NCBI GenBank assembly: GCA_026388115.1
Contig: JAPLKK010000121.1
Location: 32,504-78,348 of the forward strand
Direction: 5' to 3'
Source of the DNA: Elusimicrobiota bacterium
GTDB taxonomy: Bacteria > Elusimicrobiota > Elusimicrobia > UBA1565 > JACRDR01
DNA length: 45,845 bases
The notes under the pieces are model-generated. The model ran no database searches. It saw only the letters and a list, made by a program, of their open reading frames with translations, and was not told where the DNA came from. Shown piece after piece: positions 1 through 45,845 of this stretch. Position 1 is the stretch's first letter; the number at the start of each line of letters is the position of its first letter. Both the position numbers and the translations under genes were made by a program.

Positions 1-383
1 TTCTGGCCCGCCGCCTTCTTATACGCGTCCTTCATAGCCGGGTCCGCGTTGAACTTGTTCTTGCAGGCCTCGCAGATGATGGACTGGTCGAGCGTCAAGC
101 CGGCGAGTTGGGCCTCGTCGTCGGATGACAGGCCGACCAACCAGACTTTGGGGAGTTGCGAGCCGGTCCCCCCTTTCTTGCCGGCTGACTCGCAGAGCTT
201 CTTCGTCTCCTTGATGCTCTCAGGGCAGCAGTCTTTCCTAGCCGCCTGACTGCCGTCCGCGCACCGGGCGCCTTTTGAGGAGGCGCTCGATGACGCGGCG
301 AACGTTCCCGGGCTGATCCCGGCCCAACACTCCGGACCGAGCAGCGTCAGCATCGCGACGACGGCGGCAAATCCCTTTTTCAT
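1..383 (-). CDS. Secreted Cys-containing protein, 3' end cut by window edge
   Basis: The frame opens at an ATG (381-383) after AGGAGG and stays open to the left edge, so at least 127 residues are visible and the C-terminus is missing. It starts MKKGFAAVVAMLTLLGPECWA, a Sec signal peptide whose 'PECWA' end resembles the 'PLECWA' and 'PFECWG' ends of the products at 20751 and 21641. A 'DCCPES' segment follows, like the 'DCCPER' and 'DCCPEN' of the 25650, 26474 and 27458 products, then an 'ICEACKNKF' CxxC pair. It is therefore a probable member of that exported family and is preceded by a copy of the shared leader. Function is unknown. Confidence 0.75.
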   Translation of the reverse strand, partial: MKKGFAAVVAMLTLLGPECWAGISPGTFAASSSASSKGARCADGSQAARKDCCPESIKETKKLCESAGKKGGTGSQLPKVWLVGLSSDDEAQLAGLTLDQSIICEACKNKFNADPAMKDAYKKAAGQ

Positions 384-510
384 AAGCTTGTTCCTCCTGC
401 TTGAGATATGCCTCCAAACGGCCTTCCGCCGCCACTAAGATTCCACTGATAGCGAAAGAGCGTGGATTCGCTGGCTTTTTTCATCGGAGAGGCGCCGGGC
501 TGAACGGCGC
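384..510 (-). promoter_or_regulatory. Conserved 5' leader, copy 1
   Basis: Core TTAGTGGC is the complement of 431-438. Upstream is CGTTCAGC (about 500-507) followed by a CCTC segment that can pair with the AGGAGG in front of the ATG. Downstream is GTTTGGAGGCATA. The possible hairpin before the core is TCCAC/GTGGA. Confidence 0.65.
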
Positions 511-661
511 TTATCCTGATGCCCGGCCTGCTTGGCGCAGCTCAGCCCTTGCCCGGAGCCGACGTTCGGCGGCGACACCGCTGCATCCCAGCAACAGGGC
601 TGTCCCCAGTTGAAGATGCAGGTCTGTCCAGAACCCGTCACGTACCAAGCTGCCGTTTCTC
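435..661 (-). pseudogene. Possible remnant of a Cys-rich secreted protein gene
   Basis: In the gap between the first gene and the CPBP protease one minus-strand frame reads a protein-like, Cys-rich stretch: 'AWYVTGSGQTCIFNW', then 'GQPCCWDAAVS', then 'GQGLSCAKQAG'. A TGA lies just upstream and there is no start codon or signal peptide. The frame then runs into the leader. The composition resembles the secreted Cys-rich proteins of this island, so it may be the 3' end of a decayed gene. Chance coding in GC-rich DNA is the alternative. Confidence 0.3.
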
Positions 662-746
662 AGCGAAAGGACGTTCGCGAGTCCTAGGAGCACGATGGGC
701 CCGAGGACCCCTGGCGAAAGCGGGATTCCGGACCACCATCGTAGAG

Positions 747-2063
747 ATGAGGCTTTCGGCGGCCTTTTCGATCCTATTCGCGCTCGCCTCGCCCACCACG
801 GCGCAGATGCGCACCGTGGAAGTGGCCGTTCCCAATGCCGGCGACTCGGCGGCGGCAGGGGCGGCGCAAAGCGCCGGCGCGGCTATCTCCCCCCAGATAT
901 CGGTCTCCCCGTGCCCCCTCACTCTGACCGCTCCAGCGATCGCGCCGGTGACGCCCGTCGCGACGATTCAAACTCTCCCTCAGGTTGGACACGCCGCGAT
1001 AGCCCTTCCTTCCTCGAGCATCGCTCCCCTCGCGCAATCCTCGGTCAGGAGGGACTTCGCCGAGACCGCGCCGGCCAAGACGGCGTCCCTTGCCGAAGCG
1101 GCCCCGGCCTCGGTCGCGCAGGCGAAAGCGGCGCCTGCGACGGTCTCCGCCGCGCCGCCCTCCGCGGCGATGACCCGGGGCGCGTTCCAGCTTCCTGCAC
1201 AGAAAGCGCTGCCTCGTTTCGCGGCGGCGGATCCTGCCTCGACCGGCGTGCAAGCCCGGGCGCCGGGCCAAGCGGACAACGGACGGACTCTGTTCGACGG
1301 GGACAAGCAGCGCGCGGATATGGAGCGGGAGCCGTCGATCGCCGTCGAGGGAGGGGCGAAGCCAACGAGCCGCCCCGCGGCCCTTCTCGCGTCGGCAAGG
1401 GCTGCCACGGTCAGAGTCTGGAACTCCCTGCCCCTGCCCAAAGAGCGCGACGCGGACGAGCCTTACGCTTGGTCCAAGGCGAAGCGCTGGCTCACTCTGG
1501 CGGGTCTTTTGAGCATGCTTTCCGTCGCGCCCGCGGCGGCGTTCGCGACGATCCGCGCTCCCTTCGTCCCCCTCTCGTTCGGGGTCGGCGTCCTGCACTC
1601 CTGGCCCTTGCTGATTGCCATCGCCGGCGCGGCGGCGTTGATCGGGATTCCCCTGCGGGTCTTCGCCCACAAGCTCGCGCCTTGGACGATGAAGGGGAAG
1701 AGCCCCACCGACAAGATGATGGACCGGGCGCCGCTGCTTCTGGCCCTCCAGCTCCTCATCGGCGCGGCAGCCGAGGAGTACGCGTTCCGCGGCATGGTCT
1801 TCCCCTTCGCCTCGGCCCTCCTGACGGCATGGCTGCCGATCCCAGCCGCCCTGACGGCCGGCGCCTTCCTTTCGGCCTTCGTCTTCGCGTTGATCCATCG
1901 CTACGGCCCCGTGTGGACGCGGGTAGTCGGGGCCCTTCTTTACACCATCGCGTTCGTGGCTTCCGGCACCTTGCTGCTGCCGATCCTCATGCACTTCTTC
2001 TTCAACCTGAACCAGCTCGTGAAGATGCGGCGCATGGCTCGGACCGGCGAGACGCTCGCCTGA
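747..2063 (+). CDS. CPBP-family intramembrane metalloprotease with long exported N-terminus
   Basis: The 438-residue protein starts at ATG 747 with a signal peptide (MRLSAAFSILFALASPTTAQ). About 220 Ala/Pro/Ser-rich residues follow, then a membrane domain. The CPBP (Abi/CAAX-protease-like) signature is 'GAAAEEYAFRGMVF', with the Glu pair at residues 343-344 and Arg 348, followed by 'FALIHRYG' and 'LMHFFFNLNQL', which supply the conserved histidines and asparagine. Family members cleave or process membrane substrates; the substrate here is unknown. An earlier in-frame start at 519 would precede the signal peptide and is unlikely. It runs convergently to the TPR gene. Confidence 0.85.
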   Translation: MRLSAAFSILFALASPTTAQMRTVEVAVPNAGDSAAAGAAQSAGAAISPQISVSPCPLTLTAPAIAPVTPVATIQTLPQVGHAAIALPSSSIAPLAQSSVRRDFAETAPAKTASLAEAAPASVAQAKAAPATVSAAPPSAAMTRGAFQLPAQKALPRFAAADPASTGVQARAPGQADNGRTLFDGDKQRADMEREPSIAVEGGAKPTSRPAALLASARAATVRVWNSLPLPKERDADEPYAWSKAKRWLTLAGLLSMLSVAPAAAFATIRAPFVPLSFGVGVLHSWPLLIAIAGAAALIGIPLRVFAHKLAPWTMKGKSPTDKMMDRAPLLLALQLLIGAAAEEYAFRGMVFPFASALLTAWLPIPAALTAGAFLSAFVFALIHRYGPVWTRVVGALLYTIAFVASGTLLLPILMHFFFNLNQLVKMRRMARTGETLA

Positions 2064-2128
2064 TTTTCCCTTTGCAGGCGGCCTCCTGCCCATTGCCGCG
2101 AGATGACGGGCGGCACCGCAAATCGTTC

Positions 2129-2656
2129 CTACTTGGCTCTCCGGCCAGTGCCCTCGGCGATCTTCTTGCGGCAGTCCTCGATCTCGGAGGTCTCGTCCTC
2201 GGACGCTCCGGGGGTCGCCAGGGCCCTGTCGAGGCTCTCGAGCGCCTCGCGCGCGCGGCCGAGCGCGGAGAGGGCCCAAGCCCGGCCCTGCGTGGCGTTC
2301 AGCCTCTCCCAGCCCAAGGCCTTCTCGAGGATGGCGTCGAACTGGGCCAAGGCCTCGCCGGCGCGCTTCTGCTCGAGCAGCTGCCAGCCCAGATAGCGCC
2401 GATACTGGACGTCGTCCGGGACCGCGTCGATGAGCCGGACCAACAGCGCTTCCCGCTCCTTGTCGCGTCCCGTCAAGCCCAGGGCGCTCAGAAGCTGGTC
2501 GGCCCGCTCGCGGTCCTTGCGAAGGTCCCTGCCCAGCTCTTTTCCCAGCATATCCGCGACCCTGGACTGGAACTCCCGGGACCGCGCCTCCAAGTCGTTG
2601 TACCGGTAATACTCGGAGATCCATTCGGACCCCTGGAGGGTCGTGCGCCTGTCCAA
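2129..2656 (-). CDS. TPR-repeat protein, cytosolic
   Basis: The 175-residue product has no signal peptide. Its C-terminal half has TPR-like helical pairs: 'YRRYLGWQLLEQKRAGEALAQ' is one and 'GRAWALSALGRAREALESLD' the next. The start is TTG (2654-2656), four bases after the stop codon of the upstream barrel gene, so translational coupling is likely. It is the last gene of the unit driven by the leader at 3766. TPRs mediate protein-protein contacts; the partner is unknown. Confidence 0.65.
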   Translation of the reverse strand: MDRRTTLQGSEWISEYYRYNDLEARSREFQSRVADMLGKELGRDLRKDRERADQLLSALGLTGRDKEREALLVRLIDAVPDDVQYRRYLGWQLLEQKRAGEALAQFDAILEKALGWERLNATQGRAWALSALGRAREALESLDRALATPGASEDETSEIEDCRKKIAEGTGRRAK

Positions 2657-2659
2657 GAT

Positions 2660-3430
2660 TCAGCGAGCGCTCGAGCGGCAGCCTCCCACGCACTTCCCGT
2701 TGTAGGCGGCCCAGCTCGCGCTCTTTCCGAGATACGTCGCGGCGACGTTGCCTTGCGAGAAAGTGTTGACCGAGCAGGGGCCGTAGCCGTGCGCGGGCAA
2801 GGCCGCCGCCGATAGATCGACGCGGACCCCCTTGCTGTAGGGGCCCGATCCGGGGCCCAGGTCGATCTGCCTGAAGATCCAATCGCCGTCGGCCATCTTC
2901 ACGAGCCAGTAGCCGTTCAGGCGGCTCCGGTTCCCGGCCCCCGTGGCGCTTCCGTCCACGTTGACGGCGACTCCGGGCACGCTGCCCGACGCCACGCGGG
3001 TGGCCGTCGCTCCGCTGTCCCCTCTATCGCAGCTGCCGCCGAAGGCGGTCATCCTACCCTTCACGGTCGGGCCTCCGGCGTTGAGGGCGCCGCGCAGATT
3101 GTCGATGGATCCGTCGCTGAGCATCCGGTTCACTTCGGCCGGCGGCGGGGCGGAATGCGCGGTATCCGGATCCCGATTGAGCCGCTTGACCGTATCCCAT
3201 GCCTGGCTGGCGGACCCGGCCGACGTCGCGCTCGGCATCGTTTCCCCGGAAGCGAGCGCCGGCAAGAGCGCGAGGGCTGGGACCAGGAGCGCGGGAGCGA
3301 TCGCCCGCATGTTCTTTTTGGCGGACTGGTTAGCGGGAGGCTGGTTCGTGGCCGCGTATGGCCCCTCCGCTGCGCAAGCGAGCGGGGGGCGGATCGCGAG
3401 GAGCGCGCTCAGAAGGACTGCGGTTTTCAT
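2660..3430 (-). CDS. Secreted RlpA/3D-like double-psi beta-barrel protein
   Basis: The 256-residue protein has an N-terminal signal peptide and a second hydrophobic segment (about residues 42-62, 'MRAIAPALLVPALALLPALA'). The C-terminal half reads 'VKGRMTAFGGSCDRGDSG...VASGSVPGVAV...QIDLGPG...VDLSAAALPAHG', the pattern of RlpA/3D-type double-psi barrels (T-x-F/Y-G, then D-x-GP, then IDLS-x-A-A-x-x-L/hG). Such domains bind or cleave peptidoglycan. It ends in a Cys tail, 'YNGKCVGGCRSSAR', shared by its paralogs. It follows the Thr-rich gene by 26 bases. Catalytic activity cannot be judged from sequence. Confidence 0.7.
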   Translation of the reverse strand: MKTAVLLSALLAIRPPLACAAEGPYAATNQPPANQSAKKNMRAIAPALLVPALALLPALASGETMPSATSAGSASQAWDTVKRLNRDPDTAHSAPPPAEVNRMLSDGSIDNLRGALNAGGPTVKGRMTAFGGSCDRGDSGATATRVASGSVPGVAVNVDGSATGAGNRSRLNGYWLVKMADGDWIFRQIDLGPGSGPYSKGVRVDLSAAALPAHGYGPCSVNTFSQGNVAATYLGKSASWAAYNGKCVGGCRSSAR

Positions 3431-3456
3431 CTTTCTCTCTGGACGACCGCCGGCGG

Positions 3457-3765
3457 TCAGTTGCCCGTGCTCGTCGTGGTTCCGGTGGACCAAGTGATGG
3501 TCTCGTTGCTCGCAGACGTCGTCGTGCCGTTGGCGTCCGTCCTCGTCGTTGTCGTCCTTGTGCTCTTCACAGGCTCGGGCTGGGACTGGGACTGGTCGCC
3601 GCCGCAGCAGCCTCCGTCATTCCCGCTGTCGGGAGGAGGATACTGCGTGGTGGTCGTGGACGTGGTGACGGTCGTCTGCCCGACGGTAGACCGTGCAAGC
3701 GATGCCAGCGCGAAGCCGGCGCAGGCCAGCGTCAACGCGAATGAGCGCCTCCAGCCAGATCTCAT
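3457..3765 (-). CDS. Small secreted Thr-rich CCGG protein
   Basis: The 102-residue protein starts MRSGWRRSFALTLACAGFAL, a signal peptide, and then is dominated by Thr and Ser with one 'GGCCGGD' motif in the middle. Paralogs are at 10889, 16956 and 17224; they share the MRSGW/MRLKW start, the 'STVGQ' cleavage region and the Cys-Cys-Gly motif. The ATG at 3763-3765 follows GGGAGGGCCT. It is the first gene after a leader copy. The Thr-rich part looks extracellular and possibly glycosylated, but function is unknown. Confidence 0.7.
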   Translation of the reverse strand: MRSGWRRSFALTLACAGFALASLARSTVGQTTVTTSTTTTQYPPPDSGNDGGCCGGDQSQSQPEPVKSTRTTTTRTDANGTTTSASNETITWSTGTTTSTGN

Positions 3766-3895
3766 AGGCCCTCCCCCCTCACAGTCAACATGTAGCTCGA
3801 ACGGCGATGCTATCGCCACTAAGTTTTCTCTCTACTGAAATTGGCTTATTGTTCAATGACTTATTGTTACAGGCACCGCCGCCCTGAAACATTCG
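3766..3895 (-). promoter_or_regulatory. Conserved 5' leader, copy 2 (GAGCTACATGT subtype)
   Basis: Core TTAGTGGC is the complement of 3815-3822. Upstream hairpin is TTTC/GAAA. The core runs into a perfect hairpin GGCGAT-AGC-ATCGCC. In place of TTTGGAxGCATACC it has GAGCTACATGT, shared only with the copy at 20619. At its 5' end it carries GTTTCAG. Confidence 0.65.
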
Positions 3896-3928
3896 CCTTC
3901 GGAACCAAGACACGCGGAACCCGTCGGC

Positions 3929-3957
3929 TTGACAGTGCTGGTGGTTTCCCCTAAACT
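3929..3957 (+). promoter_or_regulatory. Sigma70-like promoter of kinase 1, leaderless
   Basis: TTGACA (3929-3934), 17-base spacer, TAAACT (3952-3957). The ATG at 3964 lies six bases after the -10 box, where transcription should start, so the mRNA is predicted to be leaderless. No Shine-Dalgarno sequence is present. Confidence 0.65.
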
Positions 3958-3963
3958 GGGCCC

Positions 3964-5435
3964 ATGCTCGGCGGACCATTGATCTTGCTGACCGTGGGCC
4001 TGCTCGTTCCGTACGGCCAAGCGAGCACGGATCCCGAGGCTGCGAGGGAGAACGAGATCACGGTCAAACCGCCGAACTCCATGAAAAGGATGCCGTTGAG
4101 CCTGGAAGCCCTCCAGGCCGTCGCAGAGGCGCCCCTCCCCGCCTCGGGCGCGACCGACCCGGCGACCGTCGAGTTCCTGGCGACCGTAGCGCGGCTGCGA
4201 GCCCTGGCCAAGGCGCTGATGGAACCGCTCCAGACCGGCGGACCCTCATCGACGGCGCCGACCGCATGGCGGGCGACGTCGGCATGCTCGACGCGCTCAA
4301 GACGGCTCGCCTGACCGAAGAGGCCAAGGCGCTGCTCACCAGCGGCAATCCCGCCATGATCACGCGCGCCAAGGTGGCCGACTTCCTCGCCTTCGGCCGC
4401 GTCAGCGAGGACATGCACCACATCCATGTCACGGTGCGGTCGGTCCTCGACATGGACGAGGACGCGTACAGGCAGCGCCGCGAGCAGCTCCAGGCGCAGG
4501 CGGAGCGAAGGCGGCTGTTGTGGGAGACGGCGGCGGGCGGAGCCTTCCTCCTGATGATCGCGGGCTTCGGGGCGCGGCAGCTGCGCAGGCGGAGGCTGGC
4601 GGCCAAGGCGGCGGGGCTGGGCACGGGCAGCCTCATCGGCGGCAACTACCGCCTCGACCGCGAGCTCGGCCGCGGAGGCATGGGCCGCGTGTTCGAGGCG
4701 ACGGACATCGGCCTGCGGCGGAAGGTGGCGATCAAGCTGCTGCGCCCGGAGCTCAGGCAGAACCCCGAGGACCTGGAGAGGTTCCTGGCCGAGGCGCGCC
4801 TGGTCGCGGCGCTCAGGCACCCCAACATCGTCGAGATCCACGCGATCATCAACGAGGGCGACGACCTCCACCTCGTCTTCGAGCTCGTGCCCGGCCGTCC
4901 GCTCGACATGGAGCTTCGCAGCGTGGGACGCCTCCCCTTCCACTCGGCCTGCGCGCTGATCGGACAGGTGGCCGCTGCGCTCGATTACGCCCACGCGAAC
5001 AAGATCATCCATCGCGACCTCAAGCCCGGCAACATCATGGTGACCCCGCAGGGCTCGGCCAAGGTGATGGATTTCGGCCTTGCCCATCAGGCGCTCGTGA
5101 CGGTGGCGAAGCTCACCCGGGTCGCCAAGTGGGGGACGCCGCCTTACATGGCGCCGGAGCAGGAGATGGGCCTGGTATCGCGCGAATCGGACCTCTTCGC
5201 GCTGGCGGTCCTCTTTTACGAAGCCGTGGCCGGGCGCTTGCCGTTCCCCGGCCCCAACTACCTGGCCCAGAAGCGCGAGATGCGCTTCACCCCCCTTTCG
5301 GCCGTGCTGCCCGGCCTGCCGCCGGCCCTCGACGAAGCGATGAACCGCGCGTTGCAAGCCGACCCGGCGCTACGCTTCCACTCGGCGGCCGAGTTCGCGC
5401 AAGCCGTCGCCGCCGCGCCGCCCGCGGCGGGCTGA
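3964..5435 (+). CDS. Membrane Ser/Thr protein kinase 1 (frameshifted)
   Basis: Two frames together make one protein of about 490 residues. The first (from ATG 3964) gives a signal peptide (MLGGPLILLTVGLLVPYGQA) and a helical extracytoplasmic region. The second (open through 4266 to 5435) continues it, then a transmembrane helix ('AAGGAFLLMIAGFGA'), a basic stop-transfer and a C-terminal kinase domain. The frames join near 4236-4245, where one base seems to be missing ('LQTGG' then 'TLIDGADRMAG'). The kinase has GRGGMGRVFEATD, VAIK lysine, HRDLKPGN, DFG and APE motifs, so looks active. The sensor-TM-kinase order is the reverse of PknB. Paralogs: 12192, 15282, 42721. Confidence 0.75.
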
Positions 5436-5492
5436 CGGATCGGGCGAGGACTCCTGCTCCAGCTTCGAACTACGTAGGCCATCCAAGGGATA

Positions 5493-6080
5493 CTAGCGCC
5501 TGCAATTTAGAATAGGCTGTCCATTGCAGGCGGCCCACTTCGAGTCTCTCCCGAGAAAGATTGCGGTCACGTTGCTCTCCGACCACGAGTTGACTGCGCA
5601 GGCGCCGCCTATTCCGAGCTTCACTATGGCCGCCGCCGACAGGTCGATCACGGCTTTCTTGGAGCCGGGACCGACGTCGATCTGCTTGAAGACGTACTCG
5701 CCGCGGGAGAACTTCACGAGCCAATAACCGTTCAGGTATTTTCGGTTAGGTCTGCTGCCCACCCTGACGGCGACGCCGGGGACGCTCCCCGACGCCACGC
5801 CTGACGCGGTGTGCCCGTTGTCTCCCCTGTCGCAGCTGCCGCCGAAGCCGGTCATCCTGCCCTTCACGGTCGGCCCCCCCGAGTTGACAGCCGTCCGCAG
5901 GTCATCGGCGTTCCCGGCTTGCACCTGCCGCCTTGCGTCTGCCGGGATATTGACGCTGGTGCCCAACTGCTGGGCCCAATAGTCTGCGTCAGCCAATCCC
6001 TGCTGAACGGGAGGTCTCGCCGCAGAAGCCGCCGGCACCATGATTCCGAGTAGCGCGCTGAAGAGTATCACGAGATTCAT
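5493..6080 (-). CDS. Secreted RlpA/3D-like double-psi beta-barrel protein
   Basis: The 195-residue protein starts MNLVILFSALLGIMVPAASA, a signal peptide, after GGGAGGC. It carries 'VKGRMTGFGGSCDRGDNG', 'VASGSVPGVAV' and 'QIDVGPGSKKAVIDLSAAA', the same barrel pattern as the product at 2660, and ends 'CNGQPILNCRR', a variant of the shared Cys tail. It is a single-gene unit with its own leader. A role at peptidoglycan is inferred from the fold family only. Confidence 0.7.
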   Translation of the reverse strand: MNLVILFSALLGIMVPAASAARPPVQQGLADADYWAQQLGTSVNIPADARRQVQAGNADDLRTAVNSGGPTVKGRMTGFGGSCDRGDNGHTASGVASGSVPGVAVRVGSRPNRKYLNGYWLVKFSRGEYVFKQIDVGPGSKKAVIDLSAAAIVKLGIGGACAVNSWSESNVTAIFLGRDSKWAACNGQPILNCRR

Positions 6081-6232
6081 TTTTGCCTCCCGACCACCTG
6101 TCTCTGTCTTCACTCGCTGTGTAGCCCACAGGCGCCAAGGATGGCCACTAAGATTCTTCTCAGCGGAAAAGGAAGCTGGACGCGCAAGAAGAATACGGGA
6201 CACCAGGGAGGCGGACTGAACATTTGCTGAGC
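6081..6232 (-). promoter_or_regulatory. Conserved 5' leader, copy 3
   Basis: Core TTAGTGGC is the complement of 6144-6151. Just upstream, ATTCTTCT can pair with AGAAGAAT. In the 5' part, after GTTCAG, is GCCTCCC, an exact 7-base complement of the GGGAGGC in front of the ATG. The rest of this gap (6233-6345) shows nothing recognisable. Confidence 0.65.
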
Positions 6233-6345
6233 GGCGGGCCGGGACCGATTACAGAGCCACGCCCATGGCTTGCTCGGCCCGGTTGTGGAACGTCGGCCGG
6301 TTATTTATCCGTGACCGGGCGTCGCAAGAGTTCCCGACAAGACGA

Positions 6346-6385
6346 CCCCCGGGAGCGCCGCGAAGAGGCTCGGCGCTCCCGGGGG
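6346..6385 (-). terminator. Strong hairpin, probable terminator
   Basis: A perfect 15-bp stem (6346-6360 with 6371-6385) and a 10-base loop lie just after the stop codon at 6394. There is no clear U-run, so it could act as an mRNA 3'-end stabiliser as well as a terminator. Confidence 0.6.
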
Positions 6386-6393
6386 AGGCTCTC

Positions 6394-7089
6394 CTACAAG
6401 GCGCTGAACGGGCTTTGGATCGGCTGCAGCTTTTTGCAGCACGGCGGCGTCACGCCGCTTTGCGTCGTCGCTTTCGACGTGGATATCAACCCAGTCCCTG
6501 GAGAGCCGCTCGTCGCGCCAGCCGTTGGCAAGGGCTGCGTCGTTGTCGGTGGCGGGAGGATCCTTAGTGGCTGGAGGACCTGAATGGTGGCTGCACCCAA
6601 GACCTGATCCGACGCGCCGGTGGAAGACGTCTGCAACAAGTGGAGGACCACCTGCCAACTACCGTAGTTGTTCCCCACCGGATACGTGCTCGATACGCTA
6701 GCGGTCTCGGCGGTGATGGGTTGCTTGATCGTCGAGATAACCTTCCCATTGTGAAGCCACGCTTGCGCGATCACGGCGCAACCCAATGAGTTGGAGTTGC
6801 CGGTCGTTCCGCAGCCTGACACGGAAAGAGCGCCGGAGAACGAGAGCGCATTGCTATCGGCTAATCTGAGCAGCACCGCCGCGACCTGGGCACTGACCGC
6901 CGGCTGCGTAGTTCCCCTGCCCACGCATGCCCAGCTTCCGCTCACGCAGCCGACCCGCTTGCCCGAGGGGCAGGGTAGTACAGGATCGCCGCCGCCGCAG
7001 ACGCCACTGTTCAACTGCTGTGCGTCGGCTCCTGCCGCCGTTATCGCGATTGCAGCAACAACCAGCATCGTCAATCTCAAGGTTTTCAT
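6394..7089 (-). CDS. Secreted protein of unknown function with Cys cluster
   Basis: The 231-residue protein has a signal peptide (MKTLRLTMLVVAAIAITAAG). A short Cys-rich head follows ('GVCGGGDPVLPC', 'VGCVSGSWAC'), like small disulfide modules elsewhere in the island. The middle, about 110 residues, has alternating hydrophobic/polar character ('SGALSVSGCG', 'WQVVLHLLQ') that suggests a beta-sandwich. The tail is Pro/Thr-rich with 'TPPCCKKL'. The ATG at 7089 is chosen because it sits 8 bases after GGTGG, as in sister genes; ATG 7092 is possible. I recognise no family. Confidence 0.65.
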   Translation of the reverse strand: MKTLRLTMLVVAAIAITAAGADAQQLNSGVCGGGDPVLPCPSGKRVGCVSGSWACVGRGTTQPAVSAQVAAVLLRLADSNALSFSGALSVSGCGTTGNSNSLGCAVIAQAWLHNGKVISTIKQPITAETASVSSTYPVGNNYGSWQVVLHLLQTSSTGASDQVLGAATIQVLQPLRILPPPTTTQPLPTAGATSGSPGTGLISTSKATTQSGVTPPCCKKLQPIQSPFSAL

Positions 7090-7240
7090 CATCGAGGCCA
7101 CCCCCATAATGCCTGTAACGGCTTCGCGCCGATGATTCCTCCAAAAGGCGCGCTGGCGCCACTAAGATTTCGCTGATATGGGAAAGCATTGCAGCAGCGT
7201 CACAAATCGCATCCGCAAACCGCGCCATAAGCGCGTCTCA
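7090..7240 (-). promoter_or_regulatory. Conserved 5' leader, copy 4
   Basis: Core TTAGTGGC is the complement of 7158-7165. The upstream hairpin is TTTC/GAAA and the downstream hairpin is GGCG-ccag-CGCC-like. TTTTGGAGG follows. The 5' half is diverged and no GTTCAGC block is visible. Confidence 0.55.
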
Positions 7241-7280
7241 AGTCGATCCGATTGCCAGTAGCGCGGCGACTGGAGTTACG

Positions 7281-7366
7281 GTGCCTGTCATCAACTTATT
7301 CAACTTCCTTGACTTGCCAGAGCGAAAGCTCCCGCTGCGGAAGTCAAATAAGTTGATGACAGGCAC
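7281..7366. repeat. REP/MITE-like inverted repeat
   Basis: Arms 7281-7300 and 7347-7366 are perfect 20-base inverted repeats beginning GTGCCTGTCATCAAC. Imperfect pairing extends inwards about 8 bases (AACTTCC against GACTTCC). The loop contains a further short inverted segment. GTGCCTGTCA-type palindromes are typical of REP elements mobilised by Y1 (RAYT) transposases, but no transposase is present here. It lies between two head-to-head leaders. Confidence 0.6.
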
Positions 7367-7448
7367 AGTGACCGGGACGGCCTAATGAGTGACACCGTAC
7401 TCTCCCCGGCCTTTGCGCTGTCCAGGGGGCAAATCCTTCGACGAACGC

Positions 7449-7610
7449 CTCAGCTGCCGTTCAGCCACCCGACGCCAGCGACGAGCAAGCGTCGGTATTA
7501 TCGACGCTTTCTGCAATAAGAAAGTCCTTAGTGGCGCGTCCAAGCCGATCCAACGCACATTCATGTGAGGAGAGGCGGGGCCCTGACCTAGCTTAGAAGG
7601 GAGGTGAATC
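7449..7610 (+). promoter_or_regulatory. Conserved 5' leader, copy 5 (plus strand)
   Basis: CTCAGCTGCCGTTCAGCC starts at 7449. Core TTAGTGGC is at 7528-7535. Immediately upstream is a perfect hairpin CTTTCT-gcaata-AGAAAG, and GGC/GCC flank a short loop after the core. A GGGAGGTG Shine-Dalgarno precedes the ATG at 7611. This copy shows that the element tracks gene starts and not one strand. Confidence 0.65.
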
Positions 7611-8237
7611 ATGAAAACTACCGGCTTGACGATGGGGATATGGACGGCGGTTGCGGCCGCCGCGGCGGTCGCGTATGGCCAAGACATGCCGCAGCTCGGG
7701 ATCAGCCCGCAAGACAGGGCGGGGATCGAGGCCCGGCTCGGTCAGGAAACCGCGGCCAGGACCGTCGTCGCCAAAGAGGTGTATTACTTCAGCCGCACCG
7801 GGTCGGTGAGAGGGAACGCCGGGATGACCCTGTTCGGCGGAGACCGGGAGAACTATTCGTTCTCCGCCAGCTATGAACTCGATGGGGCTGCGCTGGGGAA
7901 CACCATCGACGAGGCCAAGTCCCTGAGCTACAAGTTCGTCGAGGGACCGGAAGCCAAGGCGGAGAACGACAAGTCTATCCAGCGACTCCTCGAAGACATC
8001 GTCTTCGGAGTGACACGGAAGTTCACGATCGAACAAAAGGAGAGATATCGCGTGTCGGGCGGAAAAGAAGGAAGCCCCTATCCTCTCGTGGACATCTGGA
8101 ACCACGAGCACGACATCACTCCGCCCTCGGACGCGGAGCGGCAGGCGACCATGAAGGTCCTGCTCCGGATGGCGATCACGAACACGCTGAACCGGTACGG
8201 CATCCGTCTCCGTAACTTCAAGTTCAACGAGGATTAG
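7611..8237 (+). CDS. Secreted protein of unknown function
   Basis: The 208-residue protein starts after GGGAGGTGAATC with a short signal peptide (MKTTGLTMGIWTAVAAAAAV...YGQ). The mature part is mixed alpha/beta, rather charged and without Cys, with segments such as 'KEVYYFSRTGSV', 'YKFVEGPEAKAEND' and 'LVDIWNHEHDITPPS'. No family is recognised. The metalloprotease gene starts six bases after its stop, so the two are cotranscribed; it could be the protease's partner, inhibitor or substrate, but this is only positional inference. Confidence 0.65.
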   Translation: MKTTGLTMGIWTAVAAAAAVAYGQDMPQLGISPQDRAGIEARLGQETAARTVVAKEVYYFSRTGSVRGNAGMTLFGGDRENYSFSASYELDGAALGNTIDEAKSLSYKFVEGPEAKAENDKSIQRLLEDIVFGVTRKFTIEQKERYRVSGGKEGSPYPLVDIWNHEHDITPPSDAERQATMKVLLRMAITNTLNRYGIRLRNFKFNED

Positions 8238-8243
8238 ACGGGG

Positions 8244-8945
8244 ATGCATCGCCTGCTCGCTGCCGGGCTGCTCGCGCTCTCCGCCCTCGCCCGCGCCGCT
8301 GACTTCACCATCGAGGTCAAGGAGGGTACTCGACCTCTCGACCCAGCCCAGCTTGAGACGCTCCGTTCCACGCTTGCCGAGCTTACCGAGCAAGTCCCGG
8401 GAGTCCTCGATAAGGTCGTCATCGAGGAGCGGCCCTTCACCCCAACGCTGGTGACGTGGGGCGCCGCCGGCAAGAATCAGCTCTGGCTCAATCGCGTATG
8501 CTTCGATCACGTCGAGGGCCTGTGGATGAGCGTGGCCGCCCACGAGTTCGGCCATCTGGCGATGAAGCGCTTCCTGCCGCCGCTGTCCAAGGAGGCCTAC
8601 GACTGGATCGACCTCTTCAGCCAGATGTTCTTGCTCGAGATGAAAGGCAGCAAGATACTCAAGTGGTTCGCGGAGAATCGCTTCTCTCTCGCGCGCGTGT
8701 GCGCCGACGTGCCGTATGACGAGCCTCCAAACGACTCGGAGCTCTTCGCCATCGCCTTTGCCGTGCGCTTCCTGTGGCCGGACCAGTTCGCCTCGAGCCT
8801 CGGGTCTCCGTCGACTCGCGAGCAGGAGCTGGTCGCCCGGGTGTTCGCCGCTCTTCCCGTACGCCCGCGCCGCGCCGGTCCGCCGTCCGATGCGAGCGCC
8901 TGCGACGACCGCAAGGCGGCGCCTCCGCCGTCCGCCCGCCGCTAG
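8244..8945 (+). CDS. Secreted zincin-type metalloprotease
   Basis: The 233-residue protein has a signal peptide (MHRLLAAGLLALSALARA) and one HExxH motif in 'AAHEFGHLAMKRF'. A Glu about 80 residues later in 'NDSELFAIAFA' is a candidate third zinc ligand. The C-terminal 35 residues are Arg/Pro-rich and low complexity. The closest peptidase family is not clear. It is the second gene of the unit led by the leader at 7449 and probably acts outside the cytoplasm. Confidence 0.7.
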   Translation: MHRLLAAGLLALSALARAADFTIEVKEGTRPLDPAQLETLRSTLAELTEQVPGVLDKVVIEERPFTPTLVTWGAAGKNQLWLNRVCFDHVEGLWMSVAAHEFGHLAMKRFLPPLSKEAYDWIDLFSQMFLLEMKGSKILKWFAENRFSLARVCADVPYDEPPNDSELFAIAFAVRFLWPDQFASSLGSPSTREQELVARVFAALPVRPRRAGPPSDASACDDRKAAPPPSARR

Positions 8946-9005
8946 CCGGCTTTTGTCATATTGAGAAGCGTGCAGATGCCTCGTCGCTCTGAATCCACAG
9001 TCACT

Positions 9006-9726
9006 TCACTGAGCCAAACATGATCGCGTGCAAGGTGTCGGTGACCAGAATTCGCCGCCTACCGGCCCCCCGCCAGAACACCGATACTTGTGGTCGGCAT
9101 CGAGACTTGGACAATAGGTGCCGCATATCATGCCGGGAACTGACGCACAAACGGCAGCCGGCTCGACCCATGTGCCGTTGCTGCACATCATTTTTCGGCT
9201 TGGGCACATCTGCACGAGAGACGTCCCGCAGTTTCCGGTATGGTAGGAATAGCCGTCTGGTACGACGGCTCCATTCGGCATCGTGCAACCCGCTCCTGTT
9301 GCAGACGCCTTTCCGCTGATCGGTTCGCACCGGAAGATGGGCGCGGCCGTTCCGGACGTCGGCGGGGGGGCGTGCCGAACGCAACGGTTGCCGGCGGCGC
9401 AGACCGACTGTCCGCTTGACGGGAGCCGGCGTGACGCGACCGCGACACGCGAGCGAACACGGATCCGTGACATGAAGCTGCGGATACAACCGCCCCCTCT
9501 GCCTGCACGCCGCGCAGGTATCGGTCTTTCCGTTGCCGCCGGTCGGCACCGCTTGGCTCGCTGGCCCGTGCATGTCCGCGTCGACCACCGTCCCGACGGC
9601 AGGCGCAGGCAGCGTCGGGTCGTAGGATTCGTCGAGCATTTCGTCGTAGCCGGCCCGGGCTCCGAGACTCGCAACCGCACAGAGGGCGGCGGCGAGAAAG
9701 ATGGGAATCACAATCGCTGTTCTCAT
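9006..9726 (-). CDS. Secreted Cys-rich protein, frameshifted
   Basis: The first frame, from ATG 9726, gives a signal peptide (MRTAIVIPIFLAAALCA) and 'TCAACRQRG...DPCSLACRG'. A second frame then continues with 'VCAAGNRCVRH', 'GAGCTMPNGAVVPDG' and 'MMCSNGTWVEP' to the stop at 9006. Removing one base from a CCC run (complement of about 9421-9423) joins them, giving about 239 residues with many Cys. The paralog at 11312 has the same modules in a different order. Either an assembly error or a recent pseudogene. Probably a disulfide-rich extracellular protein. Confidence 0.65.
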
Positions 9727-9855
9727 GGGTTTGACCTCGCATGAAAGGTATGGCTCCAAATGGCGCTCTGGCGCTACTAAATTTCCGCTGATTGAAAAAG
9801 ATTCAAAACAAGAAGGATTTTTTCATGAGGGGCGATCCGGTTGAACGGCGATTAC
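9727..9855 (-). promoter_or_regulatory. Conserved 5' leader, copy 6
   Basis: Core TTAGTAGC (one change from TTAGTGGC) is the complement of 9773-9780. TTTTTC/GGAAA forms the upstream hairpin. Near the 5' end CCTCATGAAA can pair with TTTCATGCGAGG at the Shine-Dalgarno (10 bp with a 2-base bulge). Its 5' end abuts the stop codon of the preceding gene. It is nearly identical to the copy at 11948. Confidence 0.65.
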
Positions 9856-10799
9856 AGGGTCGAGGCGATGCAGGCAGCCCAGTGCGGGCCGTTGGCCCTG
9901 ATAGTCCCGCATTCTGTCGTTTTTTGACCGGACAGGGTGCAGACGGCGTATCCGTTGCTCGATTGCGTCCAACAGATGACCACCTCGCCGGACGGATACC
10001 TGCACTCGTTGTTGCCGTTGCTGTGCTCGGCACAGGACACGCGGCCGCCGGAAGCAATGTCGCATCCGGGACCATAGGCGTTTCTGTAACAGTAGGTATT
10101 GCCCTGCGGGCCCGGGCAGACAGTCTGCGCGCCGTGTATCTCACAGTTCGCTGAAAGCTGCTGGGCGGGAGGGGGCGGCTCGACGACAGGCGGCGGCGTG
10201 AATTCCAAGAGGCCGGATGCCTTGGGGTTGGCGGCTCCGTCGAGGACGCGGCAGGCCACTTTGTAGTCGCCGACTTTATGAGAAGGCAGGGTCTCATCCA
10301 CAAACTTAGTCATGGAGAGCGCGCCTTCTACTTCATTTCTATTCTTTTGCGCCATGTCCGCCATTTCACTGGCTTTGAATCCAAACAAGTAAGCGAAAAC
10401 CATGGGATTGGGGTCATTAAAGTAGACCCATAACTCATCTCTACCGTTTTCTTCTTTGACTAATATGCCCCCTGTCTTATTCAGCACCGACGACGTGGGC
10501 TTCTTATCATTCAGCCCACGTATCCATCCTACGCCTGCGGCAGGAGGGTCCACGACCTTGCATTGAATGGCATTCGGAAACCGGGAAGCCGGCCCGTTCT
10601 GCGCATTTTCCGTGCCGACCGCCCTTGGTTCCCCGGCAGCCGGCACCTGGATATCGGCGGCGGATTGGGTGCCGGTGATGGCCTCGACCTTCTTGAGGAC
10701 CGCGCCTGTGTCGAGACTGCCGGCGGGGGCTGGAATCGCCGCGGTTAGCACGGCTAGAGCTGCAAAAGCGGCCAGACACTTCCGGGGAACGCTCTTCAT
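9852..10799 (-). CDS. Secreted protein with Cys-rich C-terminal domain
   Basis: The 315-residue protein has a signal peptide (MKSVPRKCLAAFAALAVLTA). A central domain of about 170 residues contains 'ELWVYFNDPNPMVFAYLFGF', followed by a Pro-rich linker ('PPPVVEPPPPAQ') and a C-terminal region of about 90 residues with many Cys ('CEIHGAQTVCPGPQGNTYC', 'CGTIRANGPHWAAC'). The start at 10799 is chosen because GGAG lies nine bases upstream; ATG 10808 leaves no room for a ribosome site. It has no leader of its own and follows the small gene at 10889. A truncated copy of its 3' end lies at 12070. Function unknown. Confidence 0.65.
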   Translation of the reverse strand: MKSVPRKCLAAFAALAVLTAAIPAPAGSLDTGAVLKKVEAITGTQSAADIQVPAAGEPRAVGTENAQNGPASRFPNAIQCKVVDPPAAGVGWIRGLNDKKPTSSVLNKTGGILVKEENGRDELWVYFNDPNPMVFAYLFGFKASEMADMAQKNRNEVEGALSMTKFVDETLPSHKVGDYKVACRVLDGAANPKASGLLEFTPPPVVEPPPPAQQLSANCEIHGAQTVCPGPQGNTYCYRNAYGPGCDIASGGRVSCAEHSNGNNECRYPSGEVVICWTQSSNGYAVCTLSGQKTTECGTIRANGPHWAACIASTL

Positions 10800-10888
10800 T
10801 TCACCCATCTCCTCATCCTAGCTCCGACGTCTCAATACAAGCGGCTCATGATGCGATCTCCGCTCCCAAAGCGCCGGCATTTCGCGCT

Positions 10889-11110
10889 TCAGCCGCAGCA
10901 ACCGCCCTCGCTATCCGGCGGCGCGGTCGCCGTCGAGGTCGATACGTTTACAGGGCTGGTCGAGCAGACGACCGAAGCCGTCTCGTATCTTGGGTCGCCG
11001 TTTCCACATGGCTCTACCAGCTGCGCTGCGGTCGGCCGCTTGAGCGACACCACCGCAAACGACGCGAAAGCGGCCATGAACACCAACGAGCGTTTCAGAT
11101 TGCCGAGCAT
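10889..11110 (-). CDS. Small secreted protein ending in CCG
   Basis: The 73-residue product starts MLGNLKRSLVFMAAFASFAV after AGGAGGGATT. It has two isolated Cys, a Thr/Ser stretch and ends 'SEGGCCG' at the stop codon. The signal peptide, size and Cys-Cys-Gly end place it with the Thr-rich proteins at 3457, 16956 and 17224, but in this one the Cys-Cys-Gly is terminal, as if the Thr-rich tail were lost. First gene after a leader copy. Confidence 0.6.
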   Translation of the reverse strand: MLGNLKRSLVFMAAFASFAVVSLKRPTAAQLVEPCGNGDPRYETASVVCSTSPVNVSTSTATAPPDSEGGCCG

Positions 11111-11245
11111 AATCCCTCCTGCTGCTAAAACTCTAGCCGGAATCCGGCAACGCTCGCCACTAAGATTCCTCTGATCGAAAATGACGCTCGGAAACAACCG
11201 CTTCTTGCGCCCCGGCGGCGCGCGGCCATAACGTGTTGACCTGTC
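11111..11245 (-). promoter_or_regulatory. Conserved 5' leader, copy 7
   Basis: Core TTAGTGGC is the complement of 11156-11163 and opens a stem GGCGA-gcg-TTGCC. The upstream hairpin is TTTC/GGAA. The 5' block is weak (CGTTAT). The B-stem differs in sequence from other copies but keeps pairing. Confidence 0.55.
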
Positions 11246-11311
11246 GGCCGACAAAGAAGTGTTGGGGACACTACACTAGGGTCCGAAGGAGCTTCCCCGC
11301 ACGGGAGCACC

Positions 11312-11947
11312 TCATTCGGAGAAGGGATCATCAGGGCACGATGTCTCATACTGATGCCGCGTAGCGTAAGTGCCGTAGGACACAAAAGAACCGTTGACGC
11401 ACAGCTTTGGCGGCGGGCAAACCACCCCGCAGGCTCTAGAATTGCCGGCTACGCCACCATTGGGGACCGTCAAGTCTCCACAATGGCGATGTACGATGCA
11501 GCTCCCGTTTCCGCCAACAGGGGCGATAGGAGTGACGGGGAAAGGGCGGTGCGGCCGCCGACAGACCGTCGAGCACGGATCGATCTGAGTGTAGCGGTTG
11601 CCGCCGGACTTCGATCTCTCCCTGCAGGCGGCGCAAGCGTCACTCTGTTCCTTGGTCGGCACGCACCGGAAGAAGTCCGCTACGGACAGTACCACGCACT
11701 GGCTGCCTGGAGGACACTTTCGAACGCAACGGGTGCCTGCGGGACAGCTCCCATAGCCGCACGTCACCGGGCCGGCCGAGGCCGTCTGCCCGAAGTTGAT
11801 CTCGACCGGCGGCGGGACCCGGGGGATCTGCAGAGCCGCCTCTTCGGCGTCGCCGGGGTTCCCGGCACCTTCGGCCCATGCTCCGCGAGTCATCCCCGCG
11901 GATAGGGCGGCGGCCAGAAAGATGGGAATCAGAATCGCTGTTTTCAT
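11312..11947 (-). CDS. Secreted Cys-rich protein, intact paralog of 9006
   Basis: The 211-residue protein starts MKTAILIPIFLAAALSAG, a signal peptide nearly identical to that of the gene at 9006. Its mature part has about 20 Cys in modules: 'CGYGSCPAGTRCVRKCPPGSQC', then 'ACAACRERS...DPCSTVCRR', then 'SCIVHRHCGDLTVPNGG' and 'PPPKLCVNGSFV'. The spacing suggests several small disulfide-bonded units. The order of the first two modules is reversed relative to 9006. Single-gene unit with its own leader. No known family is recognised. Confidence 0.65.
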   Translation of the reverse strand: MKTAILIPIFLAAALSAGMTRGAWAEGAGNPGDAEEAALQIPRVPPPVEINFGQTASAGPVTCGYGSCPAGTRCVRKCPPGSQCVVLSVADFFRCVPTKEQSDACAACRERSKSGGNRYTQIDPCSTVCRRPHRPFPVTPIAPVGGNGSCIVHRHCGDLTVPNGGVAGNSRACGVVCPPPKLCVNGSFVSYGTYATRHQYETSCPDDPFSE

Positions 11948-12072
11948 GGGTTTGACCTCGCATGAAAGGTATGACTCCAAATGGCACTCTGGCGCTACTA
12001 AGTTTCCGCTGATTGAAAAAGATTCACAACACGAAGGATTTTTTCATGAGGGGCAATCCGGTTAAACGGCGA
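11948..12072 (-). promoter_or_regulatory. Conserved 5' leader, copy 8
   Basis: Core TTAGTAGC is the complement of 11994-12001. Near-identical to the copy at 9727, including CCTCATGAAA against TTTCATGCGAGG. The 5' block is CGTTTAACC. The duplication that made it also carried over the gene fragment at 12070-12118. Confidence 0.65.
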
Positions 12073-12118
12073 TTACGAGGCCGTTGGCCCTAATCGTCCC
12101 GCATTCTGTCGTTGTGTC
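12070..12118 (-). pseudogene. 3'-end remnant of a second copy of the 9852 gene
   Basis: The fragment reads 'TTECGTIRANG' and then a stop, matching the last residues of the 9852 product, with about 27 bases deleted near the end. It sits against leader copy 8 exactly as the intact gene sits against leader copy 6. Homology stops near 12120, where the upstream region of kinase 2 begins. Confidence 0.65.
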
Positions 12119-12191
12119 GCCGTGGCCCCCGGCGGCGCGCGCCAATTGCGTGCTGACCCGGACGAAGATGCTAAGATTCCATGCGTTCCCT

Positions 12192-13703
12192 ATGCACGCG
12201 GCGGCGCTGTTGGCATCATGTCTCTCGGTCGCGGCGGCGGCCACGGCAGGCCGGCCCGCGGTCGCGGCCTCGACCGGCACCCGCATCGACGCCTCTCAGC
12301 GCGAGCTCGCCCTACCGTTCATCGAACAGCTCCTGAACCTGCGCGTCGACGAGCTCGGGCCAATGAACATCTCCGGCGAGCAGGTCGACCGCGACATCGC
12401 GTCTCTGATCGCGGAGATCGACCGCACGGAGCAGGCTCTCCCCGTCGATCGCGCCAGGGCGCTCCGAGCGGAATACCGCAATTACGCCGATCTCGACGCG
12501 CTCGATCGGGACCACTACGCGCTCTCCAAGCCTCTAGAGGCCGCCTGCTCCGGCCTGCGGCTCCGGCTGACGGCCCTGGAGAAGCTGATCCGCCTCCGGA
12601 CCCATCGCCATCTGCCCGCGGTGGTCGCCCGCGGCGCCAAGAGCGACGCCGACGAGGTCGGGAGGCAGGCGAAGGAGTGGACGCAATACCGCCGCATGGA
12701 TGCCTTCTGGTCCACCGATTGCGTCGGACTCCTTCGAGAACAGAGGGGCGAATATTCGGCCCGGCGCCGGGCGATCCTTTCGGAGCGCTCCGCTGCGCGG
12801 CGTTGCGCCGCCGCAGCCGGCGCTTTCTTCTGCCTCGCGGCGGGCGCGGGCTTTTGGGCCTTCCGGCGGCACTCGCGCTCGGCGGGCGGTGCCGGGCGCC
12901 CCCGCCTCATCGGACGGAACTACCGCCTCGAGAGGGAGATCGGCCGAGGAGGAATGGGGCTGGTCTTCGAGGCCACCGATCTGGCGCTTGGCCGCAAGGT
13001 GGCGGTCAAGCAGCTGCGCGAGGAGCTCAAGCAGGACCCGAGGGAGCTGGAGCAGTTCCTGGCCGAAGCCCGGATCGTGGCCGGGCTCAAGCATCCGAAC
13101 ATCGTCGGCATCGACGCGATCGTCCAGGACCCGGACGAGACCTATCTCATCTTCGAGCTGATCGAAGGCCGAGGCTTGGACCGCGCGCTGGCCAAGGCCG
13201 GCAAGCTGGACCTTCGCTCCGTCTGCTCGCTGGCGCGCCAAGTGGCCTCGGCGCTGGACTATGCCCATGCCCAGAGCGTCATCCACCGCGCCCTCAAGCC
13301 GGCGAACGTCATGGTCACGCCGCAGGGCGCCGCGAAGGTCACCGACTTCGGCCTCGCCTGCCGCGCCAGCATGACCGTCGCCTATCTCACCCAGGCCGAG
13401 AACTGGGGAACTCCGCAGTACATGGCGCCCGAAGCGGAGCTGGGGGAGACGTCGCCCGTCTCGGACGTATTCTCCCTCGGCGCCCTCGTCTACGAGGCGG
13501 TCACGGGAAACATCCCGTTCCCCGGCCCCAACTTCCTGGCGCAAAAGCGCGAAAAGTTCTGGCGTCCGGCGTCCCAGGTCGTCTCCGTCCTTCCGCGGGC
13601 GATAGACGAGGTCCTGGCCCGCGCGATGCACCCGGAGCCGGCGGCGCGATTCCGCACCGCGGGGCAGTTGGCTCAAGCGCTCGATTCGCTGGTCTCAGCC
13701 TAG
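12192..13703 (+). CDS. Membrane Ser/Thr kinase homolog 2, catalytic Asp missing
   Basis: The protein is 503 residues from ATG 12192 (MHAAALLASCLSVAAAATAG signal peptide) or 511 from ATG 12168; an extended -10 (TGCTAAGAT, 12169-12177) favours the later start with a very short leader. A helical extracytoplasmic domain of about 190 residues is followed by a transmembrane helix ('CAAAAGAFFCLAAGAGFWAF') and a C-terminal kinase fold. Gly loop (GRGGMGLVFEATD), VAVK lysine and DFG are present, but the catalytic loop reads HRALKPAN with Ala (near residue 367) instead of the catalytic Asp. It is therefore a likely pseudokinase. Its upstream region contains the duplication remnant. Confidence 0.85.
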   Translation: MHAAALLASCLSVAAAATAGRPAVAASTGTRIDASQRELALPFIEQLLNLRVDELGPMNISGEQVDRDIASLIAEIDRTEQALPVDRARALRAEYRNYADLDALDRDHYALSKPLEAACSGLRLRLTALEKLIRLRTHRHLPAVVARGAKSDADEVGRQAKEWTQYRRMDAFWSTDCVGLLREQRGEYSARRRAILSERSAARRCAAAAGAFFCLAAGAGFWAFRRHSRSAGGAGRPRLIGRNYRLEREIGRGGMGLVFEATDLALGRKVAVKQLREELKQDPRELEQFLAEARIVAGLKHPNIVGIDAIVQDPDETYLIFELIEGRGLDRALAKAGKLDLRSVCSLARQVASALDYAHAQSVIHRALKPANVMVTPQGAAKVTDFGLACRASMTVAYLTQAENWGTPQYMAPEAELGETSPVSDVFSLGALVYEAVTGNIPFPGPNFLAQKREKFWRPASQVVSVLPRAIDEVLARAMHPEPAARFRTAGQLAQALDSLVSA

Positions 13704-13745
13704 ACCCAGCCCTCCTGAAGCCCTGGCCGCCCCTTCGCCGGCCGC

Positions 13746-13775
13746 TTGACAGCCCTGGCAGGCCGGGCCTACACT
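13746..13775 (+). promoter_or_regulatory. Sigma70-like promoter of histidine kinase 1
   Basis: TTGACA (13746-13751), 18-base spacer, TACACT (13770-13775). The ATG at 13786 is ten bases after the -10 box, so the 5' UTR would be only a few bases. No Shine-Dalgarno sequence is visible. Confidence 0.6.
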
Positions 13776-13785
13776 TTGGCCGGCC

Positions 13786-15276
13786 ATGACGATCCGGATG
13801 AGGCTCGCGCTGCTGATCTGCGGGCTGGTCGCCTTCTCCTTCGCGTTGTCCGCGGCGATCCTGGCGTGGTCCGCGCGACGCGCGAGCGACGCGCAGGTCG
13901 AATCCCGGCTCACAGCGTTCAACGAGGAGCTCGCGGCGTCGGCCGAGCACGCCATCGCGGCGCGGAATCTGTCGCTCTTGGCGCCCTCGGCCAGAACGGC
14001 GATGATGGAGAGAGGAATGCTTTTCCTCTCGGTCTCGCGCGCCGACGGCGGGACGTTGTGGCGCGCGGCGCGAGCGGGCTTTTCGGAGCCCCTCAACGAG
14101 GAGGGAGTCCGTCTCGCCTTGGCCGCCGGGCGCCGGCCGAAGTCGTCCTACGAATCGAGCGGCGCCTCCGCCTGGGAGTGGGTGATCCCGCTCCAGGCGC
14201 GCATCGAAACGAGAAAGGGAACCTTGGGCGCCGATACGACCGGCGTGGTCCTGCGCGCGGGCTATGACGCCGCCCAGCTCCGCCGCGAGGCATCGGCGGC
14301 CGCCGCCCAAGCGGCCGGCCCGGCGCTCAAGAACCTGCTGCTTGCCGCTCTGGCCTGCCTGGCGCTCGGGTTCGCCGGCGCGGCGCGGCTTTCGGCCGGA
14401 TTCACGCGGACCATCCGCAAGCTTCTCACGGGCGTACAGGCCGTCGGCGAGGGTCATCTTTCGGCCCGGGTCCAGACGAGCCGCGCCGACGAGCTCGGCG
14501 AGTTGTCGGGCGAATTCAACGCCATGAGCCAGCGTCTCAAAGAGCTCGAGCATCTCAAGGAAAGCTTCCTGCTGACCATCACCCACGATCTGAACAACCC
14601 GTTGTCGGCCGTCACAGGGTACGCCGAGCTGCTGCGCTCGGGCACCTACGGCCCGGTCACGGAAAAGCAGGCAGCCGCCGTAGACCGGATCTCCGAAGGC
14701 GGCCACCGGCTCGCGGAGTCGATCGACAACATCCTGGATCTCACCCGGATCGAGGCGGGCAAGATGCCCGTCGCGCCCCAGGAGCTTCACTTGGGAACCG
14801 TGGTGCAGACGGCGATCGGCCCGCTCGAGGCAAAGGCCCGCGAGTTGGGTGTCGTCTTCGACGCCTCGGCCATTCCCGACGACGACGCCGTCTGGGCCGA
14901 CGAGCGCGCCCTGCAGCGGCTTCTGTCGAACCTGGCTTGGAACGCGCTCCGCTACACGCCCAAGGGCGGCCGGGTCTCGCTGAGCTTCAGGCGCGGGCCG
15001 GCCGGGACGCCGGGAGAGGACGTCGTCGTGGTCGAGGACACGGGAGCCGGCATACCGAAGGACAGGCTCTCGAGGATCTTCGAGAAATTCTCGCGGATCG
15101 AGGAAACGGCCGGCGCGGCGCGCCTGCCCAGCGGGCCGGGGCTCGGGCTCGCGATCTGCAAGCGGATCGCCGAAAGGCACGGGGGGCGCATCTGGGCCGA
15201 GAGCGAACTGGGCCGCGGCTCGGCTTTCTTCGTCTCGCTGCCGCGCAACAGCCCCGGCAGCTCTGCCCGGCCCTGA
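13786..15276 (+). CDS. Membrane sensor histidine kinase (HAMP-HisKA-HATPase)
   Basis: The 496-residue protein has a first transmembrane helix (about residues 5-27), a periplasmic sensor of about 150 residues and a second helix ('LLLAALACLALGFAGAA', about 183-200). A HAMP linker follows, then the dimerisation domain with phospho-acceptor His267 ('LTITHDLNNPLSAV'), then the ATPase domain with 'WNALRYTPKGG', 'VEDTGAGIP' and 'GPGLGLAICKRI'. All catalytic motifs are intact. No response regulator is adjacent; the nearest receiver domain in the window is at 32853. It sits between two Ser/Thr kinase genes and ends five bases from the convergent kinase 3 stop. Confidence 0.9.
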   Translation: MTIRMRLALLICGLVAFSFALSAAILAWSARRASDAQVESRLTAFNEELAASAEHAIAARNLSLLAPSARTAMMERGMLFLSVSRADGGTLWRAARAGFSEPLNEEGVRLALAAGRRPKSSYESSGASAWEWVIPLQARIETRKGTLGADTTGVVLRAGYDAAQLRREASAAAAQAAGPALKNLLLAALACLALGFAGAARLSAGFTRTIRKLLTGVQAVGEGHLSARVQTSRADELGELSGEFNAMSQRLKELEHLKESFLLTITHDLNNPLSAVTGYAELLRSGTYGPVTEKQAAAVDRISEGGHRLAESIDNILDLTRIEAGKMPVAPQELHLGTVVQTAIGPLEAKARELGVVFDASAIPDDDAVWADERALQRLLSNLAWNALRYTPKGGRVSLSFRRGPAGTPGEDVVVVEDTGAGIPKDRLSRIFEKFSRIEETAGAARLPSGPGLGLAICKRIAERHGGRIWAESELGRGSAFFVSLPRNSPGSSARP

Positions 15277-15287
15277 TCCTGTCAGGG
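15271..15287. terminator. Short hairpin between convergent genes
   Basis: CCCTGA-tcctg-TCAGGG overlaps both stop codons of the convergent pair. No U-run follows on either strand, so a terminator role is tentative. Confidence 0.35.
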
Positions 15288-16877
15288 GGCCAACGACGCC
15301 AGCGCCTGCGCGAGTTCCGCCGCGGAGTGGTACCGGCGCTCCGGCTCGGGGTCCAGCGCCCGCCGGACGACGTCGTCGAGCGCGCCGGGAAGCCCTGGAG
15401 CGGCCTGGGAAGGCGGGACGAACAGCATCTCGCGCTTCTGCGCCAGATAGTTCGGGCCCATGAACGGCAGTCTCCCGGTGACGAGCTCGTACAGCATCAC
15501 TCCCAGCGAGTAAAGGTCCGACTCGCGAGACGACGTCCCCAGCTCCTGCTCCGGCGCCATGTAGGGCGGCGTGCCGAAGGTCTGCAGGCCGGTCAGGCGC
15601 GTCACCGTCGCGGCGACCCGGTGCGCCAGCCCGAAGTCCATCACCTTGGCCGCGCCTTGCGTCGTCAGCATGACGTTGGCGGGCTTCAAGTCCCGGTGTA
15701 GCACGCCGTTGGCGTGAGCGAAATCCAGGGCCGAGCCGACCTGCCGCGCGAGCGCGCACGCGGCGCCGAGCCCCAAGCGGCCCTCCCGCCCCAAGGCGAC
15801 GTTCAGCGGCTGGCCCTCGACCAGCTCGAAGACCAAGTAGACGTCCGAACCGTCTTTGACCACGGCGTAGATCTCCACGATGTGCGGATGCTTGAGCGCC
15901 GCGACCAGCCGCGCCTCCGCCAGGAAGGCCTCCATGTCCCTCGGGCTCTGCTTGAACTCCTCGCGCAAGCGTTTGACCGCCACCTTGCGCCGCAAGCCCA
16001 GGTCGGTGGCCTCAAAGACCACTCCCATGCCGCCGCGGCCGAGCTCACGCTCGAGCCGGAAGTTGCCGCCGATGACGTCGCCCGCGCCGGAAGATCCGGA
16101 GGCCGGCCGGCGCCTGCCCCGTGCGAACCAGAGCCCCGCTCCGGCCAGAAAGAGGGCGCTTGCCGTGCCGCCGGCCGCCAGCCTCCGGCGCGAGCGCCGC
16201 CGCTCGAAGGACTTGCGCGCCTCGGCGTAGGCTTCCTCGTCCTCCTGCAGCGCGGACCGAAGGCGGAGGTCGAGCTTTTCCATCTCGTCCAAGAGATACG
16301 CCAGATCGAGCCCGTCCCGGACCACCTTGGGCATGGGCGTTCCCGGGGGAAACCAGAATCGGATCCTCGCCTCTGTATTCTTCGGCTTGGCGTCCGCATA
16401 GACGATGGGCATGAAGCTCTGCAAGAGCATGTCGGGGCCTGTCCGCAGTCCCTTGCGGGCGACCTTCTCGAACTCGGCGCGCTGTCGCCTCCTCTTCAAC
16501 ATCTCCAAGCGCTGGAGCTTCTCGTTGAAAGGGCCCTGCGCTTGCGTCACCGCCCGCAGCAGTTCGGCTCGTTCCCCCTCGAGAGCAAAGAGGTCCTCGG
16601 CGATGCGATAGCGCTCCCGCATCGGCTCCAGGCGCAGCAGGCAGCGCACGACGTCGGAGGAGACCGAGCGCAGCTCGCTCATCGCGTCGGCCTGGAGCTT
16701 GTCCTGATCTCCCGTCTGGAATCCGGCCGACGCGGCCGTGCTCGTGTCCACGAGCCGCTTCATCTCATCGACGGAGAGCGTCCGCGCCCGGCGCATCTCT
16801 TCCTTGGAGCCATCCGTCAAGTCGTCCGCGAATGCGGGCGGCGTCAGGAGGATGAACGCCAGCAGGACCTGCAGCAT
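15282..16877 (-). CDS. Membrane Ser/Thr protein kinase 3
   Basis: The 531-residue protein starts at ATG 16877 (MLQVLLAFILLTPPAFA signal peptide); a TTG at 16916 would lie in the promoter. An extracytoplasmic helical sensor of about 220 residues precedes a transmembrane helix ('GGTASALFLAGAGLWFA') and the C-terminal kinase. The kinase has GRGGMGVVFEATD, VAVKRL, HRDLKPANVM, DFGLAH and MAPEQE, so it should be active. It ends the operon-like series 20618-16956 but may also be transcribed separately. Substrates are unknown; nearby membrane proteins are candidates by position only. Confidence 0.88.
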   Translation of the reverse strand: MLQVLLAFILLTPPAFADDLTDGSKEEMRRARTLSVDEMKRLVDTSTAASAGFQTGDQDKLQADAMSELRSVSSDVVRCLLRLEPMRERYRIAEDLFALEGERAELLRAVTQAQGPFNEKLQRLEMLKRRRQRAEFEKVARKGLRTGPDMLLQSFMPIVYADAKPKNTEARIRFWFPPGTPMPKVVRDGLDLAYLLDEMEKLDLRLRSALQEDEEAYAEARKSFERRRSRRRLAAGGTASALFLAGAGLWFARGRRRPASGSSGAGDVIGGNFRLERELGRGGMGVVFEATDLGLRRKVAVKRLREEFKQSPRDMEAFLAEARLVAALKHPHIVEIYAVVKDGSDVYLVFELVEGQPLNVALGREGRLGLGAACALARQVGSALDFAHANGVLHRDLKPANVMLTTQGAAKVMDFGLAHRVAATVTRLTGLQTFGTPPYMAPEQELGTSSRESDLYSLGVMLYELVTGRLPFMGPNYLAQKREMLFVPPSQAAPGLPGALDDVVRRALDPEPERRYHSAAELAQALASLAP

Positions 16878-16887
16878 TCCAAAGCGA

Positions 16888-16916
16888 AGAGTAACCCCGG
16901 AAAGCAGGTCCGGCAA
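16888..16916 (-). promoter_or_regulatory. Possible promoter of kinase 3
   Basis: On the minus strand: TTGCCG (16911-16916), 17-base spacer, TACTCT (16888-16893), then ten bases to the ATG. The boxes are weaker than those of kinase 1 but the short-leader geometry is the same. Confidence 0.4.
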
Positions 16917-16955
16917 GGGACCGAGGTCAATCCCGGTCCAGAGCGCGAAGACCGG

Positions 16956-17201
16956 TCACTTGCTCGGAGTGGCTCCCGAGTTCCAGTCGGTCGGGCTCTG
17001 GGCCGTCCCCGTGCTTGTCGTCGTCGTGTGCGACTGGGTCGTCGTAGTGGTCGGGGGCTGGGTCGGCGAGGCGCCGCCGCCGCAGCAACCTCCCTCGCCG
17101 CCGCCGGAGCCTTGCGCGACGGTGGACGGCGCAAGGGATGCGACCCCGAAGCCGGAGCAGGCCAGAGCGAATGCGAACGAGCGCGTCCATTTCAATCTCA
17201 T
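16956..17201 (-). CDS. Small secreted Thr-rich CCGG protein
   Basis: The 81-residue product starts MRLKWTRSFAFALACSGFGV, then 'PSTVAQ', 'GGEGGCCGGG', a Pro/Thr stretch with TTTTT runs and the tail 'SPTDWNSGATPSK'. It is a tandem copy of the gene at 17224, which has an almost identical signal peptide and a 'SPTDWNSGAKPQ' tail. Secreted; function unknown. It lies 22 bases after that gene, so they are cotranscribed. Confidence 0.65.
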   Translation of the reverse strand: MRLKWTRSFAFALACSGFGVASLAPSTVAQGSGGGEGGCCGGGASPTQPPTTTTTQSHTTTTSTGTAQSPTDWNSGATPSK

Positions 17202-17223
17202 AGGCCCTCCCCCGCGCAGCCGA

Positions 17224-17502
17224 TCACTGGGGTTTGGCTCCCGAGTTCCAGTCGGTGGGACTCTGAGAGGACGAGGAGTTCGTCGTCGTGGTAGTCGTAG
17301 TGGTCGTGGTCGTGGGCTGGGTCGGCGAGCCGCCGCCGCCACCGCCGCAGCAGCCACCCTCGTCCCCGCTGGGGGGAGGATACTGCGTGGTGGTCGTAGA
17401 CGTGGTGACCGTCTGCCCGACGGTGGACGGCGCAAGGGATGCGACCCCGAAGCCGGAGCAGGCCAGCCCGAACATGAACGAGCGCTTCCATCCGGATCTC
17501 AT
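17224..17502 (-). CDS. Small secreted Thr-rich CCGG protein (tandem copy)
   Basis: The 92-residue product starts MRSGWKRSFMFGLACSGFGV, followed by 'PSTVGQ', a Thr run, 'DEGGCCGGGGGG' and an 11-Thr block. The start context is GGGAGGGCTT. It is closest to 16956, and its 'TTTTQYPPP' segment also matches the product at 3457, so the family has spread across the island. The Thr runs are encoded by simple repeats prone to length change. Confidence 0.65.
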   Translation of the reverse strand: MRSGWKRSFMFGLACSGFGVASLAPSTVGQTVTTSTTTTQYPPPSGDEGGCCGGGGGGSPTQPTTTTTTTTTTTNSSSSQSPTDWNSGAKPQ

Positions 17503-17522
17503 AAGCCCTCCCTTGCCCGGCC

Positions 17523-19061
17523 TCAATTCCCCTCGGTGTAGGTCTGCTTCGAAACGCGCTCCGTGGCCTCCGGCACCGTGTCAGCCGGCCACTGGAACGG
17601 CCCGGGATGGCACCTGCGGCCTTGCCCCGACACGCGGGCGCAGTCGCTGACGATCTGCCCCTGCTTCGTTTGGCTGTAATCCTGCTGGATGTTCTTGCCC
17701 AGCCGGTCGGCTTGGTGGGATTGGTTCTGCGCGATGGCGAGGTGCTGTATGCCTTGCGTGATCAGCATCATCCCGGTCGCCAGCAGCATGCCCCCCAGCA
17801 TGGGAGCGATCGCCATCAGCGCCGCGCCCAAGGCCAGAAGGAGCGAGCCGATGAACATCATCGCCACTCCCATGTTGTGGTTCTTCCGGGCCGCGTTGCT
17901 GAGGTTCTTGGCGTTGTCGATCTGGGGCTGATAGGGGGTGAAATCCTTGGACGGTCCCGCGTCCGGAGCCGGCTGCACGCCGTCGTTGAGAACGCCTCCC
18001 CCCATCGGCGAGACCACTTGAGGCAAGCCCACGTCCGCGGGCGCGGACATGGTGCCGCCGTTGGTCCGGGTCATTTCAAAAGCGTTTCTCTCATAGCGAG
18101 AAGCCGCCTCCTCCGTGGGGGCGAGCACCTTGCCCTGCATCGAGCTGAGCTTCGCCCATTTGAGCGCTCCCATGGAAACGCGCGACGAGACCCGGGTCGA
18201 GTCGATCTGCTTGCCGGCAGCCGTCTGCTGCTTGGGGAATTTCCCCAGCTTTTGGTGCCCCGCCGCGCGGGGGACGGCTCGCGCTGCAGGAGGGGCGGCC
18301 ATGGTGATGGCGTTCCTCATCGTCGCGACCATTCCCATCACCGTTCCGGGCGCCATGGGGCTGGCGTCCGCCATGCCCGGGGCGGTTGCGATGCCCTGGG
18401 AGCCGGCGGGAAGCGCGGCGAGCCCCTGGAAATCGGAGGTCTCGGCGCCCGCGCCGGAGGCCGCAGCGCCGCCGGAGGATGCCGCGCCGCTTGCCGGCGC
18501 CGCCTGAGGCCCGCTCTCCGTTGCGGCGCCGGCCGAGAGGCCAGCGCCGCCCCCCGCCGTCGCAACGCCGTCCGAGGTCTTGTCGGCCGGCTGGGCCGAT
18601 CCGGCGCCCGAGGCGGCGGAACTCGCCGCTCCCGACGACTGCACCCCCGCCGAGGGGGCCAGGCCGGCGTAGGCCGCGGGCTTGCCGGCGTGCGCCCGCA
18701 TGAAAGAGCCGATGGAGAGGCCCGCCGCGACCCCGGCGCCCAGGAAAGCCGTCAAGACCAGCCAGCCGCCCATCTTCGACGCGAAAGCCGCTCCCAGGAC
18801 GCTTTGCTCGCCCAGAATCTTGGCGATATAGCCGGCGATCCGCCCGAGGCCCAAAGGTCCTCTGAAGGCCATTTCCGCGGGGGCCCTGACCAGCGCGATG
18901 CCCGAGCTCGGGGAGCCTGAGCTCCAAGCGACCCCCGCGCCCTTCTTCTCTTTCTCCTTCTTCCGGAGCGTCGGAATCTTGGGAGACAGCTCGCCGCCGC
19001 TCAGCCCCGTCTCTTCGACAGGCGTCACGGCCGCGGTCCCGCCGCGCTTTGCCCGCGTCAC
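17523..19061 (-). CDS. Large membrane protein, KEKExKGxGV family
   Basis: The 512-residue protein starts at a GTG (19059-19061) overlapping the previous stop. It has no signal peptide. The N-terminus carries 'IPTLRKKEKEKKGAGVAW', then 'GLGRIAGYIAKILGEQS', a transmembrane helix ('GWLVLTAFLGAGVAAGLSIG'), about 240 Ala/Ser/Gly-rich residues and a pair of C-terminal helices ('MGVAMMFIGSLLLALGAALM', 'LGGMLLATGMMLITQGIQHL'). The product at 29873 has the same order and the same N-terminal motif. The layout suggests an inner-membrane scaffold of a surface structure, but no known family is recognised. Confidence 0.65.
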   Translation of the reverse strand: MTRAKRGGTAAVTPVEETGLSGGELSPKIPTLRKKEKEKKGAGVAWSSGSPSSGIALVRAPAEMAFRGPLGLGRIAGYIAKILGEQSVLGAAFASKMGGWLVLTAFLGAGVAAGLSIGSFMRAHAGKPAAYAGLAPSAGVQSSGAASSAASGAGSAQPADKTSDGVATAGGGAGLSAGAATESGPQAAPASGAASSGGAAASGAGAETSDFQGLAALPAGSQGIATAPGMADASPMAPGTVMGMVATMRNAITMAAPPAARAVPRAAGHQKLGKFPKQQTAAGKQIDSTRVSSRVSMGALKWAKLSSMQGKVLAPTEEAASRYERNAFEMTRTNGGTMSAPADVGLPQVVSPMGGGVLNDGVQPAPDAGPSKDFTPYQPQIDNAKNLSNAARKNHNMGVAMMFIGSLLLALGAALMAIAPMLGGMLLATGMMLITQGIQHLAIAQNQSHQADRLGKNIQQDYSQTKQGQIVSDCARVSGQGRRCHPGPFQWPADTVPEATERVSKQTYTEGN

Positions 19062-20618
19062 TTTTGCTGCTCCTGCTTGACCATCGCCGCCGCCGTGTAC
19101 GCGTCCGAGATCGCCTGGTCCAGATGCTTCTCGGCATCGGACGCCTTGGATGCACGTTGGTCGACCGGCGTGGCTTTGGCGAAGGCGGCGAACCAACTAT
19201 TGATCGCCGCGGTCAGCTCGGTCTGCTCGTCGGCGAACACGTCCGCCGCCGCCGAGCTCGTCTTCAGGACGCTCAACGCTTGTTTCAGATTTCTGTCCCA
19301 CCTTCAGGAATTCATTCCACGGGTGCCGCATGTCCCATAGCGCCGCGGCCACCCCCTGGTCGTTCGGCGACTGGCTCTGCATGGCGGCGATATTGGCGGC
19401 TTGCACCGATCGGAGGGTGAACGCGTACGACGTGGTCCCCTCGCAGTCGAGCGCCCCACCCGACGAGCTGAAATTGTCCGTCCCCGCCGCGAGCCGGGCC
19501 TCGCAGTCGTGAGCGGCTTGCAGGTGCGCCGAATAGGAAGCGAACCCGCTCGAGCCCAACCGGCTTGCCGCATCCGCATCCGTCAGGAGCGCCATCCGCG
19601 TGATCTCGGTGAAGTCGGCGGAAGCGGGCCGGGCGACGTAGTTGACGAGGAAGTCGCCCTGCTGGTCGACGAACTGCTGCGGGCTGAGGTACTGCAAAGT
19701 GGGGGCGTTGTTAGTGCCGCCGCCGCCACTGCCGCCGCCCGTCGCCGCCCCCGTATTCGCCGGAGCGACGGGCGCCGCCGGAGACGCCGCCGCTGCCGGT
19801 GCCGCGGCAGCCGGCGCCGACGTGCCGGCGCGTTGGGACGCGGAGTTCGTTGCCCCACCGCCCCAGGACAAGGCGCTCCCAGCCGATTCCGCCGACCACG
19901 GCATGGCTTTCGAGATCGGGTTGGATCCAAGAGGCGAGGCCGCCCGGCGGCCCGTGGGGTCCGTGATCAGCGAGGCGAGGAAGTGATGCGCGGGCGCCGT
20001 CTTCCCGATATCCGCCGAACGGTTGAGGTTGGCGGCGACGGCGCCATCCGGCCCCGTCTGCGCCCCATTCGGGTGAGCCATAGCTTGGTCGCCCGTCCCG
20101 ACGTGCGCCCCGGCGACGGCCCCACCTCCCGCCCTGTTGACGTCGTGACCAAAGCCCGCGTGGTCCAACGTGCCGACGACGCGGGCGGGCTCGGCCGCGG
20201 GCGCGGAGGCGGGTTGCTGCGGCTCGGGCCGAGCCGGCTGTTCGGCGTTAGGCGCCTCGACGAAATGGTTGGATTCCGGGGCGGTGGCGGTCTCATTCGG
20301 GGCGGTCCAACCGGAGAAGGGCTCCACCATCGAAAGGCTCCGGCCGGCCTGCGACGTCGAAGATTTTCGGCCGACGCGCGGAACCGCAAGCGCCCGGGCC
20401 TTGTTCCCGGCGGCGCCGAAGATCCAGCCGGTGGGCGCCTTACCCGACGGGCGCGCGCTGCGAGTCTCGTCGGCATCCGGCGACGAGCTGATGTGCTTGA
20501 GGCCCAGCGAGATCACGGCGATCACGGCGATGCCGGCAAGAAGATTCCCGGGCTGGGCCACGAATGCCGGCAGCTTTCGCATGCTCGACTTCTCCGGGTT
20601 GGTATTCCTGAGCTTCAT
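19058..20618 (-). CDS. Membrane-anchored Ala/Pro-rich protein with C-terminal helical domain (frameshifted)
   Basis: From ATG 20618 the protein has an N-terminal anchor ('LLAGIAVIAVISLGLKHI'), about 280 low-complexity Ala/Pro/Gly residues and a C-terminal domain starting 'LQYLSPQQFVDQQGDFLVNY'. After 'WNEFLKV' the frame breaks; the adjacent frame continues as 'RNLKQALSVLKTSSAAADVF' to 'AAAMVKQEQQK' at 19058. Removing one G from a GGG run (complement of 19297-19299) restores one frame of about 519 residues. An alternative start is ATG 20582. The C-terminal domain is helical and partly extracytoplasmic. First gene of a five-gene series; function unknown. Confidence 0.6.
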
Positions 20619-20735
20619 ACCCTACATGTAGCTCCCAAGGCGAACTCACCGCCACTAAATTTTTTCTTAGTGAAATTTGCTTGTGCTCACAGGCCTTTTT
20701 TCGCCCGGCACCACCTGCCTGAACCGTCCGTCATT
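20619..20735 (-). promoter_or_regulatory. Conserved 5' leader, copy 9 (GAGCTACATGT subtype)
   Basis: Core TTAGTGGC is the complement of 20651-20658. CACTAA and TTAGTG around AAAAAAT can also pair, giving a CACTAA/TTAGTG stem that absorbs the core. Then GGCG/CGCC, then GGAGCTACATGT. The 5' block is GGTTCAGGC. Confidence 0.6.
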
Positions 20736-20750
20736 CCCCAAAACGACGCA

Positions 20751-21644
20751 TCAATACTTGATCGGTTGAAGGGTCCGCTTCGCTCGCTTCTTATAGGCAC
20801 GGAAAGGCTTGGAAGGCTGCGCGTTCGAGCTCTTAGCGCCCACGGCCGCGGGAGATTGCGAAGACTTCCCGTCGCTCGATACGCCGGCCTGAACCGGAGA
20901 GGAGGCGGCCGGCGACGAAGACACGCCCTTGTTGCTGCCCAAGGTCTGGGCCGCCGTCACCTGCTGGATCGGCGCCGTCGGCACCGCCGCGGCGGGGGAC
21001 TGCGCCGATGAGCTTGGTTGTGCGCTCGTCTGGCTCGTCGTAGTGGTCGTCTTGGAATTCTGCAGCGGCTGAGTCTGCTGCGAGTTCTTCTTCTTGTTCA
21101 TCATCATGCCGATCGCCACGCCCGCCCCTGCGCCTACCGCTGCGGCCCCAAGGGCTCCCATCATCGTCGACGAGCCGCTGTCGCAGGCCGCCTTCCCTGG
21201 CGCACCAGCGGAAGGCGCGTTCGGTTTGGCGCCAGGCGTCCCTCCCGGCTTGGCGCCAGGCGTCTCACCCGGCTTGGCGCCAGGCGTCTCACCCGGCTTG
21301 GCGCCAGGCGTCTCGCCCGGCTTGGCGCCAGGCGTCTCACCCGGCTTGGCGCCAGGCGTCTCGCCCGGCTTGGCGCCAGGCGTCTCGCCCGGCTTGGCGC
21401 CAGGCGTCTCGCCCGGCTTGGCGCCGGGATCCGTCTGGTTTCCGTTCAGCTGCTGTTTCGTTGTTTCCACGTCTTTGTTGGCGGCCTCTTGGGCTTCTTT
21501 TTCGTAGCGGGCATCGCAGTCGGGTTCCCCCGCGGCCCTGCAGGCTTTCACCTTGTCGGCCACTATGGGGCTCCGCAATGCCGCCCAACATTCAAGAGGG
21601 ACCGCCAGTAGAATCGCAACGACGACGGCAAAACTCTTATTCAT
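20751..21644 (-). CDS. Secreted protein with tandem PGAKPGET repeats
   Basis: The 297-residue protein has a signal peptide (MNKSFAVVVAILLAVPLECWA), a head with two Cys ('VKACRAAGEPDCDARYEKEA') matching the head of the 21641 product, and about nine repeats of PGAKPGET. A glycine-zipper-like hydrophobic stretch ('MMGALGAAAVGAGAGVAIGM') follows, then a Ser/Thr-rich part and a basic tail ('PFRAYKKRAKRTLQPIKY'). The ATG overlaps the previous stop (ATGA). The repeats look like a wall-spanning spacer; the hydrophobic stretch could insert in a membrane. Confidence 0.65.
   Translation of the reverse strand: MNKSFAVVVAILLAVPLECWAALRSPIVADKVKACRAAGEPDCDARYEKEAQEAANKDVETTKQQLNGNQTDPGAKPGETPGAKPGETPGAKPGETPGAKPGETPGAKPGETPGAKPGETPGAKPGETPGAKPGGTPGAKPNAPSAGAPGKAACDSGSSTMMGALGAAAVGAGAGVAIGMMMNKKKNSQQTQPLQNSKTTTTTSQTSAQPSSSAQSPAAAVPTAPIQQVTAAQTLGSNKGVSSSPAASSPVQAGVSSDGKSSQSPAAVGAKSSNAQPSKPFRAYKKRAKRTLQPIKY
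21227..21430 (-). repeat. 24-bp coding tandem repeat (about nine units)
   Basis: The unit encodes PGAKPGET and contains the palindrome GGCGCC. Seven units are near-identical and the two distal ones are diverged (PGAKPGGT, PGAKPNAP), as expected for expansion and contraction by slippage or recombination. Confidence 0.85.
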
Positions 21645-22372
21645 TGATCAGACCCCCCCGACTTGAGTGCTCGGACTGGTGCTCGTTTGACAAAGGGACG
21701 CGAGAACCCCGAGGGGGCTTGCGCGTTTGAGTCGTCGAGAGCTTGCGAAGCCGCATCGGGCGACGACAGCGACCGGACCGGCTTCAAAGTCGCGGCCGCC
21801 GGAGCCGCGGAAGCCGCGCTCGGGTTCATGCTGGTGGCGGAACCCGCCTGCTGCTGGGTCGGCGCGTTCGGGCAGGACGTAGCCCATTCGGCCGTGGCCG
21901 GGCACCACTGCGTCACCGGGCTCGGCGCGGCGGACGTCTGGGTCGGAGAATAGGAGGTGCCGGACGTCGAAGGAAAGCTGGAGTCCTGCGAGCCGGCGTT
22001 GGGGTCCGTCGGGCTTGCGCTCTTATTCTGCATCGCCCCTGCCGCGGCCGCGCCCAGCCCCCCCACGGCGGCCGGAACAGCGCCCATCAGGGCTTGCGTC
22101 ATCGGGTCGCTGCCGCCGGCCTTGCCACCGGCGCCAGCCGCCTCGCCGGCACCTGACGCCGCCTTAGCCTTGCTGATGGCCTCCTTCGCGTCGGCGTCCG
22201 CGGCCTTTTTGCCTTCTTTGTCGTATCGGGCTTCGCACGCTGCCCGGGTCTGCCCAGAAGCAATGCAAGCTTTGATCTTCGCCGCCACCGCCTTGGTACG
22301 TGCGATATTCCCCCAGCACTCAAAAGGAACCGCCAACAGCAACGCGGCGATGACAAGAAATCTCGTTCTCAT
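21641..22372 (-). CDS. Secreted protein, WCP-motif family
   Basis: The 243-residue protein starts MRTRFLVIAALLLAVPFECWG, then a two-Cys head ('IKACIASGQTRAACEARYDK'), a Gly/Ala-rich middle ('AVPAAVGGLGAAAAGAMQ'), a Ser/Pro part and 'QWCPATAEWATSCPN'. The tail 'SGFSRPFVKRAPVRALKSG' resembles the tails of the products at 25650, 26474 and 27458. The head is shared with the 20751 product, so it bridges the two families. Leader copy 10 precedes it. Function unknown. Confidence 0.65.
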   Translation of the reverse strand: MRTRFLVIAALLLAVPFECWGNIARTKAVAAKIKACIASGQTRAACEARYDKEGKKAADADAKEAISKAKAASGAGEAAGAGGKAGGSDPMTQALMGAVPAAVGGLGAAAAGAMQNKSASPTDPNAGSQDSSFPSTSGTSYSPTQTSAAPSPVTQWCPATAEWATSCPNAPTQQQAGSATSMNPSAASAAPAAATLKPVRSLSSPDAASQALDDSNAQAPSGFSRPFVKRAPVRALKSGGSDQ

Positions 22373-22505
22373 GGGTGTGGCCTCGCACCAAAGGTATGCA
22401 TCCAAAGGGCTTGCCGAGTCCACTAACGTTTTATTTAGCACGGAAACGTCAGGCGCGCAATGCCTATTTCAGCGAGGGAAGGTCTGGCTGTAGGGTTGCT
22501 GAGAG
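22373..22505 (-). promoter_or_regulatory. Conserved 5' leader, copy 10
   Basis: Core TTAGTGGA is the complement of 22419-22426. The upstream hairpin is ACGTTT/AAACGT, different in sequence from all other copies but fully paired. TTTGGATGCATACC precedes GCGAGG; the 5' part contains CCTCGC, a 6-base complement of that Shine-Dalgarno region. Confidence 0.65.
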
Positions 22506-22512
22506 CCGTATC

Positions 22513-23493
22513 TTACCGGCAATTGGCGACGCACTTGCCGTTATACTGCGCGTAGCTGGAATCCTTTCCCAGATACGTCCCGGTGACGTTGTTCCATGAG
22601 GTCTGGGTCGAGGTGCTCAAGCCGTGCGCCGGCAGCGAGCCGGCTGAAAGATCGAACTTGTTCCCGGTCCACCCAGCCGGCCCAAGGTCGGTCTGCCTAT
22701 AGATCCAATCTCCATCGTCCATGTGCAGGATCCAGTAGCCGCCCAGATGGCTCCTATTGAACGCGCCGGTGGCATTGCCGTCGGCGTTCACCGCGATGCC
22801 CGGCGTGCGCGTGGACTCGCCGCTGGCGGTCAGGTTGTCCCAACCGTTGGTGCTCTTATCGCCCGGCCCGCCGAACATCGTCGCCCGCCCAGTGAGGTGC
22901 GAGTTGCCGGCGTCGATGGCGTCTTTTTCAGCCTTCGAGATATCGCCGTTCGCGCCGCTGGGACAGTCGGCGTTCACCTTCCCGTCCTTCGCGTCGATCG
23001 TGCAACCGGCGACGTTGGCCCCCAGGCTTGCTTTTCCGCTGCACGGGTCGAAGTCCGCTTTACGCAGCGTCCCATTCCCCAGGTTCTTGCCAACGGCCTG
23101 CTCGAACTGCTTCTTCTTTTGTCTCACCTCTGCCTGCTTTTTGGCGTCGCAAGGATCCGCATTGGGTCCCATCCTTGGCGCGCCCTGCGTCAGCGGTGCT
23201 CCCTGCGTCAGCGCTCCTGCAGCGCTTCCATCGTTCCCCGCCATTGCGCCTTTCATCAGCGCTCCCGCGACGGCTCCTAGAGCAGGCGAGATAGCTTGCA
23301 CAACCGCTGCCGCGTTGTTGCTGCCGGCGGCCTGCCCTCCCTGCTGTTGCTGCTGCAGTCCGCACGTCTGCGGCGTATTGCCCATCGCGTCAGGGCAGCA
23401 ACCCGCCGGGGTCCCAGCCGGGCAAACCGCGGCCCCGCATTCGAAAGGGATCGCCATCAGCATCGCGGCGACGAAAACGGAGCTCGTCTTCAT
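22513..23493 (-). CDS. Secreted RlpA/3D-like barrel protein with Cys-rich N-terminus
   Basis: The 326-residue protein has a signal peptide (MKTSSVFVAAMLMAIPFECGA), a 'VCPAGTPAGCCPDAMGN' head like the 'VCANGTPMPIPDCCPE' heads of the 25650 and 27458 products, a Gln/Gly-rich linker and the barrel domain: 'GRATMFGGPGDKSTNGWDN', 'GIAVNADGNATGAFNRSHLGG' and 'QTDLGPAGWTGNKFDLSAGS'. It ends 'YNGKCVANCR'. The domain is closest to that of 24885. It shows how heads and barrels recombine in this island. Probably binds peptidoglycan or acts on it (inference from fold). Confidence 0.7.
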   Translation of the reverse strand: MKTSSVFVAAMLMAIPFECGAAVCPAGTPAGCCPDAMGNTPQTCGLQQQQQGGQAAGSNNAAAVVQAISPALGAVAGALMKGAMAGNDGSAAGALTQGAPLTQGAPRMGPNADPCDAKKQAEVRQKKKQFEQAVGKNLGNGTLRKADFDPCSGKASLGANVAGCTIDAKDGKVNADCPSGANGDISKAEKDAIDAGNSHLTGRATMFGGPGDKSTNGWDNLTASGESTRTPGIAVNADGNATGAFNRSHLGGYWILHMDDGDWIYRQTDLGPAGWTGNKFDLSAGSLPAHGLSTSTQTSWNNVTGTYLGKDSSYAQYNGKCVANCR

Positions 23494-23630
23494 TAGGCTG
23501 GCCTCGCGCAAATGATGCGTCCAAACGGCGTTCCGGAGCCACTAACTTTTCTCTAAGGCGAAGAACTCAAGCGGTGGCAAGGCTTTCTTCAAGGAAGAAA
23601 CGTTCGGCTGTACGATCACTGAGCGCCGGC
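23494..23630 (-). promoter_or_regulatory. Conserved 5' leader, copy 11
   Basis: Core TTAGTGGC is the complement of 23538-23545. Upstream hairpin TTCT/AGAA-type. GTTTGGACGCATCATTTGCG follows, where CGCA/TGCG forms a perfect hairpin directly before the GAGG Shine-Dalgarno. Confidence 0.6.
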
Positions 23631-24193
23631 TATTCAGGCCTGTAGTTCGCCGCGACGCTGCTCAGGCTGACGACGAATGGATCTCCGTCGAGGTTCTTGA
23701 GGTCCTTGAGGTCCGCCCGGGCGGTGCACCTAACGATGTCCGGCGGCGCCAGCTCAAAGCCGCCAGTGACGGCTCCGATGTGCTGATCGAGCGAGTAAAG
23801 GCGGTTGTCCCGCCTGTCCCAGAAGAACATCGGACGATGCCAAGGCTGATGTCCGCCCGAGGATTCGATCATGAAGACGAAGAATCGCGAGTCCGCCGTC
23901 CATGCCCCTTTCGTGATCCTCGCCCCGTGTTCGCCGTCGGCGGATGCGAAGCTCTTCTTGAATCTCACTTTGCCGTGCGACGGCCCGATCGCCACCTCGC
24001 TCTCGCGGGTCTTCGTAGTGATGAGCGCGGCGCCGTAGAGATTATCCGGAGCCAAGAAATAGTTGCGCTTGCCCCCTCCCGCGGCCGGCTCGCGCGCAAC
24101 GCTCGACAGCGCGAGCGATGCGAGCATGAAACCGGCGGCGAGCAGCGCAAACCTAAACGAGCTTTCCCATCGGGGTCTTATCGGCCTTCCCAT
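23630..24193 (-). CDS. Secreted 'WTADSRFFVF' protein, tandem copy 2
   Basis: The 187-residue protein has a signal peptide and one compact domain with 'DNLYGAALITTKTRESEVAIG', 'KGAWTADSRFFVFMIESSGG' and 'HRPMFFWDRRDNRLYSLD'. The last two look like blades of a beta-propeller (TolB/WD-like), but only one or two blades fit in this length. It is about 60% like the product at 24178 by eye, whose gene it overlaps by 16 bases, so the pair is a tandem duplication and translationally coupled. Function unknown. Confidence 0.65.
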   Translation of the reverse strand: MGRPIRPRWESSFRFALLAAGFMLASLALSSVAREPAAGGGKRNYFLAPDNLYGAALITTKTRESEVAIGPSHGKVRFKKSFASADGEHGARITKGAWTADSRFFVFMIESSGGHQPWHRPMFFWDRRDNRLYSLDQHIGAVTGGFELAPPDIVRCTARADLKDLKNLDGDPFVVSLSSVAANYRPE

Positions 24194-24849
24194 GCGTGTC
24201 CTCGTTTCGCGTCATTATATACACGATCGGCTACGTCGCGCACGGCCGACGGTATGGCGTCGTCGCGAGCTTCAAGCTGGGCGGGAGAATCCTGCTTCTG
24301 CCGGCCGTCCTGCTGCTGGCCCGACTGCCGCGAATGCGCCGCAACATCTCTCAAGCTGACGCTGAACGGGACTCCGTCGATGGAGTTTGAATCCCCAGGA
24401 TTCGACCAGGTGGTGCCGCTCACGATGTCCGGTGACGCAAGCGCGAACCCGTCGGTGATCGGTCCCATCCTACGATCGAGCGAGTAGAGCTGGTTGTCCT
24501 GCCGGTCCCAGAAATACATCGGATGATGCCACGGCTGATGCCCTCCGGAGGATTCGAGCATGAAGACGAAGAATCGCGAGTCGGCCGTCCAAGCCGCTTT
24601 CGTGACCCTCAACCCGTGTCCGCCGTCAGCGGAAACGAAGCTCTTGCTGAATACGGTTTCGCCCCGCGACGGCCCGATCGCGATCTTGCTCTCGCCGGTC
24701 TTCGCGGTCGTTATCGCGGCGGTGTAGCGATCGTCCGGAGCCGAATAACGATCGGGCTCGCCCGCCCGGCATCGAGGCGCCGAGATAGAGACGCCCATGG
24801 CGAGCAGGAACAGCGCGAACGCGGCAGAACGATTCCACTTGGATCTCAC
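24178..24849 (-). CDS. Secreted 'WTADSRFFVF' protein, tandem copy 1
   Basis: The start is taken as GTG (24847-24849), because GGGAGGGCCT-GTG-AGATC matches the start context of the Thr-rich genes; an upstream ATG is possible. The 223-residue product has a signal peptide, then 'DDRYTAAITTAKTGESKIAIG', 'KAAWTADSRFFVFMLESSGG', 'HHPMYFWDRQDNQLYSLD'. A charged C-terminal extension of about 40 residues, with a Gln-rich segment, is absent from the downstream copy. It follows the barrel gene at 24885 by 35 bases. Confidence 0.65.
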   Translation of the reverse strand: MRSKWNRSAAFALFLLAMGVSISAPRCRAGEPDRYSAPDDRYTAAITTAKTGESKIAIGPSRGETVFSKSFVSADGGHGLRVTKAAWTADSRFFVFMLESSGGHQPWHHPMYFWDRQDNQLYSLDRRMGPITDGFALASPDIVSGTTWSNPGDSNSIDGVPFSVSLRDVAAHSRQSGQQQDGRQKQDSPAQLEARDDAIPSAVRDVADRVYNDAKRGHAWEGR

Positions 24850-24884
24850 AGGCCCTCCCTGCGTGATGGGATTCATATCCGTTC

Positions 24885-25640
24885 CTAGCGGCACTTGCCG
24901 ACGCACTTGCCGTTATACTGGGCGTAGCTGGAATCCTTTCCCAGATAGGTCGCGCTGACGTTGTTCCACGAGGCCGGGGTCGTGACGCTCAGGCCGTGCG
25001 CCGGCAGCGAGCCGGCCGTAAGGTCGATCTTGTTCCCGGTCCAACCCGCCGGTCCCAGGTCGGTCTGCCTGTAGACCCAATCCCCGTCGTCCATGTGCAC
25101 GAGCCAGTAGCCGCCCAGGTGGCTCCTGTTGAACGAGTCCGTGGCGTTGCCGTCGGCGTTCACCGCCACTCCCGGCACGCGGGTGGAACTGCCATCGGCT
25201 GTCTTGCCGGCCCAGCCGTTGGTGCTGGAATCGGCCGGCCCGCCGAACATGGTCGCCCGGCCCTTGACCTGCGGGTTGCCGTTGTCTTTCGCATCCTGTT
25301 CGGCCTTCGCGAAGCGGTCCGCCGTGCTTTGGGGGCAGTTGGCGTTCACCTTCCCGTCGCTCGCCTCGAGGTTGCAGCCGGCGATGTTGGCCCCCAGGTC
25401 CGCCTTTTTTTTGCACGGATCGAAATTCACGTTGCGCACCGTGCCGGGCCCCAGCGCATCGCGGAGGTTCTGCTCGAACTGCTCCGTCTTTTGTTTCACC
25501 TTTGCCTGCTTCTTTGCGTCGCAAGGATCGGCGTCGTTCGCCGCTGCCCCAGCCGAGCCCTGTCCGGGGCAGAGCATCGGCAGCGCGGCGGCTACAACAG
25601 CCGCCAGCCAAAACGAGGACGCATGACTCTTTCCTCTCAT
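24885..25640 (-). CDS. Secreted RlpA/3D-like double-psi beta-barrel protein
   Basis: The 251-residue protein starts MRGKSHASSFWLAAVVAAAL after AGGAGG, which overlaps the end of the preceding gene. A helical region with two Cys ('DPCDAKKQAKVKQKTEQFEQ') precedes the barrel: 'GRATMFGGPADSSTNGW', 'VPGVAVNADGNATDSFNRS', 'QTDLGPAGWTGNKIDLTAGS'. It ends 'YNGKCVGKCR'. About 70% like the C-terminal part of 22513 by eye. It is the second gene of a four-gene unit (26318-23630). Confidence 0.7.
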   Translation of the reverse strand: MRGKSHASSFWLAAVVAAALPMLCPGQGSAGAAANDADPCDAKKQAKVKQKTEQFEQNLRDALGPGTVRNVNFDPCKKKADLGANIAGCNLEASDGKVNANCPQSTADRFAKAEQDAKDNGNPQVKGRATMFGGPADSSTNGWAGKTADGSSTRVPGVAVNADGNATDSFNRSHLGGYWLVHMDDGDWVYRQTDLGPAGWTGNKIDLTAGSLPAHGLSVTTPASWNNVSATYLGKDSSYAQYNGKCVGKCR

Positions 25641-25649
25641 GATCGCCTC

Positions 25650-26318
25650 CTACGGATTCCTCGACTTGAGCACTCGGATCGGCGGCCGCTTTATGAAGGG
25701 GCGGGAGAGCCCGGAAGGGGCTTGCGCGTTCGAGCCGTCGGGAGCTTGCGCTGAAGGCGCGCTGGTCGACCACGGAGCCGGGAGCGGAGCCAAAGCCGGA
25801 GCCGCGTTCGACTTCATGAGAGTGGCGGCCCCCACCTGCTGCTGGACCGGCGCGTTCGACGTGGGGCAGCTGGTAGACCACGTGCCCGTGCCCGGGCACC
25901 ACTGGTTCGTCGGGGTCGGCGCGGCGGGCGTCTGGGGAGTCGAGGATCCGGTGTCCGACGGATAGGTGGGGTTCTGAGAGCTGGGGTCCTGGGCGCTGGG
26001 GCTCTGCCCGGCGCCTCCGCCCTGCCCCATCGCCGATGCGGCTTGGCCCAGGGGCCCCATGAGTTGCCCCAACTGTCCCAGGCCGCCGTCGCCGCCGCCC
26101 GCCGCTTGCTGGACCGCTTTATTCACGGCGTTCTGATTCACGCCGCCACCACAGGCGTCGCCGAGGGCCCCGACTACCCCCTTCGCCGCAGCCTTGCGCT
26201 CCGGGCAGCAGTCCGGGATCGGCATCGGAGTCCCGTTCGCGCACACGAACGCTTGGGCCCCGCGTCCCAGAGGAACCGCAAGCAGCGTTGCGGCGATCAA
26301 AATGAATCTCATTTTCAT
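25650..26318 (-). CDS. Secreted protein, WCPGTGTW / SRNP-tail family
   Basis: The 222-residue protein has a signal peptide (MKMRFILIAATLLAVPLGRG), a Cys head ('VCANGTPMPIPDCCPERK'), a Gly/Gln-rich hydrophobic middle, 'NQWCPGTGTWSTSCPTS', and the tail 'SGLSRPFIKRPPIRVLKSR'. The head, WCP motif and tail are all nearly identical in 27458; 26474 shares the WCP motif and tail. The conserved tail suggests recognition at the C-terminus, as for a sorting signal. First gene of a four-gene unit. Confidence 0.65.
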   Translation of the reverse strand: MKMRFILIAATLLAVPLGRGAQAFVCANGTPMPIPDCCPERKAAAKGVVGALGDACGGGVNQNAVNKAVQQAAGGGDGGLGQLGQLMGPLGQAASAMGQGGGAGQSPSAQDPSSQNPTYPSDTGSSTPQTPAAPTPTNQWCPGTGTWSTSCPTSNAPVQQQVGAATLMKSNAAPALAPLPAPWSTSAPSAQAPDGSNAQAPSGLSRPFIKRPPIRVLKSRNP

Positions 26319-26452
26319 CAGTCCGACCTCACGCCAAAGGTATGCATCCAAACGGCTTGCGGGCGCCACTAACTTTTTCTTCAGCGTGAACAAGCGCGCG
26401 AATCAAAGGGCTTTTTGAGGGACGAAGAGCCCCGTTAAACGGCGCCTGAGCG
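26319..26452 (-). promoter_or_regulatory. Conserved 5' leader, copy 12
   Basis: Core TTAGTGGC is the complement of 26365-26372. CGTTTAACG block at the 5' end, then CCTCA, a complement of TGAGG at the Shine-Dalgarno. TCAAAAAGCCCTTTGA can form a hairpin. GTTTGGATGCATACC follows the core. Confidence 0.65.
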
Positions 26453-26473
26453 GGCTTCTCCACGATCGCCGGC

Positions 26474-27301
26474 TCACGGATTCCTCGACCGTATCACTCG
26501 GACCATCCCATGGTTGCGGGAGAGCCCCGTGGAGGTCTGCCCATCGGCGCCTAGCGCGGGAGCCTGCGACGAGGCCGGGCTGGCGTACCTCATAGGCTGT
26601 ACCGGGTTGGAAGCCGCATTCGCAGAAGCGGCGCTCGGGGCTGCTGACGTGACGGCCCCCACCTGCTGGGTCGGCGCGGTGCCCGCGGTGGGGCAGGAGG
26701 TAGCCCATGTACCCGTGCCTGGGCACCACTGCATCGGCGCGCTCTCCGCGTCGGCCGGGGAGGTCGCCTGGTCCGATCCGATGTCCGCCGTCGAAGGATC
26801 GCTGTAGCCCGCCGAGTCGTTGCCGACCTGCTGGCCTCCCGCCATCCCGGCGGCGGCCTGGCCAAGCGCCCCTACGGCTCCTTGCGCCAGACCCTGCGCC
26901 AACGGTCCCATGGCGCTGTTGCCGCCGCCCTGGCCTGCCGCGCTACCGCCGGCTCCCTTTCCTGCGCCGCTGCTGCCAGCGCCACCCTGCGATGCCCCGC
27001 TGCCGAGGCCGTCGGCCCCACCCTGTTGCTGGAACGCTTTGTCCAGGGCGTTCTGGTAATTAAAATTCGGGGGGCAGGAGTTGCAGCCGAGGCCGCCGCC
27101 GGAGGCCAGGCAGGCCTGCTTCGTCTGGGCGACATTCTCGGGGCAGCAATCCTTGATCGCGCATACCCCCGACTTGCACTTGACCTGTCCCGCCGGGCAA
27201 GAATCCGCCCCTCCGCCCCCGCAAGTGGCGCACATGGCGCCGCATTTGCGAACGGGAACCATCAGCAGCATCGCGGCTACCGCCAGAAATCTCGTTTTCA
27301 T
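26474..27301 (-). CDS. Secreted Cys-rich protein, WCPGTGTW / SRNP-tail family
   Basis: The 275-residue protein has a signal peptide (MKTRFLAVAAMLLMVPVRKCG), then an enlarged Cys-rich head ('MCATCGGGGADSCPAGQVKC', 'VCAIKDCCPENVAQTKQAC', 'GCNSCPPN'). A long Gly/Ala-rich hydrophobic middle follows, then 'MQWCPGTGTWATSCPTAG' and the tail 'TGLSRNHGMVRVIRSRNP'. The head is longer than in its sisters, so heads are swapped while the C-terminal half is kept. Single-gene unit with its own leader. Confidence 0.65.
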   Translation of the reverse strand: MKTRFLAVAAMLLMVPVRKCGAMCATCGGGGADSCPAGQVKCKSGVCAIKDCCPENVAQTKQACLASGGGLGCNSCPPNFNYQNALDKAFQQQGGADGLGSGASQGGAGSSGAGKGAGGSAAGQGGGNSAMGPLAQGLAQGAVGALGQAAAGMAGGQQVGNDSAGYSDPSTADIGSDQATSPADAESAPMQWCPGTGTWATSCPTAGTAPTQQVGAVTSAAPSAASANAASNPVQPMRYASPASSQAPALGADGQTSTGLSRNHGMVRVIRSRNP

Positions 27302-27440
27302 CGGTTTGACCTCACGCGAAAGGTATGCGCCCAAAGCGGGTCCGGGCGCCACTAACTTTTTTTTCAGCGCGAGGGCATCCGGTAATCAAAGGACTTTTTT
27401 TCGGAGCGAGACCTCCTGCTGAACGGCGGCTGAGCAGGTT
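27302..27440 (-). promoter_or_regulatory. Conserved 5' leader, copy 13
   Basis: Core TTAGTGGC is the complement of 27348-27355. CTCAGCCGCCGTTCAGC at the 5' end. The B-hairpin is longer here (GCGCCC/GGGCGC) and takes in the TTTGGGCGC block. TGAGG is the Shine-Dalgarno. Confidence 0.6.
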
Positions 27441-27457
27441 TCTCTATGATCAACTCT

Positions 27458-28129
27458 TCACGGATTTCGCGAACGAAGCACTCGGATCGGCGGTCGTTTG
27501 ATAAAAGCACGGGAGAGCCCCGAAGGGGCTTGCGCGTTGGAGCCGTCGGGAGCTTGCGTTGAAGTCGCATTGGCCGACCACGGCGCCGGGAGCGGAGCCA
27601 AGGCCGGAGTCGTCGGATTCGCGGAAGCCGTATTCGGGTTCAAGCTGGTGACGGCCCCCACCTGCTGGATCGGCGCCGTCGGCGGGGGGCAGGATGTAGC
27701 CCACGTAGCCGTGCCCGGGCACCACTGGTTCGTCGGGGTCGGCGCGGCAGGCGTCTGGGAGGGAGAACTCGTGGCTCCGGTGTCCGAAGGATAGCTGGGG
27801 GTCTCAGGGCTGGCCGTCTGCGGGCTTGCGCCCTTCCCCATCGCTGACGCAAGTTGGCCCAGGGAGGACGACAGGGCTTGTCCCAACTGTCCCAGGCCGC
27901 TGTCGCCGCCCGCTTTTGCATCCACCGCTTTCTTCACGGCGTCGTTATTCACGCCCTTACCACAGGCGTCGCCGAGGGCCCCGACCACCGCTTTCGCCGC
28001 AGCCCTGCGCTCCGGGCAGCAATCCGGGATCGGCATAGGAGTCCCGTTCGCGCACACAAACGCTTGGGCTCGGCGCCCAAGGGGAACCGCCATCAGCGTC
28101 ACGGCGACCAAAATGGATTTCGTATTCAT
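27458..28129 (-). CDS. Secreted protein, WCPGTGTW / SRNP-tail family
   Basis: The 223-residue protein is a close paralog of the product at 25650: signal peptide, 'VCANGTPMPIPDCCPERR', 'AVVGALGDACGKGVNNDAV', a Gly/Ala-rich middle, 'NQWCPGTATWATSCPPP' and 'SGLSRAFIKRPPIRVLRSR'. The middle is the least conserved part. Single-gene unit with its own leader. Function unknown; the hydrophobic middle could associate with membrane. Confidence 0.65.
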   Translation of the reverse strand: MNTKSILVAVTLMAVPLGRRAQAFVCANGTPMPIPDCCPERRAAAKAVVGALGDACGKGVNNDAVKKAVDAKAGGDSGLGQLGQALSSSLGQLASAMGKGASPQTASPETPSYPSDTGATSSPSQTPAAPTPTNQWCPGTATWATSCPPPTAPIQQVGAVTSLNPNTASANPTTPALAPLPAPWSANATSTQAPDGSNAQAPSGLSRAFIKRPPIRVLRSRNP

Positions 28130-28267
28130 AAGTGTAGCCTCGCGCCAATGGTATGCGTCCAAACCGAACGTCGACGCCACTAAGTTTCCTCTGTTTGTGA
28201 AGAAATCCGGCGATCAAAGGATTTCTTTGAGGAAAGGAACGCCCGGCTGAACGGCAGCTAAGCCCGC
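28130..28267 (-). promoter_or_regulatory. Conserved 5' leader, copy 14
   Basis: Core TTAGTGGC is the complement of 28176-28183. The upstream hairpin TTTCTTC-acaaaca-GAGGAAA is long. TCAAAG-aaatc-CTTTGA is a second perfect hairpin. TTAGCTGCCGTTCAGCC marks the 5' end and GTTTGGACGCATACC follows the core. Confidence 0.65.
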
Positions 28268-28287
28268 ATTTCAAGAGCGCGGCGCTC

Positions 28288-29130
28288 TTACTGAGCGAGA
28301 AGACCGCGGCAGATCAAGGGAGTGGCCGCCTCCGACGATCCTCGGCAGCGGCGGTTCAGCACCTCGATCGAGGGCTTGCATTGGCCGGACGTCGAGCAGA
28401 TATCGAAACACCTCTGCTCCGACCGGCCGGAGCCAAGACAGACTTCCCACGCGTCCGGAACGCGACACCCGGGAGTCTTCTGGCAGGACGCCGCGCATTC
28501 CTCAAAACGGCCGGCATCGAGACATTTCCCCCACGTCTCCGCGCGAACCGCCCCCGTCTCCACGGGTCTCGGGCCGCTACCGGCGGACGCGCCGGCACGG
28601 CCCGAGGAAGTCAAAAGGTGCTCGGACCCCGGCACGGCCTCGGATTGCGCAGAGCCGCCCCATGGCGCCAAGGGGTCTTTAAACGGAGGGGGCCGCTTGG
28701 AGAGCAACGCAAGCGGCACGCACACGAACGCGGTCAAGAGCGCGAGGCGCGAGAGAAGCGGGTTGAACCGCCGGAAGGCGGCCGCGTACGAAAGCTTCTG
28801 GCCGTCGGCCGCGCCCGCCTCCGCCCGGCGCGGCTTGGATGCGGCAGCGGCCCCCGACGGCAGGAGGACGCGCGCCTCGTCCTTTTCGCTGCCCCCGGCT
28901 TTGCTCGCCCCAGCGTCTGATTCAGGCGGGCGCCTCGGCTCCGGCAGCAAGCCCGCCAGTTCCTTCACCCGCCGCGCGGGCCTCCAGTTCCGCCGCTTTC
29001 CCGGCGCCTTGCCCTCGGGGCAGACCAAGGATTGGGGCCCGAACCCTGGCCGCGCGGCCAGTTCCGCGACGGCGAACGGCCCTTTCGGGTGTCCGGACTC
29101 CAGCAGCCAGAATCGCGCCCCTTCGGACAT
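28288..29130 (-). CDS. GYF_2-domain membrane protein with Cys-rich C-terminal domain
   Basis: The 280-residue protein begins with a GYF_2-type domain ('FWLLESGHPKGPFAVAELAA', 'SLVCPEGKAPGKRRNWRPAR'). A charged linker, one transmembrane helix ('LLSRLALLTAFVCVPLALLS', about residues 127-146) and a C-terminal exported domain with paired Cys follow ('WGKCLDAGRFEECAASCQ', 'WEVCLGSGRSEQRCFDIC'). The product at 31606 has the same architecture with two GYF_2 domains. GYF domains bind Pro-rich peptides, and Pro-rich proteins are abundant here, but the partner is unknown. Divergent from the GNAT gene. Confidence 0.75.
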   Translation of the reverse strand: MSEGARFWLLESGHPKGPFAVAELAARPGFGPQSLVCPEGKAPGKRRNWRPARRVKELAGLLPEPRRPPESDAGASKAGGSEKDEARVLLPSGAAAASKPRRAEAGAADGQKLSYAAAFRRFNPLLSRLALLTAFVCVPLALLSKRPPPFKDPLAPWGGSAQSEAVPGSEHLLTSSGRAGASAGSGPRPVETGAVRAETWGKCLDAGRFEECAASCQKTPGCRVPDAWEVCLGSGRSEQRCFDICSTSGQCKPSIEVLNRRCRGSSEAATPLICRGLLAQ

Positions 29131-29198
29131 GCGTCATCAGTATAGCGGCGAGCCGCGATTGCGCAAGAGGGCGCGGAAGATGGTAGCATCCCCGAATC

Positions 29199-29702
29199 AT
29201 GGCGGCACGGCTAAGCGTCGGAGTGCGACGTGCCAAAGGACGGGCCGAACTCGAATGGTGCGCGCGCCTCATGGCGGGATCGGAGCCTTGGCTCACGCTA
29301 AGACGCGGCTGCCGCTCCGCCTTGGCGATCCTTCTGGATCCATCGCGCGAGGTGCATGTCGCGGCCGCCGGCGGCCGGCCGGTGGGCTTCATCATCATCG
29401 CGATGACCGGCCCCTTCAGGGGATACATCCAGACGATCGCGGTCGATCCCGCGCATCGGGGCTCCGGGGTCGGCGGCCGCCTTATCTCGTTCGCCGAGCG
29501 GCGCATCTTCGCGGAGAGCCCCAACGTCTTCCTTTGCGTATCCTCGTTCAACCATCGGGCCCGCAAGCTCTACGAGCGCCTGGACTATAAGGTGGTCGGC
29601 CGGCTCAAGGATTACGTCGTCCGAGGCCACTCGGAGATCCTGATGAGGAAGACGACGGGGCCGCTCTCCGGCTTCAAGCCGGCCCGCCGAGCATCGAGCT
29701 GA
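29199..29702 (+). CDS. GNAT-family N-acetyltransferase
   Basis: The 167-residue protein has the GNAT acetyl-CoA motif in 'IQTIAVDPAHRGSGVGGRLIS' (R/Q-x-x-G-x-G/A) and a later 'NHRARKLYERLDYKVVGRLK', the typical fourth-motif helix and strand. It is close in length and pattern to RimI-like acetyltransferases, but the substrate cannot be told. A TAGCAT (29184-29189) nine bases before the ATG may be its -10 box, with no good -35. There is no ribosome site. Confidence 0.85.
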   Translation: MAARLSVGVRRAKGRAELEWCARLMAGSEPWLTLRRGCRSALAILLDPSREVHVAAAGGRPVGFIIIAMTGPFRGYIQTIAVDPAHRGSGVGGRLISFAERRIFAESPNVFLCVSSFNHRARKLYERLDYKVVGRLKDYVVRGHSEILMRKTTGPLSGFKPARRASS

Positions 29703-29719
29703 CCGATGCGTAAGCGCAC

Positions 29720-29872
29720 GTGACGCGCGTTTAAGCGACGTCCCTTCGGCACCGAATTATCGGTGCAAATGCAGGGATTCTCCCCTTAAGAATCTTTTTA
29801 GTGGCGTCAGCCCGGGCTTTCCGGCAATCCTCCAAGCGAGACGGGCTTCAGCACCGCCCGAGGTGGAGTCAA
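29720..29872 (+). promoter_or_regulatory. Conserved 5' leader, copy 15 (plus strand)
   Basis: Core TTAGTGGC is at 29798-29805. The upstream hairpin is GATTCT/AGAATC, preceded by GCACCG-aattat-CGGTGC and by CGTTTAAGC at the 5' end. GAGGTGGAG precedes ATG 29873. Second plus-strand copy. Confidence 0.6.
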
Positions 29873-31537
29873 ATGAAAACCGAGATTTGGAAGGGCCGCA
29901 GGATCGAGGATGGGGGCGAGACGATGGTCGCGCTCGCTCCGGAGACCGCCCCGGACGACATCGACCAGCCCGACATCCCGACGCTTCGTCAGAAGGAGAA
30001 GGAAAGGAAGGGAGTGGGCGTGTACTGGCAGACCGGCTGCCCCGGCGGCGGCAGCGCGCTGGCGCGCGTCGCGGCTTCGGAGCCCGCCCTCACCGAGTGC
30101 TTCGGCCTTGGAAGGATCGCGGCGAAGCTGGCCGCGGTCTTCGGGGGACGGGCCTCTCTGCTGGGACAGCTGCTGCTCTCGAAGGCCGGCGCCTGGCTGG
30201 TCCTCGCCGGCGTCGTCGCCGGCGGCACCGCGGCCGGCGCGCTCGTCGGCTTCGCCGTCGCGCCTTCGGCCCGGCCGGTGACGGCGGCCTTCACGCGGCC
30301 CTCCCTGAGCGGCCCCAGCTCGACCATCGCCCTGGCCGCGCCGAAAGACAAGTCGCTCGACTATGTCGCGCGCGCCAATCAAGGCGAGATCCTTTTCGAA
30401 GACAGGAACTTCCTGGCTCCGAAAGATGAGGGAACGGGCACCGGCGCCGGTCGCGGAGCCGGCTCCGGCTCGGGCGCCGCCGAAGCGTCGCCCGTCCCGG
30501 GCGCGGATGCCACGGTCGACGCGCTCGGCGCGTTCCCGGCCGGCGGAGCCGCCGAGGCGGCCCAACTCTCGACGAAGCTCAACGGCCTGGGCAACGCGAG
30601 CGGCAACAACTTCGCGTCGGGCGCGCGGCTGGCCGACCTGAAGCCGCTCAATGGCGGCTTCCAGTTGAAGCAGCCGTCGGCCTTGCCGGCTCTCGACAAG
30701 AACCACCAGAAGCTCACCGGCTTCAGGAAGACGCCGGCCCGGATGTCGGCGACGAACATGTCCGGCACCCAGGGCCACGCCAACAGGGCCATGGGCCAGC
30801 TCAAGATGGCGCGAACCCTCTCCTACGCGGCGGCGGGCATGCCGAGCTCGGAGGGCCAGCGGCAGTACGCCACCAACGCGTTCGAGCAGCAGGCCACGCA
30901 AGGCGGGCAGCTCGCCGCGCCCGTCGCCAACGACGGAGTCCCCCAGGTGGTCGTACCTCCCGGCACCGGCGCGCCGAACACCATGGACACTACGCAGCCG
31001 CCGCAGCCGACCATCCCGGACGTCCCGACGGCCGTCGACGCCACCCCCGACTACACGCAGCAGAAGGATATGGCGAAGGCGTTGGCCGCGCTGGCCGCCA
31101 TGCTGCGCATGATTGGAATGGCGATGATGGCCATCGGCGGGGTGCTCATGGCTGTGGGCATGTCGCTGCTGAAGCCGCCGACGACGATGATCGGGATCGC
31201 ATTGATCGCCGCCGGAGCGGCGCTGCTCGCCATGGGCATGATGATGCTCTCGGCGGCGAAGAACGCCGCTGATCAGGCGAGCAAGATAGGGCAGCAGATG
31301 CAGGACGAGAACCAGCAGACCCAGGGGCAGATAGCCAAGGATGACGCGCAGGCGAAGGCCAACGGTCAGTCCTACACGCCTCCCGACATGACGAAGAAAC
31401 TCGGCGACAACGCCGAGCTGCATCAAAGGATCGACACCGAGCGCAACGCCACTTACAATCTGCCCGGCGTAAAAGACGCCAGCAACACCGCGAACACGAA
31501 CACCAACGGAGGGAATTCCAGCCGCGTCGGTCCGTGA
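29873..31537 (+). CDS. Large membrane protein, KEKExKGxGV family
   Basis: The 554-residue protein starts at ATG 29873 after GAGGTGGAG. It has no signal peptide. It carries 'IPTLRQKEKERKGVGVYW', 'FGLGRIAAKLAAVFGG', a transmembrane helix ('AGAWLVLAGVVAGGTAAGAL') and a long Ala/Gly/Pro region. Two C-terminal hydrophobic helices ('MLRMIGMAMMAIGGVLMAVG', 'MIGIALIAAGAALLAMGMMM') follow, then a polar Gln/Asn-rich tail. Same plan as 17523. It is the only gene of its unit and ends at a strong terminator. Function unknown; a membrane scaffold or channel-forming component is possible. Confidence 0.65.
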   Translation: MKTEIWKGRRIEDGGETMVALAPETAPDDIDQPDIPTLRQKEKERKGVGVYWQTGCPGGGSALARVAASEPALTECFGLGRIAAKLAAVFGGRASLLGQLLLSKAGAWLVLAGVVAGGTAAGALVGFAVAPSARPVTAAFTRPSLSGPSSTIALAAPKDKSLDYVARANQGEILFEDRNFLAPKDEGTGTGAGRGAGSGSGAAEASPVPGADATVDALGAFPAGGAAEAAQLSTKLNGLGNASGNNFASGARLADLKPLNGGFQLKQPSALPALDKNHQKLTGFRKTPARMSATNMSGTQGHANRAMGQLKMARTLSYAAAGMPSSEGQRQYATNAFEQQATQGGQLAAPVANDGVPQVVVPPGTGAPNTMDTTQPPQPTIPDVPTAVDATPDYTQQKDMAKALAALAAMLRMIGMAMMAIGGVLMAVGMSLLKPPTTMIGIALIAAGAALLAMGMMMLSAAKNAADQASKIGQQMQDENQQTQGQIAKDDAQAKANGQSYTPPDMTKKLGDNAELHQRIDTERNATYNLPGVKDASNTANTNTNGGNSSRVGP

Positions 31538-31560
31538 CGGCCGATTCAAGAAGGTGATGG

Positions 31561-31612
31561 GAGCAGCCGCCCGCGAAGCGAGGTGCCACGCTTCGCGGGC
31601 GGCTCCTATTTT
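31561..31612. terminator. Bidirectional Rho-independent terminator
   Basis: A perfect 15-bp stem (31566-31580 with 31589-31603) and an 8-base loop lie between the convergent stops at 31537 and 31606. On the plus strand TATTTT follows. The minus-strand side lacks a clear U-run. Confidence 0.8.
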
Positions 31613-32841
31613 CGACGGCAGTAGGGCTTGGTCGAGTCCGCGAAGCAGAGGCGGCTCACGACTTGGCCGGGCGGTTCGCAAGCGTGCTCTTCCCAACAGC
31701 GCGCCACACAGTACTGCTCGTCGTGATAGAGCCGTAAACAGATGTCCCAGCCGCTGGGCGGCGCGCAGCCGCTGTACTTGGCGCAGGCGGCGGCGCATGA
31801 GGCGAATACCTTTTCGGAGAAGCAGGCCTCCCAGACGTCCTTGCGCAGCGTGCGGCGCAGCCTGAGCACGTCTTCATCGGGCAGCCCGTTCAGCCAGACC
31901 AGGCTCGCCGACGTGTAGCCAGCGTCCGATTTCCGTTTTTCGCTCGCCTTGGCCACCCCGAACGATTCGCCTCCGGCCGGCGCCGGCCCGACCGGCTCGC
32001 CGGCCGACACGCCGATGCCTTCCGGCAGTTGTCGCCCCGCTGTCGGCGCGGGCAGAGAGTCCGGCTTGAACCCGACCTTCCCCGACGGCCGGCTCTCGGG
32101 AGCAACGGAGAAGTGTCCGCTCATCACGAGCCACGCTCCGCCCCCGAAGACCACGAGCGCCGCCACCAGCAGGAACGTGGGATAGTCCAGAGTTCGGCGG
32201 CGCGCCAGGCGGCGCTCGGCCGCCGCCGCTTGCGGGGACTCTTTCTCCACGAGGGCGGAGGGCTTCGCCGCCGGGGCCGGCACCGGAGTGATGAACCGCG
32301 TGGCGTCCGACGGCAGGGTCTTCCTCTCCTGCGGGCTGAACAGATCGACGGCAGCGCTCGCCCGCGGCGCGGCGGAAGGCTCCGGCGCGGCCGGCGGCCC
32401 AGCGGGCGGCGGAGCGGGCGCGGCGAGGCTCGACGCCGCTTCAAGCGCCGCCGCCAGCGATTTCAGCTTGCGCGCGGGCTTCCAGTTGCGGCGCTGGGAG
32501 TACGACTTGTCCTCCGGGCAGACGAGGCTGTCATCGGAAAACTGAGGCTGGCCCTTCAGCTCCGCCGGAGCGAAGGGACCCAAGCGCCTTTTGCCCTCGA
32601 GCAGCCAGTAGCGAAGCGGGCCGGCTGCGGCCTCCTTGCGAGCGGCGGCGTGCGAGGCGGGCTTGGACAACGCGGCGGCGACGTCCTTGAACGTCCGGGC
32701 CGCCTTCCAGGCGCGCCGGTCGCCGACGCGCTTGCTCTCGGGGCAGACCAGCTCCAGCGGGTCGAAATCGGCGACGGCGGCCAGCTCCTCGGGCGGGTAG
32801 GGACCCTCGGGCTTCTTGCGGCGCAGGAGCCAGTAGCGCAC
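31606..32841 (-). CDS. Membrane protein with two GYF_2 domains and Cys-rich C-terminal domain
   Basis: The 411-residue protein probably starts at GTG (32839-32841), 11 bases after the upstream stop; there is no clear ribosome site. Two GYF_2-type repeats ('YWLLRRKKPEGPYPPEELAA', 'YWLLEGKRRLGPFAPAELKG') are each followed by a '(R)RxWKxAR' segment. Then come a Pro/Ala linker, a transmembrane helix ('TFLLVAALVVFGGGAWLVMS') and a Cys-rich exported domain ('VWEACFSEKVFASCAAACAK', 'WDICLRLYHDEQYCVARC'). Paralog of 28288 with a duplicated GYF_2 unit. Probably cotranscribed with the REC-MBL gene. Confidence 0.75.
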   Translation of the reverse strand: MRYWLLRRKKPEGPYPPEELAAVADFDPLELVCPESKRVGDRRAWKAARTFKDVAAALSKPASHAAARKEAAAGPLRYWLLEGKRRLGPFAPAELKGQPQFSDDSLVCPEDKSYSQRRNWKPARKLKSLAAALEAASSLAAPAPPPAGPPAAPEPSAAPRASAAVDLFSPQERKTLPSDATRFITPVPAPAAKPSALVEKESPQAAAAERRLARRRTLDYPTFLLVAALVVFGGGAWLVMSGHFSVAPESRPSGKVGFKPDSLPAPTAGRQLPEGIGVSAGEPVGPAPAGGESFGVAKASEKRKSDAGYTSASLVWLNGLPDEDVLRLRRTLRKDVWEACFSEKVFASCAAACAKYSGCAPPSGWDICLRLYHDEQYCVARCWEEHACEPPGQVVSRLCFADSTKPYCRRK

Positions 32842-32852
32842 GGGCTTGGTGG

Positions 32853-34070
32853 TTACAGCTCGAAGGTGAGCCCGTCTTTGGCCATCACGCACTCGACGGA
32901 GCTCATTTCCTCGGCCGCCGCCTCCCGGACGGACCGCTCGATCGCGGCAAGCTGCTCGTCGGAATACCGCGCCGCCGCGTGGAAGAGGCACAAGCGCCGG
33001 GCGCCCGCGTCCACCGCGAGGCGGAGCGAGGCGGGCCAGCTCGAGTGCCCCTGGCCCGATCCCTGGACGTGGTCCTCGGGGGAAAAATACGAATCGAGGA
33101 GCAGCAGATCGGCGCCCATGGCGAACTGACGCAGGCGCTCGACATTGTTGCCGACGTCCACCTCGCCCTCGGCGGGCAGTTCGGCGTCGGGACAATAGAC
33201 GATCTTCTTGCCGGCGGTCTGGAGCGCGAACGCCAAGGTCGTGCTCGGATGGTTCGTATGGAGGACGTCGAGCGTCGTCTCGGCGCTCAGGCGATAGGCC
33301 TTTTCCTCGAGAAAGGAGTGCTTCACCGCGGCCTGAGGCGACAGCCTCTTGAACAACGCTCCGAGGTCCGTATCCGGGTCCATCGGCCCGCAGGCGCTGA
33401 CGGCATAACCGGGCTTGGCCAACAGCGGCAAGCCCTCGAGCCCCTCGATGTGCGCCGGATGGTAATGCGTCAAGAGCAAGGTGGCGCCGGCGGAGCCGGG
33501 GTGCGCCAGCAAAGCCGCCGAGCAATCCTTGATGCCGGTGCCGGCATCCATGATGAAGATCTCTCCCGACGCCAAGCCCGCCGAGACGCACGGGGTCCGG
33601 CTGCCGTAGGCCGCCGAGCCCGGCGGGCACGGGCCCGTCCCGCGGCTGCCCCAGATCTTGACGAGAACCTGCACGCCGGGCGGGGCGTGCGCCGCCGGCG
33701 CCCCGCCGAGCAGCGACTGGATCACGGCGCGCAGCTCCTTGACCCGGTACGGCTTCTGCAGGTAGCCCGCCGCTCCGGCTCGAAGCGCTCTCGGCTCCTC
33801 CTTCGAGCGGTCCTTCCCGGAGGTGATGAGCACCTGCCCGCCCCACGAGACGAGCTCCGGCTGCAGCTTCATGCACAAAGCCAGGCCGTCGGCGCCCGGC
33901 ATGATGATGTCCATGACGACCAGCCGGGGCTTGGAGCGTCTGGCCTCCTCGACGGCGCGCGCGCCTTCCAGCACGAGCCGGCTCGAGAACCCCATGCCGC
34001 CGACGACTTCCTCAACGATGTGAGCTTGATAAGGGTCGTCGTCTACGATCAAGACGTCGTAGCTGGCCAT
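32853..34070 (-). CDS. Response-regulator receiver fused to metallo-beta-lactamase domain
   Basis: The 405-residue protein has an N-terminal receiver domain with acidic pocket 'VDDD', phospho-acceptor Asp54 ('VVMDIIMPG') and Lys in 'YLQKPYR'. A C-terminal metallo-beta-lactamase-fold domain of the PhnP/phosphodiesterase-like type follows ('IWGSRGTGPCPPG', 'FIMDAGTGIKD'). The metal motif, normally HxHxDH, reads HYHPAH (residues 202-207), so the Asp ligand is replaced by Ala. The later ligands look kept ('NHPSTT', 'GQGHSSW', 'LCLFHAAARYSD'). Phosphorylation may control the output domain, but activity is uncertain. No partner kinase is adjacent. Confidence 0.85.
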   Translation of the reverse strand: MASYDVLIVDDDPYQAHIVEEVVGGMGFSSRLVLEGARAVEEARRSKPRLVVMDIIMPGADGLALCMKLQPELVSWGGQVLITSGKDRSKEEPRALRAGAAGYLQKPYRVKELRAVIQSLLGGAPAAHAPPGVQVLVKIWGSRGTGPCPPGSAAYGSRTPCVSAGLASGEIFIMDAGTGIKDCSAALLAHPGSAGATLLLTHYHPAHIEGLEGLPLLAKPGYAVSACGPMDPDTDLGALFKRLSPQAAVKHSFLEEKAYRLSAETTLDVLHTNHPSTTLAFALQTAGKKIVYCPDAELPAEGEVDVGNNVERLRQFAMGADLLLLDSYFSPEDHVQGSGQGHSSWPASLRLAVDAGARRLCLFHAAARYSDEQLAAIERSVREAAAEEMSSVECVMAKDGLTFEL

Positions 34071-34079
34071 TCTTATCGG

Positions 34080-34107
34080 ATTATAACAGCGCAACGGCGG
34101 AATGCAA
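34080..34107 (-). promoter_or_regulatory. Sigma70-like promoter of the REC-MBL gene, leaderless
   Basis: On the minus strand: TTGCAT (34102-34107), 16-base spacer, consensus TATAAT (34080-34085), and ATG nine bases on. The 5' UTR would be at most a few bases. Confidence 0.65.
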
Positions 34108-34176
34108 GGAGGCGGAAACGGCGGGTTAAGCGCGAGCGTTGCCAACCACGCAGGGACACGGACCGCGGAGGTCGCC

Positions 34177-34617
34177 TTAAGGCTTGGACGGCGGAGGCGT
34201 CTTCTGTGGAGCGGGAGTCGTTTCGAACTGCAGGCACACCGAGCCGCGCTTGGCTTTCCGGATCTCCTGCACCAGGAAGGTATACGCTCCGGCGGTCACC
34301 TTCTGGCCCGGGTGGACATTGATCTTCGTCTCGTTCTTCGGGCCGCTGTCGTTGGCGATGAACAGCCACGCGGTCAATCCGGTCTTCTTCGCGCCCGCCT
34401 CGTCGGTATACTCGGAGCGCTTGATGTTGCCGACGCCGATGAACAGGTTCCCGTAGTGGCCTTGCGACGCCTCTTGGATCCTCAGCGTGCTCTCATCGGT
34501 AGCGCCCGGCAGGTCGGGCACGGCGTCCACGCGGTTGCAGGCGGCAAGGCAGGCCCACGCGGCGAGGCATGCGGCAGCGGCCCAGAGCTCGGCGCGGCTA
34601 TTCAACGGGATTGACAT
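34177..34617 (-). CDS. Predicted lipoprotein of unknown function
   Basis: The 146-residue protein has a signal peptide ending in a lipobox-like 'CLAAC' (Cys27) and a mature part with beta-strand character ('GLTAWLFIAND', 'GAYTFLVQEIRKAKRGSVCL') ending in a Pro/Lys-rich tail. Its start overlaps the 3' end of the calpain-like gene by 20 bases, so translation is coupled and the two may act together. It may be an inhibitor, anchor or chaperone of that protease, but this is inference from position. Confidence 0.65.
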   Translation of the reverse strand: MSIPLNSRAELWAAAACLAAWACLAACNRVDAVPDLPGATDESTLRIQEASQGHYGNLFIGVGNIKRSEYTDEAGAKKTGLTAWLFIANDSGPKNETKINVHPGQKVTAGAYTFLVQEIRKAKRGSVCLQFETTPAPQKTPPPSKP

Positions 34618-36436
34618 AGACCCCCGACACGTTCTGTTGGAACTCCTTCTCGGTCAGATTCTCCGCGTCATGATGACCCCAGGGGTTGCCCATGGTGATG
34701 GTCCGCGTCTTCAGATTCAGCGATTTCAGGAAGTAGGCGTGGCTGTGGGCGATCTTTCCGTCGTCGTACCACTCGCCGTCGCCGCCTCCCGGGGTGGAGG
34801 CGATGACGACCGCGTTGCCGTCGCCCAGCCACTTGGCCAGCTGGTCGAAGGTGACGGAGCCGGGGGAGTAGACCACGGTCTTCTTGCCCGTCAGCGTGTT
34901 GAGCGCCTGATCGGGCCAGCCGCCGTTGCCGATCCAGTTATAGGAGCCGTTGAAGCTCTTCTCCGCGTACGCCTTCTCCATCACCATCGGCCATATTACA
35001 TTTTGGTTGGTGCCGGCGTCGTGCCTGCCGAAATACGCGAAGACGGGGTTCGGATTCGCGTCCTTGGGGTTGCTGACCGGGAACTCGTTGTTCACCGTGA
35101 CGGTCCGCGGCGAGGCGCCGTCGAAGAACGTGACGGTGTAGGTCTGATTGCCGTTGTCATGGATGTGGTTGACCAGCCAGCCCGGGTGCGTCTCGGCGAT
35201 CGCCGCCATCGACGACATGAAGTAGCAGTCGCCGATGTCCGTCTGACGGATGTCGTCGGTGGTCACGGCCACGCTGTAATTGCCCGGCACGAAGAGCTCT
35301 CCCTTCACGCGGGCGTATTTCGCCTTCGGCCCGTTGCAGTTGAAGACGAACAGAAGCTCGCAGTCCACGTTCGTGAAGTCCGGGTGGTTCGAGTTGAGCG
35401 ACGGGAGGATGTACTTGGAGATGCGCCACGGCGCCTGAAGGATCTGCCCGGTCGCGTTCAGGATCGTGCCGGCCGCGCCTTTCAGGAAGCCCAGCACCCC
35501 CCCGCCCGCGTTGTTCGAAAGGGTACTCCCCGCTTTGGCGATGGCGGTGCCCACGTTGAAGGGGAGCTTGGCTATCGTGTAGGCGGTGCTGGTGACCGCG
35601 CCGACGACCGCCTTGCCTCCGCTGACGACGGCGCCGGTGACCGTGCTCACCACCTTCCCGGCGGTGTCGGTGACGCCGTTCCATGTGTCCGACGCCGTCT
35701 TCGTGACCGAATTCCAGATGTCGCCCAGGCTGGGGAATTGAGGCGCGGGGGCCGGAGACGGCGGGGGGTTGGAGGGACCGGGCAAGGCCGGCGCCGCGGC
35801 CGCCATGGGAGCGACCTGGGCCGCGGAGCCTGCGCTCCGCGCGCCAGAACCGGAACCACCCGAGGACGCGCCTCCGCTCGAGAGCGCCCCGCTCTCGCCG
35901 CCGCCTTGCGCGCCCGCCGCGGCGCCCTGAGAGCAGGCGGCGAGCGCGGCGCGCTCCTTGGCGCGAGTGCGCAAGTCGTTGCTGAGGCGCGCGTTCTGGC
36001 TATCGAGGAGAGCGGCCTCGGACTTCTCGTTCTTCGCCGCGGCGCACGCGGCGTCGTCCTGGGCCGTCCCGCACTCGGCGTCGTAGAGCGCGTCGAACGC
36101 CGCGCGGCAGGCGGAGGCCTTGTCGACGCCCGCCTGCGCATCCTTGCATGGCGCGAGGCCGTACGACTCGCCGACATTGGAGATGCGGCGCAAGTTCCAC
36201 GCGAGCTTCGCGCCTTCATACGCCCGTAGGGCGGCCGCGTCCTGCGCGGCCGCCGCGCAGTCGCCGGCGGAGGCGCGGCGGCTCGGCTGGGCGGGAGGCT
36301 TGCCGGCGTCCGGCGGCGGCTGGGTCCGTCCGTGGATCGAGGGTTCGGCGTCGGCCGCGGTCCCTTGTGCGGCGGCCTGCCATGCATGCGCGACCAGGCA
36401 GGAGAGGAGAAGGAGACCGACGTTCGCTGTCTTCAT
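34598..36436 (-). CDS. Secreted calpain-like (C2-type) cysteine protease
   Basis: The 612-residue protein has a signal peptide (MKTANVGLLLLSCLVAHAWQ), about 170 residues with several Cys, a Gly/Ser/Pro linker and a C-terminal calpain-like domain. The domain shows 'IRQTDIGDCYFMSSMAAIAE' with Cys404, 'AHSHAYFLKSL' with His566, and 'MGNPWG' with Asn584, the Cys-His-Asn triad of family C2. No EF-hands or C2 domain are seen. The middle has hydrophobic, glycine-rich stretches ('KVVSTVTGAVVSGGKAVVGA') that may be a membrane or prodomain segment. Secreted calpain-like enzymes are uncommon in bacteria. Confidence 0.82.
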   Translation of the reverse strand: MKTANVGLLLLSCLVAHAWQAAAQGTAADAEPSIHGRTQPPPDAGKPPAQPSRRASAGDCAAAAQDAAALRAYEGAKLAWNLRRISNVGESYGLAPCKDAQAGVDKASACRAAFDALYDAECGTAQDDAACAAAKNEKSEAALLDSQNARLSNDLRTRAKERAALAACSQGAAAGAQGGGESGALSSGGASSGGSGSGARSAGSAAQVAPMAAAAPALPGPSNPPPSPAPAPQFPSLGDIWNSVTKTASDTWNGVTDTAGKVVSTVTGAVVSGGKAVVGAVTSTAYTIAKLPFNVGTAIAKAGSTLSNNAGGGVLGFLKGAAGTILNATGQILQAPWRISKYILPSLNSNHPDFTNVDCELLFVFNCNGPKAKYARVKGELFVPGNYSVAVTTDDIRQTDIGDCYFMSSMAAIAETHPGWLVNHIHDNGNQTYTVTFFDGASPRTVTVNNEFPVSNPKDANPNPVFAYFGRHDAGTNQNVIWPMVMEKAYAEKSFNGSYNWIGNGGWPDQALNTLTGKKTVVYSPGSVTFDQLAKWLGDGNAVVIASTPGGGDGEWYDDGKIAHSHAYFLKSLNLKTRTITMGNPWGHHDAENLTEKEFQQNVSGVYVNPVE

Positions 36437-36486
36437 GGTGGGCTCTTGGCGCGATCGGAGTGGGCCCGATACGGGCCGTCGCGATA

Positions 36487-36514
36487 AGAATAGCCGGGAA
36501 ACCCGGCCCGTCAA
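36487..36514 (-). promoter_or_regulatory. Sigma70-like promoter of the calpain-like gene
   Basis: On the minus strand: TTGACG (36509-36514), 16-base spacer containing a GCCGGG/CCCGGC inverted repeat, TATTCT (36487-36492). A 5' UTR of roughly 45 bases follows. Confidence 0.55.
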
Positions 36515-36589
36515 GACATCAAACGGCACCAAAATGAGATGCGGCCCGCGGCGGAGGTTCCTCGCCAGCCGCCGTGCCGTCGCGTCTCA

Positions 36590-37939
36590 TTAAGGGGTCA
36601 GGGTATTGGTGCACGGCGCCTTCGCCGTCCCGCTCGCGGTGCCGTTCGTACTGCTGTACTGCATGTCGACCTGAACCTCATGCGCGGCCGTGCGGTCGAC
36701 GGTGTTGAACTGGATCTTCGTCCCGTCGAAGGCCGAATTGTTCCCCTGAATCTCGCCAGGTCCAGGCGTCGAGGAAGACTTCTGCGTCAGAGTCGCGTTA
36801 CCCGTCAACGAGTCGAACGAGGTACGCGACCAGTCCGATGACGGGTTCAGATTCGTGGGATATGCCACGGGTCCGCTAGTGGCTCGCAGGTACGAACTCG
36901 AGCTGCCGGTCGTCCCGGTGGTCATGCCGCCGACCGTTCGGTTGGTGAAGTCCACATTGAGGTGGAACTCCCAGTTCCCGGTTTGGGCGAGGGAGTTGGC
37001 CGCCGACGTAAAGCTGTACGTGCCGCTTCCGGAGTAGGTCGCGGCCCCCGTCAACACGCGCAGGTCCTCCCAGGAGGAGATTCCGCTGGTGGCTCCGTTC
37101 TCGCGGGTGCTCTCCTGGCTCGCTGTGTTCGTGAGCGACGAATTGTTCTGCGCCTTGTTCAGGTCCGCGTTCGTGTCGGCGAGCGCGAGGATCGTCGAGA
37201 TCACCTTCATCTTCGCCTCGTCGACCACCACCTTATTATCGCCTTCCTTTCCCTGCTGGTCATGGTTGGACGGCGGAGCCCCCGCGAGCGCGCCGAACAT
37301 GGTCCTGACCGCGTCCGGCGCCAGCCTGAAAGGCGGCGACGGCGGCCTTCCCACCTCGACCACCGTCGCGAAGCCTGCCCGGTTGATCTCCACCGTCCGG
37401 CCCTCGCTCTCGACGCGGATCGAGCCCACGCGGTCGGAACCCGAGGTGTTCTGTCCCGGTCCGAGCAGGACGCAAGTCGTGCCCTGCGCGGTGACGCTGC
37501 AGGCCACGATCGTGCCCCGGATGCCGATGGTCGCCACGCCGGCCTTCACCTTCATCTGGCCGGGGTCCTTGGCCGCCATCTTTCCCGTCACGAACCGGAA
37601 CGCCCCGGAGACCACGCGGGCGGTGACCTTCCCGGCGTTGGTGTTGGGGTCGTAGACGAACTCATCGAGCACCATGTCCGCGTTGGCCCCGAGCGTGAAT
37701 ACCGTCTCATCCAGCAGGAGCACCTGGAGCCGCCCCTTGGCGTCGCTGACCACATGGTCGTTGAGGAAGACCGGCTTGCCGCTCGATAGGACGTGGCCGA
37801 CCGCCTCCCCCTCGGAGGTCGCCGTCACGCCGCCGGCCACCGCCGCGGCAGCGCCGATGCGGGTCAGGGCCGCGGACGAAGGCCGGGCCGCGGCGAGCGC
37901 GACGAAGACGATCAGGACGAAGCGCGTCGAGGTTCTCAT
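36590..37939 (-). CDS. FecR-domain protein, secreted
   Basis: The 449-residue protein has a signal peptide (MRTSTRFVLIVFVALAAARP) and a FecR domain in the first 180 residues, with the typical 'LLLDETVFTLGANADMVLDE' strand pattern and 'GVATIGIRGTIVAC'. A linker and a second beta-rich domain with Ser/Thr/Gly repeats follow ('GSGTYSFTSAANS', 'SSSSYLRATSG'). ATG overlaps the previous stop (ATGA). FecR domains outside the iron-uptake context are often coupled to a barrel and a CHASE2 cyclase, as here. Confidence 0.82.
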   Translation of the reverse strand: MRTSTRFVLIVFVALAAARPSSAALTRIGAAAAVAGGVTATSEGEAVGHVLSSGKPVFLNDHVVSDAKGRLQVLLLDETVFTLGANADMVLDEFVYDPNTNAGKVTARVVSGAFRFVTGKMAAKDPGQMKVKAGVATIGIRGTIVACSVTAQGTTCVLLGPGQNTSGSDRVGSIRVESEGRTVEINRAGFATVVEVGRPPSPPFRLAPDAVRTMFGALAGAPPSNHDQQGKEGDNKVVVDEAKMKVISTILALADTNADLNKAQNNSSLTNTASQESTRENGATSGISSWEDLRVLTGAATYSGSGTYSFTSAANSLAQTGNWEFHLNVDFTNRTVGGMTTGTTGSSSSYLRATSGPVAYPTNLNPSSDWSRTSFDSLTGNATLTQKSSSTPGPGEIQGNNSAFDGTKIQFNTVDRTAAHEVQVDMQYSSTNGTASGTAKAPCTNTLTP

Positions 37940-39234
37940 CGGTATGCCTCCCAACGGTAGTTCAGCATCCCCATCACCTTGCCGTTGTCGTAGCTGTAGT
38001 TCGGCAGGTTCGAGTGCGCGTGATAGTAGTCAACGGCGACGGTCGCCACCAAGCCGCTCAGCATGCCGGAGGAGGCCAGCGGCGCGCCGATGCTGACGCG
38101 CGCCCGGTAGATGTCGTCGGAACGCTTCGTGGCGCTCACGGCGACGTCCGCGTGGTCGTAGCGGTCCCAGAAGGCCTGCACGAGCCCGTCCATGAAGAAG
38201 CCGCGGCCGATGAGCCATGTCTGGCCGAAGCCGGCGGTATAGCGCTGGTAGCCGTTGTAATCCTTCGCGGCGCGCTTGACGACCCCGTCGAAGGTGAGGT
38301 TCAGACGGACCGTCGGAGTCACTTCGTATTGCGCCCCGAGGCCGGCGTCCCACATCGGGCCGCGCCGCTCGTCCATCGGCCCGGCCGCCGCGGTCTGCCG
38401 GAAGTCCTGGTACTGCCCCTGGAAGTTGACGCTCCCCTCGATCCGCGAGGAGAGCCGGCGGCTCACCTTCAGCCCGCCGCCCTCGGTGACGAGCAAGGTC
38501 TCGCGGTCCAGGGAGATGTTGTCGAAGCTGCCGTTCGGCGTGAACCTGAACCCCATCGCGTTGATCCCCAGCCCCGCGTAGACCGAGTGCGCCTGCAGGT
38601 CGAGGCTCGACTGCACCCGCTGGTCCTGGCGGAAGTAGCTGTAGCCGGCGAAGGCCTCGTGCCCGCCGCCGCCCGGAAGCTGCTGGCGCAGGTCGAAGCC
38701 GGCCATGCCGAGCATGCTCGAGTCCGACCGCCGAAGGGAGCCTCCCGAGAGATCGAGCTTCTGGTCCAAGAACAGCGCCTTGCCCGTCGAGGGTCCGGCG
38801 TTGCGGTTGGAGTCGCCTTCGAATCCCAGGGCCAGCCGCCCGGCCACCTTCGTCGTCTTGGACTGGCGGGCAAGCTGGCGGTCATACTCGTCGACGGTCG
38901 CGCGCATGTCCGCGGGCAGGGTCATCGCCTTGAGGACGGCGAACTCGCGCTGGGCGTCAGTCAGGTTGTCGAGCCGCACCAGCACGAGCGCGTGCAGCAG
39001 GCGCGACGGGGTCTGGTCCGGATCCACCATGAGAACACGCTCGAGGGTGGCCGAGGCCCCGCGCAGCTGGCCGCGGTTGATCTGCCCCAGCGCGTAGCGG
39101 TAATTGAGCTTGACGTCGTCCGGGTTGGCGAGGACCTCTTCATAGGAAGGCGGCGCTTGGTCGGAAGGTGGTGTCTGGGCCCGAACGCCGGACGCGGCCG
39201 CATGGAAGAGCGCGGCGAAGAGGAAGCTGGTCAT
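37936..39234 (-). CDS. Outer-membrane beta-barrel protein with TPR-like N-terminus
   Basis: The 432-residue protein has a signal peptide (MTSFLFAALFHAAASGVRA), a TPR-like helical domain ('NYRYALGQINRGQLRGASATL', roughly residues 40-130) and about 290 residues of amphipathic beta-strands ending 'LNYRWEAYR', with the aromatic residue near the C-terminus typical of barrels. The layout resembles TPR-barrel porins of the Slam/DUF560 type. The ATG at 39234 follows TTGAGG, so the TTG at 39243 is not used. First gene of the FecR pair. Confidence 0.78.
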   Translation of the reverse strand: MTSFLFAALFHAAASGVRAQTPPSDQAPPSYEEVLANPDDVKLNYRYALGQINRGQLRGASATLERVLMVDPDQTPSRLLHALVLVRLDNLTDAQREFAVLKAMTLPADMRATVDEYDRQLARQSKTTKVAGRLALGFEGDSNRNAGPSTGKALFLDQKLDLSGGSLRRSDSSMLGMAGFDLRQQLPGGGGHEAFAGYSYFRQDQRVQSSLDLQAHSVYAGLGINAMGFRFTPNGSFDNISLDRETLLVTEGGGLKVSRRLSSRIEGSVNFQGQYQDFRQTAAAGPMDERRGPMWDAGLGAQYEVTPTVRLNLTFDGVVKRAAKDYNGYQRYTAGFGQTWLIGRGFFMDGLVQAFWDRYDHADVAVSATKRSDDIYRARVSIGAPLASSGMLSGLVATVAVDYYHAHSNLPNYSYDNGKVMGMLNYRWEAYR

Positions 39235-39332
39235 GGGCCTCAATGTAGCCAGTTTGTCATGTTAACGTCAATGAATCTCCATGCCGGGCGCGGCTGATTG
39301 CAACCCTGCGGAAAATTTGGGACAACACGACG

Positions 39333-41576
39333 ATGAACCTAGCGGCCCTGCGCGGCAAGCTGCGCGACTGGCTGCATCTCCTCTTGCCGGGGGCGATCCT
39401 CGCGGGCGCCCTGGCCCTGCGGGTGGCCGACTCGCCCTGGGTGACGTGGATCCAGAACCAGGCCTTCGACGCCTATCTCCGGGCCTCGCCGCGCGCCTAC
39501 GCGCCCGTCCCCGTCCGCGTCGTCGACATCGACGAGGAATCCCTGCGCCGGGTCGGACAGTGGCCGTGGCCCCGCACGACGCTGGCGCGCCTCGTCCGCC
39601 GCCTGAACGAGGCGGGAGCGTCGGCCGTCGCCTTCGACGCGGTGTTCGCCGAGCCGGACCGCCCCTCGCCGGCGAGCGTCATCGCCTCCTGGCCCGCCGA
39701 CCCGTCCCTGCGCGATGTCAAGTCGCGCATCGCCGCCCTGCCGGACCACGACGCGGCGTTCGCCCGCTCGATGGCCGGCGGGCGGGTCGTGCTCGGCTTC
39801 GCCATGGGCGGAGACGCCGCCTCGCCTTTGCCCGAGCGCCCGGCGAACTTCGGCGTCAGCGGCGACCCGCCCACGCTGTTTCTCCCGGAGTTCGAGGGGA
39901 CGGTGCGCAACCTTGCCCCCCTGGAGAAAGCGGCCGCCGGAGTCGGCTGCATCGGTTTCGTCCCCGATTCCGACGGCATCCTCCGACGCGCCCCGCTCCT
40001 CTTCAACGCCCGCGGGCATGTCTACCCTTCTCTCGCGCTCGAGGCCCTGCGCGTGGCGCAGGGAGCCAAGACCATCGCGGTCAAGTCGAGCGGCGGCTCC
40101 GGCGCCAGGGCCTTCGGCGGCCAGCACACCGGCATCGTGATGGTCAAGGTCGGGGCGTTCAAGATACCGACCGACGGCGAGGGCCGGTTCTCGATGCATT
40201 TCACCAAAAAGGAGCCGGGCCGCACCGTCCCGGCATGGAAGGCCCTTGACGGCTCGGCGGAGCCGGGCACCTTCCGGGGCGCCATCGTCTTCGTCGGGAC
40301 GAGCGCCCAGGGCCTGCGGGACCTGCGCCCCACCCCGCTCGACCCCTCGGCGCCCGGCGTCGAGGCGCACGCCCAGGTGGCCGAGCAGGTCCTGCTCGGA
40401 GATTTCCTCAGCCGGCCCGACTGGGCGACCGGCGCCGAGATCTGTTTCCTAGTCGCCCTGGGCCTGCTCCTCATCGTCCTCATGCGCCGGCTCGGCCCCA
40501 CGTGGTGCGCGGTCCTGGGCCTCGCCGCCATCGCGGGCTCGATCGTCCTTTCCTGGCGCTCCTTCACCTACCGCGGCTGGCTCTTCGACGCCGTCTATCC
40601 GTCCCTCTCCGTCCTCGCCATCTATCTCGCCTCCTCCCTAATCACCTATCTCAAGACCGAGGCGGAGCGGCGGCAGGTGCGCAGCGCCTTCGGGCAGTAC
40701 CTGCATCCCAAGCTGGTCGCCGACCTCGCGCGCCACCCGGAGAAGCTCCAGCTCGGCGGCGTCGTGCGCGACATGACCGTCCTCTTCTGCGACATCCGCG
40801 GATTCACCACCATCTCCGAGCAGTACGACGCCATCGGCCTCACCCGCGTCATCAACCGCTTCTTGACGCCCATGAGCGGCATCATCATGGAGAGGCGAGG
40901 CACCATCGACAAGTACATCGGCGACTGCATCATGGCTTTTTGGAACGCGCCCGAGGACGACCCCGCCCACGCGGCCAACGCCTGCGCCTCCGCCCTGGAG
41001 ATGCACCGGCGGCTGGGCGAGCTCAACGGCCGCTGGGAGAAGGAGGACATCGCCGCGGGCCGCAAGTTCATCGCCATCCACATCGGCGCCGGCCTCAACA
41101 GCGGGCCCTGCCTGGTGGGCAACATGGGCTCGGACCAGAAGTTCAACTACTCGGTCCTCGGCGACGACGTGAACCTCGCCTCCAGGCTCGAGGGCCAGTC
41201 GAAGACGTACGGGGTGGACACGGTCATCGGCCCCCGGACGCGCGAATTGGCGCCGGCCTTCGCCGCCTTGGAGCTCGACCTCATCAAGGTGAAAGGCAAG
41301 ACCAAGCCGGTCCGCATCCATGCCCTTCTCGGGGACGCCGCGCTCGCCGCCGACGCGGATTTCCGGCGCCTGGCCGAGGAGCACGCGGCGATGCTGGCCG
41401 CCTACCGGGCGCAAGGCTGGGACGAAGCCCGCCGCAGGCTCGCGGCCTGCGAGGACCTGGGCGGTTCCCTCCGCTTGACCAAGCTCTACCGGCTCTACGA
41501 GCAGCGCGTCGAAGCCTACCGCGCGGCGCCGCCGGGCGAGGGCTGGGACGGCGCCTACACCGCGCTCACGAAGTAG
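39333..41576 (+). CDS. CHASE2-domain adenylate/guanylate cyclase
   Basis: The 747-residue protein has one N-terminal transmembrane helix, an extracytoplasmic CHASE2 domain ('VVDIDEESLRRVGQWPWPR', 'GASAVAFDAVFAEPDR', 'IVFVGTSAQGLRDLRPTPL') and a cluster of hydrophobic helices. A C-terminal class III cyclase domain follows, with metal-binding Asp in 'LFCDIRGFTTISE' and 'KYIGDCIMAFWN' and 'LGDDVNLASRLEG'. Intact catalytic motifs suggest it makes cAMP or cGMP. It is divergent from the barrel-FecR operon, and this trio is a recurrent neighbourhood in Gram-negative bacteria, pointing to envelope sensing. Confidence 0.9.
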   Translation: MNLAALRGKLRDWLHLLLPGAILAGALALRVADSPWVTWIQNQAFDAYLRASPRAYAPVPVRVVDIDEESLRRVGQWPWPRTTLARLVRRLNEAGASAVAFDAVFAEPDRPSPASVIASWPADPSLRDVKSRIAALPDHDAAFARSMAGGRVVLGFAMGGDAASPLPERPANFGVSGDPPTLFLPEFEGTVRNLAPLEKAAAGVGCIGFVPDSDGILRRAPLLFNARGHVYPSLALEALRVAQGAKTIAVKSSGGSGARAFGGQHTGIVMVKVGAFKIPTDGEGRFSMHFTKKEPGRTVPAWKALDGSAEPGTFRGAIVFVGTSAQGLRDLRPTPLDPSAPGVEAHAQVAEQVLLGDFLSRPDWATGAEICFLVALGLLLIVLMRRLGPTWCAVLGLAAIAGSIVLSWRSFTYRGWLFDAVYPSLSVLAIYLASSLITYLKTEAERRQVRSAFGQYLHPKLVADLARHPEKLQLGGVVRDMTVLFCDIRGFTTISEQYDAIGLTRVINRFLTPMSGIIMERRGTIDKYIGDCIMAFWNAPEDDPAHAANACASALEMHRRLGELNGRWEKEDIAAGRKFIAIHIGAGLNSGPCLVGNMGSDQKFNYSVLGDDVNLASRLEGQSKTYGVDTVIGPRTRELAPAFAALELDLIKVKGKTKPVRIHALLGDAALAADADFRRLAEEHAAMLAAYRAQGWDEARRRLAACEDLGGSLRLTKLYRLYEQRVEAYRAAPPGEGWDGAYTALTK

Positions 41577-41705
41577 AAGCGCGCCGGATCCATGGAACGG
41601 TCTAAAGGAATTTTCAGCCGCGCAGCGAACGTGCAAAAAATGCCGTGTTTTCAAGCAGTTCTTCCCTAAACATAAGTTAGTTGGAAAGCGAATGACCCTT
41701 AGGGC

Positions 41706-41711
41706 TAAGCT
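41706..41711 (+). promoter_or_regulatory. Possible -10 box for a leaderless histidine kinase mRNA
   Basis: TAAGCT lies six bases before ATG 41718, as at kinase 1. The -35 (TTGGAA, 19 bases upstream) is weak. No Shine-Dalgarno sequence is present. Confidence 0.4.
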
Positions 41712-41717
41712 AGTGGC

Positions 41718-42659
41718 ATGAACGGATGGAACAGCGAAATGAGCGAGGCGCAGGAGCTCATCTCCATCGTGGCCCACGACCTGCGCAACCCGCTCGGCTG
41801 CGTCGAGGGCTACTCCGAGATCCTGGCATCGAGACAGCTGTCCCCGGCGGAGCGCGAAAAGATCCTGGCGAGGATCCGCTCTTGCTGCCGCTTCATGGAG
41901 AGCACGATCGGCGATATCCTCGACAGCACGGCCTTGGAGCGCGGAGACCTGCCGATGCACGCCGGCCCGGTCGGCCTCTTCGAGGTGCTCAAGCAGGTCG
42001 TCGACGCGATGGAGCATACCGCCTCCAGCCGCCAGGTCCAGCTGATCCTGGCGCCCTTCTCGGGCAAGGACGTCGTCATCGCCGACGCGGGCCGCATCCG
42101 GCAGGCGGTCCAGAACCTCGTGTCCAACGCCATCCAGCACGTGAAGACGGGCACCGGGCGCGTGGGGATCAGGCTCCACGACGCGAACCCCGACCTCATC
42201 GTCGAGGTCACCGATAACGGCGAAGGCATCTCCCCTGAGCATCAGGCGAAGATCTTCGATAAGTTCTTCCGCGCGGGCCCCGAGAGAGCGCGCGGCAACG
42301 TAGGCCTTGGACTGTACGTCGCGGAGCGCGTCGTCTCTCAACATGGCGGCAAGATCTGGGTCCGCTCCGACGGTCCGGGCAAAGGGGCTTCCTTCTATTT
42401 CACCATCGCCAAGTTCGACCCCGAGCGCGCCTACACCGACTTTAAGACCCGGCGAGGCTGCGCCACGCCGCCGCCGCGCCAGCTGGAAGCGCCTCTCGCT
42501 GTGCTCGCCTCGACCAAGCGCGCCCGCGGGCTGCTGTTCCCCTTGGCTCTCGCCCTGGTGGCCGCCGCGGCGCTCTTCTTCCACCGCTCCTCCGCGGATT
42601 TCGACGGCCTGATGGCGTCGGCCGGCCCGTTGCGCTGCGCGGTCGCCGACAAGAAGTGA
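41718..42659 (+). CDS. Histidine kinase without sensor domain, C-terminal membrane tail
   Basis: The 313-residue protein begins with the dimerisation domain itself: His20 in 'VAHDLRNPLGCVEGYSEIL'. The ATPase domain has 'NLVSNAIQHVK', 'VTDNGEGISPEHQAKIFDKF' and 'GNVGLGLYVAERV'. Nothing upstream could be a sensor. After the ATPase domain a basic, Pro-rich segment leads to a C-terminal transmembrane helix ('GLLFPLALALVAAAALFFHR'), an unusual place. It may take its signal from a partner, such as kinase 4 just downstream or the REC-MBL protein. Confidence 0.85.
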   Translation: MNGWNSEMSEAQELISIVAHDLRNPLGCVEGYSEILASRQLSPAEREKILARIRSCCRFMESTIGDILDSTALERGDLPMHAGPVGLFEVLKQVVDAMEHTASSRQVQLILAPFSGKDVVIADAGRIRQAVQNLVSNAIQHVKTGTGRVGIRLHDANPDLIVEVTDNGEGISPEHQAKIFDKFFRAGPERARGNVGLGLYVAERVVSQHGGKIWVRSDGPGKGASFYFTIAKFDPERAYTDFKTRRGCATPPPRQLEAPLAVLASTKRARGLLFPLALALVAAAALFFHRSSADFDGLMASAGPLRCAVADKK

Positions 42660-42720
42660 CGTCGTCGCGGCTTGCGGTCGGGCTCGCCGACTTGGGAGAA
42701 TCCCCTGCAGAGGACCTCCG

Positions 42721-44190
42721 CTGACCATCGACATCCCATCGAGGACGTTCGTCTGCCTGCCGCTGGTCGCCGCGCTCGCGCTGGTCTGGGCTCCGGCCGC
42801 GCGGGCTTCGGCCGGAGCCAAAGGCGCTCCCGAGGCCTCCGCAGGCATGCAGCTGTCCCCCGATGAGGCGGACCCGCTCGCCGCAGCCCAGGCGGAGCTG
42901 CGCCGACGCAAGGCCGAGCTTCTTTCGGACGTGGACCGGCTTGAGACGCTGCTGGGCGGCTACGCCGGTGCCGACGATCTATCCGCCGTCGGAGCCGAGC
43001 GGGACCGTCTCGCGAGCGGCCTGTACAAGGAGTACTGGCAGTTCCACCGCCGGCTGAAAGAGTTCGTCGCGCTTTACGAGCAGCAAGAGGCCGCCGACAT
43101 GCGGCAGTTCTTTTCCGGCGAGCTCAAGGGAAGCGCCCGCGACCGCGCCCACGCGGCCGCGGACCGAAGGCACTTTGCCGACGAGATGTGGAATTTCGAA
43201 AGCAAGATCAGCGCCGTCCTCGGCCAGGATTGGCAGGCCTATGACCGGAGGCAAAAGGAGCTCGCCAAAGAGCGCGCCCGCCAGGCTCAGCAGCGGCGGG
43301 TCGCGGCGGCGGCTGCCGTCCTGGCCGCGTGCGGAGCGGGCTTCTGGGCGTGGAAGAGACGCCGGCGCGGCGGCGGACCGCTGGCCCTTGGAAAGACGGT
43401 CGGCGGCGCCTACAAGCTCGAGCGGGAGATCGGCCGCGGAGCCTCCGGGCCCGTCTTCGAGGCCACCGACCTCTTCCTCCAGCGCAAGGTCGCCGTCAAG
43501 CGGTTGATCGCCGCGCCTGGGAGCGGCCGGCAGGGACGCGAGATGCTCCTAGCGGAGGCCCGGCAGGCCGCGGGGCTGAAGCATCCTCACATCGTCGAGA
43601 TCTTCGCCATCGTCAACGAAGGCGCGGAGCCCCTGCTCGTCTTGGAGTTCGTGGAAGGCGAGCCCCTGCGCTCGGCCCTGGGGCGCCTGGGGGCGCTCAG
43701 CGAGTACTCCGCCCGCGCCATCATTGGGCAGGTCGGCTCGGCGCTCGATTTCGCCCACGCCGCAGGCATCGTCCACGGCGGCCTGAAGCCCGGCAACGTC
43801 ATGCTGACGCCGCAGGGCGCGGCGAAGGTGATGGACTTCGGCTTGACTCATCGCGTCGGCGCCCCATCGGCCGGCCGCGCGGCCGCCGACGCGGCCGCGA
43901 TGTCTCCCTACACGGCGCCGGAGCAGGAGCTTGGCGCGTTGTCGCGGGAGTCAGACCTGTATTCGCTGGGCGTGATGTTCTACGAGGCGGTGACGGGGCG
44001 GCCCCCCTTCGCCGGCCCGGATCTCGCGGCGCAGAAGCGCGAGATGCGCTTCGCGCCGCCGAGCGCAGCGGCCCCCGGCCTCGGCCCGAAGCTCGATCAG
44101 GCCGTCTTTCGGGCGCTGCAAGCCGACCCGAAGCTCCGCTTCCATTCCGCCGCGGAGCTCCTCCAGGCCCTCGGAGCGCCGGCTTCGTAG
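42721..44190 (+). CDS. Membrane Ser/Thr kinase homolog 4, catalytic loop degenerate
   Basis: The 489-residue protein is read from CTG 42721, six bases after AGAGGA, because the ATG at 42847 would remove an evident signal peptide ('VCLPLVAALALVWAPAARAS'). An extracytoplasmic coiled-coil-like domain ('RRKAELLSDVDRLETLL'), a transmembrane helix ('VAAAAAVLAACGAGFWAW') and the kinase fold follow. The catalytic loop reads HGGLKPGN instead of HRDLKPxN (positions 353-354), so the catalytic Asp is lost, and the Gly loop is 'GRGASGPVFEATD'. VAVKRL and DFGLTH remain. It is a predicted pseudokinase; the paralogs at 3964 and 15282 look active. Confidence 0.85.
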   Translation: MTIDIPSRTFVCLPLVAALALVWAPAARASAGAKGAPEASAGMQLSPDEADPLAAAQAELRRRKAELLSDVDRLETLLGGYAGADDLSAVGAERDRLASGLYKEYWQFHRRLKEFVALYEQQEAADMRQFFSGELKGSARDRAHAAADRRHFADEMWNFESKISAVLGQDWQAYDRRQKELAKERARQAQQRRVAAAAAVLAACGAGFWAWKRRRRGGGPLALGKTVGGAYKLEREIGRGASGPVFEATDLFLQRKVAVKRLIAAPGSGRQGREMLLAEARQAAGLKHPHIVEIFAIVNEGAEPLLVLEFVEGEPLRSALGRLGALSEYSARAIIGQVGSALDFAHAAGIVHGGLKPGNVMLTPQGAAKVMDFGLTHRVGAPSAGRAAADAAAMSPYTAPEQELGALSRESDLYSLGVMFYEAVTGRPPFAGPDLAAQKREMRFAPPSAAAPGLGPKLDQAVFRALQADPKLRFHSAAELLQALGAPAS

Positions 44191-44236
44191 GCTCGGCCAT
44201 TGCGCCGGCAGCAGGGCCCCGGACGCGGCGTTTCGA

Positions 44237-45845
44237 TCAGCGCCCGCCGCCCAAGAGCGCCTCGGCCGTCACGGCGCGCGGGGCGATGTCCACCGGCAGG
44301 TCCTTGGCGCGTTCGATCATGGCCTGTTCCTCGGGCGTAAGGACGCCGTATTTAGCGAACAGCGCCTTGGCGGCCGCGTAGTCGCCGTGAGCCTGAACGG
44401 TCATGATCTCGGTGACGAGCTTCTCCACCGCTCTCTTGATCTTCGCGTCGTCGACGGAGAAGGTGCCGTCCTTGTCCGCACGGAAGCCGCCCTTCTCGAT
44501 GAGATAGTTGAGCTGCAGGGCCATGCCCTTGCCGTGCGCCTCGGTCGCGCCGAAGCGCAGCGTGCGGAAGCTGGAGGCCAGGAAGGTGACGTACATCGTG
44601 CGCTCCAGGCGCTTGTCCAGGACTCCCTTGTCCACGAGCCGCTGCAGCGCCCAGAGCCCGGAGATATCGGCCTTGGCCTCCTCGAAGGCGCTGGAAACGT
44701 CCTGGAAGGCCTTGCGCACCGCCTCGCCCTTTCCCGGGCCCGCCTTCACCTCGTGCGGCCCCAAGCCGTGCATGAGCTCGTGCATGAGGATGTGCGTGAA
44801 GAAGGCGTCGAAGTCGAGGCGCGAGACGTCCGCCGGGGCCAGCGCACGCTTGGCCAGCGGCGTCAGGACGACGTCGAACTTCGCCTCCTGCACGTTCTTG
44901 AGCATCACGCGCTTGGTCCCCTTCTCGCGGGTGACGCGCTCGTCGTTGGGAAGATTGAAAGCCGCGGTCGTCACGCCGTGCGCCCCGTCGCCGGTGGCGA
45001 TGACCTGGTTGACCACGCGGATGGGCGCCAGCGCCCCGAGCTTTGGGTTCCGCCACGCGGGGTCGATGGGCAGGTGGTCTTCCAGCTCCTGCAGCTGCGA
45101 GGAGAAGCGCGCGAGCTTGGCGGTCTCGGCGTCGTCGCGCACGGCGATGAAGGCCTCGAAGGCCGCTTTATCGCTGAACCAGTCGTCCTCGTAGGTCTCG
45201 TAAGGGCCGATGGTCGGCTCGAGGGAGGCGTCGAGCTCCATCCACGCCACGTCCGAATCGTAGTAATCGTTGGAGAGGAACGCGGCGGCGCGCTTTTCCA
45301 GGTACGCTTTGAGCGTCGGCTGGGCCGTGAGCGCCGCCGCCTCGCGCAGCAGGGCCGCCGCGCTCATCAGCTCGTTCTGGTACTCGACGGAGTAAGGGAC
45401 CGCCGCCAGCTTGCCGTTGGAGCGTTTGACCACCGTGAAGAACCCGGTCGCCGCTTCCTTGTCGGCCGGCGGCAGAGACGAGAACCACTTCTCGATCTCA
45501 TCCTTGGTCGCATCGGCGGGATAGAAGTTCGCTCCCGCGGGCTTGGCCGGCGCGCCCGGGATGAAGGGCTTGTTGGAATCCTCCCGGGACCAGGGGCCTT
45601 TCTCGATGAGAAAGAAGCGCAGGCGCGCCCGGCCGGCCGGCGTCGGGTCGGCCATCAGCGACAGGAGCATCGAATCGCTGCCCGCCCAGTCCTGCCGCAA
45701 GAACAGCGCGTCCATGAGCTTGGCCGCCTGCACCAGCTTGGCGAGCGCCGCCCGCTCATTGTCCGGCAGCTTTGAGACGTCGGCCTTGATGTCCACCGGC
45801 GCAAACTGCGCGGCGAGCCGCTCGAGGCGCGCCTGCTCCGCGGCG
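44237..45845 (-). CDS. M49-like (dipeptidyl-peptidase III family) metallopeptidase, 5' end cut by window edge
   Basis: The frame is open to the right edge; the GTG at 45796 is not the start, since coding continues in frame ('QARLERLAAQFAPVDIKADV'), so the N-terminus lies outside. The visible 535 residues contain 'FFTHILMHELMHGLGPHEVK', a zinc-binding HExxH in the context of M49 peptidases, and 'FEEAKADISGLWALQ', the second ligand motif (EExxAD). Family members remove dipeptides. I see no membrane segment; whether it is exported cannot be judged. It is convergent with kinase 4. Confidence 0.85.
   Translation of the reverse strand, partial: AAEQARLERLAAQFAPVDIKADVSKLPDNERAALAKLVQAAKLMDALFLRQDWAGSDSMLLSLMADPTPAGRARLRFFLIEKGPWSREDSNKPFIPGAPAKPAGANFYPADATKDEIEKWFSSLPPADKEAATGFFTVVKRSNGKLAAVPYSVEYQNELMSAAALLREAAALTAQPTLKAYLEKRAAAFLSNDYYDSDVAWMELDASLEPTIGPYETYEDDWFSDKAAFEAFIAVRDDAETAKLARFSSQLQELEDHLPIDPAWRNPKLGALAPIRVVNQVIATGDGAHGVTTAAFNLPNDERVTREKGTKRVMLKNVQEAKFDVVLTPLAKRALAPADVSRLDFDAFFTHILMHELMHGLGPHEVKAGPGKGEAVRKAFQDVSSAFEEAKADISGLWALQRLVDKGVLDKRLERTMYVTFLASSFRTLRFGATEAHGKGMALQLNYLIEKGGFRADKDGTFSVDDAKIKRAVEKLVTEIMTVQAHGDYAAAKALFAKYGVLTPEEQAMIERAKDLPVDIAPRAVTAEALLGGGR

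What the first reader, a model, noticed from the sequence alone, without database searches (positions are those of the whole stretch)
384..29872. Fifteen copies of an unrecognised 5' leader define a surface-protein regulon
Seen directly: a shared element of about 120-150 nt precedes the first gene of 15 units, with cores at 431, 3815, 6144, 7158, 7528(+), 9773, 11156, 11994, 20651, 22419, 23538, 26365, 27348, 28176 and 29798(+). Parts in order: GTTCAGC/GTTTAAC block, A-rich stretch, hairpin A, TTAGTGGC, hairpin B, TTTGGAxGCATACC-like block, Shine-Dalgarno, ATG. It points the same way as the gene on both strands, and every first gene encodes a signal peptide or membrane anchor. I know no Rfam family with this core. 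It is either a new cis-regulatory RNA or an extended promoter with a structured UTR.
Basis: partly seen in the sequence, partly recalled or inferred. Interest (0 to 1): 0.92.

Follow-up and report, generated by a model that had tools for sequence, protein, structure and literature searches.

The report
Activated promoter shared by surface genes
The repeated stretch in front of these genes is most likely not a new regulatory RNA but a DNA switch, a promoter with paired landing sites for a regulator protein, that lets an uncultured Elusimicrobiota bacterium turn on dozens of mostly unrelated secreted and surface proteins together.

Summary
The 15 copies are real, and a sequence-only model of them finds 24 more in the same genome (39 at E<=0.1). 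The element looks like a promoter, not an RNA leader. Counting TTAGTGGC as positions 1-8, a second half-site TNAR lies 11 bp upstream in 34 of 39 (next-best offset 10). A sigma70-like -10 lies at 29-34 (A at 30 in 35 of 39), and a pyrimidine/purine start at 40/41 (32 and 37 of 39). The median predicted 5' UTR is 14 nt. No covariation and no Rfam match were found. A further 11-bp repeat lies about 65-80 bp upstream in many copies. Such tandem half-sites suit OmpR/PhoB response regulators. One such gene sits divergently beside a copy just left of the window; a relative sits likewise beside the best copy in G010, of another family. First genes mostly have a hydrophobic N-terminus (34 of 37 against 2 of 16 controls); 36 proteins fall into 24 clusters. 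New regulon and motif, known kind of mechanism. Which paralogous regulator binds is unproven.

The parts
398..516 (-). Promoter element 1: core 431-438, -10 405-410 (CATATC). Extent in all 15 rows = predicted start to about 78 bp before the core
   Evidence: TCAGTGG-N4-TTAGTGG direct repeat
3782..3900 (-). Promoter element 2: core 3815-3822
6111..6229 (-). Promoter element 3: core 6144-6151
7125..7243 (-). Promoter element 4: core 7158-7165 (upstream box not recognisable)
7450..7568 (+). Promoter element 5: core 7528-7535
9740..9858 (-). Promoter element 6: core 9773-9780 (TTAGTAGC)
11123..11241 (-). Promoter element 7: core 11156-11163 (upstream box weak)
11961..12079 (-). Promoter element 8: core 11994-12001 (TTAGTAGC); near-duplicate of element 6
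20618..20736 (-). Promoter element 9: core 20651-20658
22386..22504 (-). Promoter element 10: core 22419-22426 (TTAGTGGA)
23505..23623 (-). Promoter element 11: core 23538-23545
26332..26450 (-). Promoter element 12: core 26365-26372; top hit of model R1
27315..27433 (-). Promoter element 13: core 27348-27355
28143..28261 (-). Promoter element 14: core 28176-28183
29720..29838 (+). Promoter element 15: core 29798-29805
13786..15276 (+). Histidine kinase (HAMP, HisKA, HATPase_c) inside the element array; weak candidate sensor. The candidate OmpR-type regulator gene lies outside the window, C251:30169-30870(-), about 1.6 kb left of window base 1
   Evidence: Pfam; no OmpR-type gene beside it among the 25 listed; similar kinase in 15 of 33 subfamily loci against 5 of 29 other loci, but in none of the loci of the candidate's own clade; regulator

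Best explanation
Each copy is a positively controlled sigma70-type promoter of about 120 bp. Shown in sequence: a -10 hexamer (consensus about YATAYY) with a pyrimidine/purine start 7 nt beyond it; beginning 28 bp before the -10, the core TTAGTGGC, which with a TNAR half-site 11 bp further up forms a tandem direct repeat over the -35 region; A- and T-tracts further up; and in many copies a second 11-bp direct repeat (CTCAG-N6-TTCAGC) about 65-80 bp upstream of the core. Inferred: an OmpR/PhoB-family response regulator binds the core repeat head-to-tail as a dimer in place of a -35 box and recruits RNA polymerase; a second dimer at the upstream repeat helps, perhaps by a bend. RNA starts just before the ribosome site, so the leader is short. 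The likely regulator is C251:30169-30870 or a close paralog; the histidine kinase at 13786-15276 is one possible sensor. Output: co-expression of about 40 genes, mostly for exported proteins of many families.
For: Half-site TNAR at -11 in 34 of 39, runner-up offset 10 of 39; upstream pair spaced 11 in 18 of the 26 copies with a clear TTCAGC, runner-up 4. Pattern TNAG-N7-TTAGTGGC, which ignores the -10, hits 16 places in the genome against 1 for the reversed pattern; all 16 are called elements, with A at -10 position 2 in 15 of 16 and a purine at position 41 in 16 of 16. In all 39: A30 35, purine at 41 37, pyrimidine at 40 32. In the 24 copies outside the training window: T at -11 23, A at -9 22, A30 20. 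OmpR-type gene (Response_reg + Trans_reg_C) divergent from element C251:30921(+), its start 43 bp from the upstream repeat. In G010, of another family, the best element (E 1.1e-6 with the window-only model R1) is also divergent from an OmpR-type gene of the same subfamily, 51% identical. G010's two copies on C3 keep both 11-bp repeats at the same places (read by eye). M. tuberculosis PhoP binds 7-bp direct repeats with a strict 4-bp spacer, an 11-bp period (PMC4832192, passages); the PhoB site is two 11-bp direct repeats (PMC3978041, passages). Hydrophobic N-terminus in 34 of 37 first genes against 2 of 16 controls.
Against: No transcription start, footprint or expression data. The 39 copies were chosen by a model that includes the -10 and start columns, so those counts are partly circular; the 16-site pattern test was not selected on them, though the same 16 also passed the model. 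Upstream repeat clear in only part of the copies. The core ends 20 bp before the -10, further than I recall for the E. coli Pho box. G000 has nine regulators of the subfamily (my cut, at least 48% identity) and none is shown to bind. Pairing the G010 and G000 regulators alone is rejected (p-AU 0.005); G010's with the five-member G000 clade is not (p-AU 0.175), and G010's row is a long branch. G010's other regulator scores higher against the G000 one (250 against 219 bits). Same-family genomes G001 and G003 have many such regulators but no matching element. The kinase type is absent from the loci of the candidate's clade. Two analogous motifs guessed beside paralogs in other genomes were not above control or inconclusive.
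Confidence: 0.8

Rival explanations
1. A new structured cis-regulatory RNA (riboswitch-like leader) of 120-150 nt upstream of the start codon.
For: Conserved blocks in fixed order upstream of ATG; GGC and GCC can pair in many copies (e.g. the GGCGATagcATCGCC hairpin at element 2, sequence).
Against: RNAalifold 0 pairs on 15 and 40 sequences. Helix scan best score 1.119 against 1.127 +/- 0.037 in shuffles, 16 of 30 shuffles as high. Hairpin B pairs in 61.6% of cells against 64.7% shuffled. No Rfam match at gathering scores; a permissive search of part of the window gave 4 chance-like hits. Conserved -10 and start inside the element.
Confidence: 0.05
2. A promoter read by a dedicated alternative (ECF-like) sigma factor, with TTAGTGGC as its -35 element and no activator.
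For: The core is the most conserved block; a 20-bp gap to the -10 in most copies.
Against: A 20-bp gap is longer than the 16-19 usual between sigma boxes (recalled). The 11-bp repeat of the core and the second 11-bp repeat upstream are not explained. The -10 looks like ordinary YATAYY. Sigma-factor genes were not surveyed.
Confidence: 0.08
3. Same promoter type, but bound by a different OmpR-family paralog or a non-OmpR regulator; the divergent gene is a neighbour by chance.
For: Nine subfamily members in G000, four of them in one clade with the candidate; 25 OmpR-type genes in all. A weak, uncalled match (C147:7410, E 0.17) lies about 0.8 kb from the clade member C147:5904.
Against: Divergent pairing recurs in G010. 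No element called at E<=0.1 or by R2 at E<=0.001 lies within about 7 kb of the other four clade members (positions).
Confidence: 0.3
4. Copies are by-products of tandem duplication of one gene with its promoter, with no shared regulation.
For: Elements 6 and 8 are near-identical over more than 100 bp (by eye); one protein cluster has 6 members, 5 of them in the window.
Against: 36 first-gene proteins fall into 24 clusters, 20 of them singletons, while the element stays conserved; copies on 17 other contigs at E<=0.1.
Confidence: 0.05

Closest known systems
PhoP boxes of M. tuberculosis (PMC4832192, passages seen)
   Same: Tandem 7-bp half-sites with a 4-bp spacer, bound head-to-tail by an OmpR-family dimer
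   Different: Different half-site; here often two tandem pairs at similar distance and a lineage-restricted surface regulon
PhoB Pho boxes (PMC3978041, passages seen)
   Same: Two 11-bp direct repeats (their place near the -35 region is recalled)
   Different: Half-site and distance to the -10 differ; no sign of phosphate control was looked for or seen
Leader RNAs in Rfam 15
   Same: Position upstream of many genes
   Different: No covariance-model match, no conserved pairing, predicted start lies near the ribosome site

Membership tests
OmpR/PhoB-type activated promoter | Tandem half-sites with 11-bp (10-11) period | tested here: met
   34 of 39 at offset -11, runner-up 10 of 39; 16 sites against 1 control
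OmpR/PhoB-type activated promoter | Site lies over or just upstream of the -35 of a sigma70 promoter | tested here: met
   -10 at 29-34, start at 41, core at about -40 to -33; the start is predicted only
OmpR/PhoB-type activated promoter | Receiver + winged-helix regulator encoded nearby | tested here: met
   Divergent gene beside an element in G000 and in G010; whether it is the true binder is open
OmpR/PhoB-type activated promoter | Regulator binds the site and activates transcription | not testable with these tools
   Needs binding and reporter assays
Cis-regulatory RNA / riboswitch | Conserved secondary structure with covariation | tested here: not met
Cis-regulatory RNA / riboswitch | Match to a known family | tested here: not met
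   whole window, gathering; 20500-29950, permissive
Cis-regulatory RNA / riboswitch | Element is transcribed | tested here: inconclusive
   Predicted start inside the element leaves a median 14-nt UTR; no RNA data
ECF sigma promoter | -35 and -10 boxes 16-19 bp apart | tested here: not met
   20 bp between TTAGTGGC and the -10 in most copies; the 16-19 range is recalled
Integron attC array | Inverted core sites and an integrase | not tested
   Considered because of the many small-gene copies; the shared blocks are direct repeats; no search for an integrase was made

The most novel reading that the evidence does not exclude
An expanded family of OmpR-type regulators in this Elusimicrobiota order each carries its own 11-bp half-site code. 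In this lineage one code was spread as a portable promoter cassette to some 40 mostly unrelated, mostly exported proteins, giving a rewired surface-display programme that, among the genomes of the class searched, recurs convincingly only as 3-4 copies in G010.
Probability: 0.25. Interest if true: 0.65.

Novelty: new member of a known kind. Interest (0 to 1): 0.42.

Why it matters
It gives a testable promoter code and a candidate regulator for a surface-protein programme in an uncultured phylum, and points to many unknown exported proteins that are probably co-expressed. It also shows how a conserved block before many genes can pass for an RNA leader until promoter spacing and covariation are checked. 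Library searches showed no paper on such a regulon by title in the listings seen: 0 papers; 10 of 33 listed; 8 of 34 listed.

Tried and rejected
Structured RNA: rejected on covariation and on promoter grammar. Known RNA family: none. Sigma54: the GG-N10-GC spacing is off by one by eye and the -10 fits sigma70 better; not pursued. FliA-like box on the reverse strand: considered by eye, rejected because the genes lie on the other side. Tandem duplication only: rejected.

Breadth: model R1 (window copies only) in 19 other genomes: G010 (3 matches, best 1.1e-6) and G009 (1, E 0.08). Model R2, whose 40 training rows include 3 from G010, in 55 other genomes of the order: G010 only, 4 matches. In 234 other genomes of the class: G010 and one hit in G133 at 1.8e-5; the G133 hit reads by eye as receiver-type coding sequence with no -10 and is probably spurious. 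Over 40 genomes the tool uses stricter filters, so weak copies may be missed. Exact-pattern scan of named genomes: 0, but the window's own genome may be left out there. The 80 named loci were used only for one record title; they were not searched for the element. Analogous half-sites beside paralogs, one mismatch allowed: TACG type 115 hits against 226 reversed in three genomes; TTCAT type 4 against 0 in G008, 0 against 2 in G014, 1 against 2 in G006; of the four G008 sites looked at, only the starting one had the expected -10. So 'one code per paralog' stays unproven.

Rows dropped: C147:7410 and C251:74116 (E 0.17 and 0.37) left out of the 39; 2 of 39 elements (C64:80824, C229:5161) gave no ORF and were left out of the export count (37 of 39 used; 36 in the clustering); 1 of 35 regulator hits (G001_C23, in-frame stop) left out of the tree (34 rows). 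The export control has only 16 ORFs, picked by a slightly different rule (at least 200 aa, ATG with a ribosome site). Loci are of unequal length (mostly 2.5-5.5 kb, two of 14-15 kb, against about 2.5-3.2 kb for the three controls whose lengths were shown). In one search one of ten proteins was given in a wrong frame (12122-13786); it was rescanned as 12084-13700.
Full report
Setting. The window is G000:C251:32504-78348 of a 4.15-Mb draft genome; the window is 66.8% GC. A contig of a genome in the same order (G012) matches in length and position the record 'Elusimicrobia bacterium GWA2_69_24', so I take the host to be an uncultured Elusimicrobiota; its own name was not given.

Observation. All 15 cores are present on the stated strands. 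Aligned on TTAGTGGC they share an A-tract at -43 to -39, TTTTC at about -20 to -16, T.A at -11 to -9, an A-rich run, the core, TTT at 21-23 and YATAYY at 29-34. A sequence-only model R1 of the 15 finds 39 matches at E<=0.1 in the genome, 24 of them outside the training set, 21 of those on 17 other contigs.

RNA test. RNAalifold predicts no pair on the 15-row or the 40-row alignment. A helix scan finds nothing above shuffles (observed 1.119; null 1.127 +/- 0.037; 16 of 30 shuffles as high). Rfam has no match in the window at gathering scores; a permissive search of 20500-29950 gives four chance-like hits, all far below their gathering scores.

Promoter test. Number the first T of the core 1. 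In 39 copies the second -10 base (position 30) is A in 35, position 41 is a purine in 37, and position 40 is a pyrimidine in 32. That is the spacing of a -10 hexamer and a pyrimidine/purine start. The start codon lies 40-83 nt after the core start in the 37 copies with an ORF, median 54 (starts picked by a simple rule), so the predicted UTR is 0-43 nt, median 14. These base counts are partly circular because the model includes those columns. A pattern with only the two half-sites, TNAG-N7-TTAGTGGC, gives 16 genome hits against 1 for the reversed control. All 16 are elements, 15 have A at position 30 and 16 a purine at 41.

Repeat test. TNAR occurs 11 bp before the core in 34 of 39; the next best offset has 10 of 39. 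In the 26 copies with a clear upstream TTCAGC, a second TCAG-like half-site lies exactly 11 bp before it in 18; the runner-up offset has 4. Tandem half-sites with an 11-bp period are how OmpR/PhoB-family dimers bind: PhoP of M. tuberculosis needs 7-bp motifs with a 4-bp spacer (PMC4832192, passages), and the PhoB site is two 11-bp direct repeats (PMC3978041, passages).

Regulator. G000 has 25 Trans_reg_C genes. One, C251:30169-30870(-), a receiver plus winged helix, starts 43 bp from the upstream repeat of element C251:30921(+), which drives an amidase gene (Amidase_2; a lipoprotein by eye) the other way. In G010, of another family, the best element (E 1.1e-6 with R1; 2.3e-10 with R2, which was trained on it) is likewise divergent from an OmpR-type gene of the same subfamily (51% identical) and drives a lytic transglycosylase with an SLT domain. 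G010's two copies on C3 show direct repeats 11 bp apart at the same two places (read by eye). The subfamily (at least 48% identity, my cut) has nine members in G000, five of them a G000-only clade (100/98 support). The data reject pairing the G010 and G000 genes alone (p-AU 0.005) but not G010's gene together with the five (p-AU 0.175). So the class of regulator is well supported and the individual is not.

Sensor. A kinase similar to the one at window 13786-15276 is found in 15 of 33 subfamily loci against 5 of 29 loci of other OmpR genes. Against it, none of the four loci that hold the candidate's five-member clade, nor G010's, has one. It is only a possible sensor.

Targets. Of 37 first genes, 34 have a strongly hydrophobic N-terminus against 2 of 16 control ORFs (Fisher p 3e-8), and 36 proteins fall into 24 clusters. 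Of 20 window proteins scanned only the histidine kinase passed a Pfam cut-off (one of the 20 was in a wrong frame; it and another ORF proved to be Ser/Thr kinases). Outside the window an amidase, and in G010 a transglycosylase, suggest envelope work.

Spread. Beyond G000 the element is found only in G010 among 55 other genomes of the order and, apart from one probably spurious hit, among 234 others of the class. G001 and G003, same family, have many subfamily regulators but no element; they are 79% and 77% complete. So the regulon is lineage-restricted, with loss or later spread both possible.

Verdict. A real, statistically clear regulon promoter of a known kind, not seen described in the listings. 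Not a new RNA.

Noticed in passing
window 7281-7300 and 7347-7366: Perfect 20-bp inverted repeat (GTGCCTGTCATCAACTTATT) 46 bp apart beside element 4, like the ends of a small mobile repeat; read from the sequence.
   Followed up: no
G000:C2:7371, C30:4065, C274:1307 (L044, L035, L038): Weaker copies of the promoter; two of the three (C2, C30) stand before genes whose start looks like a zinc-ribbon transposase (by eye), so the promoter may sit in or beside an insertion sequence.
   Followed up: partly
G000:C64:80824 (L024, L056): A strong copy of the element is followed, where ATG is expected, by ACG and a signal-peptide-like reading (by eye); decayed copy, unusual start or sequencing error.
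   Followed up: no
window 4266-5435 and 12084-13703: Two Ser/Thr protein kinases (Pkinase) inside the element array; such kinases also occur in 5 of 33 loci of the regulator subfamily against 1 of 29 controls.
   Followed up: partly
L053 about 5844-7285(+) (G010): A kinase-like protein follows directly after the OmpR-type gene (by eye only).
   Followed up: no
RR-divergent regions of G001, G003, G008, G014, G018: Several genes seem leaderless: a -10-like hexamer, 6 nt, then ATG, by eye; fits the same start grammar.
   Followed up: no
window 21200-21430(-): Tandem Pro/Gly-coding repeats (GGCTTGGCGCCAGGCGTCTC units) in a predicted exported protein; a chance-like Rfam hit falls there.
   Followed up: no
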